From contig JABWAU010000026.1 of NCBI GenBank assembly GCA_013360875.1, forward strand, positions 1 through 36,599: a stretch of DNA of 36,599 bases, read 5' to 3'. Source of the DNA: Anaerolineales bacterium (GTDB lineage Bacteria > Chloroflexota > Anaerolineae > Anaerolineales > Villigracilaceae). The notes under the pieces were generated by a model. That model was not told the origin of the DNA and did no database searches. It saw only the letters and a list, made by a program, of their open reading frames with translations. This document shows, piece after piece, positions 1 to 36,599 of this stretch. Position 1 is the stretch's first letter, and each line of letters starts with the position of its first letter. Position numbers and translations under genes: made by a program.

Positions 1-21
1 GCGCCGCGAGGTAGGTCTTGA
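1..21 (+). CDS. Possible 3' end of a YefM-type antitoxin gene (partial)
   Basis: Frame 1 is open from the window edge to a TGA at 19-21, which overlaps the TTG start of the toxin gene by 4 bases (TTGA). Such an overlap is typical of antitoxin-toxin pairs, where the antitoxin comes first. A second frame, ending at 35-37, is also open, so the assignment rests on context only. Confidence 0.3.
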   Translation, partial: APRGRS

Positions 22-293
22 AACCAAAAAAGCGTGAGGCGGTCTTTCAAATCGAATTTATCGAAGACCTCCGTTACTGGGTCGAAACCGACCGCAAACT
101 CGCTTTGCGCGTCTTTGAATTGATTGACGCCATTTTGCGCGATCCATTCGAAGGCATTGGCAAACCCGAACCGCTCAAATATCTTGGCGCTGGTTGTTGG
201 TCGCGAAGGTTGACCCAGGAACATCGCATTGTCTATCTCGTGCGCGATAATCGAATTGACTTCCTGCAAGCGAGATACCATTACAGCAAGTAA
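18..293 (+). CDS. yoeB: Txe/YoeB family toxin, ribosome-dependent mRNA endonuclease
   Basis: The 91-residue protein matches YoeB over its whole length. It has the WVETD segment near residue 21, FEGIGKPEPLK at 44-54, WSRRLTQEHRIVY at 61-73 and a terminal RYHY. The catalytic residues known for E. coli YoeB (E46, R65, H83) correspond to E51, R70 and H88 here, so the enzyme appears intact. YoeB binds the ribosomal A site and cleaves mRNA, and is neutralised by YefM. The start is a TTG at 18 with purine-rich AGGTAGG just upstream; the antitoxin should lie just outside the window. It runs rightward, convergent with the polysaccharide cluster that ends at 318. Confidence 0.93.
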   Translation: MKPKKREAVFQIEFIEDLRYWVETDRKLALRVFELIDAILRDPFEGIGKPEPLKYLGAGCWSRRLTQEHRIVYLVRDNRIDFLQARYHYSK

Positions 294-317
294 GTCACAA
301 TCACTCTCTATCCTCTA

Positions 318-1079
318 CTAATCTTTCTTCACATAATACAACAAATGCGGATCACGCTTCATTTCGCGCGCCGTGAACGCATACACCTCGTTCGCCTTCA
401 TCAACTTCACATCCGCCTCGCCAATCCTGCGGATTTTGACAATCCCCGCCTTCTCCATCAACTCGCCCATCGGGTTGACTTCCGTCACAACGCCCTTGTC
501 AATATCGCGCACCAACATTTCGAACGTGTCGGTGTACGTGACCCCGTTCTCGTCCGTCACCTGCCCGGTGAACTGCTTCAGATAGCGATAGTCCACGCCC
601 TCCATCTGCTCGATATGATGAAAGAACGTCATGCTGTTCGTGTACGACAAGCCGATGATCATGATCTTCCCATCCAGATCGCGCAACTTGCCGAACACCG
701 AATTGCGCTCATAGGCGCTCTTGTAGCGCAGGCTTCCCAGCATCTCGGCGTGTTTTCCGAGTACGGCAAACGAATAGAACGGATGAAACACACGCTTTGC
801 GCGCGGGTCGAGCCGCACCAGTTCAGTCAACACGCCCATCTTCGACGGCGTCGTACGCACATCCCACGGCTCGCCCTTGTTGAAGCCAAAGTTGAACGTC
901 GGCATAATCAACGTCCCTTCGCCGTCTGTATCGAGCGCCGCTTCTAGCGCGCGGATGACCGTCTGCGGTCCGCCGTCCACAGGTCCCAGCGATTTATACG
1001 AACTATGCACCAGCAAGGTATCCCCCTGCTCCACACCCAACGCACGAAACTCTTCGACTAGTTTTTCAAACGTAAGCAT
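318..1079 (-). CDS. AAC(3)-fold N-acetyltransferase, last gene of the polysaccharide cluster
   Basis: This 253-residue protein belongs to the aminoglycoside N3-acetyltransferase (AAC(3)) fold. It shows the early LLVHSSYKSLG segment, a GTLIMPTF strand, a YSFAVLGKHAE stretch and the MIIGLSYTNSMTFFHH core. The ATG at 1079 is chosen over one at 1100 because a GGAGGA ribosome binding site (complement of 1085-1090) sits 5 bases upstream of it. Members found in surface-glycan loci are thought to acetylate amino sugars with acetyl-CoA rather than antibiotics. Here it follows a glycosyltransferase and a NeuB-type synthase on the same strand, which supports a sugar N-acyltransferase role. Drug resistance cannot be inferred. 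Confidence 0.85.
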   Translation of the reverse strand: MLTFEKLVEEFRALGVEQGDTLLVHSSYKSLGPVDGGPQTVIRALEAALDTDGEGTLIMPTFNFGFNKGEPWDVRTTPSKMGVLTELVRLDPRAKRVFHPFYSFAVLGKHAEMLGSLRYKSAYERNSVFGKLRDLDGKIMIIGLSYTNSMTFFHHIEQMEGVDYRYLKQFTGQVTDENGVTYTDTFEMLVRDIDKGVVTEVNPMGELMEKAGIVKIRRIGEADVKLMKANEVYAFTAREMKRDPHLLYYVKKD

Positions 1080-1206
1080 ATTCTTCCTCCAGAATTTCAA
1101 CGCTTCAACCTTTTTCTACACTGACGCACGCATCTTTCCAAACCGAGACCTGATCTGCTTCGAGAGCCATTCTCTCCCCTTCACCTTTTCTCCGTCTCTC
1201 CGTGCT

Positions 1207-2298
1207 TCAACCATTTTTCACCTTCTCATACGCCTCGAGAAGTGTACCAAAATTCTTCCGCCAATCTGCCCGCTCCTCAGCAGTCTTTCTCGCCGCCTTT
1301 CCCATCTTCCCCCACGCTCTGCGACTCTGGATGGCAAGCATAATCTTCTCCGCCAGATCGTCGGCATCCCCATCGCGGAATAGCCAGCCGTTGACTCCCT
1401 CCTCGACCCAGTCCCTGTTGCCGGGAATATCCGAGACCAAACAGGGAAGCCCGCTTGCCAGCGCCTCCAGCAGCGTGACCGAGGTGCCGTCCACGTGCGA
1501 GGGCGAGATGTAAATATCCGCCATGTGATACCAGCGCGGCAGATCGCGTTGACTCACCTGCCCGCCAAAATGAACACGTTCCATCACCCCGCCGTTCATC
1601 AATATCTTGCGGATATTTGCTCCTTGTGAACCGCCGCCTAACAAAATCAAATTCACATCGGGATTCACGCTCGCCACTTTGACAAACGCCGCTGCCAGCA
1701 CATCCACGCCGTAGATCACTTCCCACGTGCGGCTGCAAAAGAGCGTAAACGTTCGAACGTTCGAACGTTTAAACGTTTTAGGCATGAAATACTGCAAGTC
1801 CACCCCCCAGGGAAACACTACGGTGTTCTCAGGCTTCACCCCAAAAGCGATTGCCTTCTCGCGCGTCACATTGGCGTCGCAGGTGAAAAACGCGCTTCGG
1901 CGCAGTGTATATCGCGTTACCCACCGCATCCAGGCGCTTTTGTCTGCATCCATCACCAAATCATATCCCCACGACATCGCCAGCAAATGCCGGAAACCAC
2001 TCAACGCAACGAGAAACGCGCAATTCTGTATCGGACCGGCGTGGATCAGGTCGGGCTGAATCGCCCGAATGATGCGGCGCAGGTCCAAGGTCAGACGCGG
2101 AACGTCGCGCCAGCGGAACTCGCGCTTCCCACCCGCCCACAAAATCTGCCGCACGTTTTCGGGAATCGGTCTGTCTTCCGTCTGGCGGTGGTTTGCTTCC
2201 AACTGCAAAAAGAAAACCTCATGCTCCGTCTTTGCCAGCGAGGAGAGAAAGCGGTAATCGTGAGGGGTGTAGTTTTTCGAAAAGTAGATGATCTTCAT
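1207..2298 (-). CDS. GT4-family glycosyltransferase
   Basis: The protein has 363 residues and a GT-B fold. The N-terminal half begins MKIIYFSKNYTPHDYRF. The C-terminal donor domain carries GGGSQG, HFGGQVSQRDLPRWYHMAD and the acidic signature in the DGTSVTLLEALASGLP stretch followed by SDIPGN. These are retaining GT4 features for a nucleotide-sugar donor; the sugar is unknown. The start at 2298 is chosen because upstream in-frame codons translate repeat DNA (see 2310-2384). No good Shine-Dalgarno is visible. The linker between the two domains (KTFKRSNVRTF) is encoded by repeat-like DNA at 1748-1780, yet the gene stays open. It probably adds one residue of the surface glycan in the cytosol. Confidence 0.88.
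   Translation of the reverse strand: MKIIYFSKNYTPHDYRFLSSLAKTEHEVFFLQLEANHRQTEDRPIPENVRQILWAGGKREFRWRDVPRLTLDLRRIIRAIQPDLIHAGPIQNCAFLVALSGFRHLLAMSWGYDLVMDADKSAWMRWVTRYTLRRSAFFTCDANVTREKAIAFGVKPENTVVFPWGVDLQYFMPKTFKRSNVRTFTLFCSRTWEVIYGVDVLAAAFVKVASVNPDVNLILLGGGSQGANIRKILMNGGVMERVHFGGQVSQRDLPRWYHMADIYISPSHVDGTSVTLLEALASGLPCLVSDIPGNRDWVEEGVNGWLFRDGDADDLAEKIMLAIQSRRAWGKMGKAARKTAEERADWRKNFGTLLEAYEKVKNG
1748..1780. repeat. Word repeat family B inside a coding region
   Basis: Alternating GTTCGAAC / AACGTT palindromic words lie inside the glycosyltransferase gene. Related words occur at 2310-2384 just before the same gene. In frame they read as a hydrophilic linker. Confidence 0.6.
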
Positions 2299-2309
2299 AA
2301 AAAAAAACA

Positions 2310-2384
2310 GGTTGGAACGTTTGAAGGTTTGCAAGTTCGAACATTCCAACCTTTCAACTTGTCAACCTTCAAACCAGGTCAGGC
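2310..2384. repeat. Word repeat family B between neuB-like and glycosyltransferase genes
   Basis: The gap contains GGTTGGAACGTTTGAAGG, GTTCGAACATTCCAACC and CAACCTTCAAACC, short variants of one theme in both orientations. It overlaps the 3' end of the upstream gene by a few bases. Confidence 0.6.
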
Positions 2385-3446
2385 TCCCAAATCCGTCCAC
2401 CTCAACTCTTTGCCCTTCGGCATATCCACCAGCGCCCGCGTGCCAATGACGTTTGGGATTTCATGCGGCTTGATCGCCCCCGGCGTGGCGGGACGCAGCA
2501 CGTCAATCATCTCGCGCGTGAAGACCTCGCCCGCCTTGATGTCGCGCGCCGCGCGCAGACAGCGTCGCTGCACGATCTTCGTCTCCTGCTCGTTGCCCGC
2601 AATGAATTTATCGGTCGAGCCGAGCGCCCGTTCGAGTTGACGCGTCTCCTCCACCATGTGCGCCCATGCCTCGGGGTTCATCGCAAACTTATGGTCGGGT
2701 CCTTCGCGGTCGTTGCTGTCGGTAAAGTGACGTTCGATCATCCGCGCACCCAGCGCCACCGCGCCCAAAACCGTTGCATTCCCATGCGTGTGATCCGAAA
2801 GACCCAGCACCACCTCCGGGAACATGACCGCATACGTCTTCAGCACGTTCAAATGGATGTGGTCGAAGTTTTCCGGGCTGGCGGTGTAGTTGGTGTTGCA
2901 CTGCATCAGGCACAACTGCTTGTTGATTTTGAGAATCGCATGGACGGCGCGCTGCACATCGGCAATATCTGCCGCGCCGCTGGCAATGATCATCGGCTTG
3001 CCTTTGGACGCCATGTGTTCGAGCGTTTCGATCCAGTCAATCTCGCCCGACCCCACCTTGAAGGCGGGAATGTACGGGTCAACGTGTTCGACGGAGTCGT
3101 AGTCGTAGGGCGAGGTGAAAAAGTGGATGCCGACCTTGTCACATTCCTCCTTCAGGATGGGTGTCCAGTCCTGCGGGAGCGAGGCAGCCGCATACACCTC
3201 GGTCACAGACTTCTTCCACGCCGCCTGATGGCTGACCTTCGAGTTCATGTGCGAAAAGCCATACTCTGAAACAATCTTGGGCGCCTGAAAATGCTGGAAC
3301 TTTGCCGCATCCGCCCCCGCTTCCTTGGCGAGGCGAATCAGCAGTTTCGCGCGGTTCAAGTCTCCATCGTGGTTGGCGGCGATGTCGGCGATGAAATACG
3401 TCGGGTGATTGGGTCCAATCCAGCGGTCTTGAATCTTGAATTCCAT
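2379..3446 (-). CDS. NeuB/PseI-type nonulosonic acid synthase with SAF domain
   Basis: The 355-residue protein condenses a six-carbon N-acetyl amino sugar with phosphoenolpyruvate to make a nine-carbon sialic-acid-like sugar. The TIM-barrel part shows IADIAANHDGDL, AAKFQHFQ, FFTSPYD, AFKVGSGEI and ERHFTDSNDREGPDHK, all typical of the NeuB family. The C-terminal 60 residues, from RRCLRAARDI on, are an antifreeze-like SAF domain that closes the active site. The ATG at 3446 has GGAGGAC at ideal spacing; the ATG at 3458 lacks one. Sequence alone does not say whether the product is neuraminic, legionaminic or pseudaminic acid. A PseB-like dehydratase upstream in the cluster favours pseudaminic-type chemistry, but PseC, PseG and PseF are not seen. 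Confidence 0.92.
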   Translation of the reverse strand: MEFKIQDRWIGPNHPTYFIADIAANHDGDLNRAKLLIRLAKEAGADAAKFQHFQAPKIVSEYGFSHMNSKVSHQAAWKKSVTEVYAAASLPQDWTPILKEECDKVGIHFFTSPYDYDSVEHVDPYIPAFKVGSGEIDWIETLEHMASKGKPMIIASGAADIADVQRAVHAILKINKQLCLMQCNTNYTASPENFDHIHLNVLKTYAVMFPEVVLGLSDHTHGNATVLGAVALGARMIERHFTDSNDREGPDHKFAMNPEAWAHMVEETRQLERALGSTDKFIAGNEQETKIVQRRCLRAARDIKAGEVFTREMIDVLRPATPGAIKPHEIPNVIGTRALVDMPKGKELRWTDLGA

Positions 3447-3464
3447 TTTGTCCTCCATATAAGT

Positions 3465-4394
3465 TTATGGCTTATCAACCGGCTGTTGATAACTCCTGAT
3501 TTTCTGTGGATAACCCTGCTGAAACTGCGCATAAAACCCGTCCAAACCCGTGGAGAACTCGGGGAGAGGACGTTCCAAATCTGTGGATAGTTTGTGGACA
3601 GACAGCCACAAGTTGTGGGAACGTTTGGCGGTCAGCCCCGACCGTTCAACGGATTGCGGCTCAATGAGGCTTTCCTTCAGCCCGAACTTGCGTGCCACCT
3701 CCACCCCAAACTGATACTTGTTCATCGGCTGCGCGCCAACCACGTGGTACAAGCCGTGCAAATCCTTTTCGAGCATGGCGAGCAGCGTCTGCGCGAGGTG
3801 ATTAACCCACATCGGGCAGAAGACAACATCCGTAAACCCAAAGACCTTTCTGCCCTCGCTCAGGTTGTTGACAAAAAACTCGCCAAGGCTGCGCTGTCCA
3901 CCCAGCGACCAGCCATAAAAATTGACCCTTGCAATGATGGCTTGCGGATTGACCGCCTGCACGGCTCGCTCGCCCTCGAACTTGGTCTGTGCATAGATGC
4001 TTTGGGGGTTTGGGACATCTTCCTCTGAGTACGCGCCCTCTTTTGTTCCGTCGAAGACCGCATCGGTGGAGAGGTGAACGAGTTTGATATTTCGCTCTGC
4101 GCACGCCTTCGCCAACTCGGCAGGGAAATCGGCATTGAGCCGCCTTGCCTGGTCGGGGTGTTTCTCGCACTCGTCGAGGTTTGCCATCGCCGCACAGTTG
4201 ACGAGCCAGTCGGGCTTCGCGTCATCAAGGAGGGAGGCAATTTCATTGCTTTGCAAAAAATCGAACCGAATCACCCGAAACGGAGCCGACTTGAGCCTGC
4301 CGCGGTCCATGCCAATGACCTCATGCTCGTCCATTGCTTCGAGGGCAAGGTTGATACCTAAAAGACCGCTGGCACCAGTGATGAGGAGTTTCAT
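3465..4394 (-). CDS. RfbD-like SDR, dTDP-4-dehydrorhamnose reductase family
   Basis: This 309-residue extended short-chain dehydrogenase has an N-terminal Rossmann motif (LLITGASGLLG), a VNCAA segment, HLSTDAVFDG and the catalytic YAQTK tetrad region. The layout matches RfbD, which reduces a 4-keto nucleotide sugar with NAD(P)H. The start at 4394 is the first ATG that begins the Rossmann strand; the upstream codons translate family A repeat DNA, and there is no clear ribosome binding site. The last 40 codons contain several TTATCCACA-like 9-mers. In this locus it may reduce the keto sugar made by the PseB-like dehydratase; the true substrate is unknown. Confidence 0.85.
   Translation of the reverse strand: MKLLITGASGLLGINLALEAMDEHEVIGMDRGRLKSAPFRVIRFDFLQSNEIASLLDDAKPDWLVNCAAMANLDECEKHPDQARRLNADFPAELAKACAERNIKLVHLSTDAVFDGTKEGAYSEEDVPNPQSIYAQTKFEGERAVQAVNPQAIIARVNFYGWSLGGQRSLGEFFVNNLSEGRKVFGFTDVVFCPMWVNHLAQTLLAMLEKDLHGLYHVVGAQPMNKYQFGVEVARKFGLKESLIEPQSVERSGLTAKRSHNLWLSVHKLSTDLERPLPEFSTGLDGFYAQFQQGYPQKIRSYQQPVDKP
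3484..3600. other. Cluster of DnaA-box-like 9-mers inside a gene
   Basis: TGTTGATAA (3484-3492), TGTGGATAA (3505-3513, the exact complement of the TTATCCACA consensus), TGTGGATAG (3582-3590) and TTGTGGACA (3592-3600) lie within 117 bases, all in the same orientation. No dnaA, dnaN or AT-rich unwinding region is nearby. This may be another word-repeat family rather than a replication element. Confidence 0.35.
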
Positions 4395-4399
4395 GTAGC

Positions 4400-4434
4400 A
4401 CGTTCCAAGTTTCAAGTGTCAAGTTCCACGTTGT
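4400..4434. repeat. Word repeat family A, right of the reductase gene
   Basis: The gap contains CGTTCCAAGTTTCAAGTG and TCAAGTTCCACGTTG, variants of a (gtttcaagttccac)n theme. The same words occur at 4893-4916 on the other side of the four-helix-bundle gene and inside a coding region at 15997-16030. Confidence 0.6.
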
Positions 4435-4437
4435 GAG

Positions 4438-4836
4438 TTATGAGGTTTTGGTTGGTTTGTTGGGGCGGTGGGGATTTTTCAGGATGCCTTTCTTCAATCC
4501 GCCGATGATGGCTTGGGTCTTCTTGGCTTGTTCATAATGGGTCCTGAAAGCTTCTTCCTTGATATAGCTTGTGTCCAAAGCAACATAGAGTAAGGATTGC
4601 ACTTCAACAGCGGAGCGACGAGCCATCCCCAGAAAACGGGCGAACTCCACGGTTGATTCATTATCAAATCCCTCCGCAATATTGGTCATGGAGGAAACAG
4701 CGGCTCTTTGAATTTGATCCTTCAATCCAAAATCTTTGGAGAACAACCCGTCCGATGTTATTTTGTAAATCATTCTCACCAGTTTACGCGCCTCCTGCCA
4801 GGCAATCAAATCCTCAAATTTCGTTACAGCAGTCAT
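4438..4836 (-). CDS. Four-helix bundle protein (S23 / 23S rRNA intervening-sequence family)
   Basis: The 132-residue protein carries the family signature: FEDLIAWQEARKLV at the start, LKDQIQRAAVSSMTNIAEGF in the middle and FLGMARRSAVEVQSLLYVA later. These form four amphipathic helices. Homologues sit in 23S rRNA intervening sequences or as stand-alone genes in many phyla; Avd of diversity-generating retroelements is a distant relative. The molecular role of stand-alone members is unknown. AAGGAGG with 6-base spacing fixes the ATG at 4836. The gene interrupts the glycan cluster and is bounded on both sides by family A repeats, which suggests it entered as a cassette. No reverse transcriptase is present. 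Confidence 0.9.
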   Translation of the reverse strand: MTAVTKFEDLIAWQEARKLVRMIYKITSDGLFSKDFGLKDQIQRAAVSSMTNIAEGFDNESTVEFARFLGMARRSAVEVQSLLYVALDTSYIKEEAFRTHYEQAKKTQAIIGGLKKGILKNPHRPNKPTKTS

Positions 4837-4892
4837 TTCAGCCTCCTTTGAAAATTTGAACAAACCGTGAAAATTCAGCAGAGAACATAGGA

Positions 4893-4916
4893 CCTGAAAC
4901 GTGAAACTTGAAACGG
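4893..4916. repeat. Word repeat family A, left copy next to the S23 gene
   Basis: CCTGAAACGTG and AAACTTGAAACGGG are the opposite-strand form of the words at 4400-4434. Confidence 0.55.
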
Positions 4917-4930
4917 GACACTAGAGACCC

Positions 4931-5941
4931 CTACCCTTCCAACTTCCCCTGCTTGAACAATTCCTCGAACGGCGCGACGAACTCCTTGATGCCCTCGATA
5001 TCAAGCCATTCGGTGTTGTTGTCGCTGGTGTAGGTGAACCCTTCGGGGAGCGGCTTGCCCTTGTCTTTCCATGAGTAGCCGAACCATGAAGCCTCCGCAG
5101 GCTGGATAACGTACATGCGCTCCAGTTCGACCGTATGGCGGGCTTCGTCTTCCGAGATCAAATCTTCGTGCAGTTTCTCGCCAGGGCGGATGCCGATGAT
5201 TTCGATCTTCGCGTTCGGCACGATGGCGCGCGCCAGGTCAACGACTTTGGTGCTGGGGATCTTCGGCACAAATACCTCCCCGCCCTCCATCTGCTCGATG
5301 CACTCGATCACGAAACGAACTCCCTGCTCCAGCGACAGCCAGAAGCGCGTCATGCGTTCATCCGTAATGGTGACTATGCCGCTCTCGCGCTGCTTGAGAA
5401 ACAACGGCACCACCGAACCGCGCGAACCGACCACGTTCCCGTATCGGACGCACGAGTAGCGGGTTGCCGTCCCTGCAGCGTAGGCATTGCTTTGAACGGT
5501 CAACTTCTCCGCTGCGAGTTTGGTCGCGCCGTAGAGATTTGCCGGGCTGACGGCTTTATCAGTGCTGATGGTCATCACCTTCTTCACGCCCGCATCCAGC
5601 GCCGCTTCGACCACATTTGCCGTGCCCATGATGTTGGTCTTGATCGCTTCCATCGGGTTGTACTCACAGGCAGGCACTTGCTTCAACGCCGCCGCATGGA
5701 CGACGACATCCACACCGTGCATCGCGCGGACAAGCCGCTCGCGGTCGCGCACATCGCCGATAAAATAGCGCAGCGAGGGATGGTTGAATCCCTGCACGCG
5801 CATTTCATGTTGTTTCAACTCGTCGCGGCTGAAGATGATGATTTTCCTCGGCTGTTTTTCCTCGAGCAAGGTCTGCGTGAACTTCTTGCCGAAGGAACCT
5901 GTTCCACCAGTGATGAGCACAACTTGATTTTTCCAGTCCAT
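4931..5941 (-). CDS. pseB: UDP-N-acetylglucosamine 4,6-dehydratase (inverting), PseB-like
   Basis: This 336-residue extended SDR matches PseB/FlaA1-type inverting dehydratases. It has GGTGSFGKKF at residues 12-21 for NADP binding, FSRDELKQHEM, HAAALKQVPACEYNP and the catalytic STDKAVSPANLYGATK segment, followed by YGNVVGSRGSV and GIRPGEKLHE. The enzyme removes water from UDP-GlcNAc and inverts C5, giving UDP-2-acetamido-2,6-dideoxy-L-arabino-hexos-4-ulose, the first step to pseudaminic acid and some other 6-deoxy sugars. The ATG at 5941 has GGAGC upstream. It is 14 bases from the methyltransferase gene, so the two are probably co-transcribed. No PseC aminotransferase is found in the cluster. 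Confidence 0.9.
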   Translation of the reverse strand: MDWKNQVVLITGGTGSFGKKFTQTLLEEKQPRKIIIFSRDELKQHEMRVQGFNHPSLRYFIGDVRDRERLVRAMHGVDVVVHAAALKQVPACEYNPMEAIKTNIMGTANVVEAALDAGVKKVMTISTDKAVSPANLYGATKLAAEKLTVQSNAYAAGTATRYSCVRYGNVVGSRGSVVPLFLKQRESGIVTITDERMTRFWLSLEQGVRFVIECIEQMEGGEVFVPKIPSTKVVDLARAIVPNAKIEIIGIRPGEKLHEDLISEDEARHTVELERMYVIQPAEASWFGYSWKDKGKPLPEGFTYTSDNNTEWLDIEGIKEFVAPFEELFKQGKLEG

Positions 5942-5955
5942 AAATGCTCCAATTT

Positions 5956-6783
5956 CTATTTTCTAATCACGATCAACGGATACTGCCCGTTCTCGCCGAA
6001 GAAACGAGGGAAGGTCTCTTCGAGCCAGAAGACGATCCGCAAAAAGGCTTTGCCGCCGAACTGCGGACGCACGAACCAACGCATAAAACGCGGACTCAAA
6101 CTGCGCCACGGATAAATCTCGAACCCGACCGCATCCTTCAATTCGTTCTTCAACCAGCGCGGCGTCATCTTTTCGACGAACGTGCCAGTTTGCTCTTCGT
6201 CGGCAGACCAGTCCTTTTTCTTCTTTTTGGCTGAACGACCTGAGAGCAGCCGCCCCACGGCAATGAGGGGTTCGGCAAGCCGCATGAGTAACGGATTATG
6301 CCAGCCGTTGACCACGACACCGCTCCTGCCCGCTTTCAGCACGCGGGTCAATTCCATGTAGGCGCGCTTGTGTTCGCTCAGCGGCAGGTGATGAATGGCG
6401 TGCATGGACACGACCCCATCGAAGGCATCGGGCTTGAACGGCAGGTTGGCAATGTCCGCAACGACAAAGAGCCCTTTGTCGCCGAGGCGGCTGCGCGCTT
6501 CTTTCAAGGCGGTGATGGAAATATCGGCGCACAGACGATAGTTGTAGCCTTCAGAATACGTCAGATATTCGGGCCACTGCACAGGACCGGAGCCCGCATC
6601 GAGAAGAATCTCTCCGCTTGGGGCGAGGTGCCGCTTGACGCGCATGTGGCAGCTGTGAATGTATTCCCTCGAAACCGGACGCAGGTCTTCGTAGCGGGCG
6701 TTCTGGTATAACCCATCGCCAACCTGCGACCAGCCGATCTGGTCATAAAATTCGCGCACTTGTTGTTTGGTGTTTTCGCTCAT
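5956..6783 (-). CDS. SAM-dependent methyltransferase, class I
   Basis: The 275-residue protein has a class I SAM-binding fold: ILLDAGSGPVQW (motif I), LCADIS (motif II), VVADIANLPFKPDAFDGVVS and MHAIHHLP, as in the UbiE/type 11 family. A Lys-rich stretch (KKKKK) near residue 190 and an aromatic C-terminal part follow. The ATG at 6783 is preferred over an upstream GTG, but neither has a strong ribosome binding site. Within the glycan cluster it may methylate a sugar or act on the chain end, as is known for exporters with Wzt-type carbohydrate-binding domains. The substrate cannot be told from sequence. Confidence 0.8.
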   Translation of the reverse strand: MSENTKQQVREFYDQIGWSQVGDGLYQNARYEDLRPVSREYIHSCHMRVKRHLAPSGEILLDAGSGPVQWPEYLTYSEGYNYRLCADISITALKEARSRLGDKGLFVVADIANLPFKPDAFDGVVSMHAIHHLPLSEHKRAYMELTRVLKAGRSGVVVNGWHNPLLMRLAEPLIAVGRLLSGRSAKKKKKDWSADEEQTGTFVEKMTPRWLKNELKDAVGFEIYPWRSLSPRFMRWFVRPQFGGKAFLRIVFWLEETFPRFFGENGQYPLIVIRK

Positions 6784-6822
6784 TCGAAACTTCAGCCACC
6801 GATTCACAAATTAGTCTTTACG

Positions 6823-6842
6823 TGGACGTTAGAGAACGTCCA
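6823..6842. repeat. Family H palindrome (GGACGTT-AGAG-AACGTCC)
   Basis: A perfect inverted repeat with 8-base arms and an AGAG loop lies between the methyltransferase and KpsS-like genes. Related words occur at 24810-24971, 33341-33396 and 36538-36580. Confidence 0.7.
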
Positions 6843-6880
6843 ACTACACACATCATCTCAAGATGAGACGGTTGCGAGAG

Positions 6881-8497
6881 TTACTTCCACGTAAATGGTT
6901 CGCCGACGAGAAACTTGAATGTATCGCCAAACTGCGACATGCCCTCGTCGCTTAGCACTTTCTCGAGGGGCCACACGTCAAGGTCGTCCCAAAAATTCAT
7001 CAGACGCCAGGGGAACGGGCGCGGATATTCGAAGAAGAAGCGGTAGGCGTAATTCCAGGCTTTGGCTGTTTGTTCATCTGTCAGGCGGTGGGCGGGCAAA
7101 TCGAACAACACTCTTTCGAGCGTGGCAAAATATTCATCCCAGGTGTTGGGGTCGAGGGTGAAGCCGCGCCCGCGATAATGCGTCCGTCCACACACAATGA
7201 CAGGGACGCCGTTCATGGCGGTCTCGACGCCGACGGTGGTGGTATATGCCAAACCGAGGCTGGCAATTTCGATCAGGTCGTAGGTGTTGACCGGGTCGAG
7301 CGCGCCGATAAGGTGAATGTGAGGCGGCAGGTGCGGCAGCGCCTCGCGCACCACCGTCCCCATGGATTTTGCCTGAGGCACCAGTTTCTCGCCGGGGTGA
7401 ACGCGGATGACCAACTGCACGTCGCTGCGCGCGGCGAAATATTGGACGGTCTTCGTGATCCATTCGGACATGGACGAAGCGAAGATGTTTCTTCCCAGGG
7501 TGAGGCTGTCGCCCAGCACGTTCGCAGCCAGCAGGACGACCGGGCGATCATCCAGCCCCAGGGCTTTGCGCGTGGCTTCGGCGCCCTGCGAGGAGACGTA
7601 TTGCCACAGCCGCTTCGACTTGCCCCACACACGCGCGCCGCGGCGGGCGTTTTCTAAATCGGCGAGGCGCTGATACATTTCATCGGTCATGGGCAGAGAG
7701 CAGCGTTCGCGCACAAGGTAGTCGGTATCCTGCTGCATGATGGAGGTGTTTTGCGCCAGCCAGATTTGTTCGCGCTGGTCGTTGAATTCGAAGGTCACTG
7801 CGGGGATGTTGAGATAACGCGCCACACGGAAGACGATGCCCATTTCGAGGATCAAGCCGTTGGGGACGAGGACAACATCGGGGCGGTGCTTCTGCATCCA
7901 TGCAAGGGCGGCGCGGGCGGCAAAGGTGTTGCGCTTGAGGCGCAGGTCGTGCAGGGCTTTGTCGCCTTTGTCGTTCAGGTCCACTTCTTCGCGCATGAGG
8001 GTGTATTGCGCGTCCCACAGGGAGACCTCGGCGATGTCGGCGTGGAGAGAGGCCGGTAAATCGGGAGCAGGCTGAAGGTCCGGAAGAGAAGCGTGATGGA
8101 CGAAGGTGGAAAGCGCTGAAAGCGCATCGCGTGTGTGAAGCGCGCGCTGCTTTTGAGTCAGTTTATCCTTTTCCTTGTGCCATTCGGCGTAGGGAAGAGT
8201 CAGCAACGTGACCTTGTGACCCAGTCCTGCGAGCGCAAGGGAAACGTGGGCGGCTTGTTCGATCCAGTAGTGAAGGGTGGCGAAGAAAAGAATGTTCTTT
8301 GTTGCGTGTTGCGTGTCGAGTATTGGGTGTTGCAGGATTGGTTTGATGCGTTCAACGTCGCGAGGCAATGATCTGTGCAAACGTGCGAGGTTGTAATGAT
8401 CTTTACGAGCGCGACCTTTTTGCCGAAGTGTGTAATCGAGTTCGGCGGCGAGAGGCAGTTCACCCAGAAAATTGCGGAGAGAATTTTTGTTGAGCAT
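6881..8497 (-). CDS. Capsule polysaccharide synthesis protein, KpsS/LipB-like
   Basis: The 538-residue cytosolic protein resembles the capsule synthesis family that includes KpsS and LipB. Recognisable parts are VPNGLILEMGIVFRVARYL, a central LLAANVLGDS strand, VIRVHPGEKL and the late YTTTVGVETAMNGVPVIV segment followed by GRTHYRGRGF. KpsS-type enzymes build the glycolipid linker of exported capsules; the activity here is unproven. The ATG at 8497 is chosen because upstream in-frame codons read through the CACAGAGACAC repeat. Residues around 63-75 (ILQHPILDTQHAT) come from a word repeat, so part of the N-terminal region may be altered. The Wzt/Wzm genes are directly upstream, consistent with an ABC-dependent capsule. 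Confidence 0.8.
   Translation of the reverse strand: MLNKNSLRNFLGELPLAAELDYTLRQKGRARKDHYNLARLHRSLPRDVERIKPILQHPILDTQHATKNILFFATLHYWIEQAAHVSLALAGLGHKVTLLTLPYAEWHKEKDKLTQKQRALHTRDALSALSTFVHHASLPDLQPAPDLPASLHADIAEVSLWDAQYTLMREEVDLNDKGDKALHDLRLKRNTFAARAALAWMQKHRPDVVLVPNGLILEMGIVFRVARYLNIPAVTFEFNDQREQIWLAQNTSIMQQDTDYLVRERCSLPMTDEMYQRLADLENARRGARVWGKSKRLWQYVSSQGAEATRKALGLDDRPVVLLAANVLGDSLTLGRNIFASSMSEWITKTVQYFAARSDVQLVIRVHPGEKLVPQAKSMGTVVREALPHLPPHIHLIGALDPVNTYDLIEIASLGLAYTTTVGVETAMNGVPVIVCGRTHYRGRGFTLDPNTWDEYFATLERVLFDLPAHRLTDEQTAKAWNYAYRFFFEYPRPFPWRLMNFWDDLDVWPLEKVLSDEGMSQFGDTFKFLVGEPFTWK
8300..8334. repeat. Word repeat family C inside the KpsS-like gene
   Basis: GTTGCGTGTTGCGTGTCGAG followed by TATTGGGTGTTGCAGG is a (gcgtgtt)n-like theme. 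In frame it reads as a Gln/His/Thr-rich stretch. Confidence 0.5.
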
Positions 8498-8502
8498 ATT
8501 TT

Positions 8503-8575
8503 TTACCACAGAGACACAAAGACACAGAGACACGGAGTTTTTATATTTCTCTGTGTCTCTGTGTCTTTGCGGTTA
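8503..8575. repeat. Family D long imperfect hairpin (CACAGAGACACAG words)
   Basis: ACCACAGAGACACAAAG with further CACAGAGACACGGAG is followed, after an AT-rich loop, by CTCTGTGTCTCTGTGTC and TTTGCGGT. The arms can pair over roughly 30 bases. It fills the whole gap between the wzt-like and KpsS-like genes. Confidence 0.8.
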
Positions 8576-9865
8576 ATCCAGCTTTTCGATCTTCCAATTC
8601 AAGCGCGGGCGCACAGGTCCCTGACGGACTTCAGCCCATTGCATGCCGGGCGCGCCGGAAATGTCCACATTGAATGAAAGCGCGTTCTCGTCCATGAAGT
8701 AACGTTTCACGCCGAATGAACTGGCGTTCACGCCGAGCGAGTAACGACCTTCATTGAAAAAGTCGGCAGGGATTTCACAGCGGCTGACGTAACGCCCCGC
8801 CTGGCGCGAGCCAAATTGTTCGTATTGTTTCGCATCATCGGTATCGAACGCGGTGAAGACATACTCGCCGCGCATCGTGCTGAGATACATGCCCACACGC
8901 AGACCCGTGATGGGCGCGTTGATCTGATATTCCCATTCGACGGTGAGGGGCTCGGTGGAACGGACGGTATCCACGACGTTCCCGCTTCGGTCTTTAATTC
9001 GGATTGCCACCGGTCTAAAAGGCTGACTCGCCGCCGGGACCTCATCCGCCTCCCAAACACGCTGACCCGATTCCGCCTGTCCCGATGAAAGATAAAAGTC
9101 AACCGCTTCGGGGGTGGGCGCGCGCTTGATGAGTTGTCCCTTTTTGAGGACAATGGCTTCCTGTGTGAGCCGAAGGATGGCAGACATGTTATGACTCACA
9201 AACAGGACAGTACGTCCCTGTTGAGCGACATCGCTCATCTTGCCGAGACATTTGCGCTGGAATTCCGCATCGCCCACCGCAAGCACTTCGTCCACGACGA
9301 GGATTTCAGGCTCAAGGTGCGCGGCAACTGCAAACGCGAGCCGCAGGTACATGCCCGATGAATAGCGCTTGACGGGCGTATCAATGAATTGACTGACTTC
9401 GGAGAATTCGACGATCTCGTCGAATTTCGAATCAATTTCAGCGCGTTTCATTCCGAGGATGGCGCCGTTCATGTAGATATTTTCGCGTCCCGTTAACTCA
9501 GGGTGGAAGCCTGTGCCAACCTCGAGCAGTGATCCCACGCGCCCGCGCACAGTGACCGTCCCTTCGGTGGGTTCGGTGACGCGCGAGAGGATCTTGAGTA
9601 GAGTACTCTTCCCCGCGCCGTTGCGCCCGACAATGCCAAGCACCTTCCCCTCTTCGAGGTCGAAGGAGACATCCTTCAACGCCCAGATCGTGGAGGTCGC
9701 GGTCGCGCCGCGCATCCCCTGTCCGCGCAGGGCGCGGTAGACGCGCACCGGGGTCATTAAAGTGTCCACCAGCACGTCACGGAACATGTTGTACTGGAAC
9801 TTCTGTTGTGACGCGCCGATCTTGTATTGTTTGCCGATGTTGTTGACACTGATGGCGATGGTCAT
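8573..9865 (-). CDS. wzt: ABC transporter ATP-binding protein, Wzt-like with C-terminal glycan-binding domain
   Basis: The 430-residue protein has a nucleotide-binding domain in the first 240 residues: GRNGAGKST Walker A, a YSSGMYLRLAFA signature region, ILVVDEVLAVGD Walker B and the FVSHNM switch. A C-terminal domain of about 140 residues (from ~290) has the beta-rich pattern of Wzt-C, which in O-antigen exporters binds the non-reducing chain end. The ATG at 9865 is preceded by AGGAAAC; a much longer upstream frame has no family similarity. With the adjacent Wzm-like permease it should form an ABC exporter that moves undecaprenyl-linked polysaccharide across the membrane. The C-terminal domain suggests a modified chain terminus is recognised. 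Confidence 0.92.
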   Translation of the reverse strand: MTIAISVNNIGKQYKIGASQQKFQYNMFRDVLVDTLMTPVRVYRALRGQGMRGATATSTIWALKDVSFDLEEGKVLGIVGRNGAGKSTLLKILSRVTEPTEGTVTVRGRVGSLLEVGTGFHPELTGRENIYMNGAILGMKRAEIDSKFDEIVEFSEVSQFIDTPVKRYSSGMYLRLAFAVAAHLEPEILVVDEVLAVGDAEFQRKCLGKMSDVAQQGRTVLFVSHNMSAILRLTQEAIVLKKGQLIKRAPTPEAVDFYLSSGQAESGQRVWEADEVPAASQPFRPVAIRIKDRSGNVVDTVRSTEPLTVEWEYQINAPITGLRVGMYLSTMRGEYVFTAFDTDDAKQYEQFGSRQAGRYVSRCEIPADFFNEGRYSLGVNASSFGVKRYFMDENALSFNVDISGAPGMQWAEVRQGPVRPRLNWKIEKLD

Positions 9866-9930
9866 TTCTGTTTCCTGTAAGGGCGGCATTCCCCGATGCC
9901 GTAAATGCGCCAGAGAGCGTACGCTACACG

Positions 9931-10779
9931 TTAGATCGTATCCGCGAAGGTCTTTTCCATGTTGCGGAAATAGAACAAGCCGCCGATCAGGATAAGGATG
10001 GAGATGACGACCGAAACCGCCATTTCGGGCCCGGGTCCCGTGTTCGCGCCGAGCAGCGCCCAGCGGAATCCGTTCACCACGCCCGCCATCGGGTTGAGCG
10101 AATAAACGAGTTGCCATTTTTCGGAGATCAAGTTCGAGGAGTAGGCGACAGGCGTGATGAAGAGCCAGAATTGGGTCAGGAAAGGAAGCGCATAGTTCAC
10201 GTCACGATACTGAACGTTGATCGCGGCGAGCCATAATGCCACGCCCAACGCTGTGACGATGGCAAGCAATAAGAACAATGGGAGCGCCCAGATCGCGTTG
10301 ATCGAAGGCGTCACGCCGTAATAGATCATCAAGCCGATCAGGATCACGAACGCGATAACGAAATCCACCAGCCCCGAAAGGATGGATGCCAGCGGCAGGA
10401 CGAGGCGCGGAAAGTAGATTTTCGTCACCATGCTCTGGTTCGTCGTCAGTGAGCGCGCAGCCTGGTTCAACGCGGCGGTAAACAATCCCCAGGGAAGAAG
10501 CGCCGTGTAGGAGAAGATCGGGTACGGGATGTCGCCGTCGGTCGGCAGTTTGGCGATGCGGCCAAAGAGAAAGGTAAAGACGATCATCGTCAGAACGGGT
10601 TGAATGATCGCCCACGCCGCGCCGAGCATGGTCTGTTTGTAGCGCACCTTCACGTCGCGCCAGATCATGAAATAGACCAGTTCGCGATACGCCCACAGGT
10701 CTTTCAGGTTCAGCGCGGCGAGACCGGTGGTGGGCTTGATGTAAATGGTGGCAGGTTCGTGTTTGGTGATTTCGGTCAT
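9931..10779 (-). CDS. wzm: ABC-2 type polysaccharide export permease, Wzm-like
   Basis: The 282-residue protein has about six membrane spans and an amphipathic N-terminus with LWAYRELVYFMIWRDVKVRYKQ split by helices, typical of TagG/Wzm/KpsM permeases. LGAAWAIIQPVLTM and the NPMAGVVNGFRWALLG loop near the C-terminus are family hallmarks. The start is the ATG at 10779 (MTEITKHEP) with GAGAAG upstream; the longer frame reads through family K repeat DNA. The partner ATPase gene follows after 65 bases. Together they export the finished glycan. Confidence 0.92.
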   Translation of the reverse strand: MTEITKHEPATIYIKPTTGLAALNLKDLWAYRELVYFMIWRDVKVRYKQTMLGAAWAIIQPVLTMIVFTFLFGRIAKLPTDGDIPYPIFSYTALLPWGLFTAALNQAARSLTTNQSMVTKIYFPRLVLPLASILSGLVDFVIAFVILIGLMIYYGVTPSINAIWALPLFLLLAIVTALGVALWLAAINVQYRDVNYALPFLTQFWLFITPVAYSSNLISEKWQLVYSLNPMAGVVNGFRWALLGANTGPGPEMAVSVVISILILIGGLFYFRNMEKTFADTI

Positions 10780-10787
10780 ATCTTCTC

Positions 10788-10853
10788 GTCGAACGTCGCA
10801 AGTCAAAAGTCGAAAGTCTGGCGCGTGACTTTTGACGTTAGATCTTCGACCTA
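10788..10853. repeat. Family K words (AAAAGTCGAAAGTC type)
   Basis: CGAACGTCGCAAGTC, AAAAGTCGAAAGTC and CTTTTGACGTTAGATC are degenerate repeats of one theme in both orientations between the SDR and permease genes, overlapping the SDR 3' end. Confidence 0.5.
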
Positions 10854-11806
10854 TTTGCCTTGAACCACTCGATCGTCCTTCGCATCCCCTCCTCGAACGG
10901 GACCTGCGCGCTCCAGCCAAAGTATTCCTTCGCGCGTGTGACGTCGAGTCCGCGGCGGGGCTGACCGTTGGGCTTGTCCGTCTGCCAGACGAGTTTGCCT
11001 TCGAAGCCGGTCATTTTCACGATCATTTCCGCCAGGTCTTTGATGGAAATTTCATAGCCCGAGCCGAGGTTGACGGGCTGCTCGCCGTTGTATTTTTCGG
11101 CGGCAGTGACGATGCCGTCGGCGGCGTCTTCCACGTAGAGGAATTCGCGTGTCGGCGAGCCGTCGCCCCAGACGGGGAGTTCTTTCTCGCCGCGCTCCTG
11201 CGCCTCCACCGCCTTGCGGATCAGCGCGGGGATGACGTGCGACGACTGCAAATCGAAGTTATCGCGCGGACCGTAGAGGTTGACCGGCAGGAGAAAGATG
11301 GCATTGAAGCCGTATTGCTGGCGGTATGCCTGCGCCTGCACGAGCATCATCTTTTTGGCGAGACCATAGGGGGCATTCGTTTCTTCGGGGTAGCCGATCC
11401 ATAAATCATCTTCCTTGAAGGGAACGGGCGTGAACTTGGGATAGGCGCACACCGTTCCAATGGCGACAAATTTGCCCACGCTGTTCTTCCATGCCTGGTG
11501 CATCAATTCCACGCCCATCATCAGGTTGTCATAGAAGAATTCGGCGGGATGCTCGCGGTTGGCGCCAATGCCGCCCACGTTAGCGGCGAGATGGATGACG
11601 ACCGCGTTCCTCGGGTTGATGTCCTTCAATGTGTCGGCATACAACCTGCGGATGTCGTTCGGATCAACGAGGTTGTAGTTCTGGATGCGCGGGATGAAGA
11701 TGTCGGTCGCGCCGCGCTGCTTGAGTTTTTCAGTGACGAACGAACCGAGAAAACCCGCGCCGCCGGTGACGATGACTTTTTTATCCTGCCAGAAATTTTC
11801 AGACAT
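10838..11806 (-). CDS. NAD-dependent epimerase/dehydratase, GDP-L-fucose synthase-like
   Basis: This 322-residue extended SDR begins with [13 protein letters not shown]. It contains [16 protein letters not shown], a [15 protein letters not shown] segment, the catalytic YGLAKKM and [13 protein letters not shown], all characteristic of GDP-fucose synthase (Fcl/WcaG). Fcl epimerises and reduces GDP-4-keto-6-deoxymannose; the GDP-mannose dehydratase partner is not in this window. The ATG at 11806 has AGGAG six bases upstream and is preferred to one at 11851. Related heptose or 6-deoxyhexose enzymes share this pattern, so the exact sugar is uncertain. Confidence 0.85.
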
Positions 11807-11828
11807 GGTTTCTCCTATGTATATGTTA

Positions 11829-11915
11829 TTGCGAGGGCGATGCTTTTTCACCCGAAGAGATCTCCTGATTCGTTGGGGATCGCTTCGTCGCAGCGAATAC
11901 TCCTCGCACGATGGA
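11829..11915. repeat. Family P words (ATTGCGAGG / GGGATCGCTTCGTCGC type)
   Basis: ATTGCGAGGGCGATGC, GAGATCTCCTGATTCG, GGGATCGCTTCGTCGC and ACTCCTCGC fill the gap between the two SDR genes. The pattern resembles repetitive intergenic 'bad-luck words' found in many environmental genomes; that comparison is from general experience, not a search. Confidence 0.55.
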
Positions 11916-11917
11916 GA

Positions 11918-12928
11918 TTATTGAACTATAAACTGCGCATTCCTGTAGCGTGCATCGGTCGGGTTTGGGATGATGCCCGTTTTCAGGGCGAACAGCACCT
12001 CACGGATGCCGTCGTCCACATCGAGCGTGGTCTCGAAGCCAAGCACCCGCTTGATTTTGGCGAACGACACGGTGATGTCGCGCATGTCGCCGCCGAAGGT
12101 CAGGTCTTTGTATTCGACGATGGTCTCGGGCATCCGCTTGAGAATCAGCCTGACAATGTCGTCCTTCGAATAATTTCCATTGTCCGTTCCCAGGTTGAAG
12201 ACCTGCCCGCGGATCTTCGACTGCTCCGCCTCGAGGCCCATGATGACGCCGCGCGCCGCGTCGCGGATGTGGACGAACGAACGCGAGTAGCCGCGCTGGT
12301 AGATGATCAGTTCGCGTTTGGTGAACGCCTCCAACACGAATTGATTGACGATCAAATCGAAGCGCGTGCGCGGCGAGATGCCGTACAACGTCGCGAAGCG
12401 GAACAACAATGGCGCGGTCGGCGCGTCCTTTTGCGCGAGCAGATATTCCTCCGCGGTGATCTTGGTCTCGGCGTATAACGATTGGGGATTCAACGGGGAT
12501 TCTTCGGTGACGGGCTTGCCGTTATCGGATATGCCATAATTGCTGTATGTGGACGCGAACACGAATCTTTCCACGCCCAAATCTGCCGCCTGCTCGAAGA
12601 CCATTTTCGTCGCCTCGACGTTGTACTTCCAGGCAACCTGTTTTCCAACAGCCTGACACGCGGGGAATCCCACGATCGCGGCGAGATGGATAAGCGCGTC
12701 GGGTTTCTGCCAGCCGTCCTTTACCGCATCCTTGATGGCGCGCGGTTCGGTCACGTCCGCTTTGACGAAATGGAAGTTGGGATGATGGAGGAAAGGCACC
12801 AGCGACTCCCCGCCGAAGAGGAGAGAGTCAAGGACGGTGACGCGGTAATTAAGGCGGAGCAGTTCCGAGGTCAGGAGCGAGCCGATGTACCCCGCGCCTC
12901 CCGTGATAAGAATGTGGCGATCCGTCAT
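11918..12928 (-). CDS. NAD-dependent epimerase/dehydratase (extended SDR)
   Basis: The 336-residue protein carries ILITGGAGYIGSLL at its N-terminus, a HLAAIVGFPACQ segment, FASTYSNYG and the catalytic YAETKITAEEY. These are features of UDP-glucose 4-epimerase-like SDRs that interconvert nucleotide sugars with bound NAD. The SNYG and VGFPAC variants set it apart from classical GalE, so the substrate is open. Its ATG overlaps the stop of the upstream winged-helix gene by four bases (12925-12928), so translation of the two is probably coupled. Confidence 0.86.
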   Translation of the reverse strand: MTDRHILITGGAGYIGSLLTSELLRLNYRVTVLDSLLFGGESLVPFLHHPNFHFVKADVTEPRAIKDAVKDGWQKPDALIHLAAIVGFPACQAVGKQVAWKYNVEATKMVFEQAADLGVERFVFASTYSNYGISDNGKPVTEESPLNPQSLYAETKITAEEYLLAQKDAPTAPLLFRFATLYGISPRTRFDLIVNQFVLEAFTKRELIIYQRGYSRSFVHIRDAARGVIMGLEAEQSKIRGQVFNLGTDNGNYSKDDIVRLILKRMPETIVEYKDLTFGGDMRDITVSFAKIKRVLGFETTLDVDDGIREVLFALKTGIIPNPTDARYRNAQFIVQ

Positions 12929-13401
12929 TGCGAATCCTCCATCTTGAGTTGCACTTTGAATCCATCCACTTGTAAAGCGGGGGCGTCTTTATCGGTCACG
13001 ATCTCGATGCCCTGTTCGATGCAGGTCAGGCGGCAGATGTCCACCACGTCGCCCTTGCCGAGGATGCGGACGCGGTCGTAGCCGGCGCCGCGCACCTTGG
13101 CAAGGTGATCTTTGACGCGCTGGCGGGTTTTGCGATAAATGGAAAACGAACGCTCGACGTAATCCACAGCCAGGCGGGCGCGCAAGGCAATGCCTTCTGG
13201 CGTGATGATGTAACGCAGTTTCTTGCGTTCGGCGCGCGAGACCTTGAGCGCGCCCTTGGCAATGAGCCGTTTGATGTGCCAGTTGACCGTTCCGACCGCC
13301 ACGCCGAGCTGCGTGGCAAGCGTGGACTGGTTCACGTCGGGGTCGTTTTCGATCTGTTCGAGCAGGGTCAGTTCGCGGAGTTCTTCGTTTGCGGTTTCCA
13401 T
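12925..13401 (-). CDS. Winged helix-turn-helix regulator heading the polysaccharide cluster
   Basis: The 158-residue protein has an N-terminal winged helix. STLATQLGVAVGTVNWHIKRL (split by the turn) forms the helix-turn-helix, and KLRYIITPEGIALRAR the wing and linker helix, as in MarR/ArsR-type regulators of EPS loci. A helical middle part and a C-terminal alpha/beta stretch (RVRILGKGDVVDICRL, then EIVTDKDAPALQVDG) may sense a ligand. It is the first gene of the leftward cluster and overlaps the next by four bases. A perfect 17-base palindrome upstream suggests autoregulation. Predicted TSS and ATG coincide, so the mRNA may be leaderless. Confidence 0.8.
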   Translation of the reverse strand: METANEELRELTLLEQIENDPDVNQSTLATQLGVAVGTVNWHIKRLIAKGALKVSRAERKKLRYIITPEGIALRARLAVDYVERSFSIYRKTRQRVKDHLAKVRGAGYDRVRILGKGDVVDICRLTCIEQGIEIVTDKDAPALQVDGFKVQLKMEDSQ

Positions 13402-13407
13402 GTTTTA

Positions 13408-13436
13408 TTTATAATCCAAAATTCAGTAACTGAATT
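13408..13436 (-). promoter_or_regulatory. Promoter and palindromic operator of the polysaccharide cluster
   Basis: AATTCAG-TAA-CTGAATT (13420-13436) is a perfect 7-3-7 palindrome. On the minus strand it covers the -35 area of a TATAAA -10 hexamer (13413-13408). The predicted +1 falls on the A of the regulator's ATG at 13401. It is the likely binding site of the winged-helix protein. Confidence 0.6.
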
Positions 13437-13472
13437 ATAACCGAGAACGGAGGGCTGTCAAACGGGGAATAT

Positions 13473-13507
13473 AAAACTTCCGAAGTCTTGCAGGCTTCGG
13501 AAGTTTT
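13473..13507. terminator. Hairpin terminator downstream of tetR-type gene (family J)
   Basis: AAAACTTCCGAAG (13473-13485) and CTTCGGAAGTTTT (13495-13507) are perfect 13-base arms around a 9-base loop, with A and T tracts suitable for termination in both directions. Confidence 0.75.
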
Positions 13508-13512
13508 ACACG

Positions 13513-14091
13513 TTACGCAAACTGCCCCAGGTTGACCGCAACGAGCGGAAGCGCGTCATCCACAAATTTTTCGAGGGCGGGGCGTTTCTTGCTGTGACTG
13601 TAGTAGGAGGCGAGCCCGTAAATTGCCCAAGCCGCCACAGTGGCTGGGATTTCAGTGGAAATTTTTGTGCCGCTTTGTTTCAGCCAGTGAGATAACAATT
13701 CGAAGAGAATGTTTTTGATGGTGCCTTCGGCAAGCGATTCGAATTGCTGATGCGGCTGGGCGCAGTCGCTGTGCAGGCGGGCGAGAAAGTCACACACGGC
13801 GAGAATCAGGTTTCTCAGATTCTCCGGCGAGTAGTGACAGGCGTTGAGCGTGCGTTTTTCCATTTCCCGCATGAAAGCCTGGCTGATGAAATAATCGAGC
13901 AGGGCGTATTTATCGGGAAAGTGGGCGTAGAAGGTGGCGCGGTTGATTTGCGCCCGCTCGGTGACATCCTGCACGGAGATGGACTCGAACCCTTTTTCGG
14001 CGAGGAGCGCTTCGAAGGCGGTCAGGATCAGGCTGCGGGTACGGCGGACGCGGGGGTCGAGGCGTTCGTTTTCGCTGGGGTTGATCAACAT
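13513..14091 (-). CDS. TetR/AcrR family transcriptional regulator
   Basis: The 192-residue protein begins with a TetR DNA-binding domain. RVRRTRSLILTAFEALLAEKG (helix 1 region, split over 20 residues), ISVQDVTERAQINRATFYAHF and DKYALLDYF show the classic TetR pattern with the TFYAHF recognition end. The rest is a helical ligand-binding domain. It is divergent from a promoter at 14137-14165 that carries inverted repeats over the -10 and start site, so it likely represses the small membrane peptide and CDGSH genes, and perhaps itself. The inducer is unknown. The ATG at 14091 has AGGAGAAAA upstream. Confidence 0.9.
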   Translation of the reverse strand: MLINPSENERLDPRVRRTRSLILTAFEALLAEKGFESISVQDVTERAQINRATFYAHFPDKYALLDYFISQAFMREMEKRTLNACHYSPENLRNLILAVCDFLARLHSDCAQPHQQFESLAEGTIKNILFELLSHWLKQSGTKISTEIPATVAAWAIYGLASYYSHSKKRPALEKFVDDALPLVAVNLGQFA

Positions 14092-14136
14092 TTTTTCTCC
14101 TGTGTTGCTTATCCAACATTTTTGAGAATTTGACGG

Positions 14137-14196
14137 TTGACATGCGGCGCGGGGTTCAGTAAATTAAGCAACATCTGTTGTTTAGAATACAGATGT
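14137..14196 (+). promoter_or_regulatory. Sigma70-type promoter with overlapping TetR-type operator
   Basis: TTGACA (14137-14142) is followed after 17 bases by TAAATT (14160-14165). Starting at the -10 is TAAGCAAC (14165-14172), an inverted copy of GTTGCTTA at 14104-14111. ACATCTGT (14171-14178) and ACAGATGT (14189-14196) form a perfect 8-base inverted repeat over the start site. This is the typical layout of a repressor site between divergent genes. Confidence 0.7.
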
Positions 14197-14226
14197 ATCT
14201 TATCAGCACAGACAAGGAGAGTCAAG

Positions 14227-14316
14227 ATGAATATCGAATTTCAGGCGCTGCCGATGAATGTTGTTTTGCTGGTTTTGTCTGTGTTTGTGGCGTACGGGCG
14301 TTTTGCCCTTGCCTGA
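14227..14316 (+). CDS. Small single-span membrane peptide, 29 aa
   Basis: A 29-codon frame starts at an ATG with AAGGAG eight bases upstream and lies directly behind the consensus promoter. After nine residues (MNIEFQALP) it encodes one hydrophobic helix (MNVVLLVLSVFVAYG) and ends FALA. It precedes the CDGSH gene by 26 bases and is probably in the same transcript. No family is recognised. The strong ribosome binding site and promoter position support translation. Confidence 0.55.
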   Translation: MNIEFQALPMNVVLLVLSVFVAYGRFALA

Positions 14317-14342
14317 TTCCATTTTTCTCAAGGAGGTCGAAC

Positions 14343-14579
14343 ATGTCTGACACCATCGAAATCAAAGCATCCAAGAACGGTCCCTATCTGATTGCAAGCG
14401 GCGCGACATTCACAGATGCCGCCGGCAACGTCAAAACCTTGGACGGGAAAATGGTGGCGCTGTGCCGCTGCGGGCAATCGGCAAACAAGCCATTTTGCGA
14501 TGGGACCCACAAAAAGATCAATTTCCAGGCGGAGGAGGCAACGCTCTCGCTCCCGGTTCTGGAAGGCGCTGCCGCCTAA
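14343..14579 (+). CDS. CDGSH iron-sulfur domain protein
   Basis: The 78-residue protein has the exact CDGSH signature C-x-C-x2-S-x3-P-x-C-D-G-T-H: Cys41, Cys43, Cys52 and His56. These bind a redox-active [2Fe-2S] cluster with three Cys and one His, as in mitoNEET. The N-terminal half is a beta-rich segment typical of bacterial single-domain members. AAGGAGGT lies before the ATG at 14343. A strong terminator follows at 14587. Position behind a TetR-controlled promoter suggests an inducible redox or iron-sulfur function; the partner is unknown. Confidence 0.93.
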   Translation: MSDTIEIKASKNGPYLIASGATFTDAAGNVKTLDGKMVALCRCGQSANKPFCDGTHKKINFQAEEATLSLPVLEGAAA

Positions 14580-14586
14580 CCATGCG

Positions 14587-14616
14587 GGTCACGCCGAAAG
14601 CGTGACCTGTTTTTTT
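14587..14616 (+). terminator. Rho-independent terminator after CDGSH gene
   Basis: GGTCACGC (14587-14594), a CGAAA loop and GCGTGACC (14600-14607) are followed by TGTTTTTTT. Confidence 0.92.
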
Positions 14617-14685
14617 GGGGGGGCGCCGCGCGGCGGAATTAAATGCCTTGTCAGGTTGTCAAGATGAACAAACGAAGAGACTTTT

Positions 14686-15603
14686 ATGATTACTCAAAAA
14701 CAACCCCTCGCTCTGACCGATTTTTCCATTCACCCCGGCACGCAAATGGGGCAGATTTCGCTCAAGGTGGCAAATCTTGAAAATCAACTGACGTTTTATC
14801 AAAGGGCGCTGGGGTTCAAACTCCACTGGCGCGAGGGGAATCAGGCTGGCTTGGGCGCCGGCGGCAAAGACCTGCTCCTTCTGGTGGAAGAGCCGAACCT
14901 GAAAAAATACCGCGGCGTGACCGGCTTGTATCATGTGGCATACCTTTTCCCGAACCGCCGCGAGCTTGCCATCGCCATTGGGCGTCTCTTCGCGCTGAAG
15001 TACCCCAATGCGCCCACCGATCACATCATGACCAAGACCACCTATCTCGACGACCTCGAAGGCAACGGCATCGAGTTGTATTGCGAATCGCCCGAAGACG
15101 GCACGTGGACTATGTCGGACGACAAATTCGAAGCCCGCCGCGCCGACGGCTCGTGGAGCGACGGGCGCGAACCGCTCGATGTGGAGGCGCTGTTCAAGCA
15201 CATCCGGGATGATGACCGCCTCGATGCGCCGGTCCCGCCTGAACTAAAGATTGGGCACGTCCATCTCCACATCCGCGATGTGGACGAAGCGGTGGATTTT
15301 TATCACGGGATCATCGGCTTCGATGTGATGGGACGCTCGCGTCAATTTCAGGCGGCGTTCGTCTCTGCTGGCGGATACCATCACCACCTCGGACTCAACA
15401 CCTGGCAGGGACGCGGCGCGCCGCCTCCTCCGCCCGATGCGGTTGGACTTCGTTACTTCACCATTGATCTGCCGGATCAAAAAGCCTACGAGGAGGTCGT
15501 GGCTCGGGTGGACACGGCAGGCATCCCGTCGAACATGACCGAGGCGGGGTTGCTCCTGTACGATCCGTCACAGAACGGCGTCATCCTGCGCGTGGCGAAG
15601 TAG
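14686..15603 (+). CDS. CatE-like ring-cleavage dioxygenase (tandem VOC protein)
   Basis: The 305-residue protein consists of two vicinal-oxygen-chelate halves. The first begins MGQISLKVANLENQLTFY, with YHVAYLFPNR and GNGIELYCESP. The second begins IGHVHLHIRDVDEAVDFYHG, with GGYHHHLGLNTWQG and an end DPSQNGVILRV. This matches the CatE/YfiE group of catechol 2,3-dioxygenases, in which the second half holds the metal site with His residues from HVHL and YHHH. The substrate is not evident and some members act in thiol or glyoxal detoxification. The ATG at 14686 follows AAGAGAC, a weak site. It is convergent with the oxidoreductase gene and separated from it by a terminator. Confidence 0.82.
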   Translation: MITQKQPLALTDFSIHPGTQMGQISLKVANLENQLTFYQRALGFKLHWREGNQAGLGAGGKDLLLLVEEPNLKKYRGVTGLYHVAYLFPNRRELAIAIGRLFALKYPNAPTDHIMTKTTYLDDLEGNGIELYCESPEDGTWTMSDDKFEARRADGSWSDGREPLDVEALFKHIRDDDRLDAPVPPELKIGHVHLHIRDVDEAVDFYHGIIGFDVMGRSRQFQAAFVSAGGYHHHLGLNTWQGRGAPPPPPDAVGLRYFTIDLPDQKAYEEVVARVDTAGIPSNMTEAGLLLYDPSQNGVILRVAK

Positions 15604-15661
15604 TAACGTCTCAAAGGTTCCTTGCGGGATATTGTTGCGGGTTAAGCCTTCGGGACGTCAT

Positions 15662-15698
15662 AAAAACATCCGAAGCCGGGTTGACTTCGGATGTTTTT
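15662..15698. terminator. Bidirectional terminator between convergent genes
   Basis: AAAAACATCCGAAG (15662-15675) and CTTCGGATGTTTTT (15685-15698) are perfect 14-base arms with A and T tails, placed between the dioxygenase and oxidoreductase ends. Confidence 0.9.
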
Positions 15699-15700
15699 GT

Positions 15701-17188
15701 TTACTTCAACACCTTCACCACATTCCGCCCCGCCGCGCCGCTGACCCCGCCTCCGCCGTGAACGCCGCTCCCGCAAAGATAGAGATTGTCAATCGGTGTC
15801 CTGTGATTCGACCAGCCCGGAATCGGACGCATGAACAGGAACTGATCGAGCATGAGTTGACCGTGGTTGAGGTCACCTTCGGTGAGACCGTAGGTTTGTT
15901 CGAGGTCGAGAGGCGTGATGATGTGGTAATTGGTAATTCGTGATTGGAGATTGGGGAAATAAGCGGCAAGGGTGTTGATGGCAAGGTCTTTGAGAGTTTC
16001 ATGTTTCAAGTTCCACGTTCCATGTTTCAAATGATACGGCGCGAATTGGAAATGGATGCTCACCACATTGCCGGAGGTTGTGATTTCGAGATAGGGCTTT
16101 TCGGAAATTTCACCATACTTCGCCGCGTCGTAGGCTTTCTCGAGATATTTGATGGACGGCGCAACGACCAGCGTCCCCTCAGGGATTCCGTGACTGCCAT
16201 CCGTTAGCAGGTGGATTTTCGCCACCGATCCGCGCATTTTGATGGATTGCACTTTCCATACGAATTCAGGCGGGAGGTTCGGCGCGCCGACGAGATTCAA
16301 TAATGTGCGTTTTGGGTCAACAGCCGAGATGACTGTATCGGCAGAAATTTCTTCTCCGCTTTTCAACACCACCCCCTTACATGTGTACGTGTCTACCTGA
16401 ATACGTTCTACTTCTGCCCCGGTGCGGATTTCGCCGCCGAAAGATTTCACGGCATTTGCAAGCGCTTTTGTAATTTCGCCCGCCCTACCCACGTTGACGT
16501 GCGCCAACCCGCCGCGGTTGAGCCAGTTGTGAATCAACGTGTAGCCTGTGCCAGCCTCCATCGGTCCAAGCGTGTGACCGTGAATGGCGAGGGCAGCCAG
16601 CGCCGCTTTGAGGGGTTCGGATTCGAAGTATTCCTCCAGCAGTTCCTGCGCGGTCATCGGCAGGGCGCGGATGAAGTTGACCATGTCCCTGCGCCCCGCC
16701 AGCCGCAGTTCGAGACCAAGTTCGAGCAAGCCGTAGCCTTCGCGCAGGCTGAAGTCCTTCGGCAGGCGCGGCATGACGGTTTCATAGGCGACATCCAGAA
16801 TGTAAGCCGCCTTGTCCATAAAACGGACGAAGTCGCCCCAGCGCGCCGCGTCCTTTTCGGAGAAGCATTTTATGGCTTCGGCGTTGAGAATTAAATGATT
16901 GCCATCGGGTTGTAGTGATATGAACGGTGGTCGAGTAGAGCGGGTGCTCGTTCCGCTCGTATCGAGACCAAGTTTCAAATCCTTGATGATATGGGGGCGA
17001 AGATATCCGCCAGTTTGTACAGAGTCAACTGTGAAGCCGTCACCGAACAATTCGGTCACCACCGTCCCACCGACGACGGCGCGGCGTTCGAGCACCAGAA
17101 CCTTTTTGCCCCGTTTGGCGCGATACGCGGCGGCGACCAGTCCATTGTGCCCCGCGCCGATGATGATGAAATCATAGGAGTTGGTCAT
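15701..17188 (-). CDS. FAD-dependent oxidoreductase, PYROXD2/phytoene-desaturase-like (copy 1)
   Basis: The 495-residue flavoprotein has the FAD-binding motif FIIIGAGHNGLVAA at residues 6-19, followed by VLVLERRAVVGGTVVTE. Near the end, GWSNHRTPIDNLYLCGSG and GGGGVSGAAGRN complete the amine-oxidase/phytoene-desaturase pattern, closest in style to PYROXD2. The ATG at 17188 has AAAGGAA upstream. The paralogue at 17836-19416 aligns over the whole length. Residues around 392-425 are encoded by repeat words (15925-15960 and 15997-16030) although the alignment length is kept. The substrate is unknown; carotenoid biosynthesis is not implied because no crtB-like gene is nearby. Confidence 0.87.
   Translation of the reverse strand: MTNSYDFIIIGAGHNGLVAAAYRAKRGKKVLVLERRAVVGGTVVTELFGDGFTVDSVQTGGYLRPHIIKDLKLGLDTSGTSTRSTRPPFISLQPDGNHLILNAEAIKCFSEKDAARWGDFVRFMDKAAYILDVAYETVMPRLPKDFSLREGYGLLELGLELRLAGRRDMVNFIRALPMTAQELLEEYFESEPLKAALAALAIHGHTLGPMEAGTGYTLIHNWLNRGGLAHVNVGRAGEITKALANAVKSFGGEIRTGAEVERIQVDTYTCKGVVLKSGEEISADTVISAVDPKRTLLNLVGAPNLPPEFVWKVQSIKMRGSVAKIHLLTDGSHGIPEGTLVVAPSIKYLEKAYDAAKYGEISEKPYLEITTSGNVVSIHFQFAPYHLKHGTWNLKHETLKDLAINTLAAYFPNLQSRITNYHIITPLDLEQTYGLTEGDLNHGQLMLDQFLFMRPIPGWSNHRTPIDNLYLCGSGVHGGGGVSGAAGRNVVKVLK
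15925..16030. repeat. Words of families L and A inside the oxidoreductase gene
   Basis: TGGTAATTGGTAATTCGTG with ATTGGAGATTGGGG (15925-15958) and TTTCATGTTTCAAGTTCC with ACGTTCCATGTTTCAA (15997-16030) match intergenic words at 4400-4434, 4893-4916 and 26527-26560. Here both are translated as part of an otherwise normal protein. Confidence 0.65.
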
Positions 17189-17217
17189 AAACAATTCCTT
17201 TGTGTTAAAATTTGGTT

Positions 17218-17421
17218 ATGAAAGTTCGTGATGTAATCAAACTCATCGAAGCCGATGGCTGGTATTTGGTCGTCACGAAAGGAAGTCATAGACAGTACAA
17301 ACATCCTTCCAAACCCGGTCGAGTCACCATTGCAGGGCATCCCAACGATGATCTTGCACCGGGAACACAGAACAGTATTTTCAAACAGGCTCAAGTTGAA
17401 AGACCGAAAGACAAGAGGTAA
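17218..17421 (+). CDS. hicA: HicA-type mRNA interferase toxin
   Basis: The 67-residue protein shows the HicA fold: VRDVIKLIEADGWYLV, the catalytic KGSHRQYKHP with the conserved His, VTIAGHPNDDL and a final helix ending SIFKQAQ. HicA degrades mRNA when freed from HicB. The ATG at 17218 is used; an in-frame TTG lies two codons upstream. A TTAAAAT hexamer ending only seven bases before the ATG suggests a very short or absent leader. HicB follows after 2 bases on the same strand. The pair is inserted, opposite in direction, between two oxidoreductase paralogues. Confidence 0.92.
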   Translation: MKVRDVIKLIEADGWYLVVTKGSHRQYKHPSKPGRVTIAGHPNDDLAPGTQNSIFKQAQVERPKDKR

Positions 17422-17423
17422 CC

Positions 17424-17639
17424 ATGTATCGCTTTCTTATTGTCATTGAAAAGACAGCAAATAACTATTCAGCATATTCTCCAGATTTACCCGGCTGTGT
17501 GGCAACAGGCAAAACCCGTGAAGAAGTGGAACGCAATATGCACGAAGCCGTGAAAATGCACGTTGAGGGATTGTTGGAAGATAAATTGCCAATTCCTAAA
17601 GGTGTCTCATCCGCGGAATATATTGCAATTTCTGCATAA
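17424..17639 (+). CDS. hicB: HicB-type antitoxin, short form without DNA-binding domain
   Basis: The 71-residue protein has the HicB core: FLIVIEKTANNYSAYSPDLPGCVATGKTREEVERN in a partial RNase H-like fold, then MHEAVKMHVEGLLEDKLPIP. The usual C-terminal helix-turn-helix or ribbon-helix-helix is absent. HicB therefore probably blocks HicA by direct binding, and autoregulation would need another factor. Spacing of 2 bases after hicA indicates translational coupling. Confidence 0.92.
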   Translation: MYRFLIVIEKTANNYSAYSPDLPGCVATGKTREEVERNMHEAVKMHVEGLLEDKLPIPKGVSSAEYIAISA

Positions 17640-17665
17640 TCGCTCGAACCCTCGTGAAAACGGTT

Positions 17666-17695
17666 TTTTTTATCTTAAGTGGGTTAGATAAAAAA
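17666..17695. terminator. AT-rich inverted repeat after hicB
   Basis: TTTTTTATCT (17666-17675) and AGATAAAAAA (17686-17695) are perfect 10-base arms. The repeat can terminate hicAB transcription. Its right end coincides with the break point of the oxidoreductase remnant that starts at 17696, so it could also be an element end. Confidence 0.55.
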
Positions 17696-17742
17696 TCCAT
17701 TGTGCCCGCGCCGATGATGATGGTGTCGAAAGAGTTTGTCAT
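17696..17742 (-). pseudogene. 5' remnant of a third PYROXD2-like oxidoreductase gene
   Basis: Reading left from the ATG at 17742 gives MTNSFDTIIIGAG, the start of the same family as the two neighbours. A single missing base then shifts the frame where HNG is expected, and similarity stops at 17696. The DNA is clearly similar to the first 50 bases of the gene starting at 17188, including CCATTGTGCC and GCGCCGATGATGATG. It is a dead fragment of a paralogue left beside hicAB. Confidence 0.75.
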
Positions 17743-17765
17743 AAATTGATTCCCATTGAACTGCA

Positions 17766-17832
17766 AAGTTCGCGAAGTGCGTAAAGAAGGTCTATAAATT
17801 CTTCGCGTTCTTTGCGTGCTTCGCGGTAAATA
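17766..17832. repeat. Family N words (TTCGCGAAG / CTTCGCGGTAAA type)
   Basis: AAGTTCGCGAAGTGCGTAAAG and ATTCTTCGCGTTCTTTGCG with TGCTTCGCGGTAAA are two inverted halves of one theme between the remnant and copy 2. Confidence 0.55.
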
Positions 17833-17835
17833 TCT

Positions 17836-19416
17836 TTATCGCCAATCTTTCAAAATTTCCTTCGCCGCCAACATGCCGGGCGCGCCCATCACTCCGCCGC
17901 CGGGGTGCGCGCCGCTCGCGCCGAAGTAATAGCCTTTGAGCGGAGTGCGAAAGTCCGCCCATTGCGGCACGGGACGCAAAAAGAAAATTTGATGCAACAA
18001 CAACTCGCCATGAAAAATATTTCCACCTGTGATGCCGGCAATGGCTTCAATATCTTTCGGCGAGATGACCTGCATGCCCACGATGCACTCGCGAATGTTC
18101 GGCGCGTATTCTTCGATAGTCGCGATGACCGCTTCGCCGAGTTGATCGCGCTTCGTATCGTCCCAACCGCCTTCAATATCGTACGGCGCATATTGGACAA
18201 AGCATGACATCACGTGATGTCCGGGCGGCGCCATGTCGGGGTCAATCACCGAAGGGAAGATCATGTCGAGATACGGTCGCTTCGAGACCTGCCCATACTT
18301 GGCGTCGTCGTAAGCGCGCTCGATGTAGTCAATGCTCGGGCTGATCGAAACCGCGCCGCGATACAACGCCGGTTCATTCAGCGCCGTGAAACGCGGCAAT
18401 TTGCTCAACGCAATGTTGACCTTGCCCGACGAGCCGCGTACGCGGAAGTTTTGAATGGAGGTGACGAACTCATCGGGAAAATGCTTTGGCTCCACGAACT
18501 GGAGGAACGTGCGCTTCGGGTCTGCGGCGGACATGACCACTTTAGCATTGATCTCATCGCCGTTCTCGAGGACGACCCCCACAGCGCGTCCGCCCTTGAC
18601 CTTGACCTGCTGCACCGGACTATTGACTCTGATCTCGGCCCCAAGCGCCCGCGCCGCATTCGCAATCGCGCCGCTCACCCCGCCGGAGCCGCCTTTGGCG
18701 AATCCCCAGGCGCGAAAGGCGCCGTCAATTTCGCCCATGTAGTGATGGAGCAGCACGTATGCCGTCCCCGGCGAGCGCGGACCGAGAAACGTGCCGATGA
18801 TGCCGCTGGCGGCTTTAGTGCCTTTGAGCGCGTCGGTCTCGAACCACTCTTCCAGCAGGTCCGCGGATGATTGCGTCGCGAGTTTGGCGATCATGTACAG
18901 TTCTTTTTCGGAGAGCGATGCCGCGTACTGCCCCAGTTTGAGCAGGTTCAGCAAATCGCGCGGGTGCAGCGAGGATGGATCGGGCGGAATCAGGTTGATG
19001 ATGGGTTTGATGGCTTTCGCGGCGCGCGCCATGACGCGGGCGTACTCGTCGTAGGCTTCGGCGTCTTTGGGTGAGTGGCGGTACAACTCGCGGCGGGTCA
19101 GATCGTGGTCATCCCACGAGGCGAGGTAGTCGCCGTTTTCCATCGGGGTGAAGGTGGAAGGCAGGGGTAGAATCTTCAATCCGTGTTTGGGCAATTCCAA
19201 CTCGCGGATGATCTCCGGGCGCAGCAGGCTCACCACATACGAAAACTCGGTGAACTTGTAACCGGGGAAAATCTCCTCCGTCACCGCCGCCCCGCCGACG
19301 ATGGGTCTGCGCTCGAGCACGACGACCTTCCTGCCTGCGCGCGCGAGATATGCCGCGGCGACCAGTCCGTTGTGCCCGCCGCCGATGATGATCGCGTCGT
19401 ATTGCCTGAGTGTCAT
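17836..19416 (-). CDS. FAD-dependent oxidoreductase, PYROXD2/phytoene-desaturase-like (copy 2)
   Basis: The 526-residue protein has AIIIGGGHNGLVAAAYLARAG at its start (FAD binding, split here), VVVLERRPIVGGAAVTEE, RTFLQFVEP mid-way and a C-terminal YYFGASGAHPGGGVMGAPG. It is a close-family paralogue of the gene at 15701-17188 and lacks that gene's repeat-coded segment: the equivalent residues are ordinary (DIEGGWDDTKRDQL). AGGAGC precedes the ATG at 19416. Its enzymatic substrate is unknown. Confidence 0.9.
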   Translation of the reverse strand: MTLRQYDAIIIGGGHNGLVAAAYLARAGRKVVVLERRPIVGGAAVTEEIFPGYKFTEFSYVVSLLRPEIIRELELPKHGLKILPLPSTFTPMENGDYLASWDDHDLTRRELYRHSPKDAEAYDEYARVMARAAKAIKPIINLIPPDPSSLHPRDLLNLLKLGQYAASLSEKELYMIAKLATQSSADLLEEWFETDALKGTKAASGIIGTFLGPRSPGTAYVLLHHYMGEIDGAFRAWGFAKGGSGGVSGAIANAARALGAEIRVNSPVQQVKVKGGRAVGVVLENGDEINAKVVMSAADPKRTFLQFVEPKHFPDEFVTSIQNFRVRGSSGKVNIALSKLPRFTALNEPALYRGAVSISPSIDYIERAYDDAKYGQVSKRPYLDMIFPSVIDPDMAPPGHHVMSCFVQYAPYDIEGGWDDTKRDQLGEAVIATIEEYAPNIRECIVGMQVISPKDIEAIAGITGGNIFHGELLLHQIFFLRPVPQWADFRTPLKGYYFGASGAHPGGGVMGAPGMLAAKEILKDWR

Positions 19417-19420
19417 CTCT

Positions 19421-19513
19421 TTAAAAGCTCCTCAATTTTTCGACATCAACTAAATCTGGATAGGCTTCCATAAACTCATTCCATAACACGCGGTGAATGT
19501 CGCCGATCTGCAA
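19421..19513 (-). CDS. Possible 30-aa leader ORF upstream of oxidoreductase copy 2
   Basis: A frame from a TTG at 19513 to a TAA at 19421 encodes a protein-like sequence with IGDIHRVLWNEFMEAYPDL and VDVEKLRSF. The ribosome binding site of the oxidoreductase lies inside its last codons, and the stop is 4 bases from that start. The true 5' end is unclear; no family is recognised. Confidence 0.25.
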   Translation of the reverse strand: MQIGDIHRVLWNEFMEAYPDLVDVEKLRSF

Positions 19514-19643
19514 TCCGCTTCGGGTACAATGTCTCCGAACGGGGAAGGAGCGATCTCCCCCCAAAGGCACCCTCTCCATTCGAAGCCCCGCCGGCATGCT
19601 GTACGAACGGAATGGGAGGAGGTCAAATCGCAGGAACATAACG

Positions 19644-19920
19644 CTACTGTTTCTCCTGCTCCTGCTGCCGCAGTTTGCGTTTCTCTTCCTGTTCCTGCTC
19701 GAGTTTCAAACGTTCCTGTTTTCGGAGTATTTGCTTCTGTTCCTGTTCCTGCTCGAGTTTCAGCCGCTCCTGTCTGCGCAGTATTTGTTCCTTTTCCTGT
19801 TCCTTCTCCAGTTCCAGCCGCTCCTGTTGGCGCAATTTCCGTTTCCGCTCCTGTTCCTTCTCCAGTTCCAGCCGCTCCTGTTGGCGCAGTTTCCGTTTCT
19901 GCTCCTGTTCCTTCTCCATT
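19644..19920. repeat. 54-bp tandem repeat array, about five units
   Basis: Units of 54 bases, such as the block containing CTCCTGTTGGCGCAGTTTCC and CTTCTCCAGTTCCAGCCG, repeat with gradual divergence. Unit length equals 18 codons, so copy-number changes keep the frame. Confidence 0.75.
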
Positions 19921-19943
19921 TCCTCTCGCTGCTTCTCTATCAT
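19644..19943 (-). CDS. Glu/Gln/Arg/Lys-rich coiled-coil protein with 18-residue repeats
   Basis: The 99-residue protein starts MIEKQREEMEKEQEQKRK and consists of about 4.5 copies of an 18-residue unit close to RKLRQQERLELEKEQERK, with variants such as QILRRQERLKLEQEQEQK. The whole length should be a charged alpha-helix or coiled coil. GAGGAAAAAAAG lies just before the ATG at 19943, which supports translation on this strand. The opposite strand reads as a long Leu/Phe-rich frame, a shadow of the repeats. Function is unknown. Confidence 0.5.
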   Translation of the reverse strand: MIEKQREEMEKEQEQKRKLRQQERLELEKEQERKRKLRQQERLELEKEQEKEQILRRQERLKLEQEQEQKQILRKQERLKLEQEQEEKRKLRQQEQEKQ

Positions 19944-20487
19944 CTTTTTTTCCTCTTTCGTATCTGCAACTTCGCGTTCTCCCTGCGGGAGTTGGCGGGA
20001 TGGTCCGAAATTTCATTTCGTCGAATGGTCTCACCTTGATGAATTCTAACCGTTATTTCCACAGGATATATAAACCAATTCCGCGTACGCCTGACCCTTT
20101 ACCACAAGGGTGCTTGCCCTTCAGGTACGATGCCGCGAAGGGACACGGGTGAGGTCCCACCGCCGCGCTGATTGAGGCATGAAGAATCACAACTTTAATA
20201 TAGAAATAAATATCAGAAAGTATGTACGCTCGCTATCTCTCCCGCGTGCTGCGCCTGTGCTTGCGCTTTGTCGTTGAACCGCTCTTGAAGCGGAGACCTG
20301 AGCCTGTCGAAGATAAGTAACCGTCATTCCCATATCCAGCAATGGCGGTTGTCACACACCTTAAGTAGGCAATGCACCGGCGATACTTTCAACCCTCACT
20401 GAATCAGGAATGCGCTGTCGGTTCGCAACCACCCAATTGATGTAGAATCATTCACGCAATGAAATCAACAATTATCGGCAGGAAGGT
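19944..20487. other. Gene-poor stretch upstream of the phosphofructokinase gene
   Basis: No convincing gene is seen. It holds ACCACAAGGGTGCTTGCCC-like words (20100-20125), a copy of the CCTGAGCCTGTCGAAG word (20298-20313) and an AT-rich patch (20190-20225). A TAGAAT hexamer near 20447 could be the -10 of the downstream gene, with no matching -35. Confidence 0.5.
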
Positions 20488-22710
20488 ATGACAAAACGAA
20501 TCGGAATACTCACCAGCGGAGGCGACGCGCAGGGCATGAATGCCGCAGTGCGGTCCGTCGTCCGTACCGCGTTGTATAAAGGCGTGGAAGTGTACGCGGT
20601 CTACGAGGGGTATCAGGGACTCGTGGACGACGGCGACTACATCCGCAAAATGGATTGGGATTCGGTGGGGGGGATACTTCAGTTGGGTGGAACGATCATC
20701 GGCACCGCGCGAAGCGACGCGTTCTTCATGCGCGAGGGACGCCGCACAGCCGCGAAGAATCTGATCCACGCGGGCATTGACGGGCTGATCGTCATCGGCG
20801 GAGACGGGTCGCTCACCGGTGCGAACATCTTTCGTCAGGAATGGAGCGGTCTCGTCGCGGAACTCGTCGAAAGCGGCGAAATCAGCGCGGAGCAGGCGCA
20901 GGCATATCCCAACCTGTCCATCGTGGGGCTGGTCGGCTCGATTGACAACGATTTCTCAGGCACCGACATCACCATCGGCACCGACACCGCCCTCCATCGC
21001 ATCACTGAAGCGGTGGATGCCATCACCAGCACGGCGGCGAGTCACCAGCGCACGTTCGTCGTCAAGGTGATGGGACGCAACTGCGGCTATCTCGCGTTGA
21101 TGGGCGCGCTGGCTTGCGGCGCGGACTGGGTGTTGATTCCCGAATCGCCGCCGGACGTGGATAACTGGCAGGACGTGCTGGCTGAACGCCTCAAAGCCGG
21201 ACGAAAGGCTGGTCGTCGCGACAGCATCGTGATCCTGGCTGAGGGTGCGCGCGACCGCGACGGCAAATACATCGGCAGCAGCGACGTGCAGCGCGCGCTC
21301 GAAGAACGCCTGGGCGAGGAGGTGCGCGTGACCGTGTTGGGACACGTCCAGCGCGGCGGGCGTCCCAGCGCCTACGACCGCATCCTCAGCACGCTCATGG
21401 GATACGAAGCCGTCAACACCATACTTTCTGCAAAGCCGGATGACGAACCGGTCGTGATCGGTATTCGCAACAACCGCATGACGCGCCTGTCGTTGACGGA
21501 AAGCATCGGGAAAACGCAGGCGGTCGCGGAGGCGATCGAGGCGAAGGATTACGAGCGGGCGATGTCCCTGCGGAGTTCCTCGTTCAAGGATGCCTTCAAA
21601 ACGTTCAAGACCATGGTGCGCGCGCTGCCTCATCCCGTCGAAGCGGAGAAGAAACGCCTCCGCATTGCGGTGATGAACGCCGGCGCGCCCGCGCCGGGCA
21701 TGAACACCGCCAGCCGCGCCGCCATCCGCCTCGGATTGGACATGGGACACATCATGCTCGGAGTCCACAACGGCTTCGAGGGATTGATCCACGGCGAAGT
21801 GGAGGGCATGGATTGGATGAGCGTGAGCGGCTGGGCGACGCGCGGCGGTTCGGTGTTGGGGACGACGCGCCACATTCCCAAAGGACGCGACTTGTACTCC
21901 ATTGCCCGCGTCATCGAAGACTTTCGCATTGACGCCCTTCTGATAATCGGCGGTTGGACCGCTTATGAGACCTGCTTCAACATGCTGAAGGAACGCCCGA
22001 ACTTCCCGTCCTTCAACATTCCGATGATCTGCCTGCCCGCCTCCATCAACAACAACCTGCCCGGCTCCGAGTTCAGCATCGGCGCGGACACCGCCCTCAA
22101 CAGCATCGTGGACGCGGTGGACAAGATCAAGCAATCGGCGGTGGCGACGCGGCGTTGTTTCGTCGTGGAGGTGATGGGACATTACTGCGGCTACCTCGCC
22201 CTCATGGGCGGCATCGCCACCGGCGCGGAACGCGTCTACCTGCACGAGGAGGGGGTCAAACTTCACGACCTGCAGGTGGACGTTGAAAAATTGCTCAGGG
22301 GGTTTCGATCCGGCAAGCGGCTGGGGTTGATGATCCGCAACGAATACGCCAACCCGGTCTACACCACGGAATTCATGTGCTCGCTCTTCGAGGAGGAAGG
22401 CAGGGACGTGTTCGACGTGCGCCCCGCCATTCTCGGGCATCTGCAGCAGGGCGGCGACCCGTCCCCGTTCGACCGCATCCAGGCGACGCGGCTGGCGAGT
22501 CTGTGCCTCGATTATCTGATCGGGCAATGCAATGCGGGTGAATACAACAGCGCGTTCATCGGCATGCAGAACGGACACATCCATTTCCACGACATGCGCG
22601 ACTTCGACCGCATGATCCAAGCCGAATTCCAGCGCCCAAAGGATCAGTGGTGGCTGGGTTTGAAGGGCATTGCCGACCTGCTGGCGGCTTCCGGCCCAAC
22701 CGACGAATAA
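20488..22710 (+). CDS. pfkA: Double-length 6-phosphofructokinase with inactive C-terminal half
   Basis: The 740-residue protein is a head-to-tail fusion of two PfkA domains, the arrangement known from eukaryotic phosphofructokinases. Residues 1-370 are catalytic: ILTSGGDAQGMNAA, GGDGS at 104-108, GSIDND with catalytic Asp153, MGRNCGYLALMG and LAEGARDRDG. Gly at the GGDG and VGSIDND positions indicates use of ATP rather than pyrophosphate. In the C-terminal half GGDGS is replaced by GGWTAYE and IDND by INNN, so that half cannot catalyse; in animals and fungi it became an allosteric site. AGGAAGG precedes the ATG at 20488. It phosphorylates fructose 6-phosphate in glycolysis. Confidence 0.93.
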   Translation: MTKRIGILTSGGDAQGMNAAVRSVVRTALYKGVEVYAVYEGYQGLVDDGDYIRKMDWDSVGGILQLGGTIIGTARSDAFFMREGRRTAAKNLIHAGIDGLIVIGGDGSLTGANIFRQEWSGLVAELVESGEISAEQAQAYPNLSIVGLVGSIDNDFSGTDITIGTDTALHRITEAVDAITSTAASHQRTFVVKVMGRNCGYLALMGALACGADWVLIPESPPDVDNWQDVLAERLKAGRKAGRRDSIVILAEGARDRDGKYIGSSDVQRALEERLGEEVRVTVLGHVQRGGRPSAYDRILSTLMGYEAVNTILSAKPDDEPVVIGIRNNRMTRLSLTESIGKTQAVAEAIEAKDYERAMSLRSSSFKDAFKTFKTMVRALPHPVEAEKKRLRIAVMNAGAPAPGMNTASRAAIRLGLDMGHIMLGVHNGFEGLIHGEVEGMDWMSVSGWATRGGSVLGTTRHIPKGRDLYSIARVIEDFRIDALLIIGGWTAYETCFNMLKERPNFPSFNIPMICLPASINNNLPGSEFSIGADTALNSIVDAVDKIKQSAVATRRCFVVEVMGHYCGYLALMGGIATGAERVYLHEEGVKLHDLQVDVEKLLRGFRSGKRLGLMIRNEYANPVYTTEFMCSLFEEEGRDVFDVRPAILGHLQQGGDPSPFDRIQATRLASLCLDYLIGQCNAGEYNSAFIGMQNGHIHFHDMRDFDRMIQAEFQRPKDQWWLGLKGIADLLAASGPTDE

Positions 22711-22740
22711 AAAATACGAGCCATCGGAACGAATCACGTC

Positions 22741-23520
22741 ATGCGAAAAAAGAAGCCCCCCTATTTTCAAACGGACCGCATCGCCATCCTGAACGACGAC
22801 ATCCTCAAAACCTCCGCCATCGAGCCGGGGTCCGTGGACCTGGTGGTCACTTCGCCTCCGTACAACGTGGACATTCAATACAATTCCCACAGGGACGACA
22901 TATCGTACGCGAATTATTTGAAGTTTTCCGAAAAATGGCTGGCGCGTTGTTTCGATTTTTTGCGGGACGATGGACGTCTGTGCATGAACATTCCCCTCGA
23001 TAAGAACAAGGGCGGACAGCAAAGCGTGGGCGCGGACCTCACTACGCTGGCGAAGAATATCGGTTACAAATATCACTCCACCATCGTGTGGAACGAGGGC
23101 AACATTTCACGAAGGACAGCCTGGGGATCGTGGATGAGCGCCTCGGCGCCGTTCGTCATCGCGCCGGTGGAGTTGATCGTCGTCCTCTACAAAAAAACGT
23201 GGAAGAAAACCGGCGGCAGCAAAAGATCGGACGTCGCCCGCGACGAATTCATGAACTGGACGAACGGCTTGTGGACGTTCAACGGCGAGAGCAAAAAGAA
23301 GGTCGGGCACCCCGCGCCGTTTCCGCTGGAGTTGCCGAAGCGCTGCGTCAAATTATTCAGTTACGTCGGCGATACTGTCCTCGATCCGTTCATGGGAAGC
23401 GGCACAACGCTCCTCGCCGCGGCGATGCTTGGGCGAAAAGCCATCGGCGTGGAAGTGGACAGAGGCTATTGCAAACTCGCCAGAACAAGGATGGAGAACG
23501 CGCCGGAACTTTTCGGATGA
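22741..23520 (+). CDS. Solitary site-specific DNA methyltransferase (N4-C or N6-A, beta class)
   Basis: The 259-residue enzyme has the catalytic motif TSPPYNVD at residues 37-44 and the SAM-binding motif DPFMGSGTT at 215-223, the order of beta-class amino-methyltransferases. SPPY is common in N4-cytosine enzymes but also occurs in N6-adenine ones, so the base is open. The region 90-210 would hold the target recognition part. No restriction gene lies next to it, so it is an orphan that may regulate genes or protect DNA. It follows the pfk gene by 30 bases and ends at a bidirectional terminator. Confidence 0.9.
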   Translation: MRKKKPPYFQTDRIAILNDDILKTSAIEPGSVDLVVTSPPYNVDIQYNSHRDDISYANYLKFSEKWLARCFDFLRDDGRLCMNIPLDKNKGGQQSVGADLTTLAKNIGYKYHSTIVWNEGNISRRTAWGSWMSASAPFVIAPVELIVVLYKKTWKKTGGSKRSDVARDEFMNWTNGLWTFNGESKKKVGHPAPFPLELPKRCVKLFSYVGDTVLDPFMGSGTTLLAAAMLGRKAIGVEVDRGYCKLARTRMENAPELFG

Positions 23521-23569
23521 TTACCAACCTCGTAAAGAGAATTCCGCAAAACAAAAGCGACCGGCGCAA

Positions 23570-23604
23570 AAAAGCATCCCCGCCAGTCCGACGGGGATGC
23601 TTTT
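23570..23604. terminator. Bidirectional terminator between convergent genes
   Basis: AAAAGCATCCCCG (23570-23582) and CGGGGATGCTTTT (23592-23604) are perfect arms with A and T tails, between the methyltransferase and the membrane protein gene. Confidence 0.92.
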
Positions 23605-23608
23605 CTAC

Positions 23609-24295
23609 TTACACGCTTCTTTCGCGGACCTCGAACCTGCGCGCCGTTTCCCGAAGCATCCCCGCCCCAACGAGGAGTCCCGCGCCCAGCAGCAACAGCC
23701 CGATCCCGGTGATCGTCATCGCCGTGTTGAACGCGTCCGCATAATTGACCCCGTCCCATGTATGCGTGGACGCCATCGTGTATTGGATGGTGAGGGTCAT
23801 CAAGCCAAGCAGGATCGCCGCCGCGCCGCCCGCAGGCAGGTTGCTCTTCGTGTTGCCTTTCGTAAAATCAACGCCCTGCCAGATGGGGGGAATGCGGAAG
23901 AGCAGAAAGACGATCAGCGTGAGGACGTTCGTGTACACCACCGCATCCACCGGCATGGACGCGCCGCGCAGCGCACGCGAGGCGAAGATGTGGATGAAAC
24001 CGATCAACGCGCCCGCGATCAAAATCGCCAGCGCGTCGCGGTAGGCATTATCCGCGCCCTTGACGAGCATGACCGTGGCGCGGATGCCGTAGATGCCGAG
24101 CGCGACGCCCGTCAGCACGAACAAAATGTAGAGCCACTGGAACGGGGCAAGCGCCGCCATGCTCCCGAAGTTGGTGGGGAAGAGCGCGGCGCAGGTCGTA
24201 CCGACGCCGCCGAGCAGGGTGAACCCGCCCGTCAGCCCCATCAGCACGATGCCGATGAAACGGAGGAACTTTGCGAAGAAACTGTTTCTGGACAT
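23609..24295 (-). CDS. Integral membrane protein, family not recognised (228 aa)
   Basis: The protein has about seven hydrophobic segments, for example FIGIVLMGLTGGFTLLGGVG, WLYILFVLTGVALGIYGI, TNVLTLIVFLLFRI and a Gly/Leu-rich segment ITGIGLLLLGAGLLVGAG near the end, finishing with a charged tail (RRFEVRERSV). AAAGGAG lies before the ATG at 24295; a longer frame upstream runs through a repeat hairpin and is rejected. It is the last leftward gene of the respiratory module. No cofactor motif stands out apart from one His in a membrane segment (GFIHIFASR). It may be an assembly or anchor protein; this is context only. Confidence 0.7.
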   Translation of the reverse strand: MSRNSFFAKFLRFIGIVLMGLTGGFTLLGGVGTTCAALFPTNFGSMAALAPFQWLYILFVLTGVALGIYGIRATVMLVKGADNAYRDALAILIAGALIGFIHIFASRALRGASMPVDAVVYTNVLTLIVFLLFRIPPIWQGVDFTKGNTKSNLPAGGAAAILLGLMTLTIQYTMASTHTWDGVNYADAFNTAMTITGIGLLLLGAGLLVGAGMLRETARRFEVRERSV

Positions 24296-24312
24296 TGTGT
24301 ACTCCTTTACAA

Positions 24313-24347
24313 AAGTGTAGGACAAGATGGAATCTTGTCCTACACTT
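24313..24347. repeat. Family G hairpin (GTAGGACAAGAT / ATCTTGTCCTAC)
   Basis: AAGTGTAGGACAAGAT (24313-24328) and ATCTTGTCCTACACTT (24332-24347) are perfect 16-base arms with a 3-base loop. It touches the stop codon of the upstream gene and lies just before the next ribosome binding site. Confidence 0.85.
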
Positions 24348-24801
24348 AATCGAATTTCAAACCGTATTGTGTTTTTAATTGCCGCACTCTCAACCCAATT
24401 CCGCCCAGCCGCCCGGACATGATCCCCAAAATGGAACACATGATGATGTCCGCCATGAAGACCAGCGAGGGTAAGTGTCCCAGGATGAGTTTGGCGATGA
24501 CCAAAACCCAGATCAGGACGAGGTAGATTTTATCGAGCGAGAGGGTGACGGCTTTCAGTTCCATATCTGCCCGTATGGGGACGAATCGACTCAGCCAAAA
24601 ACCGACCGGCACGAAGAGCGCGAATGTAAGCGGAACCCATTCCCGGCGGAAGTGTCCATTCGCAATGTCGCGGGTGAAATAGAACCCAAAGAGCGCGGAG
24701 AACTGAACGAATAGAAAGGCGCGCAGCCAGATCTTGAAACGGCTCTTTTTCATTTCGCCGCGCAGGGAGCGGAGGAGGGAAAGGAGGTTTGTTATCTGCA
24801 T
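24346..24801 (-). CDS. Small integral membrane protein, family not recognised (151 aa)
   Basis: After a basic N-terminus (LLRSLRGEMKKSRFK) the protein shows about four membrane segments: FLFVQFSALFGFYF, VPLTFALFVPVGFWL, IYLVLIWVLVIAKLIL and MADIIMCSILGIM. The end is basic (GLRVRQLKTQYGLKFD). An alternative start at the internal ATG of MKKSRFK (24753) is possible. It lies between two other membrane proteins of the module but is separated on the right by a large nested repeat, so it may have its own promoter. Function is unknown. Confidence 0.65.
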   Translation of the reverse strand: MQITNLLSLLRSLRGEMKKSRFKIWLRAFLFVQFSALFGFYFTRDIANGHFRREWVPLTFALFVPVGFWLSRFVPIRADMELKAVTLSLDKIYLVLIWVLVIAKLILGHLPSLVFMADIIMCSILGIMSGRLGGIGLRVRQLKTQYGLKFD

Positions 24802-24809
24802 ATGCCATG

Positions 24810-24971
24810 TGGACGTTAGAGAGAGTTTTGAAATTCAGACCCTAAAGGTTTTTTCTGGCGAACCGGGTTCAAAATTTGCACAGAAAGCCTGCTTGAAATG
24901 CTTTTTTGCTTGCAATAGAAACCTTTAGGGTCTCTGTCTTATATTTTCAAAACACTTTCTTAGAACGTCCA
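24810..24971. repeat. Nested inverted-repeat element: family F inside a family H frame
   Basis: Inner arms AGACCCTAAAGGTTT (24837-24851) and AAACCTTTAGGGTCT (24919-24933) are perfect and enclose 67 bases. Outer arms run 24810-24833 (TGGACGTTAGAGAGAG then TTTTGAAA) and 24944-24971 (TTTCAAAACACTTTC then TTAGAACGTCCA) and pair imperfectly. There is no open reading frame. The size and structure resemble a miniature inverted-repeat element. Confidence 0.8.
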
Positions 24972-25014
24972 TTACGCGTACCGCGTAGGAGATGCTCTCT
25001 GGCGCCGGCTTTGT

Positions 25015-25620
25015 TCATCCGAATTTGAATCCCGCCGCGAAACAGGCGGTTGTCAACAAAAGCAAGCCAGGCAGGACTTTGAGAATGGTCTCTCTCGAAA
25101 GGATCGGCCTGCCCGTTTTCAGAAACGATAACAGCAATCCGCCGACGCCGATCAACGCGCCGCCTATGCCGACGAGCGCGAACAGCGGCGGCGCCTTTCC
25201 CTGAATGGAGAGGATGATGGGGAGGATGAATATCGTCATGCCTGCAATGCCGTGCGTGAGGACAAGGATGATGATGGGAAGTTTGCCCGGGGCGGAGATC
25301 GAGCGGGTCAAGGTTACAGCGAGGAAACCGCCAATGGCGAAGAGCAGGTAAAGGGTCCGGTACGAAGCGAGGTGTTGCCAGGCGAGTCCCGTCGCGAGGC
25401 TGAGGGGAATGATCGTCGAGATGATGATGACGACCGGCGAGTCCAGAATATCGAAGCCGAGGATGAAGATCAGCAGGACCGCGACGAGCAGGACGCCGAA
25501 GCCGACCGTGTAGGCGATGATGGGTAATGTGTCGAAGCCGTCTATGCCCACCGCCACCTGATACGCGGCAATGATGACGGTGAAGAGCAGGAGAACGCGG
25601 TCGAGAGGAGAGGGTTTCAT
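25015..25620 (-). CDS. Paralogous 201-aa membrane protein, copy B
   Basis: The protein has about six membrane segments and aligns over its full 201 residues with the protein at 29321-29926. Shared blocks include GFGVLLVAVLLIFILGFDIL, SPVVIIISTIIPLSL, HGIAGMTIFILP with a conserved His, and GIGGALIGVGGLLLSFLKTGR. The family is not recognised. The copies have the same length and flank heme o synthase, the FGE-like lipoprotein and the heme-copper oxidase-like gene, so they may be membrane subunits or assembly factors of that complex. The conserved membrane His could bind heme. No clear ribosome binding site is visible before the ATG at 25620. Confidence 0.75.
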   Translation of the reverse strand: MKPSPLDRVLLLFTVIIAAYQVAVGIDGFDTLPIIAYTVGFGVLLVAVLLIFILGFDILDSPVVIIISTIIPLSLATGLAWQHLASYRTLYLLFAIGGFLAVTLTRSISAPGKLPIIILVLTHGIAGMTIFILPIILSIQGKAPPLFALVGIGGALIGVGGLLLSFLKTGRPILSRETILKVLPGLLLLTTACFAAGFKFG

Positions 25621-25664
25621 GAGGTTATCGTTTCAGTACTTCAAAATTCATTTTGCGCACGTGT

Positions 25665-25680
25665 GCAAGATAAATCTTGC
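25665..25680. repeat. Family G short palindrome (GCAAGAT-AA-ATCTTGC)
   Basis: A perfect 7-base inverted repeat lies in the gap between heme o synthase and the 201-aa gene. It is flanked by GCGCACGTGTGC and GGTACTAC; the GGTAC flank recurs at 30225-30230. Confidence 0.6.
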
Positions 25681-25684
25681 GGTA

Positions 25685-26575
25685 CTACATCACTTCGATC
25701 ACAACCAAAATCATCGCGGCAAGCATGTAAACGGATGCATATTTGAATAAACCGAAGTTGACGCGCTCGGAGGGGCGGAAGGTCATCACGAGGGCGAGAA
25801 TGAGCAAACCCGCCGAAAGTACGCCGAGCAGGCGCAGAAAACCCCACGCCATGCCAATGCCGTATCCCGCGACGACCATCGCTGCCGCCGCCAGCACGGA
25901 GGAGATCGCAATGGTGGCGCGGGTGACGCCCAGCCCGTAGGTGGAGGGGAAGGTCGGCACGCAGGCGGCTTCGTAGTCCTTGGCGAATTTCATGCTGAAG
26001 GTGAGCGTATGGGTGGGAATCCAGAACAGGACGCCGAGCGCGAGGGTGACGCCGACCCAATCAATGTAACCGAGACCGAGCGCGCGTCCCGCGAGGATGG
26101 GCATGGCGCCCGAAACGCCTCCCCAGACGATGCTCCACGCGGTGCGGCGTTTGAGCCAGATGCTGTACACGACCACGTCAAAGAACAGCCCCGCAAAGAC
26201 GATGAGACCGTAGAGCGCGTCCATCGCCACCGCCCAGCCGACGCCGATGACCGAAAGGATCAAACCCACGCGCAGGACTTCGTTTTCGTCCACCACGCCC
26301 GATGAGGTGGCGCGCTTTTTCGTGCGCCCCATTTTGGCGTCTATGTCGCGGTCCCACCACATGTTGAGAACGGTGCTTCCTGCAATCGCAAGAAAGAGGC
26401 TGACCGCCAAGCCCAGAATCGCGCCGATGTTGAACACGGGACAACGCGCGCTCATGTAGCCCGCCAACCCGGTGGCGAGGAGGAGTCCACTTTGCAGAGG
26501 TTTGGTCAGGCTCCAGTAGGCTCTGATCTTAGATTTCAGGTTTACGATTGACGATTGGGCGGTAACGACGGACAT
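25685..26575 (-). CDS. ctaB: Protoheme IX farnesyltransferase (heme o synthase)
   Basis: The 296-residue UbiA-family prenyltransferase has the first Asp-rich motif N-MWW-D-RDI-D at residues 71-79 followed by AKMGRTKKRAT. The second conserved loop, KDYEAACVPTFPSTYG, is the CtaB/CyoE signature. Nine or so hydrophobic helices cover the rest. It adds a farnesyl group to heme b to give heme o, needed by many heme-copper oxidases. AGGAG lies before the ATG at 26575. Codons 6-18 (AQSSIVNLKSKIR) are encoded by a repeat word. Heme A synthase is not present, so the oxidase may use heme o, or CtaA is elsewhere. Confidence 0.93.
   Translation of the reverse strand: MSVVTAQSSIVNLKSKIRAYWSLTKPLQSGLLLATGLAGYMSARCPVFNIGAILGLAVSLFLAIAGSTVLNMWWDRDIDAKMGRTKKRATSSGVVDENEVLRVGLILSVIGVGWAVAMDALYGLIVFAGLFFDVVVYSIWLKRRTAWSIVWGGVSGAMPILAGRALGLGYIDWVGVTLALGVLFWIPTHTLTFSMKFAKDYEAACVPTFPSTYGLGVTRATIAISSVLAAAAMVVAGYGIGMAWGFLRLLGVLSAGLLILALVMTFRPSERVNFGLFKYASVYMLAAMILVVIEVM
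26527..26560. repeat. Family L words in the first codons of ctaB
   Basis: TCTTAGATTTCAGGTTTACG and ATTGACGATTGGG match the style of 15925-15958. They are translated as the N-terminal cytosolic tail of heme o synthase. Confidence 0.5.
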
Positions 26576-26590
26576 GGAGAACTCCTAAAG

Positions 26591-26657
26591 GTAGACAGGT
26601 ATATACGTACACACGTTTAGGCGGAAAGTATACCTGTGTACTTGTATACCTGTCTAC
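26591..26657. repeat. Family M inverted repeat (GTAGACAGGTATA / TATACCTGTCTAC)
   Basis: Perfect 13-base arms at 26591-26603 and 26645-26657 enclose further TACACACG / TGTGTACTTGTATA words. It fills the gap between the FGE-like gene and ctaB. Confidence 0.8.
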
Positions 26658-26665
26658 TTGTTTAC

Positions 26666-27664
26666 TCATCTTACACATCTGAACCCGACGCCGGGACTGT
26701 AATACATCGGCGGGGCGCTGTTGCGGACCCAGACGCGCAGGTCCATGTCGTAGGTGTCCTTCGAGCCGCCGCGCATGAAGCGGTCGCTGAAGCCTTCCTG
26801 CGGCTGCACGTCGCCGATCCATTGCCAGACGTTGCCAGCCATGTCGTACAGTCCATACGGGGATTTGGAATCGAGCGTGGCGTAGCCGTCGTAGGTTTTG
26901 CCGTTATAGAAGCCGACAGGAGTCGTCCGCGAGCCGAACGTTTTCATATCCTCGAACGGGTCGCGACTGGAGTAGAAGTTGGCGTTCTCGCGTTTGATCT
27001 CGTCGCCCCAGGGGAAGGGACGCGTGGATCCTGAGCCTGTCGAAGGACCACGGGCGGCTTTTTCCCATTCCTTTTCGGAGGGCAGGCGGTAGTCGTAATA
27101 TTCGCAATAGCCCCACGCGCCGAACCAACTGACCATCGTCATGGGATGGTTTTCGTATCCGGGCTGGACCGTGAAACTGCTCCCGTTAAATTTGACTCTC
27201 TGCGACGGGTCGTTCAACAGGATGAAAACCCAATCGCCCGCTTTGATCTCGATCTCATGCTCGATGCCGTGGAAGGGGTCGCCGGGGTAGTAACCGGCGA
27301 TGTATTCGCCACGCTCCGCGACTTTGACGTAACCGTCCGCGAGCGCGGCGTTGAGGAAGTCCGCATATTGTTTCGTGGTCACGTCCGTGATCATGATCTC
27401 GTACGCGCCGGTGGTTTCGATATATTCGTGTTGACCGAGGTAGAACTCTCCCGCAGGAATCTGCGCCCAGGCGTTCGGGTCAATGCCGGTGTCGAAGATG
27501 GGCATCGGAGCGTTCAGGTCAACAGAGGCGCACGAGGCGAGGAGGAGCGCGACAAGCAGAACAGGGAAAATGGGACGCGGAATAACGCGGATGGACGTGG
27601 AGTTTTTAAAATTATTTCCGCGTTTATCCGCGCTCGTCAGCGTCCGATTAAGTATGTGTTTCAT
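26666..27664 (-). CDS. FGE-sulfatase (SUMF1) domain lipoprotein, likely non-catalytic
   Basis: The 332-residue protein has a signal peptide ending in the lipobox LLASCA (Cys about residue 45). It is followed by a formylglycine-generating-enzyme fold: QIPAGEFYLGQ, TTKQYADFLNA, MVSWFGAWGYCEYY, RLPSEKEWEKAARG, PYGLYDMAGNVWQW, FMRGGSKDT and GVGFRCVR. The cysteine pair FGE uses for catalysis is absent near VRNSAPP, so it is probably a binding or structural relative. Its ATG overlaps the oxidase stop by four bases (27661-27664), indicating coupled translation. The n-region of the signal peptide is lengthened by repeat-encoded residues, and PSTGSGS comes from another repeat word. Confidence 0.85.
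   Translation of the reverse strand: MKHILNRTLTSADKRGNNFKNSTSIRVIPRPIFPVLLVALLLASCASVDLNAPMPIFDTGIDPNAWAQIPAGEFYLGQHEYIETTGAYEIMITDVTTKQYADFLNAALADGYVKVAERGEYIAGYYPGDPFHGIEHEIEIKAGDWVFILLNDPSQRVKFNGSSFTVQPGYENHPMTMVSWFGAWGYCEYYDYRLPSEKEWEKAARGPSTGSGSTRPFPWGDEIKRENANFYSSRDPFEDMKTFGSRTTPVGFYNGKTYDGYATLDSKSPYGLYDMAGNVWQWIGDVQPQEGFSDRFMRGGSKDTYDMDLRVWVRNSAPPMYYSPGVGFRCVR
27029..27049. repeat. Family I word (CCTGAGCCTGTCGAAGG) inside the SUMF1 gene
   Basis: GGATCCTGAGCCTGTCGAAG is nearly identical to the intergenic copy at 20298-20313 and reads PSTGSGS in frame. Confidence 0.6.
27583..27650. repeat. Family E words (ATTTCCGCGTTTATCCGCG) in the SUMF1 signal-peptide region
   Basis: GGAATAACGCGGATGGACG and TTATTTCCGCGTTTATCCG with GCGCTCGTCAGCG form an imperfect inverted pair. 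A related word block lies at 29236-29315. Confidence 0.55.
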
Positions 27665-29136
27665 TTCGCCGCCTCCTCCGAGAGTTCGTGAGTCATCTCT
27701 TCCGTCCACCTTCCTTTTGGCTTGAACAAGTCAATCAACCTCCATACCATTACGATTGCGAGAAGCACGAGCAACATGCCGAGTCCGAAGTCAATCATGT
27801 ACATCAACAGGTTGACCAACGGTTGTTGTTCCGCTTCGCTGATGAAGAGACGTTTCATTTCGAAGACCGTCACCGCGCCAAGGGCGAGATCGGAAAGGAA
27901 GATGATGCTCCAGCCGTAGATCTGGCGGACTTTGCCTTTCAGTCCGAGCATGTCGCCGTAGTACATCAGGATGATGGTGGCGATAATGGCGGAAAGCGCG
28001 TGCCAGTGACCGGTGAGTTCGATGCGTTCTTCTCGCGCGGGCCAGACGCGGAAGATCTCGTCCAGCCTGATCGCCATGAAGATGCCGATGCCGCTCGTCG
28101 TAAAGTTCATAAAGAGCATCTGCCAGGTGGGACCGAACTTGAGTGGGTCGCGCACGAGCGCGCCGAGTTTTTGGATGAAGTTCGGTTTTTGGATGTGTGC
28201 CGTGCCATCCTGGATGAGTTTGTTCCAACTCCAGATGAGCAGGAGCAGAGCCGCGAACATCGAAGGCGTCGCGCCGACGTAGATGATGGTGTGGGCGATC
28301 GGTTCGAGCGGCGTGACCACGCCCCATACACCCAGGTTCAATACGATGGTGCCGAGGATCATCAGCGGCATGGCGATCTTGTGCAGGATGCCCTTGAAGT
28401 TCAGCCAGCGCCCGATGATGAGCGTGATCATGATGGCAATAAGCGCCAGCATGATGTGCAGGTGACCGATGATCGAATATTGCATCGTGGTCTTTTCGGG
28501 GAGGCGGATGACGTTCTCCGCCAGAAAGACCTCGAAACCGTTGCCGAAATATGCGCCCGGAATCGCCCCGAACAATGCAGAAATGACGGTCGTTACCGCG
28601 GTAGCAAAGAAGGCGGTGCGCTCCAGGTCGAGTCCGCTTTTGGTGCGGGAGTAATCCTTGTCGGTGATGTAATATTCCTTATTCCAGGGCCAGAGCGCAA
28701 TGCACAACAGCACGCCCGCGAAGAAGATCAGCGACAATCCGGAGATGTACAGTCCGTGGAACGCCCAGTTGTGACCGAAGTAGGCGAAACTCATCCCGAA
28801 GATCATGGTGGTGAGGTAGCCGACCGTGATGATGACGTTGATGGAGGTCTTGAAAAAGGGCTTCATCTTCAACAAGCCCGTGATCATGTAGGTCTCGATG
28901 GCGACGACCGCCATGGCAATCGAGTGGTACAGGATGATGATGCGTCCCTCGCGCTCCGCCTGTACGATGTCCATGCCGAAGAGTTTGATGACCACCTCGC
29001 GGACGCCCATCTCCGCCATCGGACCGGACAACATGCCCCAAATGGCGGTGACGACGGCGATCATGGCGATCGCCACGAGGATCAAGCCCTTCGTGGAATT
29101 GAAGAGATAGTTGAATCGTGTTTTGATGAACTCCAT
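27661..29136 (-). CDS. Divergent heme-copper oxidase / NO reductase-like subunit I
   Basis: The 491-residue protein has 12-13 membrane helices. Candidate heme and metal ligands are His71 (LYHSIAM), His225 and His227 (GHLHIML), His282 (IAHTIIY) and His377 and His379 (GHWHALS); the last pair matches the helix X H-x-H of the family. The classical HPEVY and the HH pair of helix VII are not present, so the Cu-B or non-heme metal site differs from standard oxidases and NorB. No CuA subunit II, NorC or FixO is nearby. AGGAG precedes the ATG at 29136, and a Crp/Fnr-type site lies upstream. With heme o synthase downstream, a role in O2 or NO reduction is likely but unproven. Confidence 0.75.
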   Translation of the reverse strand: MEFIKTRFNYLFNSTKGLILVAIAMIAVVTAIWGMLSGPMAEMGVREVVIKLFGMDIVQAEREGRIIILYHSIAMAVVAIETYMITGLLKMKPFFKTSINVIITVGYLTTMIFGMSFAYFGHNWAFHGLYISGLSLIFFAGVLLCIALWPWNKEYYITDKDYSRTKSGLDLERTAFFATAVTTVISALFGAIPGAYFGNGFEVFLAENVIRLPEKTTMQYSIIGHLHIMLALIAIMITLIIGRWLNFKGILHKIAMPLMILGTIVLNLGVWGVVTPLEPIAHTIIYVGATPSMFAALLLLIWSWNKLIQDGTAHIQKPNFIQKLGALVRDPLKFGPTWQMLFMNFTTSGIGIFMAIRLDEIFRVWPAREERIELTGHWHALSAIIATIILMYYGDMLGLKGKVRQIYGWSIIFLSDLALGAVTVFEMKRLFISEAEQQPLVNLLMYMIDFGLGMLLVLLAIVMVWRLIDLFKPKGRWTEEMTHELSEEAAK

Positions 29137-29175
29137 GAACGATACTCCTAATTGGTGGACGGTCAGCCTAATGAA

Positions 29176-29217
29176 AAAATATCACAAATTGGGCTGAACG
29201 TCTTTGACAAAAGACAA
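29176..29217 (-). promoter_or_regulatory. Crp/Fnr-type site and -10 upstream of the oxidase-like gene
   Basis: On the minus strand TTGTC-TTTT-GTCAA (29217-29204) is centred 29.5 bases before a TATTTT hexamer (29181-29176) that carries an extended TGA upstream. The same spacing occurs at three other promoters of the module. Confidence 0.55.
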
Positions 29218-29235
29218 ATACCTGCGCCGGGGCGG

Positions 29236-29315
29236 TACACGGATTCCGCGAATTTGCGCGGATGTTTTTGGAAATCCACGTTCATGCGTGTCGTCCGCGC
29301 AATCCGTGTACAAAC
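29236..29315. repeat. Family E words upstream of the oxidase-like gene
   Basis: ACACGGATTCCGCGAATTTG with GCGCGGATG and the opposite GCGCAATCCGTGTAC form an imperfect inverted pair around a spacer (GTACACGGATT / AATCCGTGTAC). Confidence 0.6.
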
Positions 29316-29320
29316 AAGGA

Positions 29321-29926
29321 TCATCCTTTCTTCGCGAAGCCCAGCGCGAAGGCGCCCGTCATCAGGAAGAGCAGGGGCGTGAGGATCAGGGTCACGAACT
29401 GCGGGCTGAAGAACAGCAGCTGCCTGCCGACCGAGATGAACGCCAGCGCAATGCCGCCGAGCCCGATCAACAAACCGCCGATGCCCACCCAGTAAAATCC
29501 CTTCGGCGCGCCCTTGGCGAAGAACGGACCGAGGAAGATGACCAGTCCCGCCACGCCGTGGAACAGAGGCACGGCGATCTTCTTCAACGCATCCATCCCG
29601 CCGATGCTGGTGACGGCGATGGCAAGGAAGCCGATCACCGCGAACCACTTGAAGGCTTTCTTCCAGGATGGGTAATATTCCTCGGCGATGCCCATCGAAA
29701 TGCCGAGCGGGATCAAACTTGCGACCGTCAGCACATAGGGCGAAGCCAAAATCCCCAAGCCGAGGAAGATCAACAGCAGCCCCGAAACCAAAAGCACCGC
29801 AAACCCCATCAAATAATAGAGATTGTGCAGCGCTTTGTTCAGGTTGTACCTTTGCCAGAAGAACCAGCACAGGTACACGGCAATCAAGCCGGTGAGCAGA
29901 AGGAACAGGTTGTCGAGCGTGAACAT
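29321..29926 (-). CDS. Paralogous 201-aa membrane protein, copy A
   Basis: The protein has about six membrane segments and is the full-length paralogue of the protein at 25015-25620. Shared blocks are GFAVLLVSGLLLIFLGLGIL, SPYVLTVASLIPLGI, FHGVAGLVIFLGP with the conserved His, and GIGGLLIGLGGIALAFISVGR. AAGGAG lies before the ATG at 29926. A promoter with a Crp/Fnr-like palindrome lies upstream, and the oxidase-like gene follows, so it is likely co-regulated with it. The family is not recognised; a heme-binding or anchor role is only a suggestion. Confidence 0.78.
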   Translation of the reverse strand: MFTLDNLFLLLTGLIAVYLCWFFWQRYNLNKALHNLYYLMGFAVLLVSGLLLIFLGLGILASPYVLTVASLIPLGISMGIAEEYYPSWKKAFKWFAVIGFLAIAVTSIGGMDALKKIAVPLFHGVAGLVIFLGPFFAKGAPKGFYWVGIGGLLIGLGGIALAFISVGRQLLFFSPQFVTLILTPLLFLMTGAFALGFAKKG

Positions 29927-29981
29927 GACATTCTCCTTGTAGGTTTATCGTAGACAACGCCACGCGGTTGCCTCTTTGTGA

Positions 29982-30025
29982 ATTATGACACAAGTCTTTA
30001 TCGGATTTCAGTGACATAAATCACA
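29982..30025 (-). promoter_or_regulatory. Crp/Fnr-type site and -10 upstream of the 201-aa gene copy A
   Basis: AGTGACATAAATCACA (30010-30025) fits both the TGTGA-N6-TCACA and a GTGAC-N4-ATCAC layout. Its centre is 30.5 bases before CATAAT (29987-29982 on the minus strand), putting it about -42 from the start site, the class II activator position. Confidence 0.6.
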
Positions 30026-30118
30026 CTCCGCTTCACGCGTGACGTTCAGCCTGCTCCTGTTTCCCGAGCCGGTACCGCGACATTTTGCGGATTAACAAAT
30101 TAATCGAACAATCCCGTA

Positions 30119-30138
30119 GCACAAGATTTATCTTGTGC
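30119..30138. repeat. Family G palindrome (GCACAAGAT-TT-ATCTTGTGC)
   Basis: A perfect 9-base inverted repeat lies in the 300-base gap between two membrane genes. A half copy (GCAAAATCTTGCGGTAC) lies at 30214-30230. Confidence 0.75.
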
Positions 30139-30233
30139 CCCTACCCATGACCGGCAACCTTCATACTGCGCCACAAAACGCCAGATGTGGATTGCTAGAA
30201 TAATTTGGAAAAGTGCAAAATCTTGCGGTACGC

Positions 30234-31064
30234 TTACGCGGCGGCGTTCCATTCCTCCAACATCTTCCTCGTGGACGGGAGCAGCAGGTAGATCAGCAGC
30301 CCCGTGCTCATCAACGGCGCGGGCAGGAACATCGAGAAGCGATGCACTTCCACCAGCGCGTTATGCAATCCCAGCGGATAGCCTGCGATCATGGACATCG
30401 CCGCCGCGAAGATGCCCATAGGGAGCGCCCACGATTTCTTCCTGAACACAGCGAAGATGAACATCGCCCAAGCCGCCGCGCCCCACCAACTGACCTGCTG
30501 CAAGATCACATACATCCCGTTCCAGAATGTATTGGGGTTCTGGGCAAAGGCTGCCGGCATTTGGAAAGTACTCTGGAATTTGGAGATCGGCGCGACGCCG
30601 TCAATGAAGGTCAGCACGTACGCAAGGCCTGCGATAAAAGTTAGCGTGATGATCTTCCCGTTGACGCCGCCAACGAACAACATCCCAAACCACATGACCG
30701 CCGCCAGAAGGAATACCCACATCGTCGGGACGGGCAATCCGCTGTCAGCCGCGGGGATCATGGGGAAGAAGCCCGCCAGCAGGAGGATGGTCGCGGCGAC
30801 CGCGCCCCAGAACCACGCCCAATCCTGTTTTTTCAGGAAACCCCACAGCACAGCGGCGGAGAGCGCGCCGGCCGCCGTTCCCAACCAACCCAACACCGCG
30901 TAGACGAAGCGGACGGTATTGCTCTCTTCCCATTCACCCGCCGCAAAATGCGTGTGAATGACGGTATTGTACGTGTCTGCGATGAAATACAGGCACAGGA
31001 TTCCCGCCGCGATGCCGAGAACCGCGAGGACGGCTCCAAGTTTGTAATTGTTTTTCATTTTCAT
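30234..31064 (-). CDS. Integral membrane protein, family not recognised (276 aa)
   Basis: About eight membrane helices are visible, for example LGAVLAVLGIAAGILCLYFI, VYAVLGWLGTAAGALSAAVL, FWGAVAATILLLAGFFPMI and SWWGAAAWAMFIFAVF. A soluble-looking loop with TFQMPAAFAQNPNTFWNG separates helices five and six. The start ATG at 31064 has AAAGGAG. The protein is Trp- and aromatic-rich at helix ends but shows no known motif. It lies between the CopD-like gene and the 201-aa gene on the same strand. A membrane subunit or electron-transfer accessory role is inferred only from position. Confidence 0.7.
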   Translation of the reverse strand: MKMKNNYKLGAVLAVLGIAAGILCLYFIADTYNTVIHTHFAAGEWEESNTVRFVYAVLGWLGTAAGALSAAVLWGFLKKQDWAWFWGAVAATILLLAGFFPMIPAADSGLPVPTMWVFLLAAVMWFGMLFVGGVNGKIITLTFIAGLAYVLTFIDGVAPISKFQSTFQMPAAFAQNPNTFWNGMYVILQQVSWWGAAAWAMFIFAVFRKKSWALPMGIFAAAMSMIAGYPLGLHNALVEVHRFSMFLPAPLMSTGLLIYLLLPSTRKMLEEWNAAA

Positions 31065-31142
31065 TCACTCCTTTTTGTATCAATCCTGCGATGCGGCGCG
31101 AATGCCGCAATGCGCAAAGTTAATGAATAATGCCGTTTGCTT

Positions 31143-31634
31143 TCATCCGCCGGCGATCGGTCCGGCGAGCGCGGCAACGAACCCGCTGACCAGCAGCACT
31201 GTAACCGCCAGCCCCGCGTTTATCAGCAGGAGGCGGACGTTCAGCCGTTCCTTTTCCGGCGTCATCGCCTGGGCGCGCCCGAGGACGAGGACGCGGTAGA
31301 GGGAAATGCCGATCATGGCGAGGACGAGGATGTGCTTGATGGACAGCATCACCGAATATGCGTTCCCGAACGAGAATAACGCTTCGTACTCCGGGCTGCG
31401 GTTGGTCATCAGCAGCCCTGTCAGGATCAACCCCGCCATGCTGACGTATACCCAGACGCTTTGCCGCTTCTGTAAGATCGTCATCACCTTTTTGACCTGC
31501 GGTCCCGCCCCCAGCGCCTCTTTGACCGAAGGCATAAAGGACAGCGCGGTGACGATCAAACCGCCCATCCAGACGGCGGTGAACAGGTCGTGAAAAAATG
31601 AGACCAGCGCAAAGACGATAATTTTTGCAGTCAT
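31143..31634 (-). CDS. CopD-like four-helix membrane protein
   Basis: The 163-residue protein has four membrane helices, with SFFHDLFTAVWMGGL at the first, VYVSMAGLILTGLLM at the second, MLSIKHILVLAMIGISLY at the third and LLLINAGLAVTVLLVSGF at the last. His15, the WMGG segment and His in SIKHIL follow the pattern of CopD and related copper or heme-binding membrane proteins. AAGGAG precedes the ATG at 31634, and it starts one base after the BON gene's stop, so the two are co-translated. In an oxidase-like locus a copper-uptake or heme-b role is plausible. Confidence 0.65.
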   Translation of the reverse strand: MTAKIIVFALVSFFHDLFTAVWMGGLIVTALSFMPSVKEALGAGPQVKKVMTILQKRQSVWVYVSMAGLILTGLLMTNRSPEYEALFSFGNAYSVMLSIKHILVLAMIGISLYRVLVLGRAQAMTPEKERLNVRLLLINAGLAVTVLLVSGFVAALAGPIAGG

Positions 31635-31635
31635 G

Positions 31636-31935
31636 TCACTCCTTTCTTTCAGGATTGGTATCTGGAAGTTCCAGGTTGATGGTGCGGGATGGATTCGGCG
31701 CGCCGGGCGCTTCGATGCGATTTGCCACGCCGCGCACTCCGCGCACGGTTTTTGTCAGTTCCTCCGCCGCGTTGCGCACCTCCAGCGAATCTACCCTGCC
31801 CGCCAGGTGTGCGATGCCGTTCAGCACGCCCACGCGCAGATCCGCAGAGGCGGTGCGCGCGTCAGAGGCGAATAAGGTCAATATCGCCGCGCGCAGGCTT
31901 TCGTCGGAGGAAAGAGGCGGATGTTGAGTCATCAT
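31636..31935 (-). CDS. BON-domain protein, cytosolic
   Basis: The 99-residue protein contains one BON domain from about residue 12 to 75. DESLRAAILTLFASDAR, DLRVGVLNGIAHLAGRV and VRNAAEELTKTVRGVRGVAN match the alpha-beta pattern with the conserved GxVxLxGxV-like core. BON domains usually bind lipid or act in periplasmic proteins, but no signal peptide is present here. It is the first gene of the leftward operon. The predicted transcript leaves only about 6 bases before the ATG at 31935. A strong Crp/Fnr-type palindrome is centred at -41.5. Confidence 0.85.
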   Translation of the reverse strand: MMTQHPPLSSDESLRAAILTLFASDARTASADLRVGVLNGIAHLAGRVDSLEVRNAAEELTKTVRGVRGVANRIEAPGAPNPSRTINLELPDTNPERKE

Positions 31936-31947
31936 AAACCTGCCCGT

Positions 31948-31989
31948 AGTATACGAACCGTCAAAGGATCGCTGTACGACTTTTGTCGT
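31948..31989 (-). promoter_or_regulatory. Perfect ACGAC-TTTT-GTCGT operator and TATACT -10 before the BON gene
   Basis: The perfect palindrome at 31976-31989 is centred 29.5 bases upstream of TATACT (31953-31948, minus strand), which places it at -41.5. This is the cleanest of the five sites and probably the target of the divergent Crp/Fnr protein. Confidence 0.7.
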
Positions 31990-32105
31990 GTCGCCCTTAA
32001 CCGATTGTCACGCGTCGCGCATGTCTTTCGTCCTGTTCGGTCCGTTTTGCCGGGTTTCTCATTGATCCTGGAACGACCGCCCGGCGGGATTTTGGGAACG
32101 GGATG

Positions 32106-32111
32106 TATAAT
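32106..32111 (+). promoter_or_regulatory. -10 element of the Crp/Fnr regulator gene
   Basis: A perfect TATAAT lies 32 bases before the ATG at 32144. No good -35 is seen; CCGCCCGGCGGG (32078-32089) just upstream is a GC-rich palindrome. Confidence 0.5.
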
Positions 32112-32143
32112 GACGCGCAGAGCAACAGCAAAGGTGAAAACCG

Positions 32144-32833
32144 ATGTACAAAGACAAAGCTCTTCATCACGCGGGCATATTGAAGTCCGTATCGTATTTT
32201 TCGGAACTGGACGACGCCGCGCTGAACCTGCTGGCGCAGTCGGCGATACGACGCGCTTACGACGCGGGACAGGTCATTTTGATCGAAGGCGAACCGTGCG
32301 CGGGGTTGTACATCGTCGAAAGCGGCTGGTTGAAGGCGGTCAAGATCGGCGCGGATGGGCGGGAGCAGGTGCTTCAAACGCTTCGGGCCGGCGAAGCCTT
32401 CAACGCCCTCAGCGTCTTCACCGATGCGCCCAATCAGGCGACCGTCTCCGTGTTGGAAGATTCGATTGTATGGCTGGTTCAGCGCGAGTTTCTCTTGGGA
32501 TTGATGGATGCGCGTCCCGCGCTGGCGCGGCAGGTGGTGAAGGATTTGGCGGGACGCGTCATGCACCTCATCCGCCTGGTGGAGGATCTATCGCTGCGTT
32601 CGGTGGAGGCGCGTCTCGCGCGGTTGCTGCTTGAGCAGGCGGAGGGCGGCTCGGTCCAACGCCGACGCTGGGCAACGCAGGCCGAAATGGCTTCACGCCT
32701 CGGCACTGTGCCAGACGTGGTCAACCGCGCGTTGCGGAAACTCGCCGAGGAGGGCATGATCCACGTCGCGCGTCATCAGATTCAAATTTTGGATAAGGAG
32801 GGGTTGAGGACGGTGGCGCAGGTGATCGAATGA
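32144..32833 (+). CDS. Crp/Fnr family transcriptional regulator
   Basis: The 229-residue protein has a cyclic-nucleotide-binding-like sensor domain (AGQVILIEGEPCAGLYIVES with VLQTLRAGEAFNAL, split here), the dimer helix about 120-150 and a C-terminal helix-turn-helix at 178-205 (TQAEMASRLGTVPDVVNRAL). The recognition helix has D-V-V-N-R where E. coli FNR has E-T-I-S-R, which would alter the DNA half-site. Only one Cys is present, so it cannot hold an FNR-type 4Fe-4S cluster; a heme, NO or nucleotide signal is possible, as in DNR-like members. It is divergent from the BON operon and lies in the middle of five matching sites. Confidence 0.9.
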   Translation: MYKDKALHHAGILKSVSYFSELDDAALNLLAQSAIRRAYDAGQVILIEGEPCAGLYIVESGWLKAVKIGADGREQVLQTLRAGEAFNALSVFTDAPNQATVSVLEDSIVWLVQREFLLGLMDARPALARQVVKDLAGRVMHLIRLVEDLSLRSVEARLARLLLEQAEGGSVQRRRWATQAEMASRLGTVPDVVNRALRKLAEEGMIHVARHQIQILDKEGLRTVAQVIE

Positions 32834-32836
32834 TGC

Positions 32837-32870
32837 AGACCCTAAAGGTTTTCGGAAACCTTTAGGGTCT
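32837..32870. repeat. Family F short form: 15-base hairpin after the regulator gene
   Basis: AGACCCTAAAGGTTT and AAACCTTTAGGGTCT are directly joined by TCGG. The arms are identical to those at 24837-24933 and 32955-33050. It starts 4 bases after the stop codon and looks like an internally deleted copy; it could end transcription, although no T-tract follows. Confidence 0.88.
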
Positions 32871-32877
32871 TGCAAAA

Positions 32878-32919
32878 CCGATAAAAGTCGTTGAACGAAT
32901 TTCGCTCAAGGTGTATGTT
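32878..32919 (+). promoter_or_regulatory. Crp/Fnr-type site and -10 upstream of the ferredoxin gene
   Basis: CCGAT-AAAA-GTCGT (32878-32891) has one perfect and one degenerate half. It is centred 29.5 bases before TATGTT (32914-32919). Confidence 0.5.
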
Positions 32920-32954
32920 CGCCATGCCTTGAGCGAGTTTTTATTTTTGGCAAG

Positions 32955-33050
32955 AGACCCTAAAGGTTTTTCTGGAAGGCCCAATAGATCATTTGCTGGA
33001 AACCATCGTTGGAAATTTCTCTTGGTTTGCGATGGAAACCTTTAGGGTCT
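32955..33050. repeat. Family F full-length element in the ferredoxin leader
   Basis: The same 15-base arms enclose 66 bases that resemble the interior of the 24837-24933 copy (TTTTCTGG near the left end, GTTTGCGATGG near the right). The predicted ferredoxin transcript would carry the element in its 5' leader. Confidence 0.85.
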
Positions 33051-33074
33051 TGCCGCGATGTATCGGAGCATTCC

Positions 33075-33317
33075 ATGAACCCATTCACCGACCAACCCAT
33101 TCCTCTCATTGACCCTCGTTCCTGCAACGGGTGTGGATTGTGCATGCGCGCCTGTCCGACCCGAGCGCTGATGTTGCGGGACGGGAAAGCCGTTGTCACG
33201 GACCCGCTGGCGTGCGAATACAGCGGTCTGTGCGAAGCGGTTTGTCCCACAGGCGCGATCACGCGCCCCTTCGAGATTGTGATCGCAGAGGAAGAAACCA
33301 ACGCGACTCATGAGTAA
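33075..33317 (+). CDS. Dicluster ferredoxin with one cysteine replaced by serine
   Basis: The 80-residue protein has a complete first 4Fe-4S motif, CNGCGLCMRACP. The second motif reads CEYSGLCEAVCP, where the expected second Cys is Ser; the codon is AGC, one base from TGC. The second site could hold a 3Fe-4S cluster or a Ser-ligated cluster. The C-terminal IVIAEEETN is typical of small electron-carrier or adaptor ferredoxins. The ATG at 33075 (GGAG upstream) is preferred over a longer frame that reads the repeat. A Crp/Fnr-type promoter lies 150 bases upstream. Confidence 0.88.
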   Translation: MNPFTDQPIPLIDPRSCNGCGLCMRACPTRALMLRDGKAVVTDPLACEYSGLCEAVCPTGAITRPFEIVIAEEETNATHE

Positions 33318-33340
33318 AGATGGCGCAATTGCAAAACCCG

Positions 33341-33396
33341 ACGCTGGAGAGCGTCTATTACGCTTTGCGGGGCGCGTAATGGACGTTCTCTAGCGT
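33341..33396. repeat. Family H long hairpin downstream of the ferredoxin gene
   Basis: GAGAGCGTCTATTACGC (33347-33363) pairs with GCGTAATGGACGTTCTC (33374-33390) at 15 of 17 positions, and the outer ACGCT and AGCGT extend it. GAACGTCCATTACGC also occurs at 24964-24977. Confidence 0.8.
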
Positions 33397-33435
33397 CCGC
33401 ACGCAGTTTATCCATGAGTCGCCAATTCCCCAAAT

Positions 33436-33477
33436 TCGACAAAAGTCGTTGAGAAAGATTGAACCGCAGTCTACAAT
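33436..33477 (+). promoter_or_regulatory. Crp/Fnr-type site and TACAAT -10 upstream of the M50 protease gene
   Basis: TCGAC-AAAA-GTCGT (33436-33449) is a near-perfect palindrome centred 29.5 bases before TACAAT (33472-33477). Predicted +1 is 33484. Confidence 0.65.
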
Positions 33478-33484
33478 GCGGAGG

Positions 33485-33664
33485 ATGACAAATATCTGTA
33501 ACCACGAAAAGCCGCGTAATTTGCGCTCTCCCCTGGCAACGTCTCCAGGGCAGTTGTTGCATCTGGCGGTAGAGACCGCCAAATACGCGCACCGTCAAGT
33601 ATTGCATGAAAGGAAAAACAACCATGAACTGGTCACTCAAATTACTCAAAGTCAAAGGCATTGA
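33485..33664 (+). CDS. Possible leaderless 59-aa ORF overlapping the M50 gene start
   Basis: An ATG lies one base after the predicted start site of the promoter at 33436-33477. The frame encodes MTNICNHEKPRNLRSP and QLLHLAVETAKYAHRQVLH and ends 41 bases inside the M50 gene. Two hairpins (CCCTGG/CCAGGG and TGGCGGT-AGAG-ACCGCCA) lie within it, so the stretch may instead be a structured leader. No family is recognised. Confidence 0.3.
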   Translation: MTNICNHEKPRNLRSPLATSPGQLLHLAVETAKYAHRQVLHERKNNHELVTQITQSQRH

Positions 33665-34754
33665 CATCAAGGTCCACTTGACCTTTGTGCTGATCCTCAT
33701 CTGGGCGGCGTATCGCTGGAGCGTCAGCACGGGCGAAGGGACTCAAGGCGCGATCTTCGGCATCGTCGCGACGCTGCTGCTCTTCCTCAGCGTGACCCTG
33801 CACGAACTCGGTCACAGCCTGCAAGCCATCAAGTTCGGCGTGCGCGTCAAGGACATCACCCTCATGCCGATGGGCGGACTCGCGCAGTTGGAGGAGATCC
33901 CCGAAGAGCCGAACAAGGAACTGCACATCGCGATTGCGGGACCGCTGGTCAACTTTGCGATTGCCGCGCTGTTGATCGGGATCGGCGCGCTTCTGGACGC
34001 CCGCGCCCTGGTTTCGCTGGAGGAACTGCAAGCCTCGCTCGGAAGCGTCAGTTGGAGCGGACTGCTGGCGTATCTGACCTCCGCCAATCTGATCCTCGGT
34101 CTCTTCAATCTTATCCCTGCCTTCCCAATGGACGGCGGACGCGTCCTGCGCGCCTTGCTGGCAAAGAAGATGGATCACGCCAAAGCCACGCGGGTCGCCG
34201 CGCAGGTCGGTCAGGGACTCGCTTTCCTCATGGGGCTGTGGGGCTTTATGAGCGGAAGTTGGACTCTCGTCCTCATCGCCATCTTCGTTTGGATGGGCGC
34301 GGGGCAGGAAAGCCAGGGGGCGCAGGTCAAGCATACGTTGGGCGATGCAACTGTCGGTCAGGCAATGACGCGTTCGCCTCACGTGTTGAGAGTCAATGAT
34401 TCGCTGTCGAAAGCCGTCGAGTTGACGCTGTCCACTTCGCAGGCGGATTTCCCCGTGCTGGAATGGGGGAACAATCGGGTCGCGGGTCTGATCGGCGAGG
34501 TTGACCTGTTGCGCGGACTTCAATCTTTTGGCGCGAACGCCGCGGCGCGCGAAGTCATGCGAACGAAGATCGTCGCTGCCAGCCCGGATGAATCGCTCCA
34601 TGCCGCGCAACAAAAAATGGCGGCAAATCGGACGCGCGCCCTGCTCGTGCTGAACTCCGAAGACGAACTGCTGGGCTTGCTGACGGCGGACGACGTGAAC
34701 GAAGCCTATCGGCTGATGGCGGTCAATCCGCAATTGGCGATGAACGCGCAGTGA
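33624..34754 (+). CDS. M50-family site-2 protease with CBS domain pair
   Basis: The 376-residue protein has about five to six membrane helices in the first 235 residues. The zinc motif HELGH is at 60-64 and the third-ligand loop NLIPAFPMDGGR at 162-173. Both motifs are intact, so it should be an active intramembrane metalloprotease. Residues about 245-370 form two CBS motifs (VGQAMTRSPHVLRVNDSL and AREVMRTKIVAASPDESL), which often bind adenine nucleotides and control activity. AAAGGAAA precedes the ATG at 33624; the ATG at 33606 lacks a site. Rhomboid-like SpoIVFB/Rip1 relatives cut anti-sigma factors; the target here is unknown. The Crp/Fnr-type promoter links it to the module. Confidence 0.92.
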   Translation: MNWSLKLLKVKGIDIKVHLTFVLILIWAAYRWSVSTGEGTQGAIFGIVATLLLFLSVTLHELGHSLQAIKFGVRVKDITLMPMGGLAQLEEIPEEPNKELHIAIAGPLVNFAIAALLIGIGALLDARALVSLEELQASLGSVSWSGLLAYLTSANLILGLFNLIPAFPMDGGRVLRALLAKKMDHAKATRVAAQVGQGLAFLMGLWGFMSGSWTLVLIAIFVWMGAGQESQGAQVKHTLGDATVGQAMTRSPHVLRVNDSLSKAVELTLSTSQADFPVLEWGNNRVAGLIGEVDLLRGLQSFGANAAAREVMRTKIVAASPDESLHAAQQKMAANRTRALLVLNSEDELLGLLTADDVNEAYRLMAVNPQLAMNAQ

Positions 34755-34771
34755 GGTTGTTCCGTTTCATA

Positions 34772-34805
34772 CCGTTTAGCCGACAGTTCACCTGTCGGCT
34801 AACGG
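34772..34805. repeat. Long hairpin (TTTAGCCGACAG / CTGTCGGCTAACGG)
   Basis: About 14 base pairs with a short loop lie between the M50 and DUF1858 genes. No T-tract follows, so it is more likely a word-type palindrome (family O) or an attenuator than a simple terminator. Confidence 0.7.
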
Positions 34806-34838
34806 AGGAACTGAGAAAAGCGAATTGAGAGAATTCGA

Positions 34839-35075
34839 ATGAAGATCACAAAAGACACCCGCGTTTCGGAAATCTTGTTGAAGTACGGCGACATCGCCGA
34901 CGTGATGGAAATCTTCGGCGTCAGGCGTGTTGGGAAATATTCCCTGCGGATATTCCTCGCCAAAGCGTTGACCGTGGAATGGGCGGCGCGCGTGCACAAG
35001 GTGCCGCTGGATGAGTTTTTGGGTATCTTACGACGGGCAATCCAGCGCGCTTCCGAACAATCCGAGTCTGAATAA
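34839..35075 (+). CDS. DUF1858-like protein lacking the usual cysteines
   Basis: The 78-residue protein follows the DUF1858 pattern: ITKDTRVSEILLKYGDIADVME, then IFGV and a C-terminal EWAARVHKVPLDEFLGIL. Most members carry a C-x2-C or C-x-C redox motif in the middle; here that region reads GVRRVGKYSLRIFLAKAL with no Cys at all. The domain often accompanies hybrid-cluster proteins and NO or sulfur metabolism. The Cys-free form may be a regulatory or protein-binding version. The ATG at 34839 has no strong ribosome binding site. Confidence 0.75.
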   Translation: MKITKDTRVSEILLKYGDIADVMEIFGVRRVGKYSLRIFLAKALTVEWAARVHKVPLDEFLGILRRAIQRASEQSESE

Positions 35076-35096
35076 AAATAATCAACGGGAGAAAAA

Positions 35097-35273
35097 ATGT
35101 CGGAAACAAAACGAAACTTATCGGCGTGGACAATGAGCGTGGTGATCCTGTCGCTGTTGCTGTTCTTCTTTACCGTCCCGCACACGCTGGAGGATTTTGC
35201 TCTGGGCGAACCAGCCAGGAACGGCGTCCCGGCTCCGGCGCTTTGCTTTTCCTGGCTTCCCTACAAGCCTTGA
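35097..35273 (+). pseudogene. Small single-span membrane protein, probably truncated by a frameshift
   Basis: The frame from ATG 35097 (GGGAG upstream) gives 58 residues: a short cytosolic start, WTMSVVILSLLLFFFTVPHTL as a membrane span (over the split) and EDFALGEPARNGVPAPAL, then an unlikely end CFSWLPYKP. Shifting by one base near 35250 instead reads LLFLASLQALRISSADMQAQK to a stop at 35308, a better continuation with a second hydrophobic helix. A frameshift in the CTTTGCTTTT region is therefore likely, either real or a sequencing error. The family is not named. Confidence 0.5.
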
Positions 35274-35415
35274 GAATAAGCAGCGCCGACATGCAGGCGC
35301 AGAAATAAGATGAGCGGGCTGCGCGAGTATTCAGATACCCTCAGGCGGCGGGCGTCGTTTTTTCTGCCGCGTTTGCGGAGGAGGAAATGATGCGCCGAAA
35401 TTCCAAGGAGAAACC

Positions 35416-35886
35416 ATGATCAAAAAATTGTTTTTAGGATTCGCGACGGTCTTGCTCGCCTCGTGCGGGATGATGTCCGCCCCAGGCGTGGAAGAACCGA
35501 CGCCGATCCCAACCTTCACCCCCGCCGCATCCGCCGCGCAGGAATCCGTTGTAAATCCGTCGCCCGCCCTGGGCGGCAAACAGAGCGGCGACCTGCTGGT
35601 GTGGATCTTCAGCGATCCCAACCCTCCCACCCGAGGCGATAACACGCTCGAAGCGTTGATCTTCGACGCGGACGGACAGCCTGTTTCCGACGCGGCGATC
35701 TCCTTCGACATTGACATGACGAACATGAGCCACGGCAAAAATGTGACCGCCGCCGAATCGCTCGGTGACGGGTGGTACAGCGGCGAGGTGTTCTTCCTCA
35801 TGCCCGGTCCTTGGCGCGTCATCGTCGGCGTCGAGCGCGCAGGGGAGACGACCACCGTGCGATTCGATTTCATGGTCAACTGGTAA
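35416..35886 (+). CDS. YtkA/FixH-like domain lipoprotein
   Basis: The 156-residue protein begins with a lipoprotein signal peptide, LFLGFATVLLASCG, with lipid Cys at about residue 17. A Pro/Thr/Ala-rich linker follows (EEPTPIPTFTPAAS), then an Ig-like YtkA domain: LEALIFDADGQPVSDAAISFDI, DMTNMSHGKNV with Met and His residues, GDGWYSGEVFFLMPGPWRVIV and a C-terminal VRFDFMV. YtkA-type domains occur with copper and oxidase assembly proteins. The N-M-S-H-G segment could bind copper outside the membrane. AAGGAG precedes the ATG at 35416. The YHS gene follows after 23 bases. Confidence 0.83.
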   Translation: MIKKLFLGFATVLLASCGMMSAPGVEEPTPIPTFTPAASAAQESVVNPSPALGGKQSGDLLVWIFSDPNPPTRGDNTLEALIFDADGQPVSDAAISFDIDMTNMSHGKNVTAAESLGDGWYSGEVFFLMPGPWRVIVGVERAGETTTVRFDFMVNW

Positions 35887-35909
35887 TCGTTCGAACCCGG
35901 AGAAATGAT

Positions 35910-36503
35910 ATGTTGAACTTGACAACTGCAATCATCGCCAGTCTTGTCGTCATGCTCGTCAGCGCGGGCGTCGGCGTTTATCTCTCGCGTTACAGGTCGT
36001 CGGTCACGGAAATGCTCGGCATGATGATCGGCATGACGCAGGGCATGATGACGGGCATCGCCGTCGGCTATTTCATCGGCGCGGCGACGGACATGTTCAT
36101 CAGCAACCTGGTCGGCGTGACCGTCGGACTCGCGTTCGGCATCGTCTTCGGGCGCGTCGGCGGGCTGATGGGCATGATGGACGGCGGCATGGGCGGCGCG
36201 ATGGGCGGCATGATGGGCGCCATGCTCGGCGTGATGCTGCAATACCTCTACAACGGCTGGGCGATTCTCATCACCAACGTTTTGATCGCCGCCATCTACC
36301 TCGTTTCGATGTTTGCTCTCGTGCGCCTCGTGCAGCAGGGCGCGGCGGCGCAAATGGAAACCGACCCGGTCTGCGACATGAAGGTTGACCCCAAAACCTC
36401 CCTGCAGCACGTTCACCAGGGACGCGCCTATTACTTCTGCGCGCCTGCCTGCCAGCGAGCGTTCGCCAAATCTCCCGAAACATATTTGAAAAAACAGTTA
36501 TAA
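35910..36503 (+). CDS. Met/Gly-rich membrane protein with C-terminal YHS domain
   Basis: The 197-residue protein has about four membrane helices. Residues 33-110 are unusually rich in Met and Gly (TEMLGMMIGMTQGMMTG, LMGMMDGGMGGAMGGMMGAM), a composition that suits soft-metal coordination such as Cu(I). Residues 151-193 are a YHS domain with Cys155, Cys177 and Cys181 (DPVCDMKVD, YYFCAPACQRAF), often found on copper ATPases. CGGAG precedes the ATG at 35910. With the YtkA-like lipoprotein upstream it probably handles copper for a cuproenzyme. It ends with no terminator but with hairpins at 36538-36580. Confidence 0.82.
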   Translation: MLNLTTAIIASLVVMLVSAGVGVYLSRYRSSVTEMLGMMIGMTQGMMTGIAVGYFIGAATDMFISNLVGVTVGLAFGIVFGRVGGLMGMMDGGMGGAMGGMMGAMLGVMLQYLYNGWAILITNVLIAAIYLVSMFALVRLVQQGAAAQMETDPVCDMKVDPKTSLQHVHQGRAYYFCAPACQRAFAKSPETYLKKQL

Positions 36504-36599
36504 GAAAGTGTTTTAAAACTACTCGCCTTGCGCGTAAGCGACGTTCTCTAACGTCGCTGGATGCGCTGGAGAGCGCATCCTACGCATTTTGAGAGAACA
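36504..36599. repeat. Family H hairpins at the right edge
   Basis: TAAGAAAGTGTTTT (36501-36514) matches the complement of 24946-24961. GCGACGTT-CTCT-AACGTCGC (36538-36557) and GGATGCGCT/AGCGCATCC (36559-36580) are two adjacent perfect hairpins. No gene is seen. Confidence 0.7.

Follow-up and report, generated by a model that had tools for sequence, protein, structure and literature searches.

A conserved operon of Anaerolineae encodes a divergent protein family with a predicted heme-copper oxidase fold and a genomic association with nirS

Results and Discussion

Gene content and conservation of the operon

The window analyzed here is a 36,599-nucleotide stretch of an Anaerolineales genome (contig JABWAU010000026.1). 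Relatives of its 491-aa oxidase-like protein are encoded at 291 loci in the genome collection; the best 80 of these were kept and examined with flanks of at most 10 kb, many of the loci being shorter, and the counts of loci in the following list refer to these 80.

23609..24304, (-) strand: m231, membrane protein; start codon uncertain, with the frame open to 24439
24346..24801, (-) strand: m151, membrane protein; occasional member, downstream in 9/55 loci
25015..25620, (-) strand: m201B, seven-helix membrane protein with an invariant H123
25685..26575, (-) strand: heme O synthase CtaB, 296 aa (PF01040, TIGR01473)
26666..27664, (-) strand: FGE-like lipoprotein, 332 aa, without the catalytic Cys pair; its start overlaps the stop of the HCO-fold gene by 4 bases
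27661..29136, (-) strand: subunit with a predicted heme-copper oxidase (HCO) fold, 491 aa; no match to COX1 or any other family
29204..29217, (-) strand: Crp/Fnr-type palindrome TTGTCTTTTGTCAA, candidate site upstream of the HCO-fold gene
29321..29926, (-) strand: m201A, seven-helix paralogue of m201B with an invariant H123
30011..30024, (-) strand: Crp/Fnr-type palindrome GTGATTTATGTCAC, candidate site upstream of m201A
30234..31064, (-) strand: m276, membrane protein; frequent upstream neighbor, 39/62 loci
31143..31634, (-) strand: CopD-like protein; occasional neighbor, 11/80 loci, not core
31636..31935, (-) strand: BON-domain protein; occasional neighbor, 16/80 loci, not core
32144..32833, (+) strand: Crp/Fnr-family regulator, divergent and a frequent neighbor; candidate regulator

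The 491-aa frame is a real gene, as it is carried by 41 of 101 related genomes, and identities within the family reach down to approximately 32%. The conserved gene order is m201A-HCO-FGE-CtaB-m201B-m231. Among the best 80 of the 291 loci, the FGE gene is present in all 74 loci with enough sequence, and CtaB is kept in 67 of 70, which confirms the joint conservation on which the original prediction of a gene module depended. The conserved unit spans approximately 23609-31064 and is thus narrower than the 23609-36503 first proposed. All of the genes that had been named are present in the window according to family scans (CopD, E 1.4e-7; BON, E 4.6e-13; with further family matches for Crp, ferredoxin, M50/CBS, YtkA and YHS), but not all belong to the module: the CopD-like and BON proteins, once counted as parts, survive as occasional neighbors only, and ferredoxin, M50, YtkA and YHS, which are found in 6, 4, 0 and 0 of the 80 loci, respectively, do not qualify as parts. 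As anticipated, subunit II, NorC and cytochrome c families are absent from the 17 window proteins scanned, as are a fused quinol domain and a cupredoxin subunit II. The window yields no hits to Rfam and no tRNA genes, and a plasmid search gives no match.

Predicted fold of the 491-aa protein

A profile scan assigns the 491-aa protein to no Pfam or NCBIfam family. The COX1 profile PF00115 matches 0 of 53 family members at E ≤ 1, and a search of the window's own genome with this profile retrieves two other genes only. Neither phmmer nor profile searches against the PDB reveal the fold, and hhalign comparisons with HCO reference sets labeled by motif (A, B, cbb3, eNOR and nNOR) yield probabilities below 5%, which are not significant.

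The AF2 model of the protein (pLDDT 81.3, pTM 0.87) displays the 12-helix HCO fold. The best structural match of the model is the cbb3 subunit CcoN (8smr_E; Z 22.4, rmsd 4.1 over 399 residues, 8% identity by VIA-align), and each of the 50 matches listed is a subunit I chain of an HCO, nitric oxide reductases (NORs) included. Foldseek gives no match at E ≤ 0.001; its top match is the ba3 oxidase 3s8f (E 9.5e-3, probability 1.00, Z about 20). These comparisons support the view that the oxidase-like protein, as had been predicted, lies outside the described families by sequence, although its predicted fold is that of an HCO. Judged from the model, the 491-aa family is a new HCO-fold family, and no description of it was found in a literature search at the title and abstract level, with subscription journals mostly outside its scope.

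Conserved histidines and putative heme and metal sites

In HCOs, a TM2 histidine and the HxH motif of TM10 hold both hemes, and a His-His pair in TM7 binds CuB or FeB. The 72 aligned homologues of the 491-aa protein all share seven invariant histidines (the short match L183 being excluded from this alignment, and L099, with an in-frame stop, from sequence set A2): H71 in TM2, H127 in TM4, H225 and H227 in an HxH motif of TM6, H282 in TM8, and H377 and H379 in the HxH motif of TM10, with helices assigned from the AF2 model. Because local alignments matched non-equivalent helices, ligand placement follows the order of the helices rather than a superposition of residues. On this basis, H71 and H379 occupy the positions of the HCO low-spin heme ligands, and H377 occupies that of the high-spin ligand.

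The His-His pair of TM7 is absent from the 72-sequence alignment; the sole conserved histidine in residues 250-273 is H252, which opens the helix and shows 82% conservation. Histidines are present in TM6 (H225 and H227), but the Glu of cNOR and qNOR or the Gln of eNOR, four residues past the histidine, is not; Met229, which is invariant in this alignment, follows H225, and Ala231 follows H227. The active-site Tyr or HPxxY motif of TM6 is also absent. With the TM7 pair and the TM6 Glu/Gln missing, there is no recognisable FeB site.

The family shares with CcoN the TM2 His, the TM10 HxH, a TM6 His and a similar length, but differs in the low identity, in lacking a Pfam match, the TM7 His-His pair and CcoO/CcoP, and in the heme O synthase of its operon. 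The HCO fold is common to cNOR, qNOR and eNOR (4xyd, Z 19.5), whereas a NorC or cupredoxin subunit, the TM6 Glu/Gln and the TM7 pair are not, and the dedicated heme O synthase is a further difference. Compared with the ba3 oxidase of the B family, the TM6 HPxxY motif, the CuB pair and the CuA subunit II are lacking.

Heme O synthase and the relation to COX1

The CtaB of the operon matches PF01040 (E 7.5e-39) and scores 212.3 bits with TIGR01473, above its cut-off of 210.3, so the predicted heme o synthase is upheld. In three distant homologues (L180-L182), CtaB overlaps the HCO-fold gene by 4 bases. Eleven family genomes lack a usable COX1; ten were tested, and in 10/10 the single heme O synthase match (E ≤ 1e-25) adjoins the HCO-fold gene. 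Heme b is the cofactor of classical NORs, and heme O or A points rather to O2 reductases.

The complex could accordingly be read as a new kind of quinol-fed, heme-O terminal oxidase that reduces O2 under micro-oxic conditions. The predicted HCO fold and the dedicated supply of a cofactor usual among O2 reductases are consistent with such a role, as is the presence of the family in 11 of 27 genomes without usable COX1. The last figure is matched by 30 of 74 among the other genomes (p 1.0), however, so that the family has no link to the presence or absence of COX1; moreover, the protein has neither the TM6 Tyr (Met229 and Ala231 stand there) nor the TM7 pair, no subunit II is encoded, and the family associates with nirS, as described below. 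We consider an O2 reductase unlikely.

Lipoprotein and putative membrane partners

The FGE-like protein belongs to PF03781 (E 2.3e-35), with SUMF2 (E 3.1e-15) as the best relative of solved structure. Its lipobox cysteine, C45, is invariant, and the other conserved cysteines are C187 and C330; the C-terminal catalytic Cys pair of the formylglycine-generating enzyme is absent. The protein thus shares the FGE fold of SUMF2 and FGE by sequence but is a lipoprotein without the catalytic pair within a membrane-complex operon, in keeping with the non-catalytic lipoprotein originally described.

The two 201-aa membrane proteins are paralogues, as proposed, with 39% identity. The AF2 model of the 201-aa protein has a pLDDT of 94.0; a function could not be derived from the structure, which matches only generic seven-helix bundles (Z ≤ 13.6), possibly a common arrangement. 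No family is matched by the 231-, 151- and 276-aa membrane proteins, all three of which had been noted as unrecognised. In m231, C38, R15 and H181 are invariant, and H105 is 95% conserved.

Promoters and the candidate regulator

A Crp gene lies upstream in 36 of the 52 loci with enough sequence among the best 80 of 291. Crp/Fnr-type palindromes occur upstream of the HCO-fold gene in 23 of the 80 loci versus 0.7 expected, a count that is not one of independent events because the loci are related. The suggestion of shared promoters is thus favored by the comparison across loci but not by the window alone, in which such boxes are near chance (5 versus 4.09 expected); motif counts upstream of FGE, CtaB, m201B, m231 and m276 are likewise near chance. 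FNR-type TTGATNNNNATCAA boxes were replaced by TTGACNNNNGTCAA as the operon motif. At a match of at least 9/10, TTGACNNNNGTCAA is found upstream of nirS in 0 of 19 cases, and GTGACNNNNGTCAC is found there in 3 of 19 (0.17 expected), which is suggestive only.

Association with nirS and nitric oxide genes

Among the 101 related genomes, in which strong NirS hits and the fragment in G042 were counted and many weak repeat hits left out, the family is present in 17 of 21 nirS-positive genomes and in 24 of the 80 others (p 3.5e-5; within-genus permutation p 0.003). Removal of G042 and three incomplete genomes leaves 16/19 versus 23/79. In a class-level sample, the figures are 14/35 and 52/361 (p 4.6e-4), or 10/30 and 46/344 after subtraction of the recognised overlap (p 0.007), with G421 (a fragment, E 5.7e-19) and G667 (E 8e-11) scored as nirS-negative. 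The three nirS-positive genomes without usable COX1 (G039, G054 and G080) all carry the family; the nirS-positive genomes without it are G055 (60% complete), G065, G072 and G095. COX1-type genes are not found by blastp in 18 regions around nirS.

Physical linkage is seen in two genomes of one genus. In G616 (L209), Crp-m201A-HCO-FGE-CtaB-m231-nirS lie on one strand, and in G449 (L208) m231 is followed by nirS 126 bases on, with the HCO-fold gene present and CtaB not seen. In G025, nirS is about 10 kb from the family gene, with an NnrS-like gene beyond it. Within the flanks (at most 10 kb) of the best 80 of the 291 loci, nirS occurs in 0/80. The linkage is reminiscent of eNOR, which is reported to be genomically linked to NirK in Ardenticatena (PMC4653789).

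The family is associated neither with NirK (16/34 versus 25/67, p 0.39) nor with eNOR (8/14 versus 33/87, p 0.24; a set drawn from score bands, of which few members were read). Of the 101 genomes, five score above the cut-off for NosZ, and G070 alone among these five carries the family. Twenty-four of the 41 family genomes are without nirS, and 13 of the 41, among them the window's own genome with its eNOR-like gene, have neither NirS nor an above-cut-off NirK.

The nirS-closed operons of G616 and G449 are also compatible with an electron-transfer cytochrome, that is, a quinol dehydrogenase that feeds NirS or other extracytoplasmic acceptors and performs no gas chemistry. The lost CuB/FeB pair would fit this role, the second HxH and the extra histidines could give bis-His hemes, and the Chloroflexi NirS is reported to carry extra domains at its N terminus that are assigned to cytochrome c (PMC8756737). 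An electron-transfer role appears improbable, as nirS is missing from those 24 family genomes, plain electron transfer would not need heme O, and no electron-transfer quinol dehydrogenase is known to use the HCO fold.

Distant homologues adjoin a flavodiiron protein and DUF438/hemerythrin proteins, and an NnrS-like gene is near the operon in 7 of the 80 loci. Both observations would suit a membrane protein that binds NO or confers NO tolerance without turnover, similar in action to NnrS, which is likewise a multi-helix membrane protein of NO-linked neighborhoods. PF05940 matches none of the 53 members scanned (E ≤ 1), however, profile comparison with the neighboring NnrS-like proteins is at chance level, and an enzyme is the better fit for a conserved operon of this size that brings its own heme O synthase, which makes such a protein very unlikely.

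Proposed function

The genomic company suggests that the HCO-fold family handles nitric oxide, and the module is likely respiratory, as first supposed. We tentatively propose, at slightly short of an even chance, a quinol-fed heme-O membrane enzyme whose inferred chemistry is the reduction of NO, from NirS where present or from outside, to N2O. Counting against this reading are the missing link with NirK, the 13 family genomes with neither nitrite reductase, the lack of nirS in the 80 flanked loci, the absence of a recognisable FeB site and the usual tie of heme O to O2 reductases. The operon would encode a membrane complex around the HCO-fold catalytic subunit, with a low-spin heme at H71/H379 and the catalytic heme at H377. 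The distal site would involve H227, perhaps also H282, and an extra site might be formed by H225/H127. The m201A/B pair and m231 may serve as membrane partner subunits, and the FGE-like lipoprotein as an outer cap that replaces subunit II. Quinol is the presumed electron source because the genes include neither a cytochrome c nor a CuA partner, and the Crp/Fnr-type regulator would govern the operon promoters.

A bolder version, which we regard as rather doubtful, holds that the active site was rebuilt: with the CuB/FeB pair lost, the second HxH and the TM4 and TM8 histidines would build a metal arrangement of a new type, possibly with three sites, for NO reduction based on heme O, and the enzyme would fill the NO reductase gap in Anaerolineae that carry nirS. 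The genome paper of the isolate Thermanaerothrix daxensis names NirS and no NO reductase (PMC4653793), and the available text on Levilinea saccharolytica similarly describes NirS and names no NO reductase (PMC4653796). As T. daxensis carries the HCO-fold gene (L097), the question is directly testable.

The HCO-fold complex is possibly a missing denitrification step in Chloroflexota. If the operon supplies the NO reductase, part of the N2O of these bacteria, which are abundant in wastewater, groundwater and sediment, would be invisible to gene surveys for COX1-type NORs. In bioenergetic terms, a protein of the HCO fold that has its own heme O synthase but no TM7 His pair would test which elements of the binuclear site NO or O2 chemistry requires, and the enzyme, if the bolder version is true, would be a respiratory enzyme that forms the N-N bond without a canonical FeB site.

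Conservation of the gene module

The 491-aa heme-copper-oxidase-fold protein (HCO; window 27661-29136, minus strand) is encoded within a block that also contains the FGE-like lipoprotein lacking the catalytic Cys pair (FGE), the heme O synthase CtaB and several membrane proteins named by their length in residues (m201A and m201B being 201-aa paralogs):

31935-23609, minus strand: BON, CopD, m276, m201A, HCO, FGE, CtaB, m201B, m151 and m231, in this order

From BON to m231, the successive intergenic gaps are 1, 78, 307, 184, -4, 90, 64, 213 and 41 bases. A 16-base short tandem repeat (26628-26665) occupies the gap between FGE and CtaB, and a 54-base tandem repeat of 4.9 copies lies inside overlapping low-complexity reading frames at 19658-19923.

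The family formed by HCO and its homologs is real and widespread, being present in 41/101 related genomes, 66/396 genomes of a class sample and 13/301 of a phylum sample. A genome-collection scan yielded 291 loci. Examination was confined to the 80 best, a selection thus biased to close relatives; their labels are nearly all Chloroflexi/Anaerolineae and include the isolate Thermanaerothrix daxensis. The sole Neomarinimicrobiota label among these 80 (L110) may be a binning error.

Counted only at loci with enough sequence, the genes downstream of HCO encode FGE (74/74), CtaB (67/70), a 201-aa protein (54/62), m231 (46/60) and m151 (9/55), and those upstream encode a 201-aa protein (43/69), m276 (39/62) and Crp (36/52). 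These counts define a module m201A-HCO-FGE-CtaB-m201B-m231, which m276 and a Crp gene frequently precede. Across all 80 of the best loci, CopD (11) and BON (16) are occasional neighbors, ferredoxin (6) and M50 (4) are rarer, and YtkA and YHS are found at none; the probably respiratory module of the original prediction therefore holds for its core but not for ferredoxin, YtkA and YHS as parts, and CopD and BON belong to it only at some loci. Unnamed membrane proteins of 285 and 313 aa (L155:7045-7902 and 9727-10668) recur near the operon at 11/80 loci each.

Palindromes in the promoters

In a set made up of 79 loci plus the window, TTGACNNNNGTCAA occurs at 9 or 10 of 10 upstream of the HCO gene in 23 of the 80 sequences, where 0.7 would be expected; most copies lie 70-100 bases before the gene. 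GTGACNNNNGTCAC is frequent in m201A promoters and is found at 9 or better in 3/19 nirS upstream regions (0.17 expected). The upstream regions of FGE, CtaB, m201B, m231 and m276 contain palindromes near chance. The window carries:

29204-29217 and 30011-30024: one copy of each palindrome kind, with one mismatch each

The palindromes upstream of HCO are far above chance across loci, but in the window as a whole they are not in excess (5 vs 4.09 expected).

Fold and invariant histidines

Searches of the HCO frame against Pfam and NCBIfam return no match, as do PDB sequences, even with a profile query, and none of 53 aligned family members matches COX1 (PF00115) at E<=1. An AF2 model built from 53 sequences (pLDDT 81.3, pTM 0.87, weak at 192-207) aligns in VIA-align with CcoN 8smr_E (Z 22.4, rmsd 4.1, 399 residues, 8% identity), ba3 (Z about 20.7) and NOR 4xyd (Z 19.5); all 50 of the matches listed are subunit I chains of heme-copper oxidases. 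Foldseek places ba3 3s8f at the top (E 9.5e-3, probability 1.00), with nothing at E<=0.001.

Seven histidines are invariant in 72 family sequences (identity down to 32%), none of them in TM7:

H71: TM2
H127: start of TM4
H225 and H227: TM6
H282: start of TM8
H377 and H379: TM10

An internal repeat relates TM6-7 to TM10-11 (hhalign, 94%, E 1.2e-7, 46 columns), with GHxH in both halves. Heme-copper oxidase profiles align to the family without significance, and the ligand assignment is accordingly taken from helix order. By these membership tests, HCO is a relative with the heme-copper oxidase fold and not a COX1-family member, a described NOR or a described O2 reductase.

Heme O supply

The CtaB search covered ten family genomes that lack a usable COX1 gene (no PF00115 match in nine of them, one at E 4e-4 in G054; G100 was excluded), with G000 (the genome of the window), G025 and G616 for comparison. 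In 10/10, exactly one CtaB match at E<=1e-25 is present, and it adjoins the family gene; in one of them, G032, the family gene is incomplete and a stop interrupts the CtaB frame. An additional CtaB is encoded away from the family gene in both G000 and G025, and the one in G000 is on the contig of an A-type oxidase. At the distant homologs L180-L182, the CtaB gene is joined by a 4-base overlap. The adjacency of CtaB is the strongest sign that HCO carries heme O or a derivative.

Heme O is unusual for classical NORs. Heme O and the lack of a recognizable FeB site leave some probability to O2 reduction, electron transfer to NirS and NO binding. Function as an O2 reductase seems unlikely; genomes without a usable COX1 gene show no association with the family (11/27 vs 30/74 of the 101 relatives).

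Association with nitrite reductase

The family is present in 17/21 nirS-positive genomes vs 24/80 others among the 101 relatives (p 3.5e-5), and in 14/15 vs 19/46 within family f1 (p 6e-4); permutation within mapped genera gives p 0.003. The class sample agrees (14/35 vs 52/361, p 4.6e-4), also after removal of the recognized overlap (10/30 vs 46/344, p 0.007). NirK shows no association (16/34 vs 25/67 of the 101 relatives). In G616 (L209), Crp, m201A, HCO, FGE, CtaB, m231 and, after 278 bases, nirS follow on one strand; in G449 (L208), of the same genus, 126 bases separate m231 from nirS, the HCO gene having been located by the class-sample search. In G025 (L155), nirS is about 10 kb away; three Crp genes occupy the intervening stretch, and on the far side of nirS lies an NnrS-like gene. 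Against a link to NO, nirS was found in none of the best 80 flanked loci, and 13/41 family genomes, including G000, lack both nirS and an above-cut-off NirK. Electron transfer from HCO to NirS, for which nirS at the end of the gene string in G616 and G449 would speak, seems as unlikely as O2 reduction.

G000 has no strong-range nirS match; its contig C201 (L002) encodes an eNOR-like heme-copper oxidase with HPAQQ in TM6.

Neighbors of distant homologs, and other COX1- and NnrS-like genes

At L122, a distant homolog has a flavodiiron protein as one neighbor and a DUF438/hemerythrin/PAS protein as another; at L175 and L177, distant homologs adjoin frames that are DUF438- or hemerythrin-like, judged by eye. 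At L123, the neighbor is a COX1-family gene (10316-11944) that is itself flanked by a weak cupredoxin match, an arrangement resembled by L178 (6073-7689). The L123 COX1-family protein has its TM6 His replaced (GLDMVAD) and the TM7 His-His kept; another COX1-family gene (L161:4770-6350), beside an eNOR-like gene, apparently lacks the TM7 pair. A 392-aa protein matching NnrS and weakly COX1 occurs at L155:15574-16752 and at 7/80 loci, sometimes with a 103-aa cupin frame; the L103 copy matches NnrS below the cut-off (E 1.7e-4).

That HCO simply binds NO is the least probable of the alternatives. The best single account, put forward tentatively, is a heme-O membrane enzyme of heme-copper oxidase fold with a rebuilt site, which would be fed by quinol and would reduce NO.
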